Shown: one piece after another, positions 1 through 55,827 of the stretch
Layout: every line of letters starts with the position of its first letter
How positions within the stretch are numbered: the stretch's first letter is position 1
Assembly: GCA_965371225.1 (NCBI GenBank)
Contig: CBDUXP010000023.1
Span: 1-55,827, forward strand
Direction of reading: 5' to 3'
DNA from: CBDUXP01 sp965371225 [NCBI: uncultured bacterium]
Lineage (GTDB): Bacteria > Abyssobacteria > SURF-5 > CBDUXP01
Length of the DNA: 55,827 bases
Notes under the pieces: model-generated
Database searches by the model: none
Told to the model about the DNA's origin: nothing
Seen by the model: the letters and a program-made list of their open reading frames with translations, nothing else
Translations under genes and position numbers: made by a program

Positions 1-2924
1 ACCTGCACTGGGCGGACAAGCCGTCGTTGTTGCTCTTGCAGTTCCTGGTGCGCGAACTCGGCGGGACGCGCATCGCGATCCTCGGCACCTACCGCGACGT
101 GGAACTGGACCGCACGCACCCCCTGGCGGACGTGCTGTCGGAGTTGCGGCGGGCGCGGCTGTACCAGCGGGTGTTGCTGCGGGGGCTGGGGGTGGATGAG
201 GTGTTCCGCATGCTGGAAGCCCTGGCCGGGCAAACGCTGCCCGAGCAGGCGGAGACACTGGCCGCGGCCATCCACCGGGAGACGGAGGGCAACCCGTTCT
301 TCGTGGAGGAGATCATCCTGCACCTGGCGGAGACGGAAGCCATCTACCGGGACGAGGACGGGCAGTGGGTCACCCGCACGCAGAATCCCGAGGAATTGGG
401 CATCCCGGAGGGTGTGCGCGAGGTGGTCGGCCGGCGCCTGTCGCGGTTGTCCGACGCGTGCAACGCCGTGCTGGGCATCGGCGCGGTCATCGGCCGCGAC
501 TTCGACGTACAGGTGGTGGAACGCATAAGCGACCTGGACAACCACGCCCTCTGGCGCGCGCTGGAGGAAGCCGCGGGCGCGGGCCTCGTCACGGAGCAGG
601 CGGGTGGACGGCACCGGTTCTCGCACGCGTTGATCCGCGAGACCTTGTACGACGAGTTGAGCACCCCCCGCCGCGTGCAACTGCACTGGGCCGCAGGGGA
701 AGCGCTCGAAGCCGTGCATGCGCACAGTATCGACGCTCACCTGCCGGAGTTGGCACACCACTTCTTCGAGGGCGTGCAGGGGGGAGGTGACGTGGCCAAG
801 GCGGTGGACTACTGCACCCGCGCCGCGGAACGCGCCCGCGCCCAAGTCGCGCACGCGGAGGCGGTCCTCCAGTACGAACGGGCGTTGCAGGCGCTGGAAT
901 TCGCGGAGGACGCCGACCAATCCCAGCGGTGCGAGCTGCTGCTGGCGCTCTCGGAGGCGCGCTTTAACGCGGGCGGCCGCGACGGGGCGGGGGCGCGCGA
1001 GGCCGGCGGACAAGCCGCGGAGGTGGCCCGGCGACTCAGCCGTCCCGACCTCCTCGCACGCGCCGCGCTCGCGCACGCGACGGATACCTGGACGCCGGGG
1101 GTCGTGGAGGACCCAGTCGTCACGCTCCTGGAAGAAGCGCTCGCAGCCCTGGACCCTGGCGACAGCGTGCTGCGGGTGCGCCTGCTCGGACAGTTGTCGC
1201 GGGAACTCTTGTTCGGAAGCGATGACGAGCGCCGTATCGAGCTTGCGGACGAAGCGGTGGCGATGGCCGAACGGCTCGGCGATGCAGAAGCGCTTGTCCG
1301 CGCTCTCTCGGACAAGGCATTCCAATTGGTGGATCCGGACTCCACCGCGGAGCACCTCCGGACCTGTCGTCAAGTGGCAGCCCTGGTGCATGAGTTGGGT
1401 CTCCGTCACCTTGAGGGAAGCCCGAGGATCGGCTCCGCTAACTGGAGGAGCGCCACGGAACTCGGCGAGCTTGCGCTCGCCGACGAGGCGATGGAGGTGA
1501 TAGTCGAGTGGGTGGAACGCCAGCGCTCCGTGCAGGGTCAGTGGGGGCTGGCGCTACGGGACTGCGGGCGCGCGTGGCAGCGCGGGCAGCTCACGAAAGT
1601 CGAACGGCTGGCCCAACAAGCGCTGGAGTTGGGGCGAAAGGTGAATGAGGGAACCGCCCAGATGAATTTCGGAGCACACATGTTTGCGCTGCAGGACGCC
1701 CGGGGGCGGCTCGCCGAATTGGAAGAGACCGCCACCGCGTTTGCCGAACGGTTCCCCGCAATGCCGGGGTTCCGCGCCTCGCTCGGCCCCATCTACATCG
1801 CCGCGGGGCGCCCGGACGCAGCCCGCGCACTCTTTGAAGATTTCGCGACGGACGAGTTCCGGGCGATCCGCCGGGACGAGGCCTGGCTGCCGGGCATGTG
1901 GTTCTTGACGCGTTGCTGTGCCTCCCTCGCTGATGCGGAACGGGCCGCGACGCTGTACGACATGCTTCGCCCCTATGCGGGGCGATACATTCCTATTGGC
2001 GGCGCCAGTATCGTCTTTGACAGCGTGTCGCGCCCCCTGGGCCTGCTGGCCGCGTTGATGGGCAGATGGGATGTGGCGACCGGACATCTCGACGACGCGC
2101 TGGCGGAACAGGACCGGCTCGACTCACCTGTGCTGGTGTGCCGCACGCAGGCCGACTACGCGCGCCTGCTGTTGGACCGCGCGCGGCCGCAGGACCGCGG
2201 ACGCGCCATGGAACTGGCCAACGCGGCGGCGGACACGGCGCAGGAGATCGGCATGCAGGGGGTGTTGGAAGAGGCGCTGGCGGTCAAGCTGGAACTGCAA
2301 GGGGTGTCCGGCAAATCGGACCGGCAGGCGTCGATCGACCTGGTGGCCGCCACGGTGCAGTTGGAGCAACCGGACCTGAAGCCCCACGCCGCGCCTGACG
2401 GGACCGTGACTATCCTCTTCAGCGACATCGAGGGCTTCACCGCCATGACGGAACGGCTGGGCGACTTCAAGATGCAGGACGTCCTGCACGAGCACAACCG
2501 CATCGTCCGCGAACAGGTCCACGCCCACGGGGGCTACGAGGTGAAGAGCGAGGGCGACGGGTTCATGCTCGCGTTCGGCAGCGCCCGCAAAGCCATCGAC
2601 TGCGCGGTCGCCATGCAACGCGCGTTCGCAACACACAACGCCCAAAACGGCGGAGACCAGCCAACCGCCGGGCACGACCCGCTTCACGTCCGCATGGGAC
2701 TGCACACGGGCGAGGTCATCAAGGAAGCCGACGACTTCTTCGGCAAGAACGTGATCCTCGCCGCGCGCATCGCCGGCCAGGCGCAGGGCGGCGAGATCCT
2801 CGTGTCGTCGTTGGTCAAGAACCTCACCGAAAGCGCCGGGGACCTGGCGTTCGCCGAGTCCCGCAAGGCCGCGCTGAAGGGCCTGACCGGCGAGTTTTCC
2901 CTCCACCCGATCCGCTGGGCCTGA
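1..2924 (+). CDS. ATPase/TPR/adenylate cyclase signalling protein, 5' truncated
   Basis: The reading frame is open from the first bases of the window, where it encodes DLHWADKPS. This matches the conserved ATPase segment of the large AAA-ATPase/TPR/cyclase proteins, so the true start and the Walker A region lie outside. After the ATPase remainder come several hundred residues of alpha-helical, TPR-like sequence. The last 170 residues or so form a class III nucleotide cyclase domain beginning with TVTILFSDIEGFT (nt about 2402) and followed by KSEGDGFMLAF, which carries the metal-binding aspartates and the lysine typical of adenylate cyclases. Expected role: cAMP production controlled by the ATPase/TPR sensor, in the cytoplasm. 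It is followed by repeats, not by a partner gene. The family is well supported; the signal it senses is unknown. Confidence 0.88.
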   Translation, partial: LHWADKPSLLLLQFLVRELGGTRIAILGTYRDVELDRTHPLADVLSELRRARLYQRVLLRGLGVDEVFRMLEALAGQTLPEQAETLAAAIHRETEGNPFFVEEIILHLAETEAIYRDEDGQWVTRTQNPEELGIPEGVREVVGRRLSRLSDACNAVLGIGAVIGRDFDVQVVERISDLDNHALWRALEEAAGAGLVTEQAGGRHRFSHALIRETLYDELSTPRRVQLHWAAGEALEAVHAHSIDAHLPELAHHFFEGVQGGGDVAKAVDYCTRAAERARAQVAHAEAVLQYERALQALEFAEDADQSQRCELLLALSEARFNAGGRDGAGAREAGGQAAEVARRLSRPDLLARAALAHATDTWTPGVVEDPVVTLLEEALAALDPGDSVLRVRLLGQLSRELLFGSDDERRIELADEAVAMAERLGDAEALVRALSDKAFQLVDPDSTAEHLRTCRQVAALVHELGLRHLEGSPRIGSANWRSATELGELALADEAMEVIVEWVERQRSVQGQWGLALRDCGRAWQRGQLTKVERLAQQALELGRKVNEGTAQMNFGAHMFALQDARGRLAELEETATAFAERFPAMPGFRASLGPIYIAAGRPDAARALFEDFATDEFRAIRRDEAWLPGMWFLTRCCASLADAERAATLYDMLRPYAGRYIPIGGASIVFDSVSRPLGLLAALMGRWDVATGHLDDALAEQDRLDSPVLVCRTQADYARLLLDRARPQDRGRAMELANAAADTAQEIGMQGVLEEALAVKLELQGVSGKSDRQASIDLVAATVQLEQPDLKPHAAPDGTVTILFSDIEGFTAMTERLGDFKMQDVLHEHNRIVREQVHAHGGYEVKSEGDGFMLAFGSARKAIDCAVAMQRAFATHNAQNGGDQPTAGHDPLHVRMGLHTGEVIKEADDFFGKNVILAARIAGQAQGGEILVSSLVKNLTESAGDLAFAESRKAALKGLTGEFSLHPIRWA

Positions 2925-2932
2925 CGGGCTGC

Positions 2933-3102
2933 GGGCCGGTCTAAAGACCGGCCCCTACCCAGGGGGAGGTCGTAGGGGCGGACCCGTGTGTCCGCCCAAG
3001 GCTTCTTTCGTAGGGGCGTGATTCATCGCGCCCATCTGCCTGGGCGCAATAAATTGCGCCCCTACGGAACGCCGAGACGGGCGACGCATGCGTCGCCCCT
3101 AC
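2933..3102. repeat. Cluster of GTAGGGGCG-type palindromic repeats
   Basis: Four hairpin units lie between the cyclase gene and the cytochrome operon. They are 2933-2954 (10-bp arms GGGCCGGTCT/AGACCGGCCC), 2976-2997 (8-bp arms GGGCGGAC/GTCCGCCC), 3042-3061 (9-bp arms GGGCGCAAT/ATTGCGCCC) and 3079-3098 (a perfect 20-bp palindrome). Each is bordered on at least one side by the tag GTAGGGG or its complement CCCCTAC. A further tag at about 3010-3019 starts another partial unit. The arms differ between units but stay complementary, so pairing is conserved while sequence is not. Repeats of this style occur in intergenic regions of several uncultivated and filamentous bacterial groups. The hairpins could also end transcription from both flanking genes, although no T-run is present. 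Confidence 0.75.
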
Positions 3103-3111
3103 GCCCTCGAC

Positions 3112-3135
3112 CTATCCGTGTTCATCCGTGGTTCC
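3112..3135 (-). repeat. Interspersed repeat-like segment forming the 3' end of a cytochrome gene
   Basis: On the minus strand this reads as GGAACCACGGATGAACACG followed by GATAG. It resembles the widespread intergenic repeat of the accacRgatgaacacRgat type. Here it encodes the last residues (GTTDEHG) and the stop codon of the pentaheme cytochrome gene. Identification of the repeat family is from memory. Confidence 0.45.
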
Positions 3136-4017
3136 CTGCTTCTCGCCGCCGGTTTCGTCCGGACCGGGCGGCCCGTACCTGTCGCGCCACTCTTCGACAT
3201 AGGTCTGGCGGTACGCGAGGAGCAGCGCGGATAACCCGAAGCAGGACAGCACGATGAAGAACCCGACCCGCTGGCGCCGCGCCTGAACCACGAGCTTCGC
3301 CATGATGCGCTCTTTCTCGCCGGCCACGTTCGTTTCGATGTCGACCAGGCTCTGCGTGACGGCCTGAATGCGGCGCAGTTGAAACGTATGCAGCTCCTGC
3401 GGCACGCGCTTCTGCAACTCCTGCGCCGCCTCGTGCAGGGCGTCGATGCGGGTGCTGTGGTACCCGCTCGCCGCGAGTGCGGCGATGGCCCCATCCAGAC
3501 CCACCTCCGCGTCCTCCGCGGCCCGCAAGGCCGCTTTGGTTTGTTCGGCCCGGTCATACGTGTGGCACCGGGTGCAGAGGTCTTCCGTGATGAGGTCGCG
3601 AGTCGCACGGTGAATCGCGTGATGGTTGTTGTCGCTCCCCCCGTGGCACATGACGCAGCTCAGGCGTTCCTTTTGGAAGTGTGCGCTGAGCGGATAGTAA
3701 TCCAGGTATTCCTGGTGGCACCGCGCGCACATGTCCAGCGTCTGCGCCGCGTCGGGTTTCCTGTGCGCCCCTTCGCCCGGGTCGGGCAGCGCATCAAAGT
3801 CCGTGTCGGACATGCCGTGACACTGGCCGCAGGTGATGCCCTCGCTGTAGTGCACACTCGTCCGCCACTCGTCGATAAGCGCCACATGTTCGTCCGCCAC
3901 GTCCACGTGGCACTCGATGCACTGAATCGCGGACTCGTCCAGCGGCGCGGCGTGCGCCGGCCGGACGCCCGCCAGCCCCAGGCCTAACAGGCCCACCCAC
4001 ACGTGCGCCGGCCTCAT
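3112..4017 (-). CDS. Membrane-anchored pentaheme cytochrome c of the bc complex
   Basis: A 301-residue protein with an N-terminal signal peptide (residues 1-23, ending PAHA), five CXXCH heme sites (CIECH, CGQCH, CARCH, CVMCH, CTRCH), a helical region of about 100 residues, and a C-terminal membrane helix near residues 258-280 followed by a short charged tail. The start is ATG at 4017, which overlaps the stop of the subunit-IV gene as ATGA. The open frame extends further upstream, but the signal peptide fits this start. As last gene of the Rieske/cytochrome b operon it takes the place of cytochrome c1 or f, and should carry electrons from the Rieske protein to soluble periplasmic cytochromes. 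Multiheme c subunits in bc complexes are known from Geobacter-type and anammox bacteria. The C-terminus lies in a repeat-like sequence. Confidence 0.85.
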   Translation of the reverse strand: MRPAHVWVGLLGLGLAGVRPAHAAPLDESAIQCIECHVDVADEHVALIDEWRTSVHYSEGITCGQCHGMSDTDFDALPDPGEGAHRKPDAAQTLDMCARCHQEYLDYYPLSAHFQKERLSCVMCHGGSDNNHHAIHRATRDLITEDLCTRCHTYDRAEQTKAALRAAEDAEVGLDGAIAALAASGYHSTRIDALHEAAQELQKRVPQELHTFQLRRIQAVTQSLVDIETNVAGEKERIMAKLVVQARRQRVGFFIVLSCFGLSALLLAYRQTYVEEWRDRYGPPGPDETGGEKQGTTDEHG

Positions 4018-4421
4018 GAGTAATGCCCCCAAATCGTCAGCCCCACCGCCGCCAACACCACCATGACGAAGCCGACGGTGAACAGCGGGCGGTTGCGCAA
4101 TGCGGTGCGCGGGGCCCGATCGAGAAACGGCAAGCCGAGCAGGCCGAGCAGGGCGAGACCCTGCACCACCAACCCCAAGACCTCGCTGGGGACGAGCTTC
4201 AGGGTTTGGTAGGCGGCCAGGAAGTACCACTCGGGCTTGATGTGTTCCGGGGTGCTGTACGGATCCGCCGGCGCGCTGACGTGCATGGGCACGAGCAACA
4301 CCACCACGAGCAGGACGGCCACCAACAGCGGCACGGTGGCGGCCTCTTTCAGAAGATGGTGCGGCCAGAAGGGCACCGCGTTGTGCCGTTCGGGTTCGGG
4401 CTCATGCGTGTGGGCGGTCAT
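4014..4421 (-). CDS. Cytochrome b C-terminal domain protein (subunit IV, PetD-like)
   Basis: A 135-residue protein with three predicted membrane helices and the Qo-site PEWY motif (KPEWYFLAAYQTLK), so it forms the quinol-oxidising half of a split cytochrome b. It is somewhat shorter than chloroplast PetD. I chose ATG at 4421 because GAGGGGG lies about seven bases upstream. A GTG at 4436, overlapping the stop of the preceding gene, is a possible alternative giving five more residues. It is coupled by ATGA to the pentaheme gene. The split arrangement with the adjacent PetB-like gene points to a b6f/menaquinol-cytochrome c reductase type complex rather than mitochondrial-style bc1. Confidence 0.88.
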   Translation of the reverse strand: MTAHTHEPEPERHNAVPFWPHHLLKEAATVPLLVAVLLVVVLLVPMHVSAPADPYSTPEHIKPEWYFLAAYQTLKLVPSEVLGLVVQGLALLGLLGLPFLDRAPRTALRNRPLFTVGFVMVVLAAVGLTIWGHYS

Positions 4422-4432
4422 GGCGCACCCCC

Positions 4433-5104
4433 TCACAGGGGACGGGAGATGCCCGTCCGGCGAATCATCATGAAGTGCAGGAGCAGGCCCGCGGCGAGTA
4501 TCGCGGGGGCCAGGCCCACGTGCACCATGAAAAACCGCCGCAGGGTCGTTTCACTGATCTGTTCGCTGCCCCGCACCAGCGTCACGATGGCATCGCCGAT
4601 GCCGGGGGTCGCCCGCGGGACCTCAGTCCCCACCGTGGCCGCCCAGTAGGAGATCTGGGTCCACGGCAGGAGGTAGCCGGTGAAGGACAGGGCCAGCACC
4701 AGCAAGAGCAACCCGACGCCGCTGACCCAGTGCAGCTCGCGGGGCCGCTTGTACGCCTGGTGGTACACGACCCGGAGCATGTGGGCCAAGACCAACAGGA
4801 TCAGCAGGGTGGCGCCGTGAGCGTGGACGCCCTGGATCAACCAGCCGAACGGCACGTCGTTGCGAATGAACTCGACGCTCTGGTACGCGCCCGTGGTCGT
4901 CGGTTCGTAATACATCAGCAGGAGCACCCCGGTGAGGACCTGCGTCAGGATCGTGAAGAACGCCAGGCCGCCGAGGCAGTACAGACAGCCCGTGGCGGAG
5001 AGGGGGACGAGCTTGCCGGTGAGCAGCCGGTCCGACAGTTCGCGAATGCCGTAACGGTCGTCCAGCCAGTGGACGACGCCGTCAACCGTTTTGCGTGCTC
5101 CCAT
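4433..5104 (-). CDS. Cytochrome b N-terminal domain protein (b6, PetB-like)
   Basis: A 223-residue, four-helix cytochrome b. Helix B has the histidine pair spaced HAHGATLLILLVLAH...VYH, and helix D has HVGLAPAILAAGLLLH, a 14-residue spacing as in cytochrome b6 rather than bc1. The sequence CLYCLGG near the N-terminus matches the cytochrome b6 segment whose cysteine covalently holds the extra heme ci/cn. An additional high-spin heme at the Qi site is therefore predicted. The start is ATG at 5104, 13 bases after the Rieske stop. It works with the PetD-like protein and the Rieske protein to oxidise (mena)quinol and move protons across the inner membrane. Confidence 0.9.
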   Translation of the reverse strand: MGARKTVDGVVHWLDDRYGIRELSDRLLTGKLVPLSATGCLYCLGGLAFFTILTQVLTGVLLLMYYEPTTTGAYQSVEFIRNDVPFGWLIQGVHAHGATLLILLVLAHMLRVVYHQAYKRPRELHWVSGVGLLLLVLALSFTGYLLPWTQISYWAATVGTEVPRATPGIGDAIVTLVRGSEQISETTLRRFFMVHVGLAPAILAAGLLLHFMMIRRTGISRPL

Positions 5105-5117
5105 GGTTTGCCATCCT

Positions 5118-5699
5118 TTACTCCGGCGCCCCAATATCGATCCGTCCGTCGTCGTCCACGCGCGTCGCGAGCAGGGGGAGACTGGTCTGCGGCGGGCCGC
5201 CAAGGACATGGCCGTCGGCCGCGAACCGGCCCTCGTGGCACGGGCACACCAGCGTGCGGGTGGCATGATCCCACCGCACGATGCAGCCCAGGTGCGTGCA
5301 CACGGCCGACAGCGCCAGGAAGTCCGACTCCGAGTCGCGGACCACGATGATCGGTTTCCCGCGGTGGATGATCTGCACGGCCTCGCCCACCGCCAGGCTG
5401 TCCACCGTCAGCGTTACTTCCTGCTCCCGCTCTCCCAGAGGCGGCGCGCTGAAAAATTCGAGGACCGGGTAGACCACCGCGCCAAAGGCGCCAGCGACCC
5501 AACCCGCCAGGACCGACCCCAGCACCCGGCGTCGCGTCAGCGTGCCACGATCGCCCAGCTGCCGGGCGGCCTCCGACGCGCGCGCGCCGGTGACATGGGG
5601 CGCGGGGTGGTGGCGCTGTTCAGAACGACTTCCGCCAGCCATCGCACGGGGCCGGGGCACCGCGGCGGTCACTCTCGGGCGGCCCAGGATACGTCGCAT
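5118..5699 (-). CDS. Rieske [2Fe-2S] subunit of the bc complex
   Basis: A 193-residue protein whose C-terminal half has both Rieske boxes, CTHLGC and CPCHEG, giving two cysteine and two histidine ligands to a [2Fe-2S] cluster. Near the N-terminus TRRRVLGSVLAG followed by a hydrophobic stretch is a Tat-type membrane anchor, as is usual for Rieske proteins. I chose ATG at 5699 because GAGGTG lies six bases upstream. ATG at 5642 has no ribosome binding site, and the open frame beyond 5699 looks non-coding. It is first gene of the operon Rieske, b6, subunit IV, pentaheme c, and should pass electrons from quinol at the Qo site to the pentaheme subunit. Confidence 0.9.
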   Translation of the reverse strand: MRRILGRPRVTAAVPRPRAMAGGSRSEQRHHPAPHVTGARASEAARQLGDRGTLTRRRVLGSVLAGWVAGAFGAVVYPVLEFFSAPPLGEREQEVTLTVDSLAVGEAVQIIHRGKPIIVVRDSESDFLALSAVCTHLGCIVRWDHATRTLVCPCHEGRFAADGHVLGGPPQTSLPLLATRVDDDGRIDIGAPE

Positions 5700-5832
5700 A
5701 TCAGCCACCTCACATCGCGGGCGGGCAAGGAGGACATCGGGTCCTCGCTGCCCTCCTCCCGGGCCGATCCTCCCAATACGGCCCCCACGTGCGGCCACGG
5801 AATCGGCCCGGGTGGAAGTCTCTCTACTGCTC

Positions 5833-5862
5833 ATTATAAGATATTTACATCTGATATTCCAG
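5833..5862 (-). promoter_or_regulatory. Candidate bc operon promoter with a direct repeat
   Basis: On the minus strand a perfect TATAAT (5838-5833) sits in an AT-rich island, about 135 bases before the Rieske start. The -35 region has no good TTGACA match but holds two copies of GATATT (plus strand 5840-5845 and 5853-5858) with a 13-base period. This may be an activator site replacing a strong -35 box. The segment ACATCTGATAT (5847-5857) reappears with one change near the divergent gene. Confidence 0.5.
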
Positions 5863-6032
5863 TAAAAAGCGGTTCCCCATCGTGAGGTGCTCCTCTTATA
5901 GATGGACTTCTATATGGACCGAAGGTGGCACCACACAGCCGAGGCCCCTGGAGCGGGCGTGCGCGGAGGGACCTGGGCTCAGGGGCCGCCCAAGGGCCAT
6001 GTTTCGGGCCCGCAGAGTAGCCGCTTCCTGGC

Positions 6033-6061
6033 TTGACCGGCATAGTGGAGCGAAGTAACAT
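6033..6061 (+). promoter_or_regulatory. Sigma-70-like promoter of the c554-family gene
   Basis: The sequence has TTGACC (6033-6038), a 17-base spacer, and TAACAT (6056-6061). That is five of six matches to the -35 consensus and four of six to the -10. Transcription would start near 6068, leaving a leader of about 55 bases that contains ACATCCGATAT (6073-6083), a candidate operator shared with the divergent bc promoter. Confidence 0.55.
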
Positions 6062-6123
6062 AAAGGATAGAGACATCCGATATAAGGATCCGACCGCCCC
6101 CGCGGCCGGTGAGGAGGTGTTCC

Positions 6124-6753
6124 ATGCGCTGGAATCCAGGCCTTACCGCAGCCATTCTGGCACTGTCAGTTGGTCTTGCAGCACACTCCCCCGTGGGCGA
6201 GGCGGCTGATGGACCCCAATACCAACCGTCAAAATCCTGTAAGAAATGCCACTTCAAGCAGTTCAAGAGCTGGCAGAAGACGAGCATGGCGCAGGCGTTC
6301 GAAAGCCTCAGGCCAGGCGTAAAGCCCGAGGCCAAGGTGGCGGCCGGGCTCGACCCGAACAAGGACTACACCGAGGACGCGACCTGCCTACCCTGCCATA
6401 CCACCGGCTATGGCGCCCCGGGCGGCTTTGTCAGCATCGAGGAGACCCCTCTACTCGCCGGCGTTGGGTGCGACAGTTGCCACGGGCCCAGCGAGGCGTA
6501 TCTGGAGATCATGACGACGGACTATAAGAACCACCCCATCAAGGAAATGACGGACCTGGGCATGATCTATCCCCCGAAGGCCGAGCAGTGCGTCGGGTGC
6601 CACAACGACGAGAGTTCGTTCAACGCGTCTGTCGATCCCAAATACGCTTTCGACTTCGCGGAACGGGTGCAGGATGATGAAGGAGCGCACGTGCACGCAG
6701 CGCTGAAGGCGGACCACCCCGACCTGGGTTCGCTGGACGTGCTCTTCCGGTAG
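6124..6753 (+). CDS. Periplasmic tetraheme cytochrome c, c554 family
   Basis: A 209-residue protein with a signal peptide (residues 1-28, ending GEAA) and four CXXCH sites: CKKCH at 39-43, CLPCH, CDSCH and CVGCH. The spacing and the opening motif CKKCHFKQFKSWQKTSMA resemble cytochrome c554 of ammonia oxidisers, a tetraheme electron carrier. The start is ATG at 6124, preceded by GAGGAGGTG. It is transcribed away from the bc operon and towards the conduit operon, ending 27 bases before the end of the convergent 14-heme gene. A role as soluble shuttle between the bc complex, the NXR and outer-membrane cytochromes is inferred from position only. Confidence 0.87.
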   Translation: MRWNPGLTAAILALSVGLAAHSPVGEAADGPQYQPSKSCKKCHFKQFKSWQKTSMAQAFESLRPGVKPEAKVAAGLDPNKDYTEDATCLPCHTTGYGAPGGFVSIEETPLLAGVGCDSCHGPSEAYLEIMTTDYKNHPIKEMTDLGMIYPPKAEQCVGCHNDESSFNASVDPKYAFDFAERVQDDEGAHVHAALKADHPDLGSLDVLFR

Positions 6754-6780
6754 CCTGGCCGTAAGCCGGCGGGGCACGGC

Positions 6781-8733
6781 CTAGAAGCGGCCGTCGCTAT
6801 GCGTGTGGCAATTCGAGCAGTTGGGTTTGCCGCTGCCCATACTCGAAACATGGCAGGTGTTGCACAGGTAGTACGAGTTCACGTTGTCCTGATTGGGCGT
6901 CTGCTTCTTTGAGAGCAGCGTGCTGATCTCGTAAAACTGCAACTGTCCGTCATCGGCGTCAATGGGCGTGGCGCCATCCGCGGCGGTGATGGTCTGTTTC
7001 ATCTGGAACAGGTTGTTGTAGACCGTAGCGGTCACCGGCTGCGGCGTATCGTCCGGGTGCGCCTGGTGGCAGGCCCAACAGGGCAGCACGTCGTCGAGTG
7101 CCCACACGCCACCCGCGTAGCCTGTCTTGAGGCTCGCTGCCGATGCCCCGGCGCCGTGGCTGTTGGTGAGCCACGAGGCATTGAGGATGTCCACGAGCGG
7201 CCCCGCGGCGTGATCAGTGACGCCGGCCGGGAAGCTGCCGTCGTGGCAGTCGAGGCAGAACTCGGTGTACGCATCCACGCCGAGGCCGGCACCGGCGAGG
7301 CCCTCGAACCAGTTTGTTCCCGGCACGCGGCCGTCGCTCGGGTCGGGGTCGGACTTCCACGGTTGCAGGCTGTTCGCTTCGTGGGGATCGTGGCAGTCGG
7401 TGCATTCGATCTTGGCGCCGCTCTGCGTCTGAGCCGTGTACTGCACGTCGTGCCGATCGTTGAGAGTGAGCCCGTACTGCGTGGTGTCGTCAGCCGTGAG
7501 AATGGCCGTCGCAAATCCGCTCTGGACATCGACAGAGGAGATGCCGCCGCTCTGATGGCAAGCGAAGCAGAAACCCTCTTCCTCCTCCACATTGGCCGGC
7601 GGGGTCGGCGCCACGTCGGCCAGCGCCAGGAGCTTGCGCTTCTCCGACCCGTGACCGCTCCCATGACAACCGGTGGTGCCCTCGCCGAAGCAGGAGAGCG
7701 CACCGACCGTGTTGTGCGACGCAGAGGCCCACGTGGTCGCCACGTCGCGCGGCACTTCAGCGTCGGTGAACGGCAGGGTGGGATTCGCCCCGTCGTACCC
7801 GTCCGCGTCGTGGCACGCGAGACAGAACGCCGTCAGCGTGGCGGCTTCGACGGGATCGGTGAGCGGATCGCCGCCGTTCAGCACCACGAGCGGCGTGCCG
7901 CTGGCGGGGTTGTCGGGATCCCTCAAGCGCACGATCCCCTGCTGATGCTGGTCCTGCAGGTGACAGGTCTCGCAGTCGGCCACGTCGAGCGGCCCCACCA
8001 GGTGGTGACTGGTGCGGGAGAATTCCGAGAGGATTTCCCGGCGGCCGGCCTGCCACGCCGGCAGCCCATCGCTGTTGTCCTGGGGCGTGTTGTGACAGTC
8101 GCTGCACGCGCCGCCCGAGCCCCAGAAGCTCTCCACGTGCGGGTGGCACAGCGTGCAGTTCAGGCCCGTGTTGTGCCCGTGGTTTCCCGCCGGATTGTTC
8201 TGATGGTTGTCCGTGTCGGTGTGGCAGACCTCGCAGGCCCCGCTGTACACGGTGTCCAGGTCTTCGTCATCATCGGCGAACGAATACAGGGACGCCCCCC
8301 CGGCGTCCGTGCCCCGGCTCAGGAAGGCCACGACCTGCACGCCGCTGTTGGGCGTTGAGATCGTGGCGTCGTTCGTGCCGTCCTGCTGTGTACCGATCAT
8401 CATGAGGTTCGGCGTGCCCGTGAGCGGGTTGTCCAAACTATCGTGCGTTTCGTGGCAGACCGTACAGCTCATCCGAAACGCGGCTTTCGTGCTGCCCGCC
8501 TTGTTCGTGTGCACGGCGGCCTTGCGCGGCGCGGTGCCCACCAGCGGGTCGTGGCACGCCTGGCAGACGTTCTCGATGACCGGATCGGTGAGCAACTGCT
8601 GCCCACCGGACCCGTGCAACTTGTGGCAATAGTCGCAGTTGTGGTTCGGGTTCAGCGCCGCCGCCGGCGCCGAGGCCCAGCACCACGCGAGCGCCGCCGC
8701 GAGGGCAAGCACGCGGAAGAGACGCCGAGTCAT
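6781..8733 (-). CDS. Large periplasmic/extracellular multiheme cytochrome c (14 CXXCH + CX7CH)
   Basis: A 650-residue secreted protein; the signal peptide ends near APAAA. I count fourteen canonical CXXCH sites, from CDYCH near residue 33 to CSNCH just before the C-terminus. An atypical CFGEGTTGCH (CX7CH, nt 7663-7692) sits between the eighth and ninth sites and is followed by GSGH, so up to fifteen hemes are possible. Long loops rich in Asp, Gly and Thr separate the sites, as in outer-surface cytochromes. The start is ATG at 8733, overlapping the stop of the upstream NHL lipoprotein gene as ATGA, so the two are translationally coupled. It is last gene of the conduit operon. Function is inferred: electron storage or transfer at or beyond the outer membrane. 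Confidence 0.85.
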   Translation of the reverse strand: MTRRLFRVLALAAALAWCWASAPAAALNPNHNCDYCHKLHGSGGQQLLTDPVIENVCQACHDPLVGTAPRKAAVHTNKAGSTKAAFRMSCTVCHETHDSLDNPLTGTPNLMMIGTQQDGTNDATISTPNSGVQVVAFLSRGTDAGGASLYSFADDDEDLDTVYSGACEVCHTDTDNHQNNPAGNHGHNTGLNCTLCHPHVESFWGSGGACSDCHNTPQDNSDGLPAWQAGRREILSEFSRTSHHLVGPLDVADCETCHLQDQHQQGIVRLRDPDNPASGTPLVVLNGGDPLTDPVEAATLTAFCLACHDADGYDGANPTLPFTDAEVPRDVATTWASASHNTVGALSCFGEGTTGCHGSGHGSEKRKLLALADVAPTPPANVEEEEGFCFACHQSGGISSVDVQSGFATAILTADDTTQYGLTLNDRHDVQYTAQTQSGAKIECTDCHDPHEANSLQPWKSDPDPSDGRVPGTNWFEGLAGAGLGVDAYTEFCLDCHDGSFPAGVTDHAAGPLVDILNASWLTNSHGAGASAASLKTGYAGGVWALDDVLPCWACHQAHPDDTPQPVTATVYNNLFQMKQTITAADGATPIDADDGQLQFYEISTLLSKKQTPNQDNVNSYYLCNTCHVSSMGSGKPNCSNCHTHSDGRF

Positions 8734-9776
8734 GGCAAGACGCCCCCTTCCGCGAACAGCTCGATGCGGCCGGCGCGGTTGTTCGTGACGAAGACGTCTC
8801 CCGACCCGCTGTCCAGAACCACGTCGAGCGGGAAATCGAGTTGCCCCGGGCCGGCCCCATAGGTGCCCAAGGTCGCGAGACCGTTCCCGGTCACGCCGTC
8901 GTAGACCAGCACCTCGCCGGAGACACATTCCACGACGAACAGATGCCTGGCGGCGTCGACCGCAAGCCCCTGGGGCCGGGCGAAGCGACGTCCGAGCATC
9001 CCCGCTCTGCCGGTGATCGTGCGCTGGAGTTCTCCGGTATAGGCGAAGACCTGGATGCGCGGCGCAATGGACAAGTCGTCGTCGCCGTAGTCGCTGACGT
9101 ACACCTCCTGGTGCAGTGCATCCACCGCAATGCCCGTCGGTGCGGCGAGCTGCGCGGGATCGGGCCCTACCGCGGGAATCGTGCGCAGCAATAGTCCTGC
9201 ACTCGAGTAGACCTTCACCGCCCGCCGGCGCGCGTCCACGACGAAGACGAACTCGCGCCGCGGGTCCACCGCGATGTCCGTCGGCTGCCAGGTGAAGTCA
9301 TCAGCCGCGCCCAGGTTGTGCTGCCACCGGCCGAACTTGTCGTAGACCTCGACGCGCTTCGTGGTCTGGTTCCCCACGAAGATCCGGCCGCCCCCGCCCT
9401 TCAGGTACGCGACCCCCGCGGGCTGGCCCGGAATAGCGAATGCCCCGAGGACCGTCAGCTTTCGGGCATCCACGGTCAGAATCATCTGCAGCTCGCTGTC
9501 GGACACGAGCAGATCACCCGTGTGCGTCTGCGTCAGGCGGACCGGGGCCTGCACCTCAGGGGGCGGGGGCTGCGACTTCTTCGCCGGGGCAGCCGAGGCG
9601 CCCCCGATGCAGCCGACAAGCGCGCCGAGCACGGCGGCCCCGCACACCAAGCGCCGCGGGATCCAACAACAGGTGCGCACCGTCCCCCGCGTAAACGGCA
9701 TGGCCGATTCGTGGGGGCTAGGCCTCGACGGCCTCAGGCCGAGGCGCGTGCCCACGTCTGGGCTAGCTCTGCGCAT
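8730..9776 (-). CDS. NHL-repeat beta-propeller lipoprotein (third of three)
   Basis: About 348 residues with repeated NHL-type blades (for example PTDIAVD, PTGIAVD, PQGLAVD and PLDVVLD followed by VFVTNN-like strands), predicting a five- or six-bladed propeller. A lipobox GALVGC places the acylated cysteine near residue 56. ATG at 9776 is chosen for its AAGGAG box, but it gives an unusually long charged segment before the lipobox. ATG at 9701 would give a normal lipoprotein signal but lacks a ribosome binding site. It is coupled by ATGA to the 14-heme cytochrome. NHL propellers usually serve as protein-interaction platforms, so it probably docks or assembles that cytochrome. Confidence 0.8.
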   Translation of the reverse strand: MRRASPDVGTRLGLRPSRPSPHESAMPFTRGTVRTCCWIPRRLVCGAAVLGALVGCIGGASAAPAKKSQPPPPEVQAPVRLTQTHTGDLLVSDSELQMILTVDARKLTVLGAFAIPGQPAGVAYLKGGGGRIFVGNQTTKRVEVYDKFGRWQHNLGAADDFTWQPTDIAVDPRREFVFVVDARRRAVKVYSSAGLLLRTIPAVGPDPAQLAAPTGIAVDALHQEVYVSDYGDDDLSIAPRIQVFAYTGELQRTITGRAGMLGRRFARPQGLAVDAARHLFVVECVSGEVLVYDGVTGNGLATLGTYGAGPGQLDFPLDVVLDSGSGDVFVTNNRAGRIELFAEGGVLP

Positions 9777-9962
9777 GGTCCCAGCTCCTTGGGCTGCTGG
9801 AGCGGAGCGCGGTCGGGAGAATCCGCCCACAGCGCAGATTCAGTTATTCTGGTCCTCTTATCTTAATTATACCTCAGGCAAGGCCTGGTCCGCCAGAGCC
9901 CGACTCCTGTCTGGGGGAAGGCTCCTGTCACCTGTGCTCTCGCAGAAACAGCCATGCGACGG
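9777..9962 (-). promoter_or_regulatory. Intergenic region with possible internal promoter
   Basis: The largest gap inside the conduit cluster after the first gene. On the minus strand it contains a perfect TATAAT (9871-9866) in an AT-rich patch followed by AAGATAAGAGGA; no convincing -35 box is visible. It may give the NHL/14-heme pair its own transcript. No gene is seen here. Confidence 0.4.
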
Positions 9963-11699
9963 CTACCCACCAGCCAATGTTCCGACGTAGTCCGAGGCGG
10001 TGTGGTTGCGGTTGTGGCACCGGAGCGAGCAATTGCCCGTGTAGAGGCCGGTGCTTACCCACTCGCGCACCCCATCCCGATCCGGTTCCACAATGTCCGC
10101 GGCGAAGTTGATCAGGCGCGCGTTGTTGGTGGGGGTTCCTTGGGCGGCGGTGATCCCATGCGGATCGTGGCAGGTGAGGCACCCCGTGCGGCCCAGATGG
10201 CGGCTGTGCGCCCCGAAACTTTCATCCGCCAGGATGCTATTGCGGTCGTGGCACTTATAACAGAGGGCGTAGGCCGCGGCCGTCTCGCCGACATTCCCCA
10301 GCGGCCGGTCCAGCCGCCGTTCCAGCAGCGGGTCGTAGACGGATCCGTGCGTGCCGTCCGGACCCGCCCCCCCCGCGCTCTGGCTCGTATCGCTCCCGTG
10401 GCAGTCGGTGCAGCCGATGACGCTGCTCGTGGTGTAGGGCGGCAGCAGGCTCGGCACGTTCGCGCTCACGCCGGGCCCGAGCACCGGGTGGAACGAGATG
10501 CTGCCCGTACTGAACTCCAGCCGCACGTTGTCCTGCACGATCACGCGCGGCGAATGGGGACCGGGTTTGTTCGTGCTATCCGCATGACACTTGAAACACA
10601 CCTCGTAGGTGAAAGCCACTTGGGCTACCAGAGCCCCCCCACTGTTCACCCCGTTCACCCCGTCGAGAGCGCCCGGGGCATTCGGCGGTGTGCTCGGCGC
10701 GGTGCGTGCGGCGTGCGGGTTGTGGCAATCGACGCATTCCGCGTGCCGCGGCATGGTGGACAGGGATTCCAGCGGTTGGTGCACGCCAGTGGTGTCCACC
10801 ACCGGATGGCGTTCCGCTTTCAAGAAGTCGGCGGCCACATTCGCCACAGCCACGTTGCCGTTGTGGCAGGGGAGGCAGTTATCCTCCTCCGCCGCGGCGT
10901 GCAGCAGCACCGCTTGGCTGGGGGCCGAATGGGGTTGGTGGCAGCTCTCGCACGCGTTGTCCTGCACGTTCAGCTCATCGGTCGTGGGCCACGGATCCGT
11001 CCCCTGGTCATTCCATGTGGCCGTGGATAGCTTGTGCGAAGAAAAGTCCCAGCCCGCGCGATTGTGGCATTCCAGGCAGAGGGCCGACTGCGTATTCGCC
11101 ATGACGAGGAACTTGCCAAACCGGTTATCGTGCGGATCGTGGCAAGAGCGGCATTGCACCTGACCCGTCGCGTCCAGTTTTACGTCGCCGGCGAGGGTGC
11201 TCGGATGCTTGAGCTGCCCGTCATCCATATAGAGAATCCCGTCGAACGCGAACGAGATCGGATGGTCGTCCCGCAGGTCCGTGCCGATGAGGCCGGGCCC
11301 CGCGGGCATGAACTCCTGTCCCGGTTGCATGACGATGTCGGTGCCGCGGCTGAGCACCGCCCCCAGCGCAATGGTTCCGTCGTGGCAACTGAGGCAGAGT
11401 TTCGACGAGCCCGTGGGCTGGCCCACGGCCGCGTCCAGCGTCAGACTGTCGTAGGGCAGATACGTTTGCCCCGAGCTGGCCCGGTTCCACAGGGGTGCCG
11501 CGGACGACGCGCGGTGCGGCGTGTGGCAGAAGATGCACGTCGCCTGCTCCGACTCCGCGCGGACCACGTTCCCGGAACCGGCCGAGAGGTTGTGCTTGCT
11601 GTCCACCACCGACGCGGCCACGCCGGGCTTCGGGACCAGGCCCAGCGCCAGCAGCCCCAGCATTGCGGCCGAGAGCGCGGCGTTCCAGGGGTGCCTCAT
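9963..11699 (-). CDS. Multiheme cytochrome c (11 CXXCH + one CX3CH)
   Basis: A 578-residue secreted protein with a signal peptide ending near GVAA. Eleven canonical CXXCH sites are followed by a C-terminal CSLRCH (CX3CH, nt 10014-10031). Several sites are in CHDPH, CHTPH or CHNPH contexts typical of doubled-CXXCH cytochromes. The first 200 residues (CIFCHTPH, APLWN, LCLSCHDGTIALG, DDHPISF, CRSCHDPHDN, CLECH) align with the whole of the tetraheme cytochrome at 16694-17389, so this looks like a tetraheme module with an eight-heme extension. ATG at 11699 overlaps the stop of the second NHL gene (ATGA). It is probably part of the trans-outer-membrane or extracellular electron path. Confidence 0.86.
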   Translation of the reverse strand: MRHPWNAALSAAMLGLLALGLVPKPGVAASVVDSKHNLSAGSGNVVRAESEQATCIFCHTPHRASSAAPLWNRASSGQTYLPYDSLTLDAAVGQPTGSSKLCLSCHDGTIALGAVLSRGTDIVMQPGQEFMPAGPGLIGTDLRDDHPISFAFDGILYMDDGQLKHPSTLAGDVKLDATGQVQCRSCHDPHDNRFGKFLVMANTQSALCLECHNRAGWDFSSHKLSTATWNDQGTDPWPTTDELNVQDNACESCHQPHSAPSQAVLLHAAAEEDNCLPCHNGNVAVANVAADFLKAERHPVVDTTGVHQPLESLSTMPRHAECVDCHNPHAARTAPSTPPNAPGALDGVNGVNSGGALVAQVAFTYEVCFKCHADSTNKPGPHSPRVIVQDNVRLEFSTGSISFHPVLGPGVSANVPSLLPPYTTSSVIGCTDCHGSDTSQSAGGAGPDGTHGSVYDPLLERRLDRPLGNVGETAAAYALCYKCHDRNSILADESFGAHSRHLGRTGCLTCHDPHGITAAQGTPTNNARLINFAADIVEPDRDGVREWVSTGLYTGNCSLRCHNRNHTASDYVGTLAGG

Positions 11700-12751
11700 G
11701 ACGCGGGGTTCGGGAGGCGCGTGAACACTTGCACCCGTCGGTTGTATGAGTCTGCGACATAAATGCGCCCGTCGTCGTCGATGGCGATGCCCGTGGGCAA
11801 CCAGAACTGGCCCGCGCGCCGGCCGCTCTCGCCGAACCACATGAGCAACTGCCCCTGCGCATCGAAGAGTTGCACCACGCCGAAGAGTCCGTCGACTACG
11901 TAGACCGCCCCATCGGCGTCCACCGCCACCCCTTTGGGCTTGGCGAGATCGCCCGTGCCATCACCCGGTTGGCCGAAACTGTGCAGGGGACGGCCGTCAG
12001 GCGTCAGGCGCTGGATACGGAAGTTCATCGCATCAGTAACGAGCAGATTGCCGTCGGGCATCACCGTCAGGTGCGTCGGAAAGTTGAACTCGCCGGGAGC
12101 CGCGCCCCGCTGGCCGAACTCTCCCTGGTACCGCCCGTCCAGGGTGCCGTGCAGCACGCGATGCCGCGGGGCATCGAGCACGTACAGCCGGTCCCGCGCT
12201 TCGTCCACGGCCACGGCCACGGGCCGCTCCAGGCCGGGCCAGTCCAGCGCCACCGCCGAACGCCAGGGGGGCGCCACGCGGTAGAGGATCCCGAGCGCGT
12301 CCGCCACGAACAGCACCCCGTCCCGCGTGGCCGCGACGCCAATGGGCGCGCGCCAGGGCCGTTGCGCGTTCGCCGCCAGCGCGGTGAACCGTCTCCGCCC
12401 ACGGTCGTACACCAGGACCCGCGGCCGGCCGGCATCAGTGAGGTACACCACGTCGCCTACGACGGTGATCCCCTGCGGCCGGTTCAGCGCATCGTCGGCG
12501 CCCCCAAAGACCAGCCGGCGCGCACGCCGCCAGAACCCGGTCCGCAGGCGCAGGTCGCGCGGGACGGTGAACGCCGTCTCCCATGTGATGCGCGCGGCGG
12601 CCGGCGGCGGAGGCCAAGCCAACGCGGCGCGTTCTTCCGGGTTCGGGAGCGGGGTGTGCGGCGCGCCCGCACAACCGCCGACTCCGGCCACCAGTGCGGC
12701 GGCCAGCAGGGAGGCCCCGACCCTCAGTGGGGCCCGGCGGTTCAGAACCAT
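11696..12751 (-). CDS. NHL-repeat beta-propeller lipoprotein (second of three)
   Basis: A 351-residue protein with lipobox VAGVGGC (acylated Cys27) and successive NHL blades (PQGITVV, PIGVAAT, PVAVAVD, PTHLTVM, PKGVAVD, PTGIAID), each followed by a V-Y/L-V-x-D strand. A complete six-bladed propeller is predicted. ATG at 12751 lies ten bases inside the end of the barrel gene, and its stop overlaps the start of the 12-site cytochrome, so barrel, propeller and cytochrome are translated as a coupled series. A scaffold role between barrel and cytochrome is inferred. Confidence 0.86.
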   Translation of the reverse strand: MVLNRRAPLRVGASLLAAALVAGVGGCAGAPHTPLPNPEERAALAWPPPPAAARITWETAFTVPRDLRLRTGFWRRARRLVFGGADDALNRPQGITVVGDVVYLTDAGRPRVLVYDRGRRRFTALAANAQRPWRAPIGVAATRDGVLFVADALGILYRVAPPWRSAVALDWPGLERPVAVAVDEARDRLYVLDAPRHRVLHGTLDGRYQGEFGQRGAAPGEFNFPTHLTVMPDGNLLVTDAMNFRIQRLTPDGRPLHSFGQPGDGTGDLAKPKGVAVDADGAVYVVDGLFGVVQLFDAQGQLLMWFGESGRRAGQFWLPTGIAIDDDGRIYVADSYNRRVQVFTRLPNPAS

Positions 12752-14718
12752 CGGCGCACGCTCACGGACACGGCCTGCCGTTCCTGCTTCTGTCCCGCGG
12801 TGTCCTCCCGCAGCGCATGCACGAAGGACAGCCGGGCCTGCACCTGGCGATAACTCCACACGAACTTGAGCCGGACCCCCCGTTCATCCGTATCCGGCGA
12901 GAACTTGCGCCCGTCCTCCGTCCGGAGCCACGCATCCACTTCCCCCTGCAGCCTCCCGTAGAGGCGGCCCCGGACGCCGCCGCGGAGTTGGATGGCGGTG
13001 ATGTCCTCGTCGCCCACCTCGTGTTCGGTGCGCGTCCAGGCGGCATTGCCGAAGGCCTGCCAAGCCTGATTCAGTGCGGCGGTATAGGCCAGTCGCGCAT
13101 GCTGGCGATCGTACGCCGTGAGGCCGCTGTCAAAGCGTTCGAGTTCCCCCGTGAGGGTCAGGTCCCGCGCGCTGATCTCCGCGCCCACCACCGAGTCCTC
13201 CCGATCCTGAATGCGCGAGAGCGCCTCCCCCCGCGTGACCTCCGTGTCGGTCATGTCATGGGCGCCGTACAGCGTCAACCAGTTCCACAGCGAGACGCGT
13301 GCGTTCACCCCCAGCGACAGCGCCTCGTATGCCAGCTCGCGCGACACGAGAAACTGGTAATCCATCAGGATGGTCCCGGTGGAGGGAATTCCCCCCGCGC
13401 CCAGCCGCACCACTTCGAGCAGCAGCCCGCGCGGAAGCAGCAAGTAGTCCAGCCCTTCCACATACGTGATCACGCCGGTGGTATCCGTGACGACCACACT
13501 GCCGGCCACCACGTTCGGATTGTTCAGGAGGATGGGCCCGCCGCCGAAGGTGTGCGACTCGTCGGCCACGAGCTGGGTCGTGCCAGTCGATTCCTCCTCC
13601 GTCTGCGCGAGGGTTCCATGCAGCCCCACCTGGAGCACGCCCCCTGGGATCTGCTTTCGATAATTGAAGGTGAGCCCTTCGCGGTAGGTCCGGTGCTCGG
13701 TCAGATCCGACGCCGCATCCACGACCTCCACCTGCGCGACCGAAGTCAAGCTGTCGTACAGCCGATGCTGTAGGGCGCCGCGTCCGCTCCAGGTCTCCAG
13801 GGTGTCCGCCTCGAAATCAACGGAACCGTAGTTGACGCCCCCCTGGACGCTCCATCGGTCCGTCAGCGCGATCGTGGCTTCTTCGCGCACCAGGATCTCC
13901 TCGCGCGTGAAGCTCCCGCCCTGGTCGCCGTAGCGGACGTAGTTGGACCACGCGTGCTGGTTGGCGTCGCCGAACGTCGCCTGGTTGCGCAACTCGGCGC
14001 GCAGCAGGTCCGTGTCGCGGTCGCGGAAGTGATCCTGCCGGTCCTCGTATCCCACCAGCAGATTGGTAGTCAGTCGCTCGCCGCGATTGGACGTGGTCAG
14101 CCGCAGGTCGAGGTCTTCCTCATCGTCCGGCGCCGCCCCACGGCCCTCGATGGTGGTGCGCGACGCGACGATGCTGGTGGGCCAATCGGGAATGCGGAAC
14201 AGGGCGTCCAGGCCGTACGCATTTCGATCCACCTCAAACCCGCCGAGGGTATCCAGATCCACCTCCTGCACCTGCCGCCGGAAAAACGCGTGCGTCACGA
14301 CGGGTTTCTGCTTGAGCAGGGTTACGTCCGCCAAGATGGTGTCCGCGAAGAAATCGCGGTCCTCGCTGACCGCCACGCTGGAGGGGCTGAAGTCCCGATT
14401 CCCCTGCTTTGCGCGCGCCTCGATGCTGAAGTGGATATCCGCCAGGTACGGATGATAGATGTACGAGCGGGTGTCGATCCGCACGGTTTCGGAAAACTCC
14501 ATGCGGTCCTCGGACCGATCGAGCGACCCGGTGCCGGCGATGCGTTCTTCTTCCTCATCCTCGTACTCGAATTCGATCCACCCCCCCACGTCGCGCAGGG
14601 CAAAGGGCTGCACGGGCAGGTCCACCTCGCGGCCCTGGGCCCCCGCCGGCAGGGGCCGCCAGCCCCACACGAGACCGGCCAGGACTGCGACGACCAATCG
14701 CTGCACCGCGCGCGACAA
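12742..14718 (-). CDS. Outer-membrane beta-barrel (porin-like) protein of the conduit
   Basis: A 658-residue protein with a signal sequence (ending PAGAQ), many alternating amphipathic strands and a C-terminal RRWF, the terminal aromatic expected for BAM-inserted outer-membrane barrels. Its length and strand number suggest more than 20 strands, comparable with MtrB- or Omb-type barrels that sheath cytochromes. I do not see the N-terminal CxxC of MtrB, so this may be a separate family. The start is TTG at 14718, supported by GGAGGT seven bases upstream; an ATG at 14725 is in another frame. It sits between the pentaheme lipoprotein and an NHL lipoprotein, which implies a barrel that lets cytochrome hemes span the outer membrane. 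Confidence 0.75.
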   Translation of the reverse strand: MSRAVQRLVVAVLAGLVWGWRPLPAGAQGREVDLPVQPFALRDVGGWIEFEYEDEEEERIAGTGSLDRSEDRMEFSETVRIDTRSYIYHPYLADIHFSIEARAKQGNRDFSPSSVAVSEDRDFFADTILADVTLLKQKPVVTHAFFRRQVQEVDLDTLGGFEVDRNAYGLDALFRIPDWPTSIVASRTTIEGRGAAPDDEEDLDLRLTTSNRGERLTTNLLVGYEDRQDHFRDRDTDLLRAELRNQATFGDANQHAWSNYVRYGDQGGSFTREEILVREEATIALTDRWSVQGGVNYGSVDFEADTLETWSGRGALQHRLYDSLTSVAQVEVVDAASDLTEHRTYREGLTFNYRKQIPGGVLQVGLHGTLAQTEEESTGTTQLVADESHTFGGGPILLNNPNVVAGSVVVTDTTGVITYVEGLDYLLLPRGLLLEVVRLGAGGIPSTGTILMDYQFLVSRELAYEALSLGVNARVSLWNWLTLYGAHDMTDTEVTRGEALSRIQDREDSVVGAEISARDLTLTGELERFDSGLTAYDRQHARLAYTAALNQAWQAFGNAAWTRTEHEVGDEDITAIQLRGGVRGRLYGRLQGEVDAWLRTEDGRKFSPDTDERGVRLKFVWSYRQVQARLSFVHALREDTAGQKQERQAVSVSVRRWF

Positions 14719-14744
14719 AGTGCATACCTCCGACCTCTCCCGCG

Positions 14745-15440
14745 CTACATCAGGAATCGGGACGTGCCCTGGTGCGGGTCATGGCACGTCGTACAGTCTT
14801 CGTCTTCCAGTTCCTCCATGGACGGATGGTCCGCATTAGCGTCCAAGCGCAGCGCATCGTGGCAGCGGAGGCACAACACGCGCGCCTGGGCGGTCCGCAA
14901 GAGCCGCGGGTACTTGGAGCTATGTTGATCGTGGCAGAACGTGCACGCCCCCGCGGCCACTGGCCCGTGCAGCCATAGGCCCGCCGCCGCCGCGGCCTCC
15001 CGGCCGTACTCCTCGTGGCACGTTACGCACAGCTCCCCGACCGGCTTCACGAGCAGTCCTTGCCCGCCGCTGACGCCCTGTTGCAACGAGAACTGCGGGA
15101 GACCCCGCCGGCGCGAATTGTCCGTGAAGGGGTGGCAGGTCATACACGCCTTATCCGCGTACGGCGCATGCACGGAAACGGGCGGGGGGGGCGGCGCCCG
15201 GGCGGCCCGCCGCCGGTCCGCCCGTATTGCAGCCACGCGCGCGGCCCGGTCCCCTTCCGCGGGCGTCTCCTCCTCATCGATCGGGGGCGCGTTCGGGTCC
15301 GGCACGCCGTCGAACCAGAAACTCAGCGCCCGGTACCGTCGCTCCGTGGAACAGCCCAGGATGCCGGTCAGGACCAGCAGCAGGACGGCCGTCTGGCGCC
15401 ACGAGGCGGCGAGGGCCGAGGGTGGACGGCGCGGGTACAC
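14745..15440 (-). CDS. Pentaheme cytochrome c lipoprotein
   Basis: A 231-residue protein with lipobox LTGILGC (acylated Cys30), a proline- and charge-rich linker to about residue 90, then five CXXCH sites: CMTCH, CVTCH, CTFCH, CLRCH and CTTCH. The start is GTG at 15440, eight bases after the first NHL gene; a GGAGGAG lies slightly far upstream. Its position directly before the barrel gene matches the periplasmic or surface lipoprotein cytochromes of known porin-cytochrome conduits, so it is a good candidate for the heme wire inserted into, or docking on, the barrel. With five hemes it would be shorter than MtrA-type decahemes, so a second cytochrome would be needed to span the membrane. Confidence 0.84.
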   Translation of the reverse strand: MYPRRPPSALAASWRQTAVLLLVLTGILGCSTERRYRALSFWFDGVPDPNAPPIDEEETPAEGDRAARVAAIRADRRRAARAPPPPPVSVHAPYADKACMTCHPFTDNSRRRGLPQFSLQQGVSGGQGLLVKPVGELCVTCHEEYGREAAAAAGLWLHGPVAAGACTFCHDQHSSKYPRLLRTAQARVLCLRCHDALRLDANADHPSMEELEDEDCTTCHDPHQGTSRFLM

Positions 15441-15448
15441 CGACCCCC

Positions 15449-16564
15449 CTACTCCTCCGTCGAGCGGGCGTGCCCTTTGGCAAAAATGCTCACCCGCCGA
15501 GGGCCGTACTGGTTCGCCACGATGATCAGGTACTCGGCCTCAAAGCTGGGATCCACGTACTGGCGGAAGTGCTCGAGCCCCTCCGTGGAGAGGGTGATGC
15601 CGGCCGGCAGCCACATCTTTCCCGCGGCCCCACCCTGCCCGCCGAAGAACAACAGCAAGCGCGATTCCCGATCGAAGATCTGCACGTTCGCGAACGCCGC
15701 ATCCACAACGTAAATGAGCCCCTCGGGATCCACGGCGATCCCCTTGGGCCGCGCAAACTGTCCGGGCAGGTCCCCCAGGCTGCCGAAGCTGTCCAGCACC
15801 TGTCCCGTCCGGTCAAAGATCTGGACGCGGCCGTTGATGGTGTCCGTCACGTAGAGCCGGCCTTCCCCATCCGCGTCGATATTCGTCGGTTTGAAGAACT
15901 CCCCCAACCCGGTCCCCGCACCCCCGAAGGTGCCGAGCAGCCGGCCGCTGAGGGCGTCGCGGCGTTCGACCTCATGGTCCCGGACATCGACGAGAAACAC
16001 CTCGTCGTCCAGCACCACGCAATCCGATGGGCGGCACTCCTCGGGATTCCCGATGGCGCGCAGGTACCGGTTGCCCGCATCGAACACCACCACTTGCCCG
16101 CGCTCCACATCGGCCACGTAGCGCGTCCCGTCCGGCGCGATCGTGATATTGACCGGCTTACGCACCTTGCCCGCGCCCCCCGTGCCGACCCGGGTGTAGG
16201 TCTCCCCCACCGTATCGAAGGCGTGCACCACCCCGAGGATCGTGTCGCACACGAAGATCGTGCCGTCGTGCATGGCCACCCCGTACGGCTTGACGATGTG
16301 ATGCACCTCGCGCGCATCCTTGCCGAGCACGAACCGCTGCAGACGATCCTGAACGGGGCGGAACGCCGTCGAATCGTTGAAGCTGGTCAGAAACTGGATG
16401 CGGGGCGGCGCCGGGGGCTCCGGGTAAAAGACGGCCTCGGGCGGCACATCCGGCCCCGCGGACGGCGCGGTGGCGCAGGCGCTCACCACCATGAGTAACG
16501 GCAGCAGCAGCCCGATCCTCCACCGTCGATCGCGCACGGCGCCGGTTCCAGTCAGCAGACACAT
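15449..16564 (-). CDS. NHL-repeat beta-propeller lipoprotein (first of three)
   Basis: A 371-residue protein with lipobox VVSAC (acylated Cys30) and six NHL-like blades (PYGVAMH, PVNITIA, PTNIDAD, PKGIAVD and PAGITLS among them). ATG at 16564 has AAGGAGG seven bases upstream. The NHL gene is followed after eight bases by the pentaheme lipoprotein gene, the same propeller-then-cytochrome order seen twice more downstream. The last blade carries an extra segment (QYVDPSFEAEYLIIVANQYG). Likely an extracytoplasmic scaffold; no enzymatic residues are recognised. Confidence 0.85.
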   Translation of the reverse strand: MCLLTGTGAVRDRRWRIGLLLPLLMVVSACATAPSAGPDVPPEAVFYPEPPAPPRIQFLTSFNDSTAFRPVQDRLQRFVLGKDAREVHHIVKPYGVAMHDGTIFVCDTILGVVHAFDTVGETYTRVGTGGAGKVRKPVNITIAPDGTRYVADVERGQVVVFDAGNRYLRAIGNPEECRPSDCVVLDDEVFLVDVRDHEVERRDALSGRLLGTFGGAGTGLGEFFKPTNIDADGEGRLYVTDTINGRVQIFDRTGQVLDSFGSLGDLPGQFARPKGIAVDPEGLIYVVDAAFANVQIFDRESRLLLFFGGQGGAAGKMWLPAGITLSTEGLEHFRQYVDPSFEAEYLIIVANQYGPRRVSIFAKGHARSTEE

Positions 16565-16693
16565 AAGCGAGCCTCCTTGACCGGCGTGGGTCGCGACGGG
16601 GGGGAATGGCCAGCCCGGGACACGACTCCGCCGGTGCATACGCACCGGCAGAGTCTACCCCATACCTCGCTGGCCGGATGGCCGCGTGCCGCG

Positions 16694-17389
16694 CTACTTC
16701 AGGTGGCAGCTCGTGCAGAGATCACTCGCCGCATTGCTCTTCCGCAGCAGCTTCACCTGGACCGTATCCGTCTCGGCATTGTGCACGTCGTGGCAGGTGG
16801 AGCACTGCATGATCGTACCCCCTTGCAGATACGTATCAATGGTGTTCCCGTTTGCCAGGATGCCGGTGGTCGGGTCTTCCAGCTCCACGTCGGCGAGGGA
16901 GAGCGCGGTGTCATACGTGAACGAGACCGGATGGTCGTCCGACAGATCAGGACCCACGACATCCGAACCGGTGGCGAAGGTGGTCGTTACCGCTGTGTTG
17001 CCGCCGAAGCTCTCCAGCGCGATGCTGCCATCATGGCAGCCGAGGCAGAGCAGCGAAATGCCAGTCGGGGCGCCCACTACGGCGTCCATCGACCCAGCCG
17101 GGTCCGCGTACTCCGTGAAGGATTCGAGCGTCAGCTCGCGATTCCACAGGGGGGCATCGGCGGACCCAGCCGAGAACGCCGGATCCACCTCGTGCGGGAC
17201 GTGGCAGACTTTGCAGATCTCGCCGGTGGCGTTCCACGATTCATCTCCGGCGACGCCGCCTACCAGGTCGTCGGTGAAGTCGTGGGCCGATCCCGCGAGA
17301 CCGGTCTGTGCTGTCGCCGGCCACGCGCTTATCACCAGCACGAGGAAGAGCGCTAACAGAACGACGGTATATGTGTGTGTGCGTTGCAT
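16694..17389 (-). CDS. Small secreted tetraheme cytochrome c, possible OmcE-type filament cytochrome
   Basis: A 231-residue protein with a signal peptide ending WPATA and four CXXCH sites: CKVCH, CLGCH, CSTCH and CTSCH. The pattern AHDF...ICKVCHVPH...APLWN...LCLGCHDGSIAL...DDHPVSF...CSTCHDVH is shared with the N-terminal part of the 12-site cytochrome at 9963-11699. Four hemes in about 205 mature residues with this layout recalls the OmcE-type cytochromes that polymerise into heme filaments, but this is from memory and unverified. ATG at 17389 is chosen because the signal peptide begins there. It is first gene of the conduit operon, behind a leader of more than 200 bases. Confidence 0.84.
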   Translation of the reverse strand: MQRTHTYTVVLLALFLVLVISAWPATAQTGLAGSAHDFTDDLVGGVAGDESWNATGEICKVCHVPHEVDPAFSAGSADAPLWNRELTLESFTEYADPAGSMDAVVGAPTGISLLCLGCHDGSIALESFGGNTAVTTTFATGSDVVGPDLSDDHPVSFTYDTALSLADVELEDPTTGILANGNTIDTYLQGGTIMQCSTCHDVHNAETDTVQVKLLRKSNAASDLCTSCHLK

Positions 17390-17618
17390 GGCCTTGGGCC
17401 TCCGCATCGAGAGCTGGGTGTATGCTCTCGTCGTGTTGCGGTGGAATTGGTTCAGCCCGGTATGCGGGCTACGGCCATTGACTGGGCGCCGCGTGTTCGC
17501 ACCCCCTCTCGCCGCCGTCGCGCCCGGGTTCATGAGAATCCGGGGGCCTCGCCGAGCGGAGGTTTGTGCGGGCAACCGCGCCTGTAATGGTCCACTCATG
17601 GAGCCTTCTCCTAATAAG

Positions 17619-17647
17619 ATTAAACCATATTCTTATCCCTTTGTAAA
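17619..17647 (-). promoter_or_regulatory. Promoter of the porin-cytochrome conduit operon
   Basis: On the minus strand TTTACA (17647-17642), a 17-base spacer and TTTAAT (17624-17619) give five of six matches to each sigma-70 box. Transcription would start near 17612, leaving about 220 untranslated bases before the tetraheme gene. Confidence 0.6.
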
Positions 17648-17793
17648 TACCGTTATTAGCATAAACTGAGAAAACGAGCAGGTTTTTGTTTCATTAGGGC
17701 GAAGAAAAGGGATAAATGGGAACTACGTTTGCCTAATGCTCACCTGAACTTGGACCGCCAGTGTTACAAAGCACACACTTGATCACCCCCGGT

Positions 17794-17809
17794 TTGGCCC
17801 ACGGGCCAA
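17794..17809 (+). promoter_or_regulatory. Hairpin at the translation start of the 11-site cytochrome gene
   Basis: TTGGCCC, two bases, then GGGCCAA form a perfect 7-bp inverted repeat ending seven bases before the ATG at 17817, where a ribosome binding site should lie. No Shine-Dalgarno sequence is visible. It could be a protein-binding operator or an mRNA hairpin limiting translation. Confidence 0.4.
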
Positions 17810-17816
17810 TTACCCT

Positions 17817-18884
17817 ATGAGGAGCAGATCTCGGCCATTTGCCATCTTTCCCTCTGGGTCCGTGTTTGTCCTCGGCCTCGCCTTGGCCGCAGCAATCCTG
17901 TGGCCGGCCGGGGGCGTTCCGGGCGCCGAGACCGGCCCCATCGACATCAGCGGCGGGTGTTCAAGCCGGGAGTGCCACGGGGGGATGCTCGACCGGCCCA
18001 CGGTGCATACCGCGGTGCAGTTGGAGCAGTGCGAAGCCTGCCACGCGCCGGTGGCCGACGCGCATTCCTTCGAGCCAGTCCCCGACCCGCCGGGCCTGTG
18101 CCTCGAATGCCACGAGAGCATGACCGATGGCCGTTACGTGCATGACATCGTCGAGATGGGCGAATGCCTCGCCTGCCACGATCCGCACGGTTCGGCCGTG
18201 CCCGAATTGCTCGTGGAGGACTCGGTGGCGGCGACCTGCGCCGGGTGTCACGACGACCCGGCCGCCGGCCTCGCGTCGCCACACGGGCCTGCGCGGGATG
18301 GGGACTGTCTGGTCTGCCACCGGCCGCACCACGCGAAGCACGCGAAACTGGTCGACCGCCTCGACGGCGACCTCTGCCTCAGCTGCCACGACAGAGTGGT
18401 CCGCCGCCCGGATGGGTCCACCGTGCGCAATATCGGCAGCGTCATTAAACGCTCAGCCCATGTCCATGCACCCGCAAGCCTGGACGAATGCCTCGTCTGT
18501 CATGGCGCGCATGGGGGTGCCAGCTCCCCAGCACTCAGCCAGCAATTCCCGCCCGGCCTTTACGCGCGTTTCTCCGCCGGGGCGTACCTGCTCTGCTTCC
18601 AGTGTCACGACGAGGCGTTGGCGATGGACGAGCACACGACCGAAACCGGCTTTCGCGACGGCACCCGCAACCTGCACTTCGTGCACGTGAACAAGGAAGC
18701 GAAGGGCCGCAGTTGCCAAGCCTGCCACGATCCGCACGCCACCAATCTGCCGCATCTGCTGCGGGGTTCCGTGCCATTCGGTGCGTGGCAGTTTTCTCTT
18801 CGATTCACGGACCTGCCAACGGGCGGGGGCTGCTGGCCCGGCTGCCACCAGAAGATCACGTACGACCGGAACGCCACTCCCTAG
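17817..18884 (+). CDS. Periplasmic multiheme cytochrome c (9 CXXCH + CX4CH + CX3CH)
   Basis: A 355-residue protein with a signal peptide (residues 1-37). The first heme site is atypical, CSSRECH (CX4CH, nt 17958-17978). Nine canonical sites follow, several as CHDPH or CHRPHH pairs of the doubled-CXXCH type. The last is CWPGCH (CX3CH, nt 18831-18848). That gives up to eleven hemes, a size similar to MtrA/DmsE-type periplasmic decahemes. It is transcribed divergently from the conduit operon, sharing its AT-rich control region, and ends 31 bases from the convergent PhyH gene. The start is uncertain because no ribosome binding site is visible, but the signal peptide supports it. It could be the periplasmic carrier feeding the barrel complex. 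Confidence 0.83.
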   Translation: MRSRSRPFAIFPSGSVFVLGLALAAAILWPAGGVPGAETGPIDISGGCSSRECHGGMLDRPTVHTAVQLEQCEACHAPVADAHSFEPVPDPPGLCLECHESMTDGRYVHDIVEMGECLACHDPHGSAVPELLVEDSVAATCAGCHDDPAAGLASPHGPARDGDCLVCHRPHHAKHAKLVDRLDGDLCLSCHDRVVRRPDGSTVRNIGSVIKRSAHVHAPASLDECLVCHGAHGGASSPALSQQFPPGLYARFSAGAYLLCFQCHDEALAMDEHTTETGFRDGTRNLHFVHVNKEAKGRSCQACHDPHATNLPHLLRGSVPFGAWQFSLRFTDLPTGGGCWPGCHQKITYDRNATP

Positions 18885-18892
18885 CCGACCCA

Positions 18893-18908
18893 ACGGCCCG
18901 CGGGCCGT
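18893..18908. terminator. Palindrome between convergent genes
   Basis: ACGGCCCGCGGGCCGT is a perfect 16-bp palindrome in the 31-base gap between the 11-site cytochrome and the PhyH gene. It could act as a bidirectional terminator stem, but there is no T-run on either side. Confidence 0.4.
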
Positions 18909-18915
18909 GCGTGGT

Positions 18916-19779
18916 CTAGAGACCCTGGAACGACGTCCCTTGGCGGGGGCGCTGTCCGAGGGCGGCCTCGGGCGGCAAGATGTCCGAGCCGGTGCCGGCG
19001 CGCGGTTCGGGCGCGGAGTAGTACCCCAGGGCGTAACTGCCCATGGTGTACCCGAGCAGTTCCTGCAGCGGTTGGGGCAACGTGCGCGCCACATGTGGGG
19101 GGCAGGACAAGTACTGGTTCTCTTCCTGGCGCAACCACCCGAGGCAGTAGGTAATGTTCAGCCCCATGCGCGGCGTGTCGGACCGGTTTTCGCCGCCGCC
19201 GTGAATGACACTCCCCGTATACACCAGCACCGAGCCCCGCGGCATCTCTGCTTGACAGACCTCCTCGGGGGTGGCCCGTTGCTCCCAATCCCAGGTCTGA
19301 CTGCCGGGCACCACACGGGTCGCGCCGTTGTCGGCCGTAAAGTCCGTCAGCGCCCAAATGGTGTTGAACTGTGGTTCGATGTTCCGCGGCAGGTGCGGGC
19401 CCCACGCGAGGCGGTCGCGATGCAACATCTGCTTCCCTTGCCCCGCCAGGAGCCGAATCGTCTGCGTCAGGTGCAGCACGATGCGCTCCGTGTAGGGCTC
19501 CAGAAATCGCTGCGCGGCGCCCAGGATGCGTTCGTCCATGACGATTTCGCGGCACGCGGGGGAGCGCGCCACCAAGGCACCGGTGCGCTGCGTCTGGCGG
19601 CCGGAAAAGTCATCGCGCCCCGTTGCGGTGCGCTCGACGTACCGCTCGACCTCGTCGCAGAAACGCCCCATGAGCGCGGGGGCAAGCGCATCACGCACGA
19701 TCGCGGCGCCGTCTTGCTGGACCGCGGCCACGATGGCGTCGGGCTCGGCGCTGGGAGCGAGGGTTTGTAGTACCGGCAT
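18916..19779 (-). CDS. Phytanoyl-CoA dioxygenase (PhyH) family protein
   Basis: A 287-residue Fe(II)/2-oxoglutarate-dependent oxygenase. The HxD pair is His120-Arg-Asp122 and the distal histidine is His193 in SVIHGGGEN; the downstream RMGL arginine should bind 2-oxoglutarate. ATG at 19779 has AGGAGGG four to five bases upstream. The family hydroxylates small molecules in diverse pathways, and the substrate cannot be read from the sequence. It lies between the cytochrome genes and the nxr operon on the same strand as nxr, 116 bases beyond its last gene, so it may be co-transcribed without being functionally linked. Confidence 0.85.
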   Translation of the reverse strand: MPVLQTLAPSAEPDAIVAAVQQDGAAIVRDALAPALMGRFCDEVERYVERTATGRDDFSGRQTQRTGALVARSPACREIVMDERILGAAQRFLEPYTERIVLHLTQTIRLLAGQGKQMLHRDRLAWGPHLPRNIEPQFNTIWALTDFTADNGATRVVPGSQTWDWEQRATPEEVCQAEMPRGSVLVYTGSVIHGGGENRSDTPRMGLNITYCLGWLRQEENQYLSCPPHVARTLPQPLQELLGYTMGSYALGYYSAPEPRAGTGSDILPPEAALGQRPRQGTSFQGL

Positions 19780-19895
19780 GGTCCCTCCTGACGCGCCCAA
19801 CTGTATCATTGCGACGAGGGGGCGTACGGGAGGTGCACTTCGATTGCCGGTCCGCGCCCACTCGTCCCGCAGACACCGGTGGGGCCAGGCCGGAC

Positions 19896-21434
19896 CTAGC
19901 GGCGCGCGTGAAGCACGCCGGTCTCGCTGATCGGGTGCCACTCGGAAACGATCTTCTGGCCGTCCCGGTCGCCGGCTTCACCGTCCCACACCGCGACCGC
20001 CATGCGCAGCCCGTCGCCGGAACCCTTCTTCGGGAACTGGACGTCGAGCTTGCTCTTGCTCGTACGCGAACGGCGGAATACGACCCGCCAAGTCCCATAA
20101 GCCCACACGCCGCGGCCTTCGACGTTCTGATCGTCAGCCGGCTGTGAGGTGAGCGATCCTTGGCCGGTAGCGTTGAGGTCTTCGACGGCGGTGGTGCGGT
20201 TGCGGGACGACATGAGATTGCCGCTCGCCCACCCGGTCGAATACGTCTGCCGCTCTGTCGTGTCCAGGGGATAGTAGTCGTTGACCAGACCCGGATACTG
20301 CGCCCCAACGTCCGTGAAGCCGCTCAGGTCCGCTTGCCAGTCCGCCTTCCAATGCCAGATGTTGACCGCGCGCTCCCCTTCGCCCATACCGTAGAAGGGC
20401 TCGGCGTCCGGCGTGGTCACCGGCGCCAGGGGGAACTGGATGGCGACACCATCGCGGAAATCCTGCGCTCGCAGGACGCTGTCGTTGACAAGCGCATCCT
20501 CCCATTCGATCCCAATGGCGATATCGCGCCCGTTCGTCAGCGCACGCACGAGCACCCAGTCGGGCGCCTGGTCCCGGGTCCACAGGGTGCGCACGGGAAT
20601 GGCGACGACCGTCGCATCCGCCCAGAGATTGTCGGTCGGATCGAGCGGCAACTCTGCGTCCACCACATCAACGACGATCTCCGCGCCGTCCTTCGGGGTG
20701 AAGGGCGCAGGCCGCACGCCGAGCGTCTGCACGTAGTGCACCAGGTCCCAGGCCTCCCCCTCGGACACGAGCGTACCGTACGCGGGCATCGGCGAGGTCT
20801 CCAAGCCCATGACGAACGTGCGATAGATGTCGATCGCGCCGCCGCCCCCGCGCATCTTGTACCCGGCCGCGAAATTGAACGGCCGAACAGGATATCCCCA
20901 GTCGTCCTTCAGGCGCGTCGCCGAGGGCCCATCGCCGAACCCCTGGTTCCCATGACATTCGGCGCACTGGAGCCGCCCATACATGACCTTCCCCCTGGCA
21001 ACGCTCGCGGCGTCCGCCAGCGGTTCCGGGCCGACCGTCATCACCTCTTCGGGCACTTCTTCGGTGAATCGCGGGGAGAGCGACTTCACGAAGGCCACCA
21101 GCGCCCAGCGATCCGTGTCCGGGAGGGACGCCCAACTGGGCATGGCGGTGCCCGGGATACCATGCGTCAAGGTCCGAAAGAGATCGTTGTCCGTGGGGAT
21201 CGATCCCACTTCGGAGGACTTCAACTTGAAAATCCCGCTGGTCAAATCGCGCGGCTTCGGCGAGAGCAGATAGGTGGCGGGCCCGCGGCCGTCGCCCGTC
21301 GCGCCGTGGCACACGGCGCACTTGGCATCGAAGAGGGCTCGGCCCCGTGCCAGTTGCCCGTCCACTGCCGATGCCGGCGCGATCCACCACGCGGTCAGAG
21401 CCACAACGCCAACGGTCAAGATGCGGTGCTTCAT
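19896..21434 (-). CDS. nxrC: NxrC-like gamma subunit: two cytochrome c domains fused to a heme-b-binding domain
   Basis: A 512-residue secreted protein (signal peptide ending ASA). Residues 25-125 form a monoheme cytochrome c domain (CAVCH at 39-43, likely Met ligand in TAMPSW). Residues 140-235 form a second one (CAECH at 157-161). From about 250 to the end it matches the ethylbenzene-dehydrogenase-gamma (EB_dh) heme b domain of type II DMSO-reductase-family enzymes. The segment FYGMGEGERAVNIWHWK offers Met350 as heme b ligand, and a lysine in RDGQKIV near the end is a candidate for the other. NxrC of Nitrospira has the heme b domain; the double cytochrome c fusion is unusual. ATG at 21434 has GGAGAT upstream. 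It should carry electrons out of NxrAB to periplasmic cytochromes. Confidence 0.82.
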   Translation of the reverse strand: MKHRILTVGVVALTAWWIAPASAVDGQLARGRALFDAKCAVCHGATGDGRGPATYLLSPKPRDLTSGIFKLKSSEVGSIPTDNDLFRTLTHGIPGTAMPSWASLPDTDRWALVAFVKSLSPRFTEEVPEEVMTVGPEPLADAASVARGKVMYGRLQCAECHGNQGFGDGPSATRLKDDWGYPVRPFNFAAGYKMRGGGGAIDIYRTFVMGLETSPMPAYGTLVSEGEAWDLVHYVQTLGVRPAPFTPKDGAEIVVDVVDAELPLDPTDNLWADATVVAIPVRTLWTRDQAPDWVLVRALTNGRDIAIGIEWEDALVNDSVLRAQDFRDGVAIQFPLAPVTTPDAEPFYGMGEGERAVNIWHWKADWQADLSGFTDVGAQYPGLVNDYYPLDTTERQTYSTGWASGNLMSSRNRTTAVEDLNATGQGSLTSQPADDQNVEGRGVWAYGTWRVVFRRSRTSKSKLDVQFPKKGSGDGLRMAVAVWDGEAGDRDGQKIVSEWHPISETGVLHARR

Positions 21435-21447
21435 CGCGACATCTCCT

Positions 21448-22200
21448 CTAGCAGTCGAATTCCCGGTCATCGGACGTGCCCGGACAGGCGAACAGTTCGG
21501 GACAGTACTCTTCGGCGATGCCCGCCGGCGGCGGCGTGCCGCATTCGGCCGCCGCAGAACGCACGCCGAGCGCTGCGCTCTCCGCGGCTAACACTTGGGC
21601 GCCGAATCGCCCACAACGCCGGTACAGCTCGACGGGCGCCTCCCGTTCGAGCCGCTCAAACAGCACGCCGGCCCACCGGCCCAGGTGTTCCTCGATGAAG
21701 CGGCGGCGGGCGGCCCGGCAGATCTCCGCTCCGTCGACATCCTGGTCGGTGAGCGCCAGCGCCTCTTTGTACAGGAGCAGCGCAATGAATTCGCACTGGA
21801 GGCTCAGGTGATCGTGGCGCTCGCGGTACCCGGGGGCCGGTTCCACCCCGAATGCGCGATAGAACCCGTTCAGGTCGGCCAACGTCTGCGATTGGGTAAA
21901 CGCGTTTGACGCGCCGTAGGACGTTTCGTACGGAGAGAAGTGTCCGGCCGGAATATGGCCGAACGTCCAACGGTACGCCGTTTCCAACCCATCCTCCCGC
22001 GTACACGCCGCGACGGCCTGCACCAGGTCGTGGCACAGCGGCGTCTGCGCGTCGGCGGGGACGGCGCGTTCCGCCGCCGCGCACCTGTCGCGCACCTCCG
22101 CCCATTGCGCCACCGGGTGCTGCTCGCGCAGCAGGTATGCCAGCAGCGTGAACCGCGTGCAGGCGCGCTCGAGTATCTCCGGCTGAACCTCAGGTTTCAT
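21448..22200 (-). CDS. TorD/NarJ-like molybdoenzyme maturation chaperone
   Basis: A 250-residue, mostly helical, cytoplasmic protein. The region ERHDHLSLQCEFIALLLYKE matches the conserved D/H-H-x-S-x-x-x-E-F pattern of the TorD/DmsD/NarJ family, which binds the Tat leader and helps insert the molybdenum cofactor. ATG at 22200 is chosen because AGGAG lies eight bases upstream; the frame extends further but reads as non-coding. It sits ten bases after nxrB and 13 before the gamma-subunit gene, the place where such chaperones occur in nxr and related operons. The C-terminal tail has several cysteines (CGTPPP, YCPELFACPG, DC at the end) that I cannot explain. Confidence 0.82.
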   Translation of the reverse strand: MKPEVQPEILERACTRFTLLAYLLREQHPVAQWAEVRDRCAAAERAVPADAQTPLCHDLVQAVAACTREDGLETAYRWTFGHIPAGHFSPYETSYGASNAFTQSQTLADLNGFYRAFGVEPAPGYRERHDHLSLQCEFIALLLYKEALALTDQDVDGAEICRAARRRFIEEHLGRWAGVLFERLEREAPVELYRRCGRFGAQVLAAESAALGVRSAAAECGTPPPAGIAEEYCPELFACPGTSDDREFDC

Positions 22201-22210
22201 TGGGGTGCTC

Positions 22211-23458
22211 CTAGATGGAATTCTGGCGTTCCGGCGGGCGCTGGTGGAAGGGTTCCTCCACCGTCGTTCGTACCACCTCGTTGTCATCGCGGTCATACCC
22301 GATGACGGTGTCGTTGTAGACGGTCAAGGGTTTCCCGCGGACCTGCCGCTCGTCGATCTTCGGGCCTTCCTGGATCTCATAGCGGTACAAGACCTTCTGC
22401 GTGCACCGGAACAACTGCAGCACCGCGAGCAGCTCCCGGGACGGACGCTCGTAGGCTTCAATGGCGTGATCCACACCGGGACCGAACATCTGCCGCAAAT
22501 ACGCCCGGGAGACCCACCGCGGCGGAATGTAATAACCGTTGGGTTGCGTCCCGAACTGGGGATACAGCGGCAGGGCGACCTTCGCCGTCTTCACCAGAAA
22601 GTACAACGGGTTCTGCGGGTCTACCGCCCAGTCGCCGGTGGCGGCATCGATCTTCACCAGCCCCTGCATCCGGATGCGCCCGACGCACGAGGTCATGCAC
22701 CGCGTCTCCATGGGCACCCCGTCCGATTCCGGATCCTTCCCTTCAATCCGCGGGTAACACCCCACGCACTTCTCGGTGACGCGCGTGGTCGACCGGTACA
22801 TGGCCTTCTTGTACGGACACGCTTCGACGCACTTCCGATACCCGCGGCAGCGTTGCTGGTCGATCAGCACGATGCCGTCTTCCGGGCGCTTGTAGATGGC
22901 CTTGCGCGGACACGCCGCCAGGCACGCGGGGTAACTGCAGTGGTTGCAGATGCGCTGGAGGTAGAAGAACCAGCTCTCGTGCTCGGGCAGCGCCGCGCCG
23001 TCCTTGGCCAAGCCGAACGGCCCGCGCTTCCACGCCCCGGAAACGTCCTCCCCGATGTTCGGATGCCGCCACTCGGCGTCGGTCGGCAGGTAGCCCAGCG
23101 CCCGCGCCGCGTTCCCACGGTTGCCGCCCTGCTCCTCGGCGGCCTCGAAGATGGTCTGGCCGCGAAAGACGCCGTCCCTCCACTTCTGCCGGCCGGGGTT
23201 CGCCTCCTCGAGCAGCCGCAACAGCTTCACGTCCCAGTTCTGCGGATATCCCCCGTAGGGTTTGGTCTCCACGTTGTTCCACCACATGTACTCCTGCCCG
23301 CGCGAGAAGGTCCATGTGGCGCGGCACGCCATGGTGCACGTCTGGCAAGCGATGCAGCGATTAGTGTTGAACACGAACGCGAACTGGGTCTGCGGATGCG
23401 CCTCCGCGTAGGGGTAACTCATCTCGCGTCCCAGTTGCCAGTTTCTGACGTGCGTCAT
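22211..23458 (-). CDS. nxrB: Nitrite oxidoreductase-type beta subunit, iron-sulfur protein
   Basis: A 415-residue protein without its own signal peptide, close in length to periplasmic-type NxrB. The opening NWQLGREMSYPYAEAHP, the block EYMWWNNVETKPYGGYPQ and NHCSYPACLAACPRKAIYK are characteristic of the Nitrospira/anammox NxrB branch. There are four cluster motifs: CIACQTCTMAC, CNHCSYPACLAAC, CRGYRKCVEAC, and CVGC plus CMTSC. In the third, Tyr occupies the position where NarH has Trp instead of Cys, which predicts one [3Fe-4S] and three [4Fe-4S] clusters. ATG at 23458 overlaps the stop of the 86-residue gene (ATGA). It should be exported as a complex with the Tat-targeted alpha subunit and wire the Mo site to the gamma subunit. 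Confidence 0.9.
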   Translation of the reverse strand: MTHVRNWQLGREMSYPYAEAHPQTQFAFVFNTNRCIACQTCTMACRATWTFSRGQEYMWWNNVETKPYGGYPQNWDVKLLRLLEEANPGRQKWRDGVFRGQTIFEAAEEQGGNRGNAARALGYLPTDAEWRHPNIGEDVSGAWKRGPFGLAKDGAALPEHESWFFYLQRICNHCSYPACLAACPRKAIYKRPEDGIVLIDQQRCRGYRKCVEACPYKKAMYRSTTRVTEKCVGCYPRIEGKDPESDGVPMETRCMTSCVGRIRMQGLVKIDAATGDWAVDPQNPLYFLVKTAKVALPLYPQFGTQPNGYYIPPRWVSRAYLRQMFGPGVDHAIEAYERPSRELLAVLQLFRCTQKVLYRYEIQEGPKIDERQVRGKPLTVYNDTVIGYDRDDNEVVRTTVEEPFHQRPPERQNSI

Positions 23459-23715
23459 GACAGCGTCTCCTCGGTCTGCACCGGCCCGCGTACTTCTGCG
23501 ATCAGGCTGCGGATACTCGCCTCGCCGAATTGCCGGTACAGGTGGTGGACCCCCTGGTAGAACGGATCCTTGAATAGCGCCAGTACCTGCTCATCGCTGT
23601 AGCCCATCAGCAGATACTCTTCCACCAGGCACTCCGCCATATGCCGCGCGTCGCCCGGGGCGCGAACCGCCATGGGCGCAAGCGGGTCTTGGGGATCGGG
23701 GTCGTACTTCGGCAT
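23455..23715 (-). CDS. Small conserved-type protein between nxrA and nxrB, function unknown
   Basis: An 86-residue soluble protein without signal or membrane segment. It is helical and acidic, with the block GYSDEQVLALFKDPFYQG followed by HHLYRQFGE. ATG at 23715 has AAGGAGA eight bases upstream, and its stop overlaps the nxrB start, so it is certainly translated as part of the operon. I recall similar short proteins beside other molybdoenzyme iron-sulfur genes but cannot name a family. Possible roles are assembly of the AB complex or cofactor delivery, inferred only from position. Confidence 0.8.
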   Translation of the reverse strand: MPKYDPDPQDPLAPMAVRAPGDARHMAECLVEEYLLMGYSDEQVLALFKDPFYQGVHHLYRQFGEASIRSLIAEVRGPVQTEETLS

Positions 23716-23728
23716 CGCGCAGTCTCCT

Positions 23729-26700
23729 TTAGGTCGTCAAGCCGCCGTTGAGATACCGGCGCATCCAGTCCGCTTCGTTATCCACCGAGCCGCCGGACTG
23801 TGCGGGCGCCCAGACACCCCGGCCGCCCAGGCCACCGTCTTCCGCCTTCGTGATCTTCACGAGCGTTTCCTTCGGCACGGTATTCACGGCGTGGTTGTCC
23901 GCCTCCCCACCGAACATGAAGGCCGTCCCGACCTTCTTCTTGTGGAACAGGCTGTCCAACTGGTGCATCGGCATCAGCCAACCCCGCGTGATGGACTGTT
24001 GGGACCCGTACCGGAAGCTGGACTGATAGCCCGTATCCAGGGACTGCGCCCGGCCGTCCGGCCGCGTCTCGTGCGCCTTCACCGAGCGCTCGGTGGCGAT
24101 CCACGCCCCGTGCTTCATCATCGTGATGTTGTACGGGTACGCCGGGTTGTACTTGACGCGCAGCATGAGCCGCGACACGCGGTAGAAGGGATCGTCCGGA
24201 CGCCAGCCCACGTACGGCCGGTCCGCCGGGTTGGCGTCGACGTATACGTAGTCGCCGTCCGCGATGCCCTGGTCGCGCGCCGCCTGGGGGTTCATGTGCA
24301 GCTGGTGCTCCCCGACGCCCGGCGTGCGGCGGTCCAGGCGGTAAGGATCCCCGAAGTCACTGCCCCAGATGAACTGCCAGTCCGTCGTCTGCCACTGCGA
24401 GTGCGTCGCGTGGCGGGTCTTCGGCGTCAGGCAATAGAAGTTGTAGCCCTTGGCCCACAGCGGGTTGGTGGTCACCTTCACCTTCGACCACGGCAGCTTG
24501 ATGTTGCGCACCTGCCGCTCGTCCCAGCCCATGTGTTCGGGCGGGATCCCGTAGTCCTCCGGCCGGATGAGCGGATTCGCGCTGACGATCACGTTCGGCA
24601 GGTACGGCGTCCCCTCGGGGCCTTCCCGGTGGACGATGAAGTTCTCGCCGTACTCGATCACCTCCGGCTCGTCGTTGTACGCCTGCAGCCGGCCCGTTGG
24701 CGAGTAGAACGGCACGGAGTCCTGAATCTGCTCGTAGAAGGGGACGCGCGGGTACGTGCGGAAGAGCATGAGCGCCGCGCCCGGTTCGCCGTACTTGCCC
24801 GCCATGATGTCCGCCAGCTTGTAGCCGCGGGTCGTGGTCGATGCGTCCAGCAGGCGCTGGATGTAGACGTCCGGATTCTTCTTGCCCTTGAGCACGAAGT
24901 GCCAGAGGTCGGTCAGCCGCGGCTCGCCGATCAGCTCGCCGATCTTTTGCGCCATCTCGGCCAGGATGACCACATCGTCCTTCGTGTCGTAAGGGGAGTC
25001 GATGCCCCCCTGCCAAATCTGCAGGAACGGATTGGAGCACGACGCCGTGATCTCGTGCACGCCGAACTCCATCCAAGACTTGGCCGCCATCGCGATGTCG
25101 CAGTACTCGATGGTCCCGTTCATCTCGATATCGGTGCCCATGATGAGCTCGATATTGGGATTCACGTTGTGGAGCATCTCGTAGACCCACTTGGCATTGT
25201 TGATGATGTTCACGTTGTTGAACCACATCACCTTCGTGGGCGTCGGCATGTGCGTGTGGCCGGTGAACGATTTGCGTCCGTACTTCGGCGTGTCGACCAC
25301 CAGCGGCCGCTCGCTGTAATTCCAGTACGCCGGCTCTTCGTCCTTCATGTACGCGTGCGCCGTAATGTCCTTCCCGTCCGTCCGCGGGTTCAGGTTCAGG
25401 TGCCAGGGGTCTTCGGCGACCCACCCTTTAAATCCAGGCCCGGTCCACGCCGACGCCTGGAACAACGCCGCTTTGTAATTGCCGGCCCACGTGTGCGACC
25501 CCGCCCCGCGCGCGCCGATGTTGCCGGTCAAGATGAGCGGCAGATAGCTCGCCCGGTTCATTTCCGTCGCATGGAACCAGTGGTTGATCCCCTCGCCCTG
25601 GTGGATGGCGACGGGCTTGATGGTGGCGATGTCGTTGGTCAGCCGCCGGATCAGGGCCTTGGGTACGCCGGTGATCTCGTGCACCGTGTCCAGGTCGTAG
25701 TCCTGCAGATGCACCCGGTACAGCTCGAACAGCGGCGCCACCTCGATCTGCTCTCCGTCCACAGTGGTGACCGTGTGCCGGCCTTCGAGCGCCGGATCGA
25801 TACCCAACGCGTCGAGCTTGTCCCCGACGTCGTCCCGCGTGATGGCCTTCAAGCCACCCGTGCGCGCGTCCCACACCACGAAGTCGCCCACCTGTTCGCG
25901 CTGGTCCGGGGTGAGCCCGTGCAGGTGCATGGACGCCCCGCCGGTGATGTCCGGCTGTTCGTAGCCCGGGATCACGTCCTCCGGGTGCAAGCGCTTCAGC
26001 GTGTCCGTCCGCACCAGCAGCGGGAAGTCCGTGAACCGTTTAACGAATGCCGCGTCGTACGTCCCTTCGTCGATCAGCAATCGCGCGATGCCCAGCAGCA
26101 GCGCCGTGTCTGTCGCTGGACGGATGGGCAGCCAATAGTCCGACTTGGTGGCCGGCGGGGAGTACTCGGGCGCGACGGTGACGATGGTGGCGCCGCGTTC
26201 CATACATTCGATGAAGAAGTGGTTGTCCGGCCGCTTGTTCTCGACCAGGTTTTTCCCCATCTGAATGTGCAGCTTCGTCGAGCGCATGTCGTTGAGGTCG
26301 CAGTCCGAAGCCTGGAGACCGTGAACGAACGGGTGGCCCGGCGCCTGGTCGCCGTGCCACGTGTAGTTCGACCAGGAGCGCGCCCCTTTCGCCTCGTCCG
26401 GCCCAACGCCGCGGATATGCGCGTCCAACAGCGCCATTCCGTTGGCGTTGCGGTACATGCCGTACTTGCCGATGACCCCCAGCAAACCCATACCGCCGCG
26501 GAACTTGAACGTGCGCGTGCCTGCGCCTTCCCAATGTTCCAGCATTTCCGGTACATAGCCCTGGGCCAGGAGCCGCTTCTTGCCGACCGGCCCGCTGTAT
26601 TTCTTGGCGATGTGAATCATCCCTTTAGCCGCGTACGTGTATGCCTCGTCCCACGAGGCCCGCAGGAACTCATCCGACCCCCGAGAATCAAACTTGTATT

Positions 26701-27175
26701 TCGCCTTGTTCTCCGGCGTCAGCTCGGGGAAGCCGTCGTCCGCCCACTGTTTCCAGCCGCGGCGGATGATCGGGTGTTTGAGACGGTAGGGGCCGTACTG
26801 CCGCCGGTGCATGGTGAACCCGTTCGAGCACCCGCGCGGGTTCCACGCGGGCGTGGCGCGATTGCCGTACAGGTCCCCGACACGATGGGAGTCATAGTTC
26901 TGCTCGGTTCGCACCACCACGCCGTTGCGCACGTACGCGCGCATCCGACACTCATGCGTGCAGTTCGGCGAACAGACCCACGCGAAGGAACTGTCGTAGC
27001 GGTATTGGTCCAGGTACACCTGCTCCCAATCGCGCGACGGGTAACTGGCCAGCGGATTGGGGACATCGACGGTCGGTTGGAGGGCAGCGAATGCGAAGCG
27101 CGGGCGGGCCAGTATCCCTGCGGCTCCGGTGGCCGCGGCACTCTTCAGGAACGTTCTTCTCGTCAGGTCCGACAT
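23729..27175 (-). CDS. nxrA: Nitrite oxidoreductase-type alpha subunit, molybdopterin enzyme
   Basis: A 1148-residue type II DMSO-reductase-family catalytic subunit, the length of periplasmic NxrA. A Tat signal (TRRTFLK at 5-11) opens the protein. The proximal iron-sulfur cluster has Cys68, Cys72, Cys76 and Cys116, whereas NarG uses histidine as first ligand. SNYTWHGDQAPGHPFVHG contains Asp276, aligned with the Mo-ligating aspartate of NarG and EbdA, and is typical of the Nitrospira/anammox branch. ATG at 27175 has GGGAGA six bases upstream. Predicted reaction: nitrite plus water to nitrate with two electrons released in the periplasm, reversible in principle. Relatives acting on other oxyanions or hydrocarbons exist, so the substrate needs a phylogeny. 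NxrB, the chaperone and the gamma subunit follow. Confidence 0.88.
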   Translation of the reverse strand: MSDLTRRTFLKSAAATGAAGILARPRFAFAALQPTVDVPNPLASYPSRDWEQVYLDQYRYDSSFAWVCSPNCTHECRMRAYVRNGVVVRTEQNYDSHRVGDLYGNRATPAWNPRGCSNGFTMHRRQYGPYRLKHPIIRRGWKQWADDGFPELTPENKAKYKFDSRGSDEFLRASWDEAYTYAAKGMIHIAKKYSGPVGKKRLLAQGYVPEMLEHWEGAGTRTFKFRGGMGLLGVIGKYGMYRNANGMALLDAHIRGVGPDEAKGARSWSNYTWHGDQAPGHPFVHGLQASDCDLNDMRSTKLHIQMGKNLVENKRPDNHFFIECMERGATIVTVAPEYSPPATKSDYWLPIRPATDTALLLGIARLLIDEGTYDAAFVKRFTDFPLLVRTDTLKRLHPEDVIPGYEQPDITGGASMHLHGLTPDQREQVGDFVVWDARTGGLKAITRDDVGDKLDALGIDPALEGRHTVTTVDGEQIEVAPLFELYRVHLQDYDLDTVHEITGVPKALIRRLTNDIATIKPVAIHQGEGINHWFHATEMNRASYLPLILTGNIGARGAGSHTWAGNYKAALFQASAWTGPGFKGWVAEDPWHLNLNPRTDGKDITAHAYMKDEEPAYWNYSERPLVVDTPKYGRKSFTGHTHMPTPTKVMWFNNVNIINNAKWVYEMLHNVNPNIELIMGTDIEMNGTIEYCDIAMAAKSWMEFGVHEITASCSNPFLQIWQGGIDSPYDTKDDVVILAEMAQKIGELIGEPRLTDLWHFVLKGKKNPDVYIQRLLDASTTTRGYKLADIMAGKYGEPGAALMLFRTYPRVPFYEQIQDSVPFYSPTGRLQAYNDEPEVIEYGENFIVHREGPEGTPYLPNVIVSANPLIRPEDYGIPPEHMGWDERQVRNIKLPWSKVKVTTNPLWAKGYNFYCLTPKTRHATHSQWQTTDWQFIWGSDFGDPYRLDRRTPGVGEHQLHMNPQAARDQGIADGDYVYVDANPADRPYVGWRPDDPFYRVSRLMLRVKYNPAYPYNITMMKHGAWIATERSVKAHETRPDGRAQSLDTGYQSSFRYGSQQSITRGWLMPMHQLDSLFHKKKVGTAFMFGGEADNHAVNTVPKETLVKITKAEDGGLGGRGVWAPAQSGGSVDNEADWMRRYLNGGLTT

Positions 27176-27209
27176 GATGCGTCTCCCGTGATGTTCACGT
27201 GCACTACGA

Positions 27210-28220
27210 CTACCGTGCCAATTCGCACCGACTCAAGATGACCAGCCGTTCGAGACAATGCCCGCACACGCCGCCCTCGGCCGCGGGGTATTCCTGCGCC
27301 ACCGCCGTGCGAGCCGGCTCCGGCACCTCGTCCAGCGGCTGGACGTCAGCCGAAGCGAACCGACACAACGCGCACGTCTCGATCGCTCGCGACTGGCCGC
27401 GGCGCGCCGCCGCGCGCAGGTGCGCGGCGTTGGCCAACAACTCCTGGTGCGTCAAGACCTCGGGGCCTGTTACCCGGTCCAGAATCGCCTGGGCCGTCTC
27501 TGGACCGGCCCGGCCCACCAGGCGTGCCACGGCTGAAGCCATGTCCACACTCGCAGAGGGGCCCGCCCACCGCCGCCGCATCCGCGCGTCCGTGTACAAC
27601 GCCCAGACCAGCCCATAGGCCTCGAGCATCAGGCGCGCCTCCGCCGGCGACAGCTCTCCCGGCAGGTCGCCGCCCTCGTACCCGAACCGGGGATCCGTCA
27701 AGTCCCCCAGTTGGATCCAGTTGAACCGCAAGAAGGCGCGAAGGCCGGCCTCGTCCAGGAACCGTTCGGGCCGAATGCGGAGGATGGCTCGGCGAGGGCC
27801 AAGCTCGGAGCGGGGGCGCCCGGAAAGATCCGTCCCCTCCTCCGCCGCACGCCCGGCACGAACCACCACCAGCGCGCACACGGCATCGTGCAGCGCGGGG
27901 AATTCGCGCAGCGACTGCGTAAGGCTCCGTTCGTAACCAAGCCGCGAAAACAGCGAACCGTAGAGATCCCGGAACGCCGCTTCCCGGTCGCGGGCCGGGG
28001 TACCCTGATAAATGCGGTCGGCCGCGCGCCGAAACTCCAACAACATCCGCTTCTGGAGGAGATCCGACGGCCCCTGCAGCCGATCCTCGACCGCTGCCTC
28101 TGCGAGGGCGGGATCAATAGCGAGTGAGATGCCGGCTGCCCTGGCCGACACTACCGGCTTGCCTCTACACCCATACCGGACCTCTCTCTTTGCCCACCAC
28201 TGTCCCAGTCGTCGAGGCAC
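27210..28220 (-). CDS. Unknown protein with C-terminal zinc-ribbon-like cysteines, first gene of the nxr operon
   Basis: A 336-residue cytoplasmic protein with no signal peptide. The N-terminal 250 residues are helical and arginine-rich. The C-terminus has two CxxC pairs, Cys283/Cys286 (CALC) and Cys319/Cys322 (CGHC), a likely zinc ribbon. The segment LTDPRFGYE and the later VWALYTDARMRRRW recall proteins that carry an HExxH metallopeptidase-like motif before DP.FGY, but the corresponding residues here are FNWIQ, so no metal site is left; that comparison is from memory. The start is uncertain: GTG at 28220 fits the frame but has no clear ribosome binding site. It is 34 bases upstream of nxrA, directly behind the operon promoter, so a role in expression or maturation of NXR is plausible. 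Confidence 0.65.
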   Translation of the reverse strand: MPRRLGQWWAKREVRYGCRGKPVVSARAAGISLAIDPALAEAAVEDRLQGPSDLLQKRMLLEFRRAADRIYQGTPARDREAAFRDLYGSLFSRLGYERSLTQSLREFPALHDAVCALVVVRAGRAAEEGTDLSGRPRSELGPRRAILRIRPERFLDEAGLRAFLRFNWIQLGDLTDPRFGYEGGDLPGELSPAEARLMLEAYGLVWALYTDARMRRRWAGPSASVDMASAVARLVGRAGPETAQAILDRVTGPEVLTHQELLANAAHLRAAARRGQSRAIETCALCRFASADVQPLDEVPEPARTAVAQEYPAAEGGVCGHCLERLVILSRCELAR

Positions 28221-28243
28221 CGTGGTGAGTCGCGCATAACAAG

Positions 28244-28271
28244 AATATAAGATAAGGATATCATATACTAA
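28244..28271 (-). promoter_or_regulatory. Candidate nxr operon promoter
   Basis: In a sharply AT-rich island the minus strand reads TTAGTA (28271-28266), a 16-base spacer and TATATT (28249-28244). The -10 is a good match, the -35 weak. Transcription would begin near 28237, about 17 bases before the first gene. The spacer contains GATATC. Confidence 0.5.
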
Positions 28272-28301
28272 CCCTAATGCAAGTGCCGAATCGCCCCATA
28301 C

Positions 28302-28323
28302 CGCCCCGCCAGCCTTCGGGGCG
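28302..28323 (-). terminator. Hairpin downstream of the PHP gene
   Basis: CGCCCCG and CGGGGCG form a 7-bp stem with an 8-base loop, ten bases after the PHP stop codon and just before the nxr promoter. It lacks a T-run but is well placed to separate the two transcription units. Confidence 0.4.
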
Positions 28324-28332
28324 TGGGATCGA

Positions 28333-29724
28333 CTACACCGGCCGGGCGGTCCGGTAGATGGGATTCGTCAGCGCGAGGACGAACCAGTCATCGGGCACGG
28401 GGGCGGGTTCGCGGAGAATCTGCGCGCGGAGGTAGTGGACGGGTGCGGGGACCTCCACGCCGCGGGCGGCGGACACGGGCAGGCAGGCGATTTCGTTGCC
28501 GTCGCTAATGAGGGCCACCACTGCGTCGTCCAGGCCCCGCGCCTCAACAGTCACGCGCCACTGGTCGCCGCTGGTGAGTGCTTCCCCCATGACAGCGGAT
28601 TGCCCCCCCGCCTCCGCGCGCAGCTCAGCCCACTGTTCGGTCGGGTCGGCGGTGATGCAGATGCGGCCCATCCGCAAGCCATCAAGGATGCCCCGTTCGG
28701 ACAGCTCGCCCGCGTAGACATGCGTCGTGGGATTGCCCAGTTCGTAGGGGTACGGCGCATCGGGCATGCTGACCACGTGAATATCACTGCCGCCCACGGC
28801 GGTCATGCGGCGGCCCTGACACAGGAGCCGGTCGTACAGGGTCAGCGATTGATAGTTGTTCACCACCCAGGGTCCGTTCCACACTTCGAGGCAATCGATA
28901 CTGGGCAGGTGCTCGTATTCCCATGCCGGGCCGCCGTCGCGCGGATGATTGATGGACGTGACCGCGCCGCGGGCGTGGGCGGCGGCCACGATGGCCTGCA
29001 TCTGATCGTCCGTGTGCGCGCGGAATTCGACCCAGTCGCGAATCCCCCACACGTTCAGGTGCCCACGGTAGGTGGTAACTTCCTGGCCGCCCATCAGTAG
29101 AAATGCGTCGAGCCATTCCGCCGCTAGGTCCGCCTGCGTCGCGAGCACGTTGTGGTTCGTGATGCAGAGAAAGTCCAGCCCGCGGTCGCAGGCGCGTTGC
29201 GCCACCGTTTCCAGCGGGTGCATCCCATCGCTATGCACCGTGTGGCAGTGCAGGTCGCCACGGAAGTAGGCGGGCCCGCCGCGAAGGCAGCTGTCGGAAA
29301 AAGGCGCGCGCTGCGGCGCGGGTGAGCCCGGCGCGGCTTCGGCATCGAACTGCACCTCGACGGTGTACGTGACATCGGCCTGCTTGCGACTCTCGGTGCC
29401 CAGGACAATGTGCCACGTACCCGGTTCCAGCGGACCGGCGATGTAACCGGGAGTGGCCGCCGCTTCGGAGAGGTAAAAGTGGTCTCGAGCCGCGCCCGAC
29501 CAGCCGCGGAAGCCGGCCGCGCTTCCAAACGCGTGGCCGCGCGGGTCGAAGATGCCGATGTCCACATGTTCCGACCCGGCGCCAGACTTGAGGGTGGTGC
29601 GGTATGCGGCGCGGAGAGTGCCCACCCCGGGCGGCACGTCGAACGGTATATAGAGGTAGGGCGCGCGCTGCCGGTCTGCGTACGGCCATAGGCCTGTCAG
29701 GACTACCGATGCGCTGGGGGGCAT
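28333..29724 (-). CDS. PHP-domain phosphoesterase-like protein (CehA/McbA family)
   Basis: A 463-residue protein. The first 140 residues are a beta-rich domain without close recognition. The PHP metal-binding domain starts at RGDLHCHTVHSDG (HxH at 159-161) and continues with CITNHN, SINHPRDGG and VGGSDIH, all expected metal ligands. Such proteins hydrolyse phosphoesters or carbamate-like substrates; the exact substrate is unknown. ATG at 29724 is 20 bases after a truncated gene, and its ribosome binding site is weak. It is last in a run of same-strand metabolic genes (amidase, aldo/keto reductase, fragment, PHP) that reads like a small-molecule catabolic operon. Confidence 0.83.
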   Translation of the reverse strand: MPPSASVVLTGLWPYADRQRAPYLYIPFDVPPGVGTLRAAYRTTLKSGAGSEHVDIGIFDPRGHAFGSAAGFRGWSGAARDHFYLSEAAATPGYIAGPLEPGTWHIVLGTESRKQADVTYTVEVQFDAEAAPGSPAPQRAPFSDSCLRGGPAYFRGDLHCHTVHSDGMHPLETVAQRACDRGLDFLCITNHNVLATQADLAAEWLDAFLLMGGQEVTTYRGHLNVWGIRDWVEFRAHTDDQMQAIVAAAHARGAVTSINHPRDGGPAWEYEHLPSIDCLEVWNGPWVVNNYQSLTLYDRLLCQGRRMTAVGGSDIHVVSMPDAPYPYELGNPTTHVYAGELSERGILDGLRMGRICITADPTEQWAELRAEAGGQSAVMGEALTSGDQWRVTVEARGLDDAVVALISDGNEIACLPVSAARGVEVPAPVHYLRAQILREPAPVPDDWFVLALTNPIYRTARPV

Positions 29725-29743
29725 AGGTCCGTGAGACCGCGGC

Positions 29744-29893
29744 TTAGGACAGGTGCAACGGGCCGTGATCCAGGCGCGGCGGGACGATGTCGCGGCAATG
29801 CTCCCAGGAGCTGCAGAAGCGCGGCTCGGGGACGCCCAGATACTCGTAGTCGTCATCACACAGGGCGGCGAACCACGACACCTCGACCGTCAC
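29744..29893 (-). pseudogene. Truncated N-terminal fragment, possibly of a flavin-dependent monooxygenase
   Basis: A 49-codon frame begins with GTG overlapping the stop of the aldo/keto reductase gene (GTGA), the spacing of a real translationally coupled gene. The product starts VEVSWFAALCDDDYEYLGV and continues SSWEHCRDIV, which resembles the first strand and helix of luciferase-like (SsuD-type) monooxygenases. It then changes to unrelated residues and stops just before the PHP gene. It is best read as the stump left after deletion of a full gene; a genuine short peptide cannot be excluded. Confidence 0.45.
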
Positions 29894-30810
29894 GGGAGCG
29901 CCTGTCCTTCGGATGCCTCCACGATGGCGTACCAATCGGCGCGGGTCAGGGAGACGCGGTACGCGTGTGCTGCCGCGCGGATGCGGTCCACTTGCTGCGT
30001 ACCGATGATGGGGACCACTCCGGCCGGGTGCGCGAGCAGAAAGGCCAGCGCCACCGCAGGGCGTGACGACCCCGCGTGCTGGGCCAGGGTATCCAACCGG
30101 GTCAGCAAGGCTACCAAGCGGTCGCCGTTCGGGTCCTGCCGCGCCTCGCCAAGAGACAACCCCAACAGCCCACCGGCGAACGGACTCCAGGCTAAAGGGG
30201 TGATCCCGTGCTGCAGGCACTGGTCCAATACGCCATCACGAAGGGGATCGAGGCACCAGGCGCTGAACTCCGGCTGATGCGTGACGATGGGAAACGGCAG
30301 GTGCGCTTGCAACGCGGCAAACTGCGCGGCGGTGAAGTTGGAGACTCCCACCTCACGAACGAGTCCGGACTCCCGAAGCCCGGTCAGCGCTTCAGCGACG
30401 GCCCGCGGATGCTCAAGCCAGTCGGGCCGGTGGAGCTGGTAGAGATCGATGACCTCCACACCCAGGCGACGCAGCGACTCCTCACACGCCTGCCGAATGT
30501 GGGCGGGCGTCGAATCGTAGGGCATGCCGGGAACGATGCCGCATTTCGTCGCAATGACCATGCGGTCCCGCAACGCGGGGGCTTCGCGCAAGACGGCGCC
30601 GAAGAGACTCTCCGCGGCGCCTTCACCCCCGTAGATATCGGCATGGTCAAACAGGGTGATGCCCACGTCGAGCGCCGCTTCGACCTTGCGGCGGGCCGCG
30701 GCCACATCGGTGCCGGCGAACCGCCAGCAGCCATACGCGATCGGCCCCACCTGGAGGCCGGAAGCCCCGAGCCGGCGGGGTTCCGCGGAGAGGGACAACC
30801 CGGAGGCCAT
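29890..30810 (-). CDS. Aldo/keto reductase
   Basis: A 306-residue NAD(P)H-dependent (alpha/beta)8-barrel oxidoreductase. The catalytic tetrad is visible: Asp and Tyr in FDHADIYGG, Lys in IATKCGI and His in LYQLHRPDW. The C-terminal GVVPIIGTQQVDRIRA is the cofactor-binding segment. ATG at 30810 gives the usual family length. It lies 39 bases downstream of the amidase gene and is coupled to the truncated gene. Substrate unknown. Confidence 0.9.
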   Translation of the reverse strand: MASGLSLSAEPRRLGASGLQVGPIAYGCWRFAGTDVAAARRKVEAALDVGITLFDHADIYGGEGAAESLFGAVLREAPALRDRMVIATKCGIVPGMPYDSTPAHIRQACEESLRRLGVEVIDLYQLHRPDWLEHPRAVAEALTGLRESGLVREVGVSNFTAAQFAALQAHLPFPIVTHQPEFSAWCLDPLRDGVLDQCLQHGITPLAWSPFAGGLLGLSLGEARQDPNGDRLVALLTRLDTLAQHAGSSRPAVALAFLLAHPAGVVPIIGTQQVDRIRAAAHAYRVSLTRADWYAIVEASEGQALP

Positions 30811-30849
30811 GGCGCAAAGTGTACCCGATGCACCCGGGCCGAAACGGGG

Positions 30850-32340
30850 CTACGTCAGGGGCCGCGGGCGCCGATCGCGCCACGGACGCGCCTGCTCCAA
30901 CTGCCCCGCCAGGCGGAAGAGGGTCGCCTCATCTCCGAACCTGCCTACGAACTGCAACCCGATCGGGAGCCCGGCCTCGTTCCAGTAGAGCGGCACGGAC
31001 ATGGCCGGCTGGCCGGTCATGTTGAAGGGCATGGTATTGCCCGTCGCTTCAAAGACCTGCTCCGCCATCAGAGACACCAGCCCGTCCAAGGCAGCGCGCA
31101 CGGGGACGGTACACACCAACTTCATCATGAATGTTTCGATGGGCTTCGGGTTCTGTTCCCCGATTCGAGTGGGGGGGTGCGCCTGGGTCAGCGTCACGAC
31201 CACGTCATAACGCTCCATGAATCTCGCCATCGCCCGACCGCCGGCATGAGCGAAGGCGATGCTCTCCTCCAGGTCTCGGCCGCTCATCTTGCGGCCGATC
31301 ACATTAAACAGCCACGTCGTAATTTCGAACTCCGATACCGTGGGCTCGCGCCCGAGCTTGCGGCCGGCCGCGGCGATGTCCGCCGCGGTGCTGGCGGCGA
31401 GCACCTTCAGAAACGCGGGCACCCACGTCTCGCGCTCGATGGGCAGGGTGACTTCCTCGACCTCATGCCCCAGGCTCTGCAGGAGCGCCGCGGCATCGTC
31501 CAGCGCCGCGCGACAATCGGGATGCGTCGTCTTGCCAAACAGATTCTGCGCGGTCACCCCGATACGGAGGCGGCCGGGATCCTGCCCCACCTCCTGGAGG
31601 AACGGCCGCGCGGGCGGAGGCGCGCAGTAGGGCGCGCCGAGGTCCGGACCGTGGGTCGCATCGAGAACCGCCGCACTATCGCGCACGCTGCGCGTGAGGA
31701 CATGTTCCAGCACGAACCCGTTCCAACTCTCGGCCATGTCCGGTCCCATCGGGTTGCGCCCGCGCGTCGGCTTCAGGCCAAAGAGACCGCAACAGGATGC
31801 GGGAACGCGAATGGACCCGCCGCCGTCGCCGCCGTGCGCGACCGGGACCATGCCCGCTGCGATGGCCGCACCCGACCCGCCGCTCGATCCGCCCGGCGTG
31901 TACTCTGGGTTCCAGGGATTCCGTGCAGGACCGCGGACCTCCGATTCCGTGACGGCCTTCAACCCATACTCTGGCGTATTCGTCCGACCGACCACAATCA
32001 ACCCCGCGCGCTTATATCGTGCGACCAGTTCGGTGTCGTGGTCCGGCACGTAGTTCCGTTCGAACGCGCACGAAGAGGTGGTGGGCGTGCCGGCGTAGGC
32101 CGCGAGGAGGTCTTTGAGCAGGAAGGGCACTCCGGCCAGCGGCCCATCGGGCAGAGGGGCCGCCGCCGCGGCGCGCGCCTCGTCGTACAAGGTGTGCACG
32201 ACGGCATTGAGGGGCGGGTTCCGCTCGGTGATGCGCTCGATAGCCGCTTCGACCAACTCCGTGGGGTGCATCTCCTTGCGGCGCACCAACTCCGCCAATC
32301 CCAGGGCGTCGTACTGCTCGTATTCCGTGAAACTCGACAT
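30850..32340 (-). CDS. Amidase signature family protein
   Basis: A 496-residue amidase with the Ser-Ser-Lys triad in FLLKDL and the glycine-rich signature [16 protein letters not shown] followed by [12 protein letters not shown]. These enzymes hydrolyse amide bonds of small molecules; GatA is a relative, but no gatB or gatC is adjacent. ATG at 32340 is preferred over GTG at 32346 because GGGAGGGG then lies at proper distance. It is first gene of the minus-strand metabolic run and divergent from the alcohol dehydrogenase gene. Confidence 0.9.
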
Positions 32341-32420
32341 CCACACCCCTCCCCCGCACGTGCCCGCGCTGCTAATGCGCGCGCACTCTACTTCAGCAGA
32401 CCTGCGGCATCAAGCGATCC

Positions 32421-32449
32421 TTGACAGTGCGCGAACCCACTGCTAGCGT
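32421..32449 (+). promoter_or_regulatory. Promoter of the alcohol dehydrogenase gene
   Basis: A perfect TTGACA (32421-32426), a 17-base spacer and TAGCGT (32444-32449). The -10 is weak, three of six. Transcription would start near 32456, 60 bases before the gene. Confidence 0.5.
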
Positions 32450-32515
32450 CTGCGCGAGGCGCGTCCAGACGGGGCGGGGACTTGCGGACCCGGACACGGG
32501 CAGAGGGTGTTGGCC

Positions 32516-33607
32516 ATGCAGACGCAGGCGGCGATTCTCGAACGGCAGGGCGAGCCGCTGCGCGTGGAGACGGTGGAGGTGGCCGACCCGGCGCGCGGCG
32601 AGGTCCGCGTGCGCATGCAGGCGTGCGGCATCTGCCGCAGCGATTTGCACGCGATCGACGGTGGGGAGGACGTGCAAGTGCCTGCCGTGCTCGGCCACGA
32701 GGGGGCGGGAATCGTGGACGCGGTCGGGCCGGACGTCACGCTCGTGCAGCCGGGCGCGAACGTAATCCTGTCGTGGACGCCCGCGTGCGGAACGTGTCCG
32801 CCGTGCGGCCGCGGGGAGGTGCATCTCTGCCAGGGCGTGCGCATGAGCGTGGGCGCGGAGGGGCCGCTCCGCTGGGGGAAGCAGGGACTGGACCGTTTTA
32901 TGGGGCTCGGCGCGTTCTGCGAACACGTAGTGGTTCCCGAACGCATGGCCGTCCCGGTACCGCCGGTGATTCCCGCCACGGAAGCGTGCCTCATCGGGTG
33001 CGGCGTCATGACCGGGTTCGGCGCCGCGACGAACAGCGCCGCCGTGCAGCCGGGCGAGCGGGTGGCGGTGTTCGGGTGTGGCGGCGTGGGGCTCGCCGCG
33101 ATCCAAGGCGCGCGCATAGCTGGCGCCGCGGAGATTCTCGCGTTCGATCCATTGCCGCAACGGCGCGCGCTGGCCGAACGACTGGGGGCAACACTCGTCG
33201 CAGACGCGCAGGCCGCGGGAGAGACGATCCGGTCGCGGACCGAGGACGGGGTCGACGTGGCGATTGAATGCGTGGGGAACCCGGAAGTGATGGTGGCGGC
33301 GTTCAGCTACCTGCGCCCCGGCGGACGCGCCATCGTGGTCGGGTTGCCGGACTTAAGCGCGACCGTGGAGTTCGCCGCGCTGGCGCTCCTGACCGAACGC
33401 TCCATCGGCGGATCCATGTACGGCTCCGCCACGCCCCGCCTGGATTTCCCGAAGTTGGTGCGCTTGGTTCAGGACGGGGACTTGGACTTGGCGAGCATGG
33501 TGGAGCACGTGCGACCGTTCACGACTGACGAGGTCAACGCCGGCATCGCCGACATGCGCGCCGGCACCTACACCCGCGTCGTCTTGGCGTTTTCGCCCAC
33601 CCCGTAG
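32516..33607 (+). CDS. Zinc-dependent alcohol dehydrogenase (MDR family)
   Basis: A 363-residue medium-chain dehydrogenase. Catalytic zinc ligands are Cys37 in ACGICRSDLH and His61-Glu62 in GHEGAG, with Cys in LIGCGVMTG. The structural zinc lobe CGTCPPCGRGEVHLC has four cysteines. The Rossmann motif is VFGCGGVGLAA, followed by an acidic residue in LAFDP that suggests NAD rather than NADP. ATG at 32516 follows GAGGG. It is closest in style to class III/S-(hydroxymethyl) or aryl-alcohol dehydrogenases; the substrate is not defined. Confidence 0.9.
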   Translation: MQTQAAILERQGEPLRVETVEVADPARGEVRVRMQACGICRSDLHAIDGGEDVQVPAVLGHEGAGIVDAVGPDVTLVQPGANVILSWTPACGTCPPCGRGEVHLCQGVRMSVGAEGPLRWGKQGLDRFMGLGAFCEHVVVPERMAVPVPPVIPATEACLIGCGVMTGFGAATNSAAVQPGERVAVFGCGGVGLAAIQGARIAGAAEILAFDPLPQRRALAERLGATLVADAQAAGETIRSRTEDGVDVAIECVGNPEVMVAAFSYLRPGGRAIVVGLPDLSATVEFAALALLTERSIGGSMYGSATPRLDFPKLVRLVQDGDLDLASMVEHVRPFTTDEVNAGIADMRAGTYTRVVLAFSPTP

Positions 33608-33619
33608 GCACGGCACCGG

Positions 33620-34795
33620 ATGCGTCTGTCAAGCGTTCTCTCCATCCTGTTGGTGCCGGGCAGCCCCGCGTTCGCGGTTGGCGCCGGGGGCACCACGGTC
33701 CCCGAGACGGCCTACACGAGCGCGGACGTCGTCATGTTGGTGACGTACATTCTGCTCGCGCTGATTTTCTCCTTCCTCTGTTCGATAGCCGAAGCGGTGC
33801 TGTTGAGCATTACCCCGGCGTACATTGCAGGACTGCGAGAGTTGCGCCCCGATCTGGCGGCGCTACTCAAACGGTTGAAGCAGGATAAAGTCGATCAATC
33901 GCTTGCGGCGATTCTGACGCTGAACACCATTGCGCATACCGTTGGGGCGATCGGCTCCGGGGCGAAGGCCACGGTCGTCTTTGGCAGCGCCTGGTTTGGC
34001 CTGTTTTCGGCAGCCTTGACGCTGACGATCCTGTTTCTATCCGAGATCATTCCCAAAACGCTCGGGGCGGTCTTCTGGCGGGAACTCGCCGGGCCCACGG
34101 CGGTGGTGGTGCGCGCGCTCATCGTGGCGTTGTATCCGCTGATCTGGATCTCCGAACGATTGACCAAACTCATAGCGGGGCGCAAGAACGTCCACGCCTT
34201 TAGCCGTGATGAGTTCATCGCCATGGCGGGCATCGGAGAAGCGGCCGGAAAAATCGACGAGCAGGAGTCCGGGATCATCCGCAACCTCTTCCGGTTGAAG
34301 ATGTTGGTGGCACAGGACATCATGACGCCGCGCACCGTGATCGTGGGGTTCCGGCAAGACGCGACGGTGGCGGAAGCGGTGACGGCCAACCCGCAATGTT
34401 CGCGACTGCTGCTCTATGGGACGAATCTTGACCAAGTGACCGGCTTCGCCCTGAAAGAGGACGTGCTGGTTCTGAAGGCGCAGGGGCAGGACGCGGTCAA
34501 GCTCGAGACGGTACGGCGGGACATCCTCACCGTGCCGGGACAGATGCCGCTGCCAGGCCTGCTGGAGACCTTTCTCAATCAGCGGCAGCATATTGCCCTG
34601 GTGGTGAATGAATACGGCGGGACGCAAGGGCTCGTGACTCTCGAAGACGTGGTGGAGACGCTGTTGGGGAAGGAAATCGTGGACGAACTGGACACGGTGG
34701 AAGACATGCAAGCGATGGCCCGGCAACAGTGGGCCAAACGCGCGAAGGCCCTGGGCCTGGACGTGGACACCTCGATCGACAGTCCGGCGGAATAG
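33620..34795 (+). CDS. CNNM/CorC-type membrane protein with DUF21 and paired CBS domains
   Basis: A 391-residue inner-membrane protein. After a hydrophobic leader, residues 35-190 contain the DUF21 transmembrane domain (IFSFLCSIAEAVLLSI, FLSEIIPKTLGA). Two CBS motifs follow at about 225-345 (QDIMTPRTVIVGF and HIALVVNEYGGTQGLVTLEDVVE). The C-terminal CorC_HlyC domain is missing, so this is the short form. The family is linked to Mg2+ or Co2+ efflux and regulated by nucleotide binding to the CBS pair. ATG at 33620 lies 12 bases after the alcohol dehydrogenase; a shared transcript is likely but a shared function is not. Confidence 0.88.
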   Translation: MRLSSVLSILLVPGSPAFAVGAGGTTVPETAYTSADVVMLVTYILLALIFSFLCSIAEAVLLSITPAYIAGLRELRPDLAALLKRLKQDKVDQSLAAILTLNTIAHTVGAIGSGAKATVVFGSAWFGLFSAALTLTILFLSEIIPKTLGAVFWRELAGPTAVVVRALIVALYPLIWISERLTKLIAGRKNVHAFSRDEFIAMAGIGEAAGKIDEQESGIIRNLFRLKMLVAQDIMTPRTVIVGFRQDATVAEAVTANPQCSRLLLYGTNLDQVTGFALKEDVLVLKAQGQDAVKLETVRRDILTVPGQMPLPGLLETFLNQRQHIALVVNEYGGTQGLVTLEDVVETLLGKEIVDELDTVEDMQAMARQQWAKRAKALGLDVDTSIDSPAE

Positions 34796-34830
34796 GAGGC
34801 GCCAGCCGGGGCTGTCAGCCCGCTCGCCTC
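34796..34830. terminator. Imperfect stem between convergent genes
   Basis: GAGGCG (34796-34801) pairs with CGCCTC (34825-34830) around an inner GGGC/GCCC stem, in the 39-base gap between the CNNM-type gene and the methyltransferase gene. Possible bidirectional terminator without a T-run. Confidence 0.35.
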
Positions 34831-34834
34831 GGCG

Positions 34835-35755
34835 TCACCGTACCGGTTTCCGCGCGCGGAAATCGATGATGCCACCGCGATTACTCAGGTACGCGAGACC
34901 CTCGAACGGAAGCACCCCCAACAGGAGCACACTGTAGACGGGCGTCTTGCCGTGTTGCATTCGCGGCCGCCAGCCACGCGCCACGAGCAGATTCTGCACC
35001 GAGAGGGCGGTTTGGAGGTGGGGCGCGGTGGCGATGACCTGCTCGCCGAACCCGGCGGCCTCCAGCGCGCGGCGCAACCCGGCGCGCGTGAACACCTGCA
35101 GGTGGCGCGGGTAATGGTAGCCCGCCCAGTAGGCACCGAATAGTCTCGCTTCCCAACTGTCCTTGCAGGGTAGTTGTCCCAGCACCGTTCCGCCGGGTTT
35201 GAGCAGTTGCCAGGCCTTCTCGAACACGAGCCGGGGATCGACCACATGCTCGATCAGGTGATTCATGGACACGATGTCGTACCCGCCGACGTGCGCGGTG
35301 ACGTCCATTTCTTCGAGGGTGCCGGTGGCCACGTCATACCCGCGCTCGCGGGCGCGGGCGGCCATCTCAGGTTGAATCTCCACTCCAGCGCATTCCAAGC
35401 GACAGAATTTCCGCAGCTCCTCGAAATGGCGGCAATCGCCTGCCCCCACGTCGAACAGGCGCCCGCCCTCCCCTGCGAAGCGGGCGTACGAGCGCGCCCG
35501 CGTGCGAGCGCGGAGCCCCACCAACGCCCGGGCTACCAGCCCGTGGTCATCATGGTAGGCGTGGTAGTGCGCCGGATACATGGCCACCACTTCGGCCGCT
35601 GTTGGCCGCGGATAGAGGAACTCCGACGCGCAGTCCGGGCAGCCGTACTCGGCGAACTCCCGCTCCGTCTCCACCCAGTACTCGTAATCCTGCGGCTGCC
35701 TCTCGAGGCGGCGCGCACCCGCGCCTTCGCAGATCGGACAGACGATCGAAGCCAT
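34835..35755 (-). CDS. SAM-dependent methyltransferase with N-terminal zinc-finger-like motif
   Basis: A 306-residue protein. CPIC near the start and CPDC about 30 residues later form a zinc-binding head common in sugar methyltransferases of polysaccharide clusters. The class I SAM motif is LFDVGAGDCRHFEEL, followed by AGVEIQPEM, MNHLIEHVVDP and LKPGG. ATG at 35755 is used; the ribosome binding site is weak. It marks the edge of the surface polysaccharide locus and probably methylates a nucleotide sugar or glycan. Confidence 0.85.
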   Translation of the reverse strand: MASIVCPICEGAGARRLERQPQDYEYWVETEREFAEYGCPDCASEFLYPRPTAAEVVAMYPAHYHAYHDDHGLVARALVGLRARTRARSYARFAGEGGRLFDVGAGDCRHFEELRKFCRLECAGVEIQPEMAARARERGYDVATGTLEEMDVTAHVGGYDIVSMNHLIEHVVDPRLVFEKAWQLLKPGGTVLGQLPCKDSWEARLFGAYWAGYHYPRHLQVFTRAGLRRALEAAGFGEQVIATAPHLQTALSVQNLLVARGWRPRMQHGKTPVYSVLLLGVLPFEGLAYLSNRGGIIDFRARKPVR

Positions 35756-35765
35756 AAGGCGGGCC

Positions 35766-35939
35766 TTAGGCGGCCCCGGCCGGCGGAGGCGCGACCAGGT
35801 TCGCGCGCGCGTACAGGGAGCTGCGCTTCACGCGTGCCGGCCGGGTTTCGTTATAGGCGCGCGCACGCAGCAACCGATGCACCGCCCCGAGGAGACGGAA
35901 CGGAGGTGGGGGCAAGAGCGGGTGCGCGGGTGAAGTCAT
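35766..35939 (-). CDS. Possible small protein of unknown function
   Basis: A 57-residue frame (ATG at 35939) ends ten bases before the methyltransferase start. It has a proline-rich N-terminus, LLPPPPFRLLGAVHRLLRAR, then a basic stretch. No ribosome binding site or family is evident, and GC-rich DNA gives such frames by chance. It is listed because of its operon-like spacing; the surrounding 35756-36239 stretch otherwise holds no gene. Confidence 0.25.
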   Translation of the reverse strand: MTSPAHPLLPPPPFRLLGAVHRLLRARAYNETRPARVKRSSLYARANLVAPPPAGAA

Positions 35940-36239
35940 GATTGGGCGCAAGAACAGGCACGTAGTATAAAGCCACGCGCCGCGGGGCCGCGCGCAGCCA
36001 CCTGTGCGCCGGGCCGCGGTGGGGTGAGGTAGGCGATTCGCGACGCGTCGGGGTTTCACCGCGCATTGTGTCCCGTCGCTATAGTAGAATTTGCGCGCCT
36101 TCTTGCGCGTGCGCACCGCATGGGGGGGGGGACGGGCCGGGCCTGCCCATTCGCGGCCGAGACGCTGCGTACCGGCACGGAAGAGCCGGAACCCACCTCC
36201 CCCGCGGCGGACATGAGGAGAGGGACGAGAGCGCGATCC

Positions 36240-38120
36240 ATGTGCGGCATCACTGGAGTATTTCATCGGAACGGCGAACCCGTGTCCCCGGTCGTGCTGC
36301 GCCGGATGACGGATGCCATCGCACACCGGGGCCCGGACGGCGAAGGGTTCTACACGGACAGCTTCGTCGGGCTGGGGCACCGGCGCCTGGCGATCATCGA
36401 CCTCTCCCCGGCCGGGCACCAGCCCATGCTCACCCCGGACGGCACGTACGCGCTCACGTACAACGGCGAGGTGTACAACTTTCAGGAATTGCGGTTGGAA
36501 TTGGAAGCGCTGGGCCATCAATTCCACTCGCGTACGGATTCGGAAGTGGTCCTACACGGATATGCCGAATGGGGTGAGGGCGTTCTGGACCGGCTCAACG
36601 GCATGTTTGCGTTCGCGATTTGGGATCGAAAGCGCCAAGAGCTGTTCCTGGCGCGGGACCGTTACGGCATTAAGCCCCTGTACTACACCATGCTGGGTCA
36701 CCGGTTCCTCTTCGGCTCCGAGATTAAGGCCCTCCTGGCGCATCCGGAGTGCCGGGCGGCGCTCGATACGCCTGCCTTACTAGAATATTTCACGTTCCAG
36801 AATTTCTTCACGGATCGCACGCTCTTTCGTGGGGTGAAACCCCTGCCGGCTGGTACGTTCCTGCGCATCCGCCTGGCCGGCGACGACTCCCTGTCCCCCC
36901 ACCGGTACTGGGATTACGCGTTCGCGGAACCCGAGGAAGCGGAGGACGAAGAGGCATACTTGGAAGAACTCGACCGCCTGTTCCGCCAGGCGGTGAGCCG
37001 CCAGTTGGTGAGCGACGTACCGGTCGGCGCCTACTTGAGTGGGGGGATGGACTCCGGCTCCATCACCGCGCTGGCAGCGGAACAGCTGCCGGAGATGCGC
37101 ACCTTCACCGTAGGGTTCGATTTGCATTCCGCCTCCGGGATCGAACTGGGTTTCGACGAACGGGAGCGCGCGGAGTACATGTCGTACTTGTTCAAGACCG
37201 AGCACTACGAGATGGTCCTGAAGGCCGGCGATATGGAGCGGGCGCTGCCCACCATGACGCGGCACCTGGAAGAGCCACGGGTAGGCCAGAGCTACCCCAA
37301 CTTTTACGCGGCCCAACTGTGCAGCAAGTTCAACAAGGTGGTGCTCTCCGGGGCCGGCGGCGACGAACTCTGGGGCGGGTATCCGTGGCGGTACTACCGC
37401 GCGGTGGTCAATGATGACTTCGAGCATTACATCGACAAGTACTACGCCTTCTGGCAGCGTCTCGTCAGCAACTCGACACTGCGCAAGCTCTTTCAACCCA
37501 TCTGGGGGGAGGTCGACGGCGTCTGGACGCGGGATATCTTCCGCGATGTGTTTGCCGATCACGCGGCCCGCTTTACCCGACCCGAGGACTACGTGAACCA
37601 CTCGCTGTACTTCGAGGCGAAGACGTTTCTTCACGGACTCCTGACCGTGGAGGACAAGCTCAGCATGGCGCACAGCCTGGAAACCCGCGTGCCATTCCTG
37701 GATAACGATCTCGTCGACTTTGCCATGCGCGTGCCGGTCCGTCTGAAACTGGGCAACCTGGGGGACGTGGTGAAGCTGGACGAAAACGAACCCGGGCACA
37801 AGACGACCAAGTACTTCGACAGAACGCAGGACGGCAAACTCCTCCTGCGGCGGGCCATGCGGCGCTACATTCCCACCGCCGTGACCGAGGCCACGAAACA
37901 GGGGTTTTCCGCACCCGACGCGAGCTGGTTCAAAGGCGAAAGTATTCAGTACCTGCGGCGTACCTTGTTCGAGGGCCAGGCGCGCCTCTTCGAGTATCTG
38001 GATCGTGATGCCGTGCATGCGCTGGTCAACGAACATCTGGACGGGCAGGCGAATCGGCGCCTGTTCATTTGGTCCCTCTTGAGTGTGGAACAATGGCTGA
38101 AGACGTTCCTGCCCACCTAG
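36240..38120 (+). CDS. asnB: Asparagine synthase (glutamine-hydrolysing), AsnB type
   Basis: A 626-residue protein starting MCGITGVF, so the glutaminase nucleophile Cys2 is present; this fixes the start at ATG 36240 despite a longer open frame. AHRGPDGEG and the class II glutaminase fold fill the first 200 residues. The synthetase PP-loop LSGGMDSGS lies near residue 265, and VLSGAGGDELWGGY and HSLETRVPFLD are conserved synthetase blocks. It may serve general asparagine synthesis, but AsnB-like proteins in polysaccharide clusters often amidate sugars or substituents. The plus-strand polysaccharide genes follow directly. Confidence 0.9.
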   Translation: MCGITGVFHRNGEPVSPVVLRRMTDAIAHRGPDGEGFYTDSFVGLGHRRLAIIDLSPAGHQPMLTPDGTYALTYNGEVYNFQELRLELEALGHQFHSRTDSEVVLHGYAEWGEGVLDRLNGMFAFAIWDRKRQELFLARDRYGIKPLYYTMLGHRFLFGSEIKALLAHPECRAALDTPALLEYFTFQNFFTDRTLFRGVKPLPAGTFLRIRLAGDDSLSPHRYWDYAFAEPEEAEDEEAYLEELDRLFRQAVSRQLVSDVPVGAYLSGGMDSGSITALAAEQLPEMRTFTVGFDLHSASGIELGFDERERAEYMSYLFKTEHYEMVLKAGDMERALPTMTRHLEEPRVGQSYPNFYAAQLCSKFNKVVLSGAGGDELWGGYPWRYYRAVVNDDFEHYIDKYYAFWQRLVSNSTLRKLFQPIWGEVDGVWTRDIFRDVFADHAARFTRPEDYVNHSLYFEAKTFLHGLLTVEDKLSMAHSLETRVPFLDNDLVDFAMRVPVRLKLGNLGDVVKLDENEPGHKTTKYFDRTQDGKLLLRRAMRRYIPTAVTEATKQGFSAPDASWFKGESIQYLRRTLFEGQARLFEYLDRDAVHALVNEHLDGQANRRLFIWSLLSVEQWLKTFLPT

Positions 38121-38151
38121 AGTGCCGCACGGCGGGCGCAGCGCCGACCGC

Positions 38152-39054
38152 ATGAAGCGCTGCGTGATCACCGGTGCGAGCGGTCTCATCGGTTCGGAGG
38201 TCTGCCGCACGCTGCCGGGCGAGTGGGAGGTGACCGCCGCCGCGCGCCGACCGCCACCCCCGGCGGACGGGGGGGCGGAGTTGATCCATGTACCGGTGGA
38301 TCTCGCCGACCGATGGCCCACGGACGCTCTACCGGAGCGGACGGATGTGGTCGTGCACCTGGCGCAGTCGGAAGACTTCCGGGCGTTTCCGGACCGCGCG
38401 CCCGACGTGTTCGCCGTCAACACGCACAGTACGGTTCAGCTATTGGACTACGCGTGGCGCGCGGGCGCCCACACGTTCGTCCTCGCGTCCGCCGGCGGCG
38501 TCCGGCCGCCGGCACCCCCGGCCGGCAACCACACGCGCACGGGAGCGAGCCCCGCGTCCAGAGACCTGGGCTTCTACCTGGGCACGAAGCTCTGCTCGGA
38601 GATTCTGGCCGAGGCCTACCGTCCCCACCTGCACCTGGTGATCCTCCGCTTCTTCTTCGTGTACGGCCCCGGCCAGCGCGCCGACATGCTGATCCCCCGG
38701 CTGGTGGCGGCGGTCCGCGACGGGCGGCCGATCACGTTGCAGGGTCCCGACGGCGTGCGGCTGAATCCGACCGACGTGACCGATGCCGCGCGCGCGGTCC
38801 GCCTCGCCATGGCGCTCGAGTGCAGCGTCACGCTCGACATCGCGGGCCCGGAAGCGATCAGCCTGCGCGCCCTGGGCACCCACATCGGCCGCAGCGTCCG
38901 GCGGGAGCCCGTGTTTACCCAGACGGATGAGGCCGCTCCCACCCACTTGGCGGCTGATACGAGCGACATGGCCCGCCTGCTGGCCCCGCCCCAGGTGGGG
39001 GTGGAAGCCGGCCTCCGGCGGTATATCGCCGCCACGTATCCCGACGCGATCTAA
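38152..39054 (+). CDS. NAD-dependent sugar epimerase/dehydratase (extended SDR)
   Basis: A 300-residue protein. The Rossmann motif TGASGLIG begins at residue 7, and the YxxxK pair is in GFYLGTKLCSE. FFFVYGPGQRADMLIP is typical of nucleotide-sugar epimerases. ATG at 38152, 31 bases after the asparagine synthase gene, is chosen because the cofactor motif sits right behind it; the ribosome binding site is weak. The substrate is not evident. Confidence 0.85.
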   Translation: MKRCVITGASGLIGSEVCRTLPGEWEVTAAARRPPPPADGGAELIHVPVDLADRWPTDALPERTDVVVHLAQSEDFRAFPDRAPDVFAVNTHSTVQLLDYAWRAGAHTFVLASAGGVRPPAPPAGNHTRTGASPASRDLGFYLGTKLCSEILAEAYRPHLHLVILRFFFVYGPGQRADMLIPRLVAAVRDGRPITLQGPDGVRLNPTDVTDAARAVRLAMALECSVTLDIAGPEAISLRALGTHIGRSVRREPVFTQTDEAAPTHLAADTSDMARLLAPPQVGVEAGLRRYIAATYPDAI

Positions 39055-39102
39055 GCACCCGCCGTACGGCCGAAAGCGGCTGGGTCTATATAGCCGGGTA
39101 TA

Positions 39103-39108
39103 TATAAT
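39103..39108 (+). promoter_or_regulatory. Possible -10 element before the glycan genes
   Basis: A perfect TATAAT in the AT-rich stretch GGGTATATATAATGG, about 115 bases upstream of the epimerase gene at 39223. No -35 consensus is visible. It may drive the epimerase/glycosyltransferase run. Confidence 0.35.
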
Positions 39109-39222
39109 GGTTGCTGCCCGGATCGCCGCGGTGAGAGACGCGGGCCCCGCAGGCGCGAACCACAGGGGGCGGAATGCACGGGCGCTACGCTCCCCAGGTA
39201 GAGAGGAAAGAGGACCCGGTTC

Positions 39223-40215
39223 ATGGACCTACACGACGCCCGCATACTCCTGATCGGGGGCGCCGGCCTCATCGGCAGCCACGTGGTGGAAGCCTTGCTG
39301 GCGACCGACGTGCGCGACGTGATCGTGTACGACAATTTCTGCCGCGGCACGCAGGAGAACCTGGCGCAGGCGCTGGAGGATCCCCGCTGCACGGTGTTCG
39401 ATCTCGGCGGCGACATTCTGCACCCGGATCTGTTGGCCACCGCCATGGACGGCGTAGACGGGGTGGTGCATCTGGCCGCGCTCTGGCTCTTGCACTGTCA
39501 CGAGTTTCCTCGGTCCGCGTTCGAGGTGAACATTGCCGGAACGTTCAACGTGCTCGAAGCCGCCCGGCAGGCCGGCGTCAAAAAGGTGGTGTATTCCTCC
39601 AGCGCGTCGGTGTACGGAGATGCGGTAATCACCCCTATGACGGAGGACCATCCGTTCAACAACACGACCTTCTACGGGGCGACGAAGATTGCCGGCGAGG
39701 CCATGTTCCACGCGTACCATCACCGGTACGGGCTGGATTGGGTGGGGCTCCGCTACATGAACGTCTACGGCCCGCGGCAGGACTATCGCGGCGCCTATAT
39801 CGCGGTCATTATGAAGGTGCTCGACCGGATTGACGCCGGTCTGCCCCCCATCGTGTACGGCGACGGCTCGCAAACTTACGACTTCATCGCCGTGAGCGAC
39901 GTGGCGGAAGCCAACGTGTGCGCGCTGCGGAGCGACGTGACCGACCGGTGCTACAACGTCGGCTCCGGAACGGGCACCAGCATCCAGGCACTGTGCGAAC
40001 GCCTGCTGGAGCTCACGGGGACCTCACTCCAGCTGCAATACGAACCCGCGGGGCCCACGTTCGTCACGCAGCGCATCGGGTGCCCGGAAGCCGCCGCGCG
40101 GGACCTGGGTTTCCGCACGCAGGTGGACCTGGATGACGGGCTGCGCCGCCTCATCGCCTGGCGCCGGGACCACATCGCCGTCCAAGCAGCGTCCGTTGCC
40201 GTTCCTGAAGCCTGA
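39223..40215 (+). CDS. NAD-dependent nucleotide-sugar epimerase (GalE/WbpP-like)
   Basis: A 330-residue extended SDR with GGAGLIGSH at the cofactor site, SSSASVYGDA (catalytic Ser/Thr region), YGATK (Tyr-Lys pair), and RYMNVYGPRQ. The substrate is likely a UDP- or GDP-hexose supplying the neighbouring glycosyltransferases. ATG at 39223 is preceded by GAGGAAAGAGG. Only five bases separate it from the next gene, so it is cotranscribed with the glycosyltransferases. Confidence 0.88.
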   Translation: MDLHDARILLIGGAGLIGSHVVEALLATDVRDVIVYDNFCRGTQENLAQALEDPRCTVFDLGGDILHPDLLATAMDGVDGVVHLAALWLLHCHEFPRSAFEVNIAGTFNVLEAARQAGVKKVVYSSSASVYGDAVITPMTEDHPFNNTTFYGATKIAGEAMFHAYHHRYGLDWVGLRYMNVYGPRQDYRGAYIAVIMKVLDRIDAGLPPIVYGDGSQTYDFIAVSDVAEANVCALRSDVTDRCYNVGSGTGTSIQALCERLLELTGTSLQLQYEPAGPTFVTQRIGCPEAAARDLGFRTQVDLDDGLRRLIAWRRDHIAVQAASVAVPEA

Positions 40216-40220
40216 AGCCC

Positions 40221-41399
40221 GTGCGCGTTCTCCACGCCCCCGCCAACGTCGGGAATAACCCCTACTGTCTGGCCGAGGGGGAGCGCGCGCGGGGCCTGGA
40301 CAGCACGTGTCTGGTGCTCCGCCCGCCGCCGCTGGGATATCCCGCGCACGAATGTCTGCACTTGGAACGCGTTCCCCGCCCGTGGCGCGACCGCGTGGTC
40401 GACCGGCGGCTGGCGCGCGCCTTGAAGGAAGTCGACGTCTTCCACTTCAACTTCGGCCAGAGCTTCTACCATTTTCCGTACACCCATCCGCGCGCGGCCG
40501 AAAGCGGGAAGGACGTGCCACGCCTCCGCGACGCCGGGAAACGCATCTTCATGACGTGGCAAGGATGCGACGTGCGCCAGCAGGCCTACGTCCGCCAGCG
40601 ATTTCCCCTCAGCGCGTGCCAGAATCCCCGGTGCTACAACGGCATGTGCAATCCCCAGCTCGATGCGGCGCGGGCGCGGAGCGCGGCGTTCTGGACCACC
40701 CACGCGGATCGGCAATATTGCATCAGTCCCGACCTCGTCCGCCATGTCCCGGGCAGCGAATTCGTGCCGAACTGTGTGCTGGCTGCCGAGCCGCGTCGGG
40801 AGCCGCGCCGGCCCGGTCCCATTCGCATCGTGCATGCGCCTACGCAGCGGGAGGCCAAAGGCACCGCGTACGTCATTCGCGGCGTGGAGGCCCTGCGTGC
40901 GCATGCCGACGTGGAGCTGATCCTGGTCGAGGGCAAACCACACCAGGAAGCCCTGCGGCTGTACATGGAGGCGGACCTGGTGATCGATCAGGTGCTCATC
41001 GGCTGGTACGGGGGCTTCGCGTCGGAGGTCATGGCCCGCGGCATCCCGGTCGCCGCGTACCTGCGCCTGGAAGAGCTGCGCTACGTGCCGCGCGCATTCG
41101 CCGAGGCCTTGCCCGTCATCAACGTCACGCCTGACCGGTTGGCCGGGGTGCTGGCGGAGGTGCTCAGCCGGCCGGGCCTGCTGCAAGAGTTGGGAGAACG
41201 CGCGCGGGCGTTCGCCCAGCGGTGGCACGCGGCCAAGGCCGTCGCGGAGCGCATGGCGGCCGTGTACGCCGACCCCAGCCGGTCGCTGTATACCGAGGAG
41301 GAGGGGTTGCCTGCGGCCGCCCCCGCCACCCCGGACGCGGATCGCCTGGCGCCCATGCCGGCACTGGACCTCCCCTGGTGGGTGCGCGGATGCGCGTAG
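40221..41399 (+). CDS. GT-B-type glycosyltransferase, first of three paralogues
   Basis: A 392-residue protein starting with GTG (RVLHAPANVGNNP). Conserved blocks DVFHFNFGQSF, GKRIFMTWQGCD, IRIVHAPTQREAKGT and LVIDQVLIGWYGGFASEVMA give a GT4-like fold; the last block holds the acidic E of the usual donor-binding region. A CX4CX4C cysteine set (CQNPRCYNGMC) is shared with the next protein. It aligns along its full length with the product of 41390-42562, so the two genes arose by tandem duplication; their ends overlap by ten bases. Sugar specificity is unknown. Confidence 0.82.
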   Translation: MRVLHAPANVGNNPYCLAEGERARGLDSTCLVLRPPPLGYPAHECLHLERVPRPWRDRVVDRRLARALKEVDVFHFNFGQSFYHFPYTHPRAAESGKDVPRLRDAGKRIFMTWQGCDVRQQAYVRQRFPLSACQNPRCYNGMCNPQLDAARARSAAFWTTHADRQYCISPDLVRHVPGSEFVPNCVLAAEPRREPRRPGPIRIVHAPTQREAKGTAYVIRGVEALRAHADVELILVEGKPHQEALRLYMEADLVIDQVLIGWYGGFASEVMARGIPVAAYLRLEELRYVPRAFAEALPVINVTPDRLAGVLAEVLSRPGLLQELGERARAFAQRWHAAKAVAERMAAVYADPSRSLYTEEEGLPAAAPATPDADRLAPMPALDLPWWVRGCA

Positions 41400-42562
41400 G
41401 CCCCGGGCGCGTGCTGCACGCGCCGCACAACGTGGGCAATCATCCGGCCACGCTCGCGGCAGCCGAACGCGCGTTGGGCCTGGACAGCCGCTGCCTGTCC
41501 ATCTTTCGCTCCCCCCTGGCCTATCGCGAAGATGAGAACCTGGCCCTGGACACATACAGCCGGCGGCGGCGGCGGGCCGCGCTGGAACGCCGGTTGGCGC
41601 AGGCGCTGCGCGAGACGGATGTCTTCCATTTCAACTTCGGGCAAAGCTTCTTCTACCACGCGTACGACGATCGCCGCCGGGCGGACAGCGGGAGTGATGC
41701 AGCGCAGATTGCCGAAGCCGGCAAGCGCATGTTCATGACCTGGCAGGGCTGCGACGCGCGGCAACAGGCGTACGTGCAGAGCCGGTTCGCCGTCGCCGCG
41801 TGTCACGACGCCCGATGCTGGAACGGAATCTGCAACCCCGGCCGCGACCGCAGCCGGGCGGAGGACGTGGCGCTGTGGACGCGCTACGCCGCCCGGCAGT
41901 TCTGTCTGAACCCCGATCTCGTGCGGATGGTGCCGGGAAGCGAGTTTTTGCCGTACGCCGTCGCCCCGCCTTCCGGAGGCCGACCGCGCGTGGACGCGCA
42001 CCGCCGGCTCCGCGTGGTGCATGCGCCTACGCAACGGGCCACGAAGGGGAGCGACCACATCTGCGCCGCCATGGAGGTGCTCCAGACGGAATTGGATATT
42101 GAGTTTCGGCTGGTCGAGGGGCTGCCCCATCATGAAGCCCTGCGCCTGTACGCGGAGGCCGACCTGGCCATCGACCAAGTTTTAGTCGGCTGGTACGGCG
42201 GCTTCGCCGTCGAAGCCATGCACTTGGGCATTCCGGTGGCCGCGTTCATCCGCCCGGACGATCTGATGTACGTGCCCGGCGCAATGCGCGCGGAGCTACC
42301 CATCATCAACACGCCGCCGGATCAACTGGTCCAGGTGCTGCGGGATTGGTTGCGCCGCCCAGACGCCTTGGCCGCGCGCGGCGCGCAGAGCCGGGCGTTC
42401 GCCGCGAGATGGCACGCCCCGGCGTCCGTCGCCGAACGCACCGCGCGCGTCTATGAGGACACCGACGCACCCCTGTACTTGGACAGCGAAGGGCCGCCCG
42501 CGCGCGGACCAGCGCATCCGGATGCGGATCGCACCCTGGCGCCCATCACCTTTTCCGCATAG
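41390..42562 (+). CDS. GT-B-type glycosyltransferase, second of three paralogues
   Basis: A 390-residue protein beginning MRVGPGRVLHAPHNVGN at ATG 41390, inside the end of the preceding paralogue gene. It shares TDVFHFNFGQSF, GKRMFMTWQGCDARQQAYV, CHDARCWNGIC (CX4CX4C), LRVVHAPTQRATKGS and AIDQVLVGWYGGFAVEAM with the upstream protein. Both proteins end in a similar proline-rich tail with HPDADR or TPDADR. Tandem copies suggest consecutive additions of related sugars to one repeat unit. Confidence 0.82.
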   Translation: MRVGPGRVLHAPHNVGNHPATLAAAERALGLDSRCLSIFRSPLAYREDENLALDTYSRRRRRAALERRLAQALRETDVFHFNFGQSFFYHAYDDRRRADSGSDAAQIAEAGKRMFMTWQGCDARQQAYVQSRFAVAACHDARCWNGICNPGRDRSRAEDVALWTRYAARQFCLNPDLVRMVPGSEFLPYAVAPPSGGRPRVDAHRRLRVVHAPTQRATKGSDHICAAMEVLQTELDIEFRLVEGLPHHEALRLYAEADLAIDQVLVGWYGGFAVEAMHLGIPVAAFIRPDDLMYVPGAMRAELPIINTPPDQLVQVLRDWLRRPDALAARGAQSRAFAARWHAPASVAERTARVYEDTDAPLYLDSEGPPARGPAHPDADRTLAPITFSA

Positions 42563-42583
42563 AGAACCAAACCGCGCACTGCC

Positions 42584-44776
42584 GTGACCGTCCTTGTTTA
42601 CATCACTGTGGTCCTCGTGGCCGCCGGGTTCGCCGCCTTCGGCCTGACGCTGTCCGACCACCGCCGCAAACTGCGCAATCTCAAAAACCGAGCGGCGGCG
42701 CCGGCGGAACCGGCCGCACCCGCGGTGGCGCCGACGAATCCGGTGCGGACGGCCACCAAGCGGATGTTTACCGCCCCCGTCCGCACGCCCGTGTTCGCGC
42801 GGACGGATGACGTCACCAACCTGTTCTGGCTCGGACAGACGCGGTACGACGGCACGCTCGCCGTGGAGCCCTGCCCAGATCCCCCGCCGCCGCAATCGCT
42901 CCTGTACTGGGACGGGGTGGTAGCGCCGCCCGGGCCGCCCGCCACGCGATTCGCCCGCCTGGCGCGCCTTACGCCGTACCCAGACGTGTACGTGCAGTGG
43001 GAAACTTTCCTGTCCGCGTTCGATCCGTGTGAGGTGCCGACGCCGAGCGCATTCGCGGGCATGACGTGGACGCGCAAACCGGAAGGATGGCGCCCCGAGG
43101 ATCCCGCGGCCGCGCCTTCCGTATCCTGCGCCGCGCTGGACCTGGCGCAACAACTGTGGCGTGCCCACCGCGCAGGTGACTCACTCCCCGACGCGGTGGA
43201 CACTTTACCCCAGGACGGGCTCTTTGCGGTGGATCCCGATGGCAGGGTCCCGTCGCTGGCGGGGCAGGCGGCGCTCTGCCTTGCGTTGCACGAGGCGGGA
43301 CGCACCGCGGCCGCGGAGGCAGGTGTGGTGGCCCTGCGCGATCAGCTCAGCCTGTGGCTCGGCCCGGAGTGGACGCTGCGCCGCGGCCCGCATCCCGCGC
43401 GCGACCCAGCGGCCGACGCCCGCGCCGCCGCCCCGTGGCTGTTCGGCCTCTACCTGTGGCGCAAAGACGGCTGGTTCGCCCGCGCCGCGTGGCGCCTCGC
43501 TGGAAGTTCCGAGCCGGCGCAGTGGATCGACGCGCTGGAGGAGGGCAATCGGTTCAACGTGTATCCGATCCCACCCCCAGGCGGGATCGCCAGGAACGTG
43601 GCGCATCGCCCATGGTGGCGCCCCAGACTTACGTGGCTCTTCCGTGGCCTGTGTTACCTGTCCGTTCCATTACTGCGGTGGCGCGCGCGCTCACCGCACC
43701 GAACGCTGTGGGGCGTAGGTGCAGTGCTGACGATCCGACAAAACGCATTGGCAGATGAGCTATTGGGTTTCGAATCGAACACGTTGGTCGCGCGCCAAAA
43801 CCGACACGGTATTCCTTACGACTACAACATGGATGAGGATCATTGGAAGGGTCGCTTACTACGCGAACGAGGTTGGCGCACGCTGCTGTGGGCGCTCTGG
43901 CGTTTCGATATCTTTCACTACTTTCTGGACCGGGGGATCATGCTGGGTCGCCCGGTGGGTACCCTCAACGCGGAGGAGCTGCGGCTGTTGAACGCCGCCG
44001 GTAAGCGGCTCTTCTTTTACACCTACGGCGCCGACGTGCGGACACGCGACGAGACGTTGGCGCTGGGACCGCTGAACTGTTGCACGTACTGCCCGGCGGT
44101 CGGCGAATTCTGCGTCTGCGATTCCACGCGTGGACACGCCAACGTGGCGCTGGCCGCCCAGTATGCCGATGCCGTGGTCGCCTTGGGGGACATGGCACTC
44201 TACGTTCCCAACCCGCGGACGGACATCTGGTTTTGGCCGGTAGACACGGAGCGCGTGCCGTTTGTGGGAGCGCCCCAACGCGCACCACAAGACGAAGTGG
44301 TCATCGTCCACGCGCCCAATCATCGGTTCTTCAAGGGCACCGACTACCTACTGGATACGGTCGCCCGCTTACGAAATCGCGGCATCCGCGTGCGGGTGGA
44401 TCTCGTGGAAGGGCTCTCCAATGAGGCCGCGCTGCAACGTTACGCGGCGGCGGATATTGTCGCCGACCAGTTTCTCATTGGCGGGGTTGGCTACTTTGCG
44501 CTCGAAGGGATGGCCATGGGGAAGCCGGTGCTCTGCTACGTTCGGAGGGAAGATTGGTTAATCGCCCCCGAGGAGTGTCCGGTCGTACGGACGCAGATCG
44601 CAACCCTGGAATCAGACCTGGTAGCGCTCCTTACTGACGCCGACCGGCGGGCGGAACTCGGGCGTCAAGGACGGCGCTACGTCGAGAAATATCTCACGGT
44701 GAAAGCCGTCGCCGCCCGGCTCGCCACGATGTATCAGGACCACGGCATTCCCGTGCCGCGGCCTCCGGCGTCCTGA
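42584..44776 (+). CDS. Membrane-anchored large protein with C-terminal glycosyltransferase domain
   Basis: A 730-residue protein. Residues 1-22 are a membrane anchor with little loop outside. Residues 60-340 are an unassigned region that looks helical, with LAGQAALCLALHEAGR and LWRKDGWFARAAWRLAG. From about 385 to the end it is homologous to the two preceding glycosyltransferases (DIFHYFLDRGIML, GKRLFFYTYGADVRTRDE, VIVHAPNHRFFKGTDYL, VADQFLIGGVGYFALEGMAMG). Instead of CX4CX4C it has CCTYCPAVGEFCVC. GTG at 42584 follows the second paralogue by 21 bases. The N-terminal half could bind or modify the acceptor glycan; that is a guess. Confidence 0.75.
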   Translation: MTVLVYITVVLVAAGFAAFGLTLSDHRRKLRNLKNRAAAPAEPAAPAVAPTNPVRTATKRMFTAPVRTPVFARTDDVTNLFWLGQTRYDGTLAVEPCPDPPPPQSLLYWDGVVAPPGPPATRFARLARLTPYPDVYVQWETFLSAFDPCEVPTPSAFAGMTWTRKPEGWRPEDPAAAPSVSCAALDLAQQLWRAHRAGDSLPDAVDTLPQDGLFAVDPDGRVPSLAGQAALCLALHEAGRTAAAEAGVVALRDQLSLWLGPEWTLRRGPHPARDPAADARAAAPWLFGLYLWRKDGWFARAAWRLAGSSEPAQWIDALEEGNRFNVYPIPPPGGIARNVAHRPWWRPRLTWLFRGLCYLSVPLLRWRARSPHRTLWGVGAVLTIRQNALADELLGFESNTLVARQNRHGIPYDYNMDEDHWKGRLLRERGWRTLLWALWRFDIFHYFLDRGIMLGRPVGTLNAEELRLLNAAGKRLFFYTYGADVRTRDETLALGPLNCCTYCPAVGEFCVCDSTRGHANVALAAQYADAVVALGDMALYVPNPRTDIWFWPVDTERVPFVGAPQRAPQDEVVIVHAPNHRFFKGTDYLLDTVARLRNRGIRVRVDLVEGLSNEAALQRYAAADIVADQFLIGGVGYFALEGMAMGKPVLCYVRREDWLIAPEECPVVRTQIATLESDLVALLTDADRRAELGRQGRRYVEKYLTVKAVAARLATMYQDHGIPVPRPPAS

Positions 44777-44780
44777 CCAC

Positions 44781-45926
44781 CTACGCGGGGGGAACGCTCC
44801 CGCGAACGGCCACGCCATTCGGATTGGGGTTCGTTCCGCGCACGTTGAGGAGGCCCGCGTCCGTGTACCAGCCCACCACTTCGTCCTCCGTATGCCGCCA
44901 CGCGTGATGGGGATGGTACCAATCGAAATTCACCATATTGTTCTCTTCGAAAGTAAAGAGGTCGTTCCAGAAACACTTGAACATGGCGTAGTAGATGAAC
45001 CGCTGCACGGAATACGTACCAGCGGTAATGCCCAACACCGGGACATCCTCCGGAATAACGAGGTCTCCTGACACGCCGCTGAGCGCCTGCCCGACTTTGG
45101 TGATGCCTTCGCAGGCACGCAGACATTCCTCGGGAGTCAACTGCATGAGCGCCTCGCGCACGTGATCGTCACAAAACTCGCGCACTGGGCCCATCCTCTT
45201 ATAGACATGGATGAGCACCTCACCGCCGGGCGCCACGTGGCGCAGCATGGCCTGGAAGGCGGCGCGCGTATCCGGCGTGTGATGGAGCACGCCATCGCTA
45301 ACCGCGTAGTCAAACACCCCCTCCGCGAACGGCAGACGGAAGACATCCGCCTGCACCACATGGGCATTGGGGAGATCCCGCACCGCCGCATACGACGCGT
45401 CGGCACCGGCCGAGATGTCCGCACCCACCACCATTCCCGGGCACGCTTGCGCGGTCATGCGCAGCTTCTGCCCGGCGCCGGGCCCGACTTCGAGTATGTG
45501 GTCCTGCGTGGCCAGAAACGCGCGCAACTCATCGACAGAGGCCACGCCGAGCTTTGCGGCGTACCATGCGTCGTACATCGCCTCCTGATCGGGTTTACCC
45601 ACCGCGAAGCCCGCAAACTGCTCCCACTTCGGGTCGAATGTTTCACGGGTTTTCACCTTGCCCGCATCATCGCCTCCTGTTGCGCCAGGCACGGGGTCGG
45701 GGTCGGGGCACGCGGGGAGCCCGTAGACCTGCCGGAATTCTTCGTCGTGCTTGCGCAATGTGCCGACCAGTAAGCGAGGCACCCCATCCACCACCGGATA
45801 CCAGTAGTCCGCTTCTCCGCGAAGGATCCCGCGCACGATTTCGTCTCCCGCGGTTTCCAACGCCTCCAACTCCAAGGGGGCACCCGTCGCCGGATCGACA
45901 AGCCAGGCCACCAACTCAGGCTTCAC
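44781..45926 (-). CDS. SAM-dependent methyltransferase with Trm112-like N-terminus
   Basis: A 381-residue protein. The first 55 residues (LVDPATGAPLELE, YWYPVVDGVPRLL) resemble a Trm112/UPF0434 fold without its cysteines. The SAM-binding core is ILEVGPGAGQKLRM, with VGADISAGAD, VSDGVLHHTPD and VAPGGEVLIHVY. The C-terminus, from FWNDLFTFEENN, contains an aromatic- and histidine-rich stretch. The start is GTG at 45926, with GGAGGAA five bases upstream, overlapping the previous gene by 11 bases. It probably modifies a glycan or lipid-linked intermediate. Confidence 0.83.
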   Translation of the reverse strand: MKPELVAWLVDPATGAPLELEALETAGDEIVRGILRGEADYWYPVVDGVPRLLVGTLRKHDEEFRQVYGLPACPDPDPVPGATGGDDAGKVKTRETFDPKWEQFAGFAVGKPDQEAMYDAWYAAKLGVASVDELRAFLATQDHILEVGPGAGQKLRMTAQACPGMVVGADISAGADASYAAVRDLPNAHVVQADVFRLPFAEGVFDYAVSDGVLHHTPDTRAAFQAMLRHVAPGGEVLIHVYKRMGPVREFCDDHVREALMQLTPEECLRACEGITKVGQALSGVSGDLVIPEDVPVLGITAGTYSVQRFIYYAMFKCFWNDLFTFEENNMVNFDWYHPHHAWRHTEDEVVGWYTDAGLLNVRGTNPNPNGVAVRGSVPPA

Positions 45927-46821
45927 GCCGTTCCTCCGGTATCTGGTCAGCGTTGCCGCGCGGCACGAGGCAGTAGTAGAACTCGATCGCGGTGGCCTGG
46001 TATTCCTCGACCAATTTAAACCACGGCGCAATCATCTCCCCGAAACCGGCCTCAGTCACATGAAACAAATGGAATTCATCAACCGGTGCCACGTCACCCG
46101 ATAGCGGATCATACGGCGCGGCCTTCGGGAGGCAGGAGGTCCACACCACCAGCCGCCCGGCCGGGGTGAGAACACGCACGATTTCACCAAACACGCGATC
46201 GGGCACGAGGACGTGATCCAAAGATGTGGCGATCACCACGGTCTCGAAACTCGCGTCCGGCCACGGCAGGAACTCGGCCACCCCATGGACAAAAGCAAAA
46301 GGATGCGTGTCAGGTGGGGACAGCGGATCGATCCCCGCCAGCAGTTCGAGCGGATAGTCAGCCAAATAGCTGGGAACGGGCTGCGGCCCGCAGCCGATAT
46401 CCAACACGCGTCCTTGGAGGTGGCTGAACAGAAACCGGCGGAAAGACTGTGCGCCCTGGTGGTCTCCCATGCTGCAGCTTCGCTCGGGAATCTCTGCATA
46501 CTCGCGGCGATTGATTTCCAATAGTACAAACCAGGGCGGATAGGCGCGGGGCGCCAACTGCTCGAGCCGCGCGAGACTCTGCTCGAAGGCTGACACCTCC
46601 GGAGCGGTAACCCGCTGTCCGCACGTGCCGCACCACGGGCTTAGAACCGCTCGGGCGAGCGCGCGGTCCGCCCACGCCAACTTGGTCCGGATCGTCCCGG
46701 TTTCCGCCTCGACCGCCCGCATTTCCCGGCCGCTGATGTGCCGCTTTCCTTGCCGGCCGCGCACCCACTTCAACGCTTTCTCCAGCGTTTTTTCCATCCA
46801 GCGCCATCCTGGCGAACTCAT
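45916..46821 (-). CDS. SAM-dependent methyltransferase
   Basis: About 301 residues. An N-terminal helical region with CGTC precedes the class I core VLDIGCGPQPVPSYL, followed by LAGIDPLSPP and ATSLDHVLVPD. The start is uncertain: ATG at 46821 or ATG at 46797, the latter with AGGA at suitable spacing. A perfect hairpin (46824-46838, CAGGGGG/CCCCCTG) sits directly before the first candidate. Overlap with the next methyltransferase gene indicates a coupled pair acting on one product. Confidence 0.8.
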   Translation of the reverse strand: MSSPGWRWMEKTLEKALKWVRGRQGKRHISGREMRAVEAETGTIRTKLAWADRALARAVLSPWCGTCGQRVTAPEVSAFEQSLARLEQLAPRAYPPWFVLLEINRREYAEIPERSCSMGDHQGAQSFRRFLFSHLQGRVLDIGCGPQPVPSYLADYPLELLAGIDPLSPPDTHPFAFVHGVAEFLPWPDASFETVVIATSLDHVLVPDRVFGEIVRVLTPAGRLVVWTSCLPKAAPYDPLSGDVAPVDEFHLFHVTEAGFGEMIAPWFKLVEEYQATAIEFYYCLVPRGNADQIPEERREA

Positions 46822-46976
46822 GGCAGGGGGGCCCCCTGATGAAGCACGTCGAGGGAGGAAGGCGTCATGCACCTGGCGACGGAAGCGCGCGGGGACGTGA
46901 GCATGGAAAGCGAGGTATCGGACTATACCGCTGGGCCCAAACGGAGTCAACGTGGGCGGTGCGGGCGCGTGGCGGG

Positions 46977-47987
46977 CTACGCGTCGCAGACGTAGGCCGG
47001 ATGGATCGTCACAACAATTCGGCTTCCAGCCTCGGCCGCCCGCAGAAATTCCAGCACGTCGGTGGTGGTCACGGGATACCGGAACGCCCGTTGGGGATGA
47101 TGCTCACCGATGGCCCACGTGTCGCGCCCTAGAAGCCAGATGCTGACGTCATACGCCCGGTCGAAGAGGGGATTATCTACCAGGTACAACCGGAGCCAAT
47201 CCGCAGAACGCACTGCATCCGCCGGCGGTTGCAGATACCGGGCCACCGCGTCGGAATCCCGCGGGGCCACTGGGACCGGATAATTGCCTTCGTACCGGAT
47301 TCCCAGCTCGGCCGCGTCGACCACCCCAAGCGGAATGCGACGGCCATTGGCCTGGATGGCGTCACGGCCCTCCAGGCGGTATTGCCGAAACACCTCGAAA
47401 TTCTCTGCGCCGTACGCGGCGGCAGAGTTATGCGCCACGACGCCGCGGACGCGCACACCTTGTTTCCGTAGCCAATTGAGCTCGGTGCGTACGGCGCCCG
47501 CTCCGTCAATCCCATGATCGAGGTAGAGACTCAGGGGATCACAGTGCAATCCAATCTCCACTCCCGTGAGAAGCAAGGCGTGCACGAGTTCGGCGGCGCC
47601 CGGATGGCGCCGAAACGTGCCACGCCGAGAAACGCGCCCGTAGTACGGGCTCGTGTGTAACAAATAGAACGACCCAGGGATTCCGACCCGGGCCAGATGT
47701 CGCGCCGCGCGCAATGCCGTACGGCAATCGCCGTCCACGTCATGGCGCAATGCCACCCGGATCCGCCCCGCCGCAAGCGGCTCCATCAATTGCGCCAACG
47801 GCAGCACCTCGATCCGGCGCTCTGCTTGCAGCGCCCCGACTACGGTCCGGTAAAGCTGAAAGGGGTTCGTCAAGCCCCGCTCGGCCTGCTCCGCATTCAG
47901 TACGTCACATCGCGTGAACGCCCTACGCAGACTATGCTTTCCGGTTTTAACGCGATACCGGCGAAAGCCGTGGCGACCGAAGAACAC
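46977..47987 (-). CDS. Polysaccharide deacetylase-like protein
   Basis: A 336-residue protein whose core resembles the NodB/polysaccharide-deacetylase fold: ALRHDVDGD (the usual metal-binding aspartates), GIPGSFYLLHTS, GVEIGLHCDP (second motif, histidine) and VVAHNSAAAYG. A final DVLEFLRAAEAGSRIVVTIHP fits the last strand. No signal peptide is seen, so it should act in the cytoplasm on a sugar intermediate. GTG at 47987 lies six bases after the sulfotransferase gene; the ribosome binding site is weak. Confidence 0.65.
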   Translation of the reverse strand: MFFGRHGFRRYRVKTGKHSLRRAFTRCDVLNAEQAERGLTNPFQLYRTVVGALQAERRIEVLPLAQLMEPLAAGRIRVALRHDVDGDCRTALRAARHLARVGIPGSFYLLHTSPYYGRVSRRGTFRRHPGAAELVHALLLTGVEIGLHCDPLSLYLDHGIDGAGAVRTELNWLRKQGVRVRGVVAHNSAAAYGAENFEVFRQYRLEGRDAIQANGRRIPLGVVDAAELGIRYEGNYPVPVAPRDSDAVARYLQPPADAVRSADWLRLYLVDNPLFDRAYDVSIWLLGRDTWAIGEHHPQRAFRYPVTTTDVLEFLRAAEAGSRIVVTIHPAYVCDA

Positions 47988-47993
47988 GCCGCG

Positions 47994-49535
47994 CTAGCCG
48001 GACACGCGAGCGATGATCCGTGTTTCGAACGGGATCTCCGTGCTGTTCATCGCTAGGGGTTCGATCCGGATATCCGTACAGCCCAGCGCTTCGAGTACCA
48101 CACGAGTTTCGGCGGGGGAAATGTCGTTATAGAAGATCGACGTGTTCGGGTCCATGGTGTACCGATGCTCGGGCAGATCAGGAAACCACCCACGGTACGC
48201 GGTCAACACGATCCACTTACGCGAGTACCGCACCAACCCGCGGAGATAGGCGTTGATGTCCCACGTATTGTCGATGGTCCCCTGCGAAAACACCAGGTCA
48301 AACTGCTCGGTCGGTGCATCCGCGACCACATCGGCACAGATGTAATCATGATCCGTATGCGCGCGGTGCTCCCGGCACCACGCCACTTCCTTCTCGCTTA
48401 AATCCATGCCCACGTAGCGGCGGTCGCGAAACGCGTCAGCGTATCCCACTGCGCACCCGCAACCGACGTCCAGGATGTTGTGGACCCGGTCCCCCGCCGA
48501 TTCCCGTTCCGCGACGAATGCCAGCAGGCTATCGTGGGCCGGCTGGCGGCTCTCGTACATCCAGATGTACCAGTCGAGCCCACCGGGATTCTGTTCCCAC
48601 CACGAGCCGTACGCCGGAGGCTTGTAGCGTTCCCAGTTCTGCGCCGGGTAGTAGCCCAGTCGCCGCATGGTCCGTGACGCGATCGCATCGAATCGAACCC
48701 GATCGGCCGGCGCCCAATCCAGCCACGCCGGCCACGTGCCGGATTCTCCCACCCGTTGATCGAGCGAATTGAGTTTCGCGGCAAGTGTCTCCTGGACGGC
48801 CCGCTCTGAAATGCCGGTCAACCCCAGAAATTCGCGCACGCCCACCAAGTCCTCGACGGTCGGAGCGGTGTAGTCGATCGCGATCCACTGCTCGTGCGGT
48901 ACAGCTTCCAGTGCATCCAAAATCGCCTCATTGGCCCGTGACCAATACCACGCGGTCATTTCCAGGCGCGAGAACTGCTCCCACTGTTCGAACCACATAT
49001 CTTCCGGCCCGGGGCGAGGGCGGGCGTAGTCCGACCCGTCGAGTTCCAATGGCAGCTTGGACACCGCGGCCTTGGCCCGCTTGCTCAGACCCGTGGTGTC
49101 CGCGCACTCCCGGTAGATGGAGCCGAACATCTGGTTATGCCAATTGATCAACGACCGGACGACGTCGCGCCCGTCCCGCTTGACGTAGACGAATCGGCAG
49201 GGAAGCTGGGCACACAGGTACGGGATGAAGGGGCCCAGCGTGACATTCTTCTCTCCGTATATCTCCCCGCGCTGCAGCACCGGCTGCACCCGCGGAAGAA
49301 TCCCCTCGGTCACCGCCCGCGCCGGATCAGCCAGGCGGCCCTCCATCAGATCCCGGGATTCGCGGTCCAGCGTGGGATTCGGCTCGGACAGACAGACGCC
49401 ATTATCGGCTTGATCGAGAATACGACAGAGCGAGGTCGTCCCGGACCGCGCGCAACCGATGATGAAATAAGCGTGAGACACAGGAATGGGCTGCGACGCG
49501 CGAGCGGGTTCGCGGACTATCGACTCATTCTTCAC
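47994..49535 (-). CDS. Sulfotransferase-methyltransferase fusion protein
   Basis: About 513 residues. The N-terminal half is a PAPS-dependent sulfotransferase: the 5'-phosphosulfate loop IIGCARSGTTSL starts near residue 24 and the 3'-phosphate motif VYVKRDGRDVVRSL follows. The C-terminal half is a class I methyltransferase with ILDVGCGCAVGY from residue 354, YVGMDLSEKE and FSQGTIDNTWD. The start is uncertain; I use GTG at 49535 because the frame beyond it overlaps the divergent promoter and reads as non-coding, though its ribosome binding site is poor. It probably adds sulfate and methyl groups to the same surface glycan. Confidence 0.82.
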   Translation of the reverse strand: MKNESIVREPARASQPIPVSHAYFIIGCARSGTTSLCRILDQADNGVCLSEPNPTLDRESRDLMEGRLADPARAVTEGILPRVQPVLQRGEIYGEKNVTLGPFIPYLCAQLPCRFVYVKRDGRDVVRSLINWHNQMFGSIYRECADTTGLSKRAKAAVSKLPLELDGSDYARPRPGPEDMWFEQWEQFSRLEMTAWYWSRANEAILDALEAVPHEQWIAIDYTAPTVEDLVGVREFLGLTGISERAVQETLAAKLNSLDQRVGESGTWPAWLDWAPADRVRFDAIASRTMRRLGYYPAQNWERYKPPAYGSWWEQNPGGLDWYIWMYESRQPAHDSLLAFVAERESAGDRVHNILDVGCGCAVGYADAFRDRRYVGMDLSEKEVAWCREHRAHTDHDYICADVVADAPTEQFDLVFSQGTIDNTWDINAYLRGLVRYSRKWIVLTAYRGWFPDLPEHRYTMDPNTSIFYNDISPAETRVVLEALGCTDIRIEPLAMNSTEIPFETRIIARVSG

Positions 49536-49745
49536 CTGCGGGGGTCTGGGGTTGTCCGCCGGCGGAGGGGCGTTTTTGAGCTGTTTGGGCCCCACTCTAC
49601 CCGACTTCTGCGACTTGCGTCGGTGGCCGGAACCAGGCGACCCGGGGTGGACAAATGGAGTATGCGGATACAAGGCCCACCTGGCGGACGTTGAGGGCCG
49701 TAGGCAGGACGCAGCGAAGGAGGCCTCATATCGCAATATATGGTG

Positions 49746-49774
49746 TTGTGTCCTTATCCGGTCCCCTCTATAAT
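49746..49774 (+). promoter_or_regulatory. Sigma-70 promoter of the second glycan gene run
   Basis: TTGTGT (49746-49751), a 17-base spacer and a perfect TATAAT (49769-49774). The ATG of the next gene is at 49792, so the transcript would have only about 10 untranslated bases or be leaderless. Confidence 0.65.
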
Positions 49775-49791
49775 GTGCCCGCACTCGCTCG

Positions 49792-50694
49792 ATGCCCGCC
49801 CCCAGCTCCCTAGTCCTTTTTGGCCTGCCCAAGGCCTTCCGCGGCCATGTTGGCACCATCCAACGGAACGCCATCGAAAGCTGGCGCCGCCTGGGGGTGG
49901 CGAGTCAGATCCTGCTCTTCGGGGACGAGGTGGGCACCGCAGACGTCGCGGCGGAGTATGGCTGCCGGCATGTGCCGGTGGTGCGGCGCAATGCGCGTGG
50001 CACCCCGTTAGTCGACGACGTCTTCCGGATTGCCGAGCGCCTGGCACCGAGGCCCCTCCTGTGCTACGTCAACGCTGACACGATGCTCCTCCCGGATTTC
50101 GGGGATGCGGTGAAGTCGCTGGGGGTGGTGCGCGAGCCGCTCCTGGTCATCGGCCGACGGTGGGACCTGACGGTCGAGGAACGCCTGGATTTTGCCCGCG
50201 GTTGGGATGCGGAGTTACGAAGGCGGCTGACCCGGGTTGGGCAGCTCCATGACCCCGCCGCGGTGGACTACTTTGTCTTTTCGCGCGGACTGTGGCCGGA
50301 GGTGCCACCGTTCGCCCTGGGGCGCACGGCCTGGGACAACTGGCTCGTATTCGCCGCCCGCCGCCGCGGAGCGCGCGTGGTGGATGCCACGGCGTCCGTC
50401 ACCTGCGTCCATCAAACGCACGACTACAGTCACGTCCCCGGTGGGTGGACTGAGGTCTGGCGCGGACCCGAGGCACAAAAGAATCTCGAACTAGCGGGCG
50501 GAGGGGCACAGCTCTACACCGTGCACGATGCCACGGACATCTTGCGGGGCGGCCGACTGTGGCCGGCTCTAACGCCGGCGCACCTGCGTCGCCGATGGCG
50601 ACACGTTCGTCGCCGGAACGCTCGAGTTGTTGCCGTACGAATAGCGTTCAACCGATGGCCCGGATTGCGTCGCTGGGCGCTGCCGGCGGCCTGA
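49792..50694 (+). CDS. Probable GT-A-type glycosyltransferase
   Basis: A 300-residue protein with no membrane segment. An N-terminal nucleotide-binding-like region (VGTIQRNAIESWRRLG) is followed by LCYVNADTMLLPDF, where NADT stands in the place of the DxD motif, and later DYFVFSRGLW and WDNWLVFAARR, as in sugar transferases. I do not recognise a precise family. The ATG at 49792 is fixed by the promoter just upstream; there is almost no leader and no ribosome binding site. It is followed by UDP-sugar dehydrogenase. Confidence 0.65.
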   Translation: MPAPSSLVLFGLPKAFRGHVGTIQRNAIESWRRLGVASQILLFGDEVGTADVAAEYGCRHVPVVRRNARGTPLVDDVFRIAERLAPRPLLCYVNADTMLLPDFGDAVKSLGVVREPLLVIGRRWDLTVEERLDFARGWDAELRRRLTRVGQLHDPAAVDYFVFSRGLWPEVPPFALGRTAWDNWLVFAARRRGARVVDATASVTCVHQTHDYSHVPGGWTEVWRGPEAQKNLELAGGGAQLYTVHDATDILRGGRLWPALTPAHLRRRWRHVRRRNARVVAVRIAFNRWPGLRRWALPAA

Positions 50695-50741
50695 CGGGTG
50701 AACAGACCCGCCGCAGACGCCTGGGAAAGGAATTCCACTTC

Positions 50742-52073
50742 GTGAACATCTCGGTCATAGGGCTCGGTAAACTCGGCGCGCCCCTGGCGGCAGTGCTCGC
50801 ACACAAGGGCCATTCCGTCATCGGCCACGATGTGAACGCGGCATCCGTCGCCGCCGTCAATGCCGGGGAAGCGCCCGTCACCGAGCCCGGGCTGGCCGAG
50901 CTGTTCCGGCAGGTGCATCCACAGCTATCGGCCACCGGCGACTGCACAGCCGCCGTGGCCCTCACGGACGCCACCTTCGTGATCGTACCGACCCCAAGCG
51001 ACACCGACGGCGCATTTTCCATGGGCGCCGCGGTGGCGGCAGCAGAGGCGGTCGGCACCGCGCTGCGGGGCAAGCAGGCCTACCACCTTGTCGTCCTCGT
51101 CAGCACGGTCATGCCCGGCGCGACCGAACAGGAGTTCCTGCCGACCCTGGAAGCCTGCTCCGGCAAGCAGTGCGGCGTGGAGTTCGGCTTGTGCTACAGC
51201 CCCGAGTTCATCGCCCTTGGCAGCGTGATTCGGGATCTCTTGCAGCCCGACCTGGTCCTGATCGGCGAATCCGACTCGCGGGCCGGTGACGCATTGGCGG
51301 AACTCTACGGCACGGTGCATGAGAGCGCACCCGCGCTCTGCCGGATGAGCTTCGTCAATGCGGAACTCACCAAGCTGGCGGTGAACTCGTTCGTGACGAC
51401 CAAGATTTCGTTTGCCAACATGCTGGCCGACCTCTGCGAGCGGCTGCCCGGCGCGGACGTGGATGTGGTGACCGGCGCGGTCGGCCGGGACAGCCGCATC
51501 GGGACGAAATTTCTCCGCGGCGCCACGGCGTACGGGGGGCCGTGCTTCCCGCGGGACAACGTGGCCCTGGCTACCACGGCACGGCGCGTCGGTGCCACCG
51601 CGCCGCTGGCGGAAGCTACCGATCTCGTGAACCAAACGCAACACATGCGCCTGGCCGAGACGGTCGCGGGTCTGCTTCCGCTGGGGGGGCGCGTGGGCAT
51701 CCTTGGTCTGGCCTACAAGCCCGACACGCCGGTCATCGAGGCCTCTGCCGGCATGGCCCTGGCGAAGGAATTGCTTCGGCGTGACATCCCCATCAGCGTC
51801 TACGATCCCGCCGCACTGCCGAACGCGCAGGCGGTGCTCCGTGACACGGTGGACTATGCCGCCTCAGCCGACGCGTGCGTCGCGGCTGCCGATGTCGCGG
51901 TCGTCATGACGCCATGGGCGGATTTCCGTGCGGTCCTACCCCCGCCAACGCCGAGACTCCAGAGGCCGCTGGTGGTGGTGGATTGTTGGCGCCTGTTCGA
52001 TGAGCACGAACTCGATGGGACGGTGGAGTACCTGCCGATTGGTCGCTACGCGGCCGCGGCGCAGATCGCCTAA
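50742..52073 (+). CDS. UDP-glucose/GDP-mannose-type nucleotide-sugar dehydrogenase
   Basis: A 443-residue NAD-dependent four-electron dehydrogenase. The cofactor motif is VIGLGKLGAPLA at residues 5-16. The catalytic lysine is likely Lys211 in ELTKLAVNSF, and the catalytic cysteine is Cys268 in YGGPCFPRDN. GLAYKPDTPVIEASAG and VYDPAA belong to the C-terminal domain. It oxidises the C6 alcohol of a UDP- or GDP-hexose to a carboxylate, giving an acidic sugar for the polymer. The start is GTG at 50742 with AAAGGA about ten bases upstream; the frame extends further back but overlaps the preceding gene. Confidence 0.9.
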   Translation: MNISVIGLGKLGAPLAAVLAHKGHSVIGHDVNAASVAAVNAGEAPVTEPGLAELFRQVHPQLSATGDCTAAVALTDATFVIVPTPSDTDGAFSMGAAVAAAEAVGTALRGKQAYHLVVLVSTVMPGATEQEFLPTLEACSGKQCGVEFGLCYSPEFIALGSVIRDLLQPDLVLIGESDSRAGDALAELYGTVHESAPALCRMSFVNAELTKLAVNSFVTTKISFANMLADLCERLPGADVDVVTGAVGRDSRIGTKFLRGATAYGGPCFPRDNVALATTARRVGATAPLAEATDLVNQTQHMRLAETVAGLLPLGGRVGILGLAYKPDTPVIEASAGMALAKELLRRDIPISVYDPAALPNAQAVLRDTVDYAASADACVAAADVAVVMTPWADFRAVLPPPTPRLQRPLVVVDCWRLFDEHELDGTVEYLPIGRYAAAAQIA

Positions 52074-52126
52074 CGCCGGGACCCTGAACACCCGGGAACG
52101 CTCCCGGTGGAGAGGAACGCACGCGC

Positions 52127-53131
52127 ATGACCAACGTGATTGTGGTAGCCGGTGGAGGTGGTTTCATTGGGGGACATCTCGTGGCGGACCTCCGCCGCCG
52201 GGGCCATGCGCACGTTCGCGCGGTGGACATCAAACCGGTAGCAAACTGGTACCAGCGAATAGACGACGTCGAGAACCTGCAACTGGACCTGCGCGACAAG
52301 GAGGCGTGCGCCACCGCAGTGCGCGGCGCAAGCGCGATCTATAACCTGGCCGCGGATATGGGCGGTATGGGTTTCATCGAAGCCCACAAAGCCGACTGCA
52401 TGCTGTCCGTCCTTATCAACACCCACCTGCTGATGGCCGCCCGTGACCAGGGTGTGGGCCGCCTGTTTTATGCGTCATCCGCCTGTGTCTACAACGGAGA
52501 CAAGCAGCAGACGGCGGCCGTGCAGCCCCTGCGCGAATCCGATGCGTATCCCGCCATGCCGGAGGACGGTTACGGGTGGGAAAAGCTCTTCAGCGAACGG
52601 ATGTGCCGGCATTTTACGGAGGACTTTGGCGTGGAGACGCGCGTCGCACGCTTTCACAACGTCTACGGTCCCCACGGGACGTACCACGGAGGCCGGGAAA
52701 AGGCGCCGGCCGCCATCTGTCGCAAGGTGATCCTTGCCAAGCTTTCCCACCGCCACGAGATCGAGATCTGGGGCGACGGTCAACAGACGCGCAGCTTTAT
52801 GTATGTCGACGATTGCATCGAGGGGATTCGCCGGTTGATGGCCAGTGAGACATCGGAACCGCTGAATGTTGGAAGCGACCAGCTCGTCACCATCAACCAG
52901 TTGGTGGACGTGGTGGAAGCCATCGCCGGTATCCGGCTGCGCCGACGCTATCGGCTGGACGCGCCGAAAGGCGTCCGCGGCCGCAACAGCGATAACACGC
53001 GGATACAGGAGCGTCTCCGTTGGGCGCCCGCCATCCCGCTTGCAGTCGGGATGGAACGGACGTATCGCTGGATCTACGATCAGATTGTCGGCGCCCGGCC
53101 GTGGCGCGTGCGGGAGCTGGTGCCCGCTTAA
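52127..53131 (+). CDS. GDP-mannose 3,5-epimerase homologue (extended SDR)
   Basis: A 334-residue protein that follows the plant GDP-mannose 3,5-epimerase pattern closely: NLAADMGGMGFI, YASSACVY, RFHNVYGPHGTYHGGREK, TRSFMYVDDC and GVRGRNSDN. The catalytic residues of that family are conserved as Cys120, Tyr149, Lys153 and Lys192. The enzyme converts GDP-D-mannose to GDP-L-galactose and GDP-L-gulose, so the polymer may contain L-galactose-type sugars. Bacterial members are less studied and could act on a related substrate. ATG at 52127 follows GGAGAGGAA. Its TAA stop is shared, on the other strand, with the convergent glycosyltransferase gene. Confidence 0.83.
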   Translation: MTNVIVVAGGGGFIGGHLVADLRRRGHAHVRAVDIKPVANWYQRIDDVENLQLDLRDKEACATAVRGASAIYNLAADMGGMGFIEAHKADCMLSVLINTHLLMAARDQGVGRLFYASSACVYNGDKQQTAAVQPLRESDAYPAMPEDGYGWEKLFSERMCRHFTEDFGVETRVARFHNVYGPHGTYHGGREKAPAAICRKVILAKLSHRHEIEIWGDGQQTRSFMYVDDCIEGIRRLMASETSEPLNVGSDQLVTINQLVDVVEAIAGIRLRRRYRLDAPKGVRGRNSDNTRIQERLRWAPAIPLAVGMERTYRWIYDQIVGARPWRVRELVPA

Positions 53132-54369
53132 CCGCCACCGGGCGGAAGGGGATGTGACCCTGGTGGTGGCAACCTGTCCACGATATGGCGCATGAGCACA
53201 TCCCAATCGTAGGCGGCAGCGATGGCCCGGCGACGATCCTGCAGAGTGGGCGTGTCTTCTGCCAGGGCGCGCTGTATGGACGCGATGAAGTCCTCCTGGG
53301 CGACGTAGATCAAGTCGTTGAGGGCGTCCAGGTCGGGCAGCGGTGTCGTGACAACGGGCTTACCAAGCGCCAGGTACTCGAACAACGTGATGGGATTGGC
53401 AAATCCGCTGAACGCGCCGCGGCGGAACGGCAGCAGCCCGACATCGAAGTGGTGCATCAGTGCCGGCACGTCGGCATACGCGACTTCCCCGAGCAGCTGC
53501 ACATTCGGCAGGGCGTGCAACGGGGTGAGGTCCGCGCGTTTCCGCAGGGGTCCCGCGACGACCAGCGTGCTGTCCGGGTAAGCCTGCGCACACGCGGCCA
53601 GCAGTTCCACGTCCACCCAGTGCGCGAGCGTGCCGAGAAATCCCAGCACGGGCCTTCGCAGTGGGCGCGGGAAGGCCGGCGGCCGTCCGGCAGCACAGCC
53701 GCGGAAGCGTGGCGCCTCGACTCCATTGGGCACCAGCAGCGTAGGGAGGTCCGGGCGTCGCGCGTGCAGCGCGGCCTCAAGTGGGCTGCTGACCGCCAAA
53801 GCAAGCGTGCTGCGCGCCAGCACGGCGTCCTCCCGGCGTTGGTATTCCGCGGGATCCAACCACCCTTTCAGGATCTCGGGCGCGTCCACCTTGTCATAAA
53901 TGACCGCGTCGAACGGAAAACGCCGCAGGAGCGGTTCCCAGCGCGCCGTCGTGACGATGGCCAGCGTGGGATGCGCGGCGCGCGCGGCGTGGCCGGCCAA
54001 ACATTGCTGCAGCCAGCGGCCTTGGAGCGCCTCCTGCAGCCGGCGTCCGAGCGGCAAGCGCATGGGCCCAAGTGCAAGCTTTTTCGGTACGCACAGGACG
54101 CGCGTGCCGTCCGCGGCCCGGCCGGGCTCCGCGGGGACGCGGAAGCCAAAGCCGCCGGCGTTCAGCGTGGGCGCGCCGGCATTCTGATGGTACCGGCTGA
54201 CCGAGTTGGGGGGTTCAACGTAGACCGCGTCCATTCCAAGCCGGGCCAGCGCGCGCGTCATCGCGTGCATGCGGGAATGCACGCCGTCGAACCGCAGCGT
54301 CGCGAAGACGAACGCCGTGTACGACTGGGCGGAGGTGCCGGACGTGGGTCGAGAAACTTCCGGCGGCAT
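53128..54369 (-). CDS. Glycosyltransferase, GT-B fold
   Basis: A 413-residue protein. The N-terminal FATLRFDGVHSRMHAM matches glycosyltransferases that bind the acceptor early. The C-terminal domain has VLGFLGTLAHWVDVELL, LVVAGPLRK, DVGLLPFRRGAFSGFANPI and LFEYLALGKPVV, the last being the E-x7-E-like donor site of GT4 and related families. ATG at 54369 is used without a clear ribosome binding site. It is isolated between a convergent epimerase and a divergent ABC exporter gene, 59 bases from the latter. Confidence 0.85.
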   Translation of the reverse strand: MPPEVSRPTSGTSAQSYTAFVFATLRFDGVHSRMHAMTRALARLGMDAVYVEPPNSVSRYHQNAGAPTLNAGGFGFRVPAEPGRAADGTRVLCVPKKLALGPMRLPLGRRLQEALQGRWLQQCLAGHAARAAHPTLAIVTTARWEPLLRRFPFDAVIYDKVDAPEILKGWLDPAEYQRREDAVLARSTLALAVSSPLEAALHARRPDLPTLLVPNGVEAPRFRGCAAGRPPAFPRPLRRPVLGFLGTLAHWVDVELLAACAQAYPDSTLVVAGPLRKRADLTPLHALPNVQLLGEVAYADVPALMHHFDVGLLPFRRGAFSGFANPITLFEYLALGKPVVTTPLPDLDALNDLIYVAQEDFIASIQRALAEDTPTLQDRRRAIAAAYDWDVLMRHIVDRLPPPGSHPLPPGGG

Positions 54370-54428
54370 TACCGGGACCGCGTACCGCCCGGGAGGAACA
54401 TGAGCGGTCTGGCCGGGGCCGTCTCGTC

Positions 54429-55827
54429 ATGACGACTGTCGCGAAGCCCACGGGCACTGCCGAGGTGTATGCGCGGGCCGAGAGTGGTGTGCAAGAAACT
54501 CTCGAACACGGCCGCATCCTACTCCATTTATTGACCTACGTGCGGCCCTACCGCTTGCGCTTCGGCCTCATGATGTGCTGCATCTTCCTGGCCACCGCCA
54601 CGAAGATCGGCGGCTTGGTCCTGATCAAGCCCTTTGGCGATCTCATTCTCGGGACGTTCGATCCGGATGCCTATGCCAGCGTCCCAGGTCTCGACACCAC
54701 CGTGGGGCGCTATGTGCTTCAGGGGTTTGCCGACACGCTCCAGCAGTCCCCCTATGCGGCCCTCGTCCTCTTGGTGCAGCTGCTGTTCCTCCTCGTGGTG
54801 GTGCAGACCTTCTCGCACCTGGGCGCCGTGTATTTGCAGAGCCACATCGGGGGCTGTATCAGCGTGGATCTGAAGCAGAAGATGCTGTCGCGTTTGCTCG
54901 TGCAGCCGTTGGACTATTACCAGCAGATGGGCAAAGGCGTCATCCATCAGATCATTGACCAGGATTCCGCGGCCGCGTTCCGCACGCTCTATGTCGTGTT
55001 CAACCGCCTCGTGCGCGGCCCCGTGGAAGCCGTAACCGTCTTGGCGATTGCCCTGACCATCGACTGGAAGCTCACGCTCTTTGCCGGTGCGCTGCTGCCG
55101 ATCGTGCTAGGGACGGTCACGCTATTCCGTCGCCGGCTTCAGCATCAGGACGCGAACATGATGCAATTGCTCGGGGCCGGGTCGAACGTGTTGCAGGAAG
55201 TGCTCGCCGCACCGGAGGTGGTCAAGGCGTACCAGATGGAGCCGTACTTCGAAAACCGGTACGGCCGGCTCTCGCGAAAGCTGTTTCGCGCGTTGATGTC
55301 CCTGCGCAAGAGTAAGGAATGGATGGGGCCGATCATGGATCTCAGCGCCGGAGCAGCGATCGCGGTATTCGTGTACGCGAATGGGCGCGCGCTGATGGCC
55401 GGCGGAATCGACCTGCCCAGTTTCATGTTGTTGTATGCGTGTCTCGCCTCGTTAATCGATCCGATTCGCAAGCTGGGCAAGGGCTATGCGGAAATCTACC
55501 TGAACTTCATGAGCCTGCGCCGCGTGTTCGATATGCTGAGCCGCACGCCGGAGATTCCCGATGGCGCCGTCACGGTCGACGACATCGACGGCGCGATCGA
55601 GTTTCGCCATGTGTCTTTCGCCTATCTGCCCGGTCAACCCGTACTCCGCGATGTCAGTTTCCGGGTGGAGCCCGGTGAGCGTGTGGCCCTCGTGGGGCCC
55701 AGCGGTGCCGGCAAAACCACGTTGGTGCGGCTGCTGTTGCGACTGTATGAGCCCCAGGGCGGGAGCATCCGCCTGGACGGTTACGAGGTGCGCGATCTGA
55801 CGCAGCGGTGTCTCCGCACGCATGTCG
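54429..55827 (+). CDS. ABC exporter (MsbA-like), 3' truncated by the window end
   Basis: The frame runs from ATG at 54429 to the last base without a stop, 466 codons. The first 330 residues are a type I exporter membrane domain with about six helices and a long first periplasmic loop ([17 protein letters not shown]). The nucleotide-binding domain begins near residue 380 and includes the Walker A motif [11 protein letters not shown] around residue 421. The signature motif and Walker B lie beyond the window. It is expected to flip a lipid-linked glycan or lipid A-like substrate across the inner membrane, in keeping with the polysaccharide genes next to it. Confidence 0.88.

Follow-up and report, generated by a model that had tools for sequence, protein, structure and literature searches.

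A Uet-like extracellular electron transfer island beside a periplasmic nitrite oxidoreductase operon and its reading as two functional units

The undecaheme electron transfer (Uet) system was described in cathode-oxidising Tenderiales and was also found in iron-oxidising Gallionella (PMC10734462). Porin-cytochrome clusters centred on undecaheme or >20-heme cytochromes were reported for karst MAGs, one of which carries petB and petC inside the cluster (PMC13264449). Planctomycetota MAGs from the Oslofjord tunnel encode nitrite oxidoreductase (NXR), with manganese, arsenite or iron oxidase genes also present in 12 of 19 NXR MAGs and oxygen reductase genes in most nxr-bearing MAGs; coupled nitrogen and metal cycles were proposed, with ferric iron among the possible acceptors (PMC10732223). 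The locus described here shares with the karst clusters the grouping around an undecaheme cytochrome and, with the one MAG, the petB and petC genes, and with the Oslofjord MAGs an NXR of the same broad type. In contrast to our locus, an adjoining NXR is not mentioned in the available text on the karst clusters, and the Oslofjord report, as far as its available text goes, describes co-occurrence at the genome level and mentions no adjacent NXR-Uet locus.

The window, i.e. the whole analysed stretch of 55,827 nucleotides, carries an NXR operon of the periplasmic type with a TAT signal and an extracellular electron transfer (EET) island side by side at 3112-28151. The first-pass annotation had placed an nxr operon, a bc complex and a porin-cytochrome conduit within one 25-kb stretch and had joined them to a single respiratory chain. 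All of these parts were found where it had located them. As to the single chain, the bc complex was found together with the conduit elsewhere as well (7 of 68 places), while a conserved chain that includes NXR was not supported. The best explanation, to which we assign a probability of about 0.55, is that the respiratory locus consists of two functional units, a Uet/OmcE-like EET island and a periplasmic NXR operon. Each gene set is known on its own, but none of the relatives examined has the two side by side. Genes were called by GC-position bias, and start codons, including the candidate start of the PhyH gene described below, are estimates.

Unit 1 (3112-18884) would represent a Uet/OmcE-like EET island that includes a quinone-linked complex of its own, made up of Rieske protein, b6, subunit IV and a pentaheme protein. 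It contains an undecaheme, UetJ-like cytochrome (9963-11699, minus strand) with 11 CxxCH motifs and an OmcE-like N-terminal part: residues 16-214 matched PDB 7tfs (E 5.2e-28), and the first third of the protein matched both 7tfs and 9yuq. The title of 7tfs reads only "Cytochrome c"; we take this entry to be the Geobacter OmcE nanowire. Exactly 11 CxxCH were counted in 62 of 71 distinct ORFs homologous to the 11-heme protein (E<=1e-60), all prefiltered for at least 7 CxxCH. A plasmid search with the same protein gave no match. A tetraheme, UetA-like cytochrome of the OmcE nanowire family (16694-17389, minus strand) matched 7tfs with E 1e-19 and 9yuq with E 8.5e-26; the 7tfs match covered query residues 15-232, so that the homology extends over the whole protein. 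Membership in the OmcE family was assigned here by sequence homology. Between both genes, likewise on the minus strand, lie genes for an NHL-repeat protein with a VSAC lipobox (15449-16564; PF01436 E 1.8e-14), a pentaheme c-type protein with an ILGC lipobox (14745-15440; 5 CxxCH, Pfam match), an outer-membrane beta-barrel in a UetC-like position (12742-14718) and a second NHL-repeat protein with a VGGC lipobox (11696-12751; PF01436 E 3.7e-31). The barrel protein gave no Pfam match at E<=0.01 and was assigned from its structure model, which was built from 4 sequences, is of low confidence (mean pLDDT 60.5) and consists almost entirely of beta strand. Among the top 50 of its 175 PDB matches (E<=0.001) were mainly outer-membrane barrels, e.g. 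FecA, Cir and LptD, and three homologues (22-26%) were found in conduit loci. Further minus-strand genes encode a third NHL-repeat protein with an LVGC lipobox (8730-9701; PF01436 E 8.7e-13) and a 14-heme cytochrome (6781-8733; 14 CxxCH, Pfam multiheme domains). On the plus strand, a c554-like tetraheme cytochrome (6109-6753; PF13435 E 1.6e-28; NF043010 E 2.5e-35, under the cut-off of this model) and a DmsE-like 9-heme cytochrome (17817-18884; 9 CxxCH; TIGR03508 DmsE family E 3e-21) are encoded, the latter also matching PDB 6r2q_A with E 4e-9, a chain that is listed under a different name and that we take to be MtrA. Relatives of these two genes were found near conduits in other genomes.

The components described for Uet in Ca. 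Tenderia electrophaga and Gallionella (undecaheme cytochrome, extracellular tetraheme cytochrome, NHL proteins, barrel porin; PMC10734462) are thus combined here in one cluster, a likeness judged from the described composition. Unlike Uet, the window carries the pentaheme lipoprotein, the 9-heme and 14-heme cytochromes and a Rieske/b complex. Since neither the triheme UetDEG (none of the genes called at 3112-28220 has exactly three CxxCH) nor the PPIase UetB (no PPIase Pfam match among the genes scanned in the stretch) was found, we use the term Uet-like and not Uet proper. For the bc complex at 3112-5834, the Rieske protein, cytochrome b6 and pentaheme protein had been recognised before, and a subunit IV was added by our analysis. 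All four genes lie on the minus strand and encode the Rieske iron-sulfur protein (5118-5834; PF00355 E 1.4e-13; PetC-like NF045928 E 4.2e-22), cytochrome b6 (4433-5266; PF00033 E 2.5e-56) with heme ligands in two His-x13/14-His pairs, the PetD-like subunit IV (4014-4421; PF00032 E 3e-23) with a PEWY motif, and a pentaheme c protein (3112-4017; 5 CxxCH, Pfam match) with a C-terminal hydrophobic stretch. The coordinates of the first two are those of the longest frames, with the true start of the Rieske gene perhaps at 5699 or 5642 and the likely start of the b6 gene at 5104. Due to the subunit IV with its PEWY motif, the complex is b6f-like with a split cytochrome b. From this gene anatomy and the known families we infer an electron path that would connect the quinone pool with periplasmic multiheme cytochromes, the conduit of 11-heme cytochrome, barrel and NHL lipoproteins, and the OmcE-type surface cytochrome.

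Unit 2 (18916-28151), with all genes on the minus strand, would be a periplasmic NXR operon exchanging electrons with soluble cytochromes c, presumably via NxrC. The molybdopterin catalytic subunit NxrA (23729-27175) carries a TAT signal, molybdopterin Pfam domains and the motifs NYTWHGDQAPGHP and CSPNCTHEC. It matched PDB 7b04 "Nitrite oxidoreductase subunit A" with 1849 bits over residues 4-1146; we take this entry to be the NXR of the anammox bacterium Kuenenia. The iron-sulfur subunit NxrB (22211-23458; DMSO reductase type II beta model) found matches at 59-75% identity, partial in some cases, in 76 of the 80 NXR loci compared. Counterparts in 71 of the 80 loci each were found for nxrD (21448-22200), encoding a NarJ/TorD-type chaperone (PF02613 E 4.9e-17; TIGR03482 E 2.1e-16), and for nxrC (19896-21434), encoding the heme-b gamma subunit with two cytochrome c domains fused to an EB_dh domain (PF00034, PF09459) and two CxxCH motifs. 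Subunits A and B, chaperone and gamma subunit are therefore all present. A small ORF of 86 amino acids between nxrA and nxrB (23455-23715) gave no Pfam match and has a homologue with 28-47% identity in 59 of the 80 loci. An NXR-linked accessory ORF of about 313 amino acids (27210-28151) yielded neither a Pfam match nor, in a search with its predicted structure (pLDDT 85.8), a PDB fold match at E<=0.001; a homologue (E<=1e-5) was present in 47 of the 80 loci, and a CxxC...CxxC pair was invariant across 26 aligned sequences. Directly after nxrC follows a gene for a PhyH-family dioxygenase (18916-19779; PF05721 E 2.6e-26), as already observed the one gene of the stretch with no evident link to the other systems. 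It converges with the 9-heme gene at the junction 18884/18916, and a divergent spacer is found at 17390-17816. This gene orientation suggests that units 1 and 2 are separate transcription units; when 16500-20000 was scanned for promoters and terminators, matches were about as frequent as in shuffled sequence, so that the suggestion comes from orientation.

The motif NYTWHGDQ was found in the window NxrA and in all 80 NXR loci, those of anammox bacteria included. The FS0 motif of the anammox loci, CSPND, reads CSPNC in the window. Across the 80 loci, the FS0 residue was Asp in 66 and Cys in 13 (not read in one); because 13 other family members share the Cys, it was treated as a clade mark and not as exclusion from NXR. 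In an unrooted NxrA tree, computed without Nitrospira or Nitrospina reference NXR, the window NxrA fell into a clade of 12 rows with Cys in FS0, none of them named after a cultured nitrite oxidiser. A second tree with four outgroup rows was set aside, as the row from L126 had been read in a wrong frame and gave a branch of length about 10, and the motif was not located in the row from L147. Compared with anammox NXR (PDB 7b04), NxrA thus shows full-length homology but stands in a separate clade with Cys in place of Asp; the fusion of NxrC to two cytochrome c domains may be a further difference. By homology and tree position, the alpha subunit goes with NXR and not with an enzyme for another substrate, as the first-pass annotation had proposed. 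Family membership leaves the direction, nitrite oxidation versus nitrate reduction, unassignable. The same was stated for the NXR-side clade, which contains nitrite oxidisers and nitrate reducers, while the authors still favour nitrite oxidation (PMC10732223).

In related genomes, the nxr operon and the conduit did not stay together. For the conduit, 68 places in 62 genomes were compared, some ending at contig ends; no NXR was found near any of them in the stretches compared, 29 of which extend by 16 kb or more towards the side that carries NXR in the window. Conversely, no conduit was seen in the 80 NXR loci within flanks of up to 10 kb (49 with at least 9 kb downstream). The first-pass annotation had named a constant separation of both gene sets in relatives, together with different expression, as evidence against its chain; the lack of conserved linkage comes close to this, though only a small number of genomes, in fragmented assemblies, bear both. 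In the vicinity of the 11-heme gene, NHL proteins were found in 67, the tetraheme cytochrome in 45 and the barrel in 36 of the 68 places, contig ends included. The order tetraheme, NHL, pentaheme, barrel, NHL, 11-heme, with a 9-14-heme gene nearby, recurs with no adjoining NXR in L154, L155, L159, L162, L188, L209, L211 and L220, among others; some of the last four have an extra cytochrome, or mhc9 on another side. In L248, NHL and 11-heme followed by c554, Rieske, b6, subunit IV and pentaheme match the window; what separates the 11-heme gene from c554 differs, as does the strand on which c554 lies. The NXR operon in window order (accessory ORF, A, small ORF, B, D, C) was found in L004, L005, L018 and L121, with no conduit in the sequence examined (short contigs for L018 and L121). 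An NxrA match at E<=1e-100 was lacking in 14 of the 15 conduit genomes that were tested from the phylum of G013. Judged by these neighbourhoods, the comparison splits the proposed single chain into two independent units.

Only one conduit-NXR neighbour, in G084, was flagged by script; it was rejected because the match spans just 52 residues of an 894-residue ORF that comes closest to PhsA/QrcB models. Also rejected were NxrB-like matches (26-29%) in the neighbourhood of conduits in L172, L196 and L224, as they best fit QrcC or DsrO models, all below cut-offs. A match of the same range occurs in L208; the model fit covers the other three.

An adjacency not seen elsewhere could also be produced by a chimeric contig of two genomes. 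We regard this as extremely unlikely, as the same strong third-position GC pattern runs from 3 kb to 28 kb (GC3 0.77-0.89) and the PhyH gene lies close after nxrC, with only 31 bases separating its end from the 9-heme gene. For an amidase encoded at 30850-32346, the best identity among 95 Methylomirabilota genomes was 56%, too low to assign the host.

The earlier statement that no oxidase is seen holds for the genes scanned, some right-half ORFs being left out, and carries little weight as an argument, because PF00115 (COX1-family) genes were found in 9 of 9 genomes checked (best match in each E<=1e-130). This family also includes NO reductases. The host might be an aerobic nitrite oxidiser or versatile respirer in which NXR works with an oxidase from elsewhere in the genome and the EET island serves other conditions, in agreement with the PF00115 genes and with the oxygen reductase genes in most nxr-bearing MAGs of PMC10732223. 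We consider this unlikely; none of the 12 rows of the window NxrA clade is named after a cultured nitrite oxidiser.

The nitrate/nitrite couple, at about +0.43 V, lies far above quinones and most Fe(III) minerals. Since electron transfer from quinol or the surface to nitrate is easier on these potentials than from nitrite outward, NXR would probably be reversible or act as nitrate reductase under anoxia, the least certain step of the two-unit explanation. As the units can share a periplasmic cytochrome pool, the host could use them as alternative branches. Against two units stand the preference of the PMC10732223 authors for nitrite oxidation in this NXR clade and the adjacency itself, since in a genome of several Mb two loci placed independently would seldom come to lie within 2.5 kb of each other. 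One chain joining EET to nitrite/nitrate via NXR is a less likely alternative; most plausibly, it would respire nitrate with electrons that the OmcE-type surface cytochrome imports, or else, in a strongly oxidising setting, oxidise nitrite anaerobically with Mn(IV) or an electrode. Such coupling, most plausibly from extracellular electrons to nitrate, is possible but based on adjacency in one contig.

For an inward chain, electrons from Fe(II), minerals, a cathode or a partner would pass through the Uet-like conduit and periplasmic cytochromes to nitrate at NXR. This direction is downhill and agrees with Uet in cathode-oxidising Tenderiales and iron-oxidising Gallionella (PMC10734462). Moreover, NXR adjoins the conduit in the window, and NXR and the 11-heme cytochrome co-occur in one genome in G005, G013, G333, G345 and G084; of 79 NXR genomes, four encode the 11-heme cytochrome. 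However, the adjacency was not conserved in the 68 conduit places and 80 NXR loci, and in Methylomirabilota the conduit was not in excess with NXR (1/23 versus 2/72, Fisher p 0.57, or 0.16 if the broken operon of G090 is counted; classes counted by hand). Furthermore, in Tenderia two electrode potentials gave no differential expression of the undecaheme gene (PMC5371394), and undecaheme cytochromes are also cited from a Mn-reducing bacterium (PMC13264449), so that the direction is not fixed. Overall, an inward chain appears somewhat unlikely. The opposite, an outward chain in which NXR oxidises nitrite anaerobically and a mineral, electrode or partner cell accepts the electrons, appears very unlikely, although adjacency and the grouping of NxrA with the NXR family speak for it. 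Nitrite at about +0.43 V feeds only very oxidising acceptors, e.g. Mn(IV) oxides or a poised anode. In addition, the conduit is elsewhere accompanied by a quinol-linked complex, needless with nitrite as donor, and conserved linkage is lacking. The authors of PMC10732223, in turn, favour nitrite oxidation and name ferric iron as a possible acceptor.

Coupled or not, Uet-like 11-heme cytochromes occur in several phyla (Planctomycetota 19 of 392 genomes, Acidobacteriota 27/396, the phylum of G013 16/198, Methylomirabilota 3/95), some beside a quinone-linked Rieske/b complex, and the comparison singles out an NXR clade in which the FS0 motif is altered and the direction is worth testing. Coupling of the two units would mean that nitrite and nitrate are turned over in electrical contact with minerals or partner cells in the absence of oxygen, which would alter how the nitrogen and metal cycles connect in groundwater and soil.

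Genes of the window were called from third-position GC, translated and scanned against profiles. Read from right to left, the minus-strand nitrite oxidoreductase (NXR) operon (18916-28151) consists of an accessory ORF, nxrA, a small ORF, nxrB, a NarJ/TorD-type chaperone gene, nxrC and PhyH; in the profile scan the nxrC product showed an EB_dh domain and two cytochrome c domains. The second region (3112-18884) begins with a 9-heme cytochrome gene on the plus strand, followed on the minus strand by the conduit genes for tetraheme, NHL lipoprotein, pentaheme lipoprotein, barrel, NHL lipoprotein, 11-heme, NHL lipoprotein and 14-heme, with the term lipoprotein based on the lipobox pattern alone. 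A plus-strand c554-like gene separates the 14-heme gene from the minus-strand Rieske, b6, subunit IV and pentaheme genes. The first-pass annotation had reported NXR, bc and conduit genes together, which we confirmed and extended by subunit IV (PEWY at ~4235, PF00032 E 3e-23), missing from its list. The NXR-linked ORF at 27210-28151 contains an invariant CxxC...CxxC pair and, in the consensus of 26 relatives, a HELxH-like stretch that is altered in the window copy; neither a Pfam family nor a PDB fold matched it. The bc genes adjoin an ORF of 965 residues (27-2924), whose C-terminal domain is of the adenylate/guanylate cyclase kind. Some ORFs of 36066-55827 were scanned and yielded asparagine-synthase, methyltransferase/sulfotransferase and ABC-transporter genes, perhaps for surface polysaccharide synthesis.

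The minus-strand PhyH gene (stop 18916) converges with the plus-strand 9-heme gene (stop 18884); a spacer of ~430 bases lies between the divergent 9-heme and tetraheme genes, and c554 and Rieske are divergent, too. Judged from gene orientation at these junctions, NXR, the conduit and the bc complex seem to be transcribed separately. A consensus-site scan of 16500-20000 found about as many sites as in shuffles. For 2900-7200, 5 terminator-like sites versus 1.9 in shuffles (sd 1.3) were given little weight; one of them lies just past the pentaheme gene.

The tetraheme protein matched PDB 7tfs and 9yuq, for which we assume the name OmcE, and the same structures were matched by the 11-heme protein over its residues 16-214. 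The window shares with the undecaheme electron transfer complex (Uet; PMC10734462) of Tenderiales and Gallionella the undecaheme and tetraheme cytochromes, NHL proteins and a barrel, while the triheme UetDEG and the PPIase UetB are absent; with four kinds of parts present and two absent, the conduit was termed Uet-like. The barrel had no profile match at E<=0.01. Its model from four sequences (pLDDT 60.5, low confidence) was nearly all strand, and the closest folds listed were mainly outer-membrane barrels. According to PMC5371394, the Tenderia undecaheme gene on a biocathode clusters in expression with respiratory complexes and is not differentially expressed between two electrode potentials.

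The window NxrA matched PDB 7b04 from end to end (1849 bits), which we take to be the Kuenenia enzyme. Using one scan of a genome collection, the best 80 of 238 NxrA relatives were kept, the closest of them from a Rokubacteria MAG (73%). In a quick 82-row tree, the window fell inside a 12-row set (SH-aLRT 100), separate from the anammox sequences and comprising Rokubacteria, the Methylomirabilota genome G084, Planctomycetota, one Myxococcaceae MAG, Marinimicrobia and one MAG labelled Bacteroidetes. In the CSPNxTH motif all 12 rows carry Cys, anammox loci Asp; by comparison with NarG, this residue presumably binds cluster FS0. Among the best 80 of 238 loci, 66 have Asp, 13 Cys (L001, L002, L003, L006, L007, L018, L040, L048, L049, L062, L064, L066 and L068, besides window 23729-27175) and one was not read. 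On the tree this Asp/Cys state must have changed at least 4 times, so Cys also occurs outside the window's clade. Rokubacteria NXR genes were already noted in PMC5712423.

Searching the same best 80 of 238 NXR loci (tblastn, E<=1e-5), the tetraheme, pentaheme lipoprotein, 9-, 11- and 14-heme, barrel and c554 genes were found in none, and a weak NHL match (25%) in one (L033). Flanks reached at least 9 kb downstream in 49 loci and on both sides in 34. An ORF with at least 4 CxxCH was present in 13 of these 34, so it is not unusual for NXR to have a multiheme gene nearby; in locus L004, for instance, two 4-heme ORFs lie downstream of nxrA at 6.7 and 8.1 kb, and by the tblastn test they differ from those of the window. 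Rieske and b6 lie upstream in four of the 80 (L044, L073, L074, L077). Three of these four also have subunit IV and two a pentaheme-like match, which in one case reaches E 1.6e-5 only. In L074 (Gemmatimonadota-labelled) and L077 (Planctomycetota-labelled), the stretch up to 10 kb upstream of nxrA holds Rieske/b genes together with ORFs carrying 4-11 hemes. At the genome level, the tetraheme protein occurred in 3/29 and the 11-heme protein in 4/79 NXR genomes (all except that of L042).

The 11-heme protein was detected in 3/95 Methylomirabilota genomes (E limit 1e-30), 16/198 genomes in the phylum of G013 (1e-60), 19/392 Planctomycetota (1e-50) and 27/396 Acidobacteriota (1e-50). The conduit sample covered 68 places in 62 genomes, leaving out G236, G258, G314, G1052 and, below the length filter, G974. 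Nearby genes were NHL (67), mhc5-like (47), tetraheme (45), mhc9-like (44) and barrel (36), the Rieske/b6 pair (7) and c554 (4); these counts are minima, as many contigs stop close by, and matches to the window's pentaheme (mhc5) and 9-heme (mhc9) cytochromes partly land in a single larger cytochrome. NXR was near the conduit at 0/68 places. Sequence reached at least 16 kb on the relevant side in 29 places (both sides in 21), so the negative is firm there and weaker for the rest. One NXR neighbour flagged by script was in fact a PhsA/QrcB-like ORF. In G084 the nxr contig stops ~0.3 kb past nxrC, and the conduit contig runs 13.8 kb past the 11-heme gene one way and >34 kb the other, thus the tight spacing of the window is absent there, too.

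A search for NxrA (E<=1e-100) in 15 more conduit genomes from the phylum of G013 left 14 without a match; the remaining genome has a divergent one (42%). All 3 conduit-bearing Methylomirabilota carry an NxrA-like gene (G084 full, 73%; G090 a fragment and a 43% relative; G113 a 42% relative). With NxrB of at least 65% identity defining a carrier, the conduit was not enriched in NXR-carrying Methylomirabilota (1/23 versus 2/72, Fisher p 0.57; small numbers); counting the broken operon of G090 gave p 0.16. In that operon (L124, G090:C50:1-20000), NxrA residues 3-193 abut NxrB residues 334-415 at 3708-4475; most of nxrA and nxrB seems missing, by deletion or assembly fault. In the window, ~2.5 kb separate nxrC from the tetraheme gene, a spacing unusual under random placement, which counts against independence of NXR and conduit in this lineage.

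The bc complex, the pentaheme and the multiheme cytochromes would link the quinone pool to the conduit, and NXR could trade electrons with the same periplasmic pool via NxrC. With respect to redox potential, electrons pass to nitrate more readily than they leave nitrite for most minerals. The missing oxidase had been taken as a hint of anaerobic nitrite oxidation. PF00115 (COX1) genes occurred in 9/9 genomes checked, including the ones that bear both NXR and conduit (best match per genome E<=1e-130 in all 9; the family also takes in NO reductases), therefore not seeing an oxidase in the window is no evidence for that reading. Near other conduits, proteins best fitting PhsA/QrcB, QrcC or DsrO models, all below cut-offs, were observed (Qrc/Dsr/Phs-like neighbours L122 7484-10853, L224 16895-17593, L172 9837-10904, L196 17767-18705). 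Such neighbours would suit a conduit with varied quinone-linked partners, suggesting from gene context that these are exchangeable.

PMC10732223 describes Planctomycetota MAGs with an NXR of this broad type, 12/19 of which also have oxidase genes for manganese, arsenite or iron; according to the paper, direction is not assignable from sequence, but its authors favour nitrite oxidation and list ferric iron as one possible acceptor. The idea that such genomes join the cycling of nitrogen and metals has thus been published. No report of an NXR operon beside a Uet-like conduit was found among the open-access papers searched. The proposal of one respiratory chain joining NXR, bc complex and conduit is partly supported: NXR and conduit adjoin in the window, but comparison gave no support for coupling. 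Two known modules stand side by side, in a placement unseen elsewhere in the sample, and in the window's lineage NXR and conduit may be linked.
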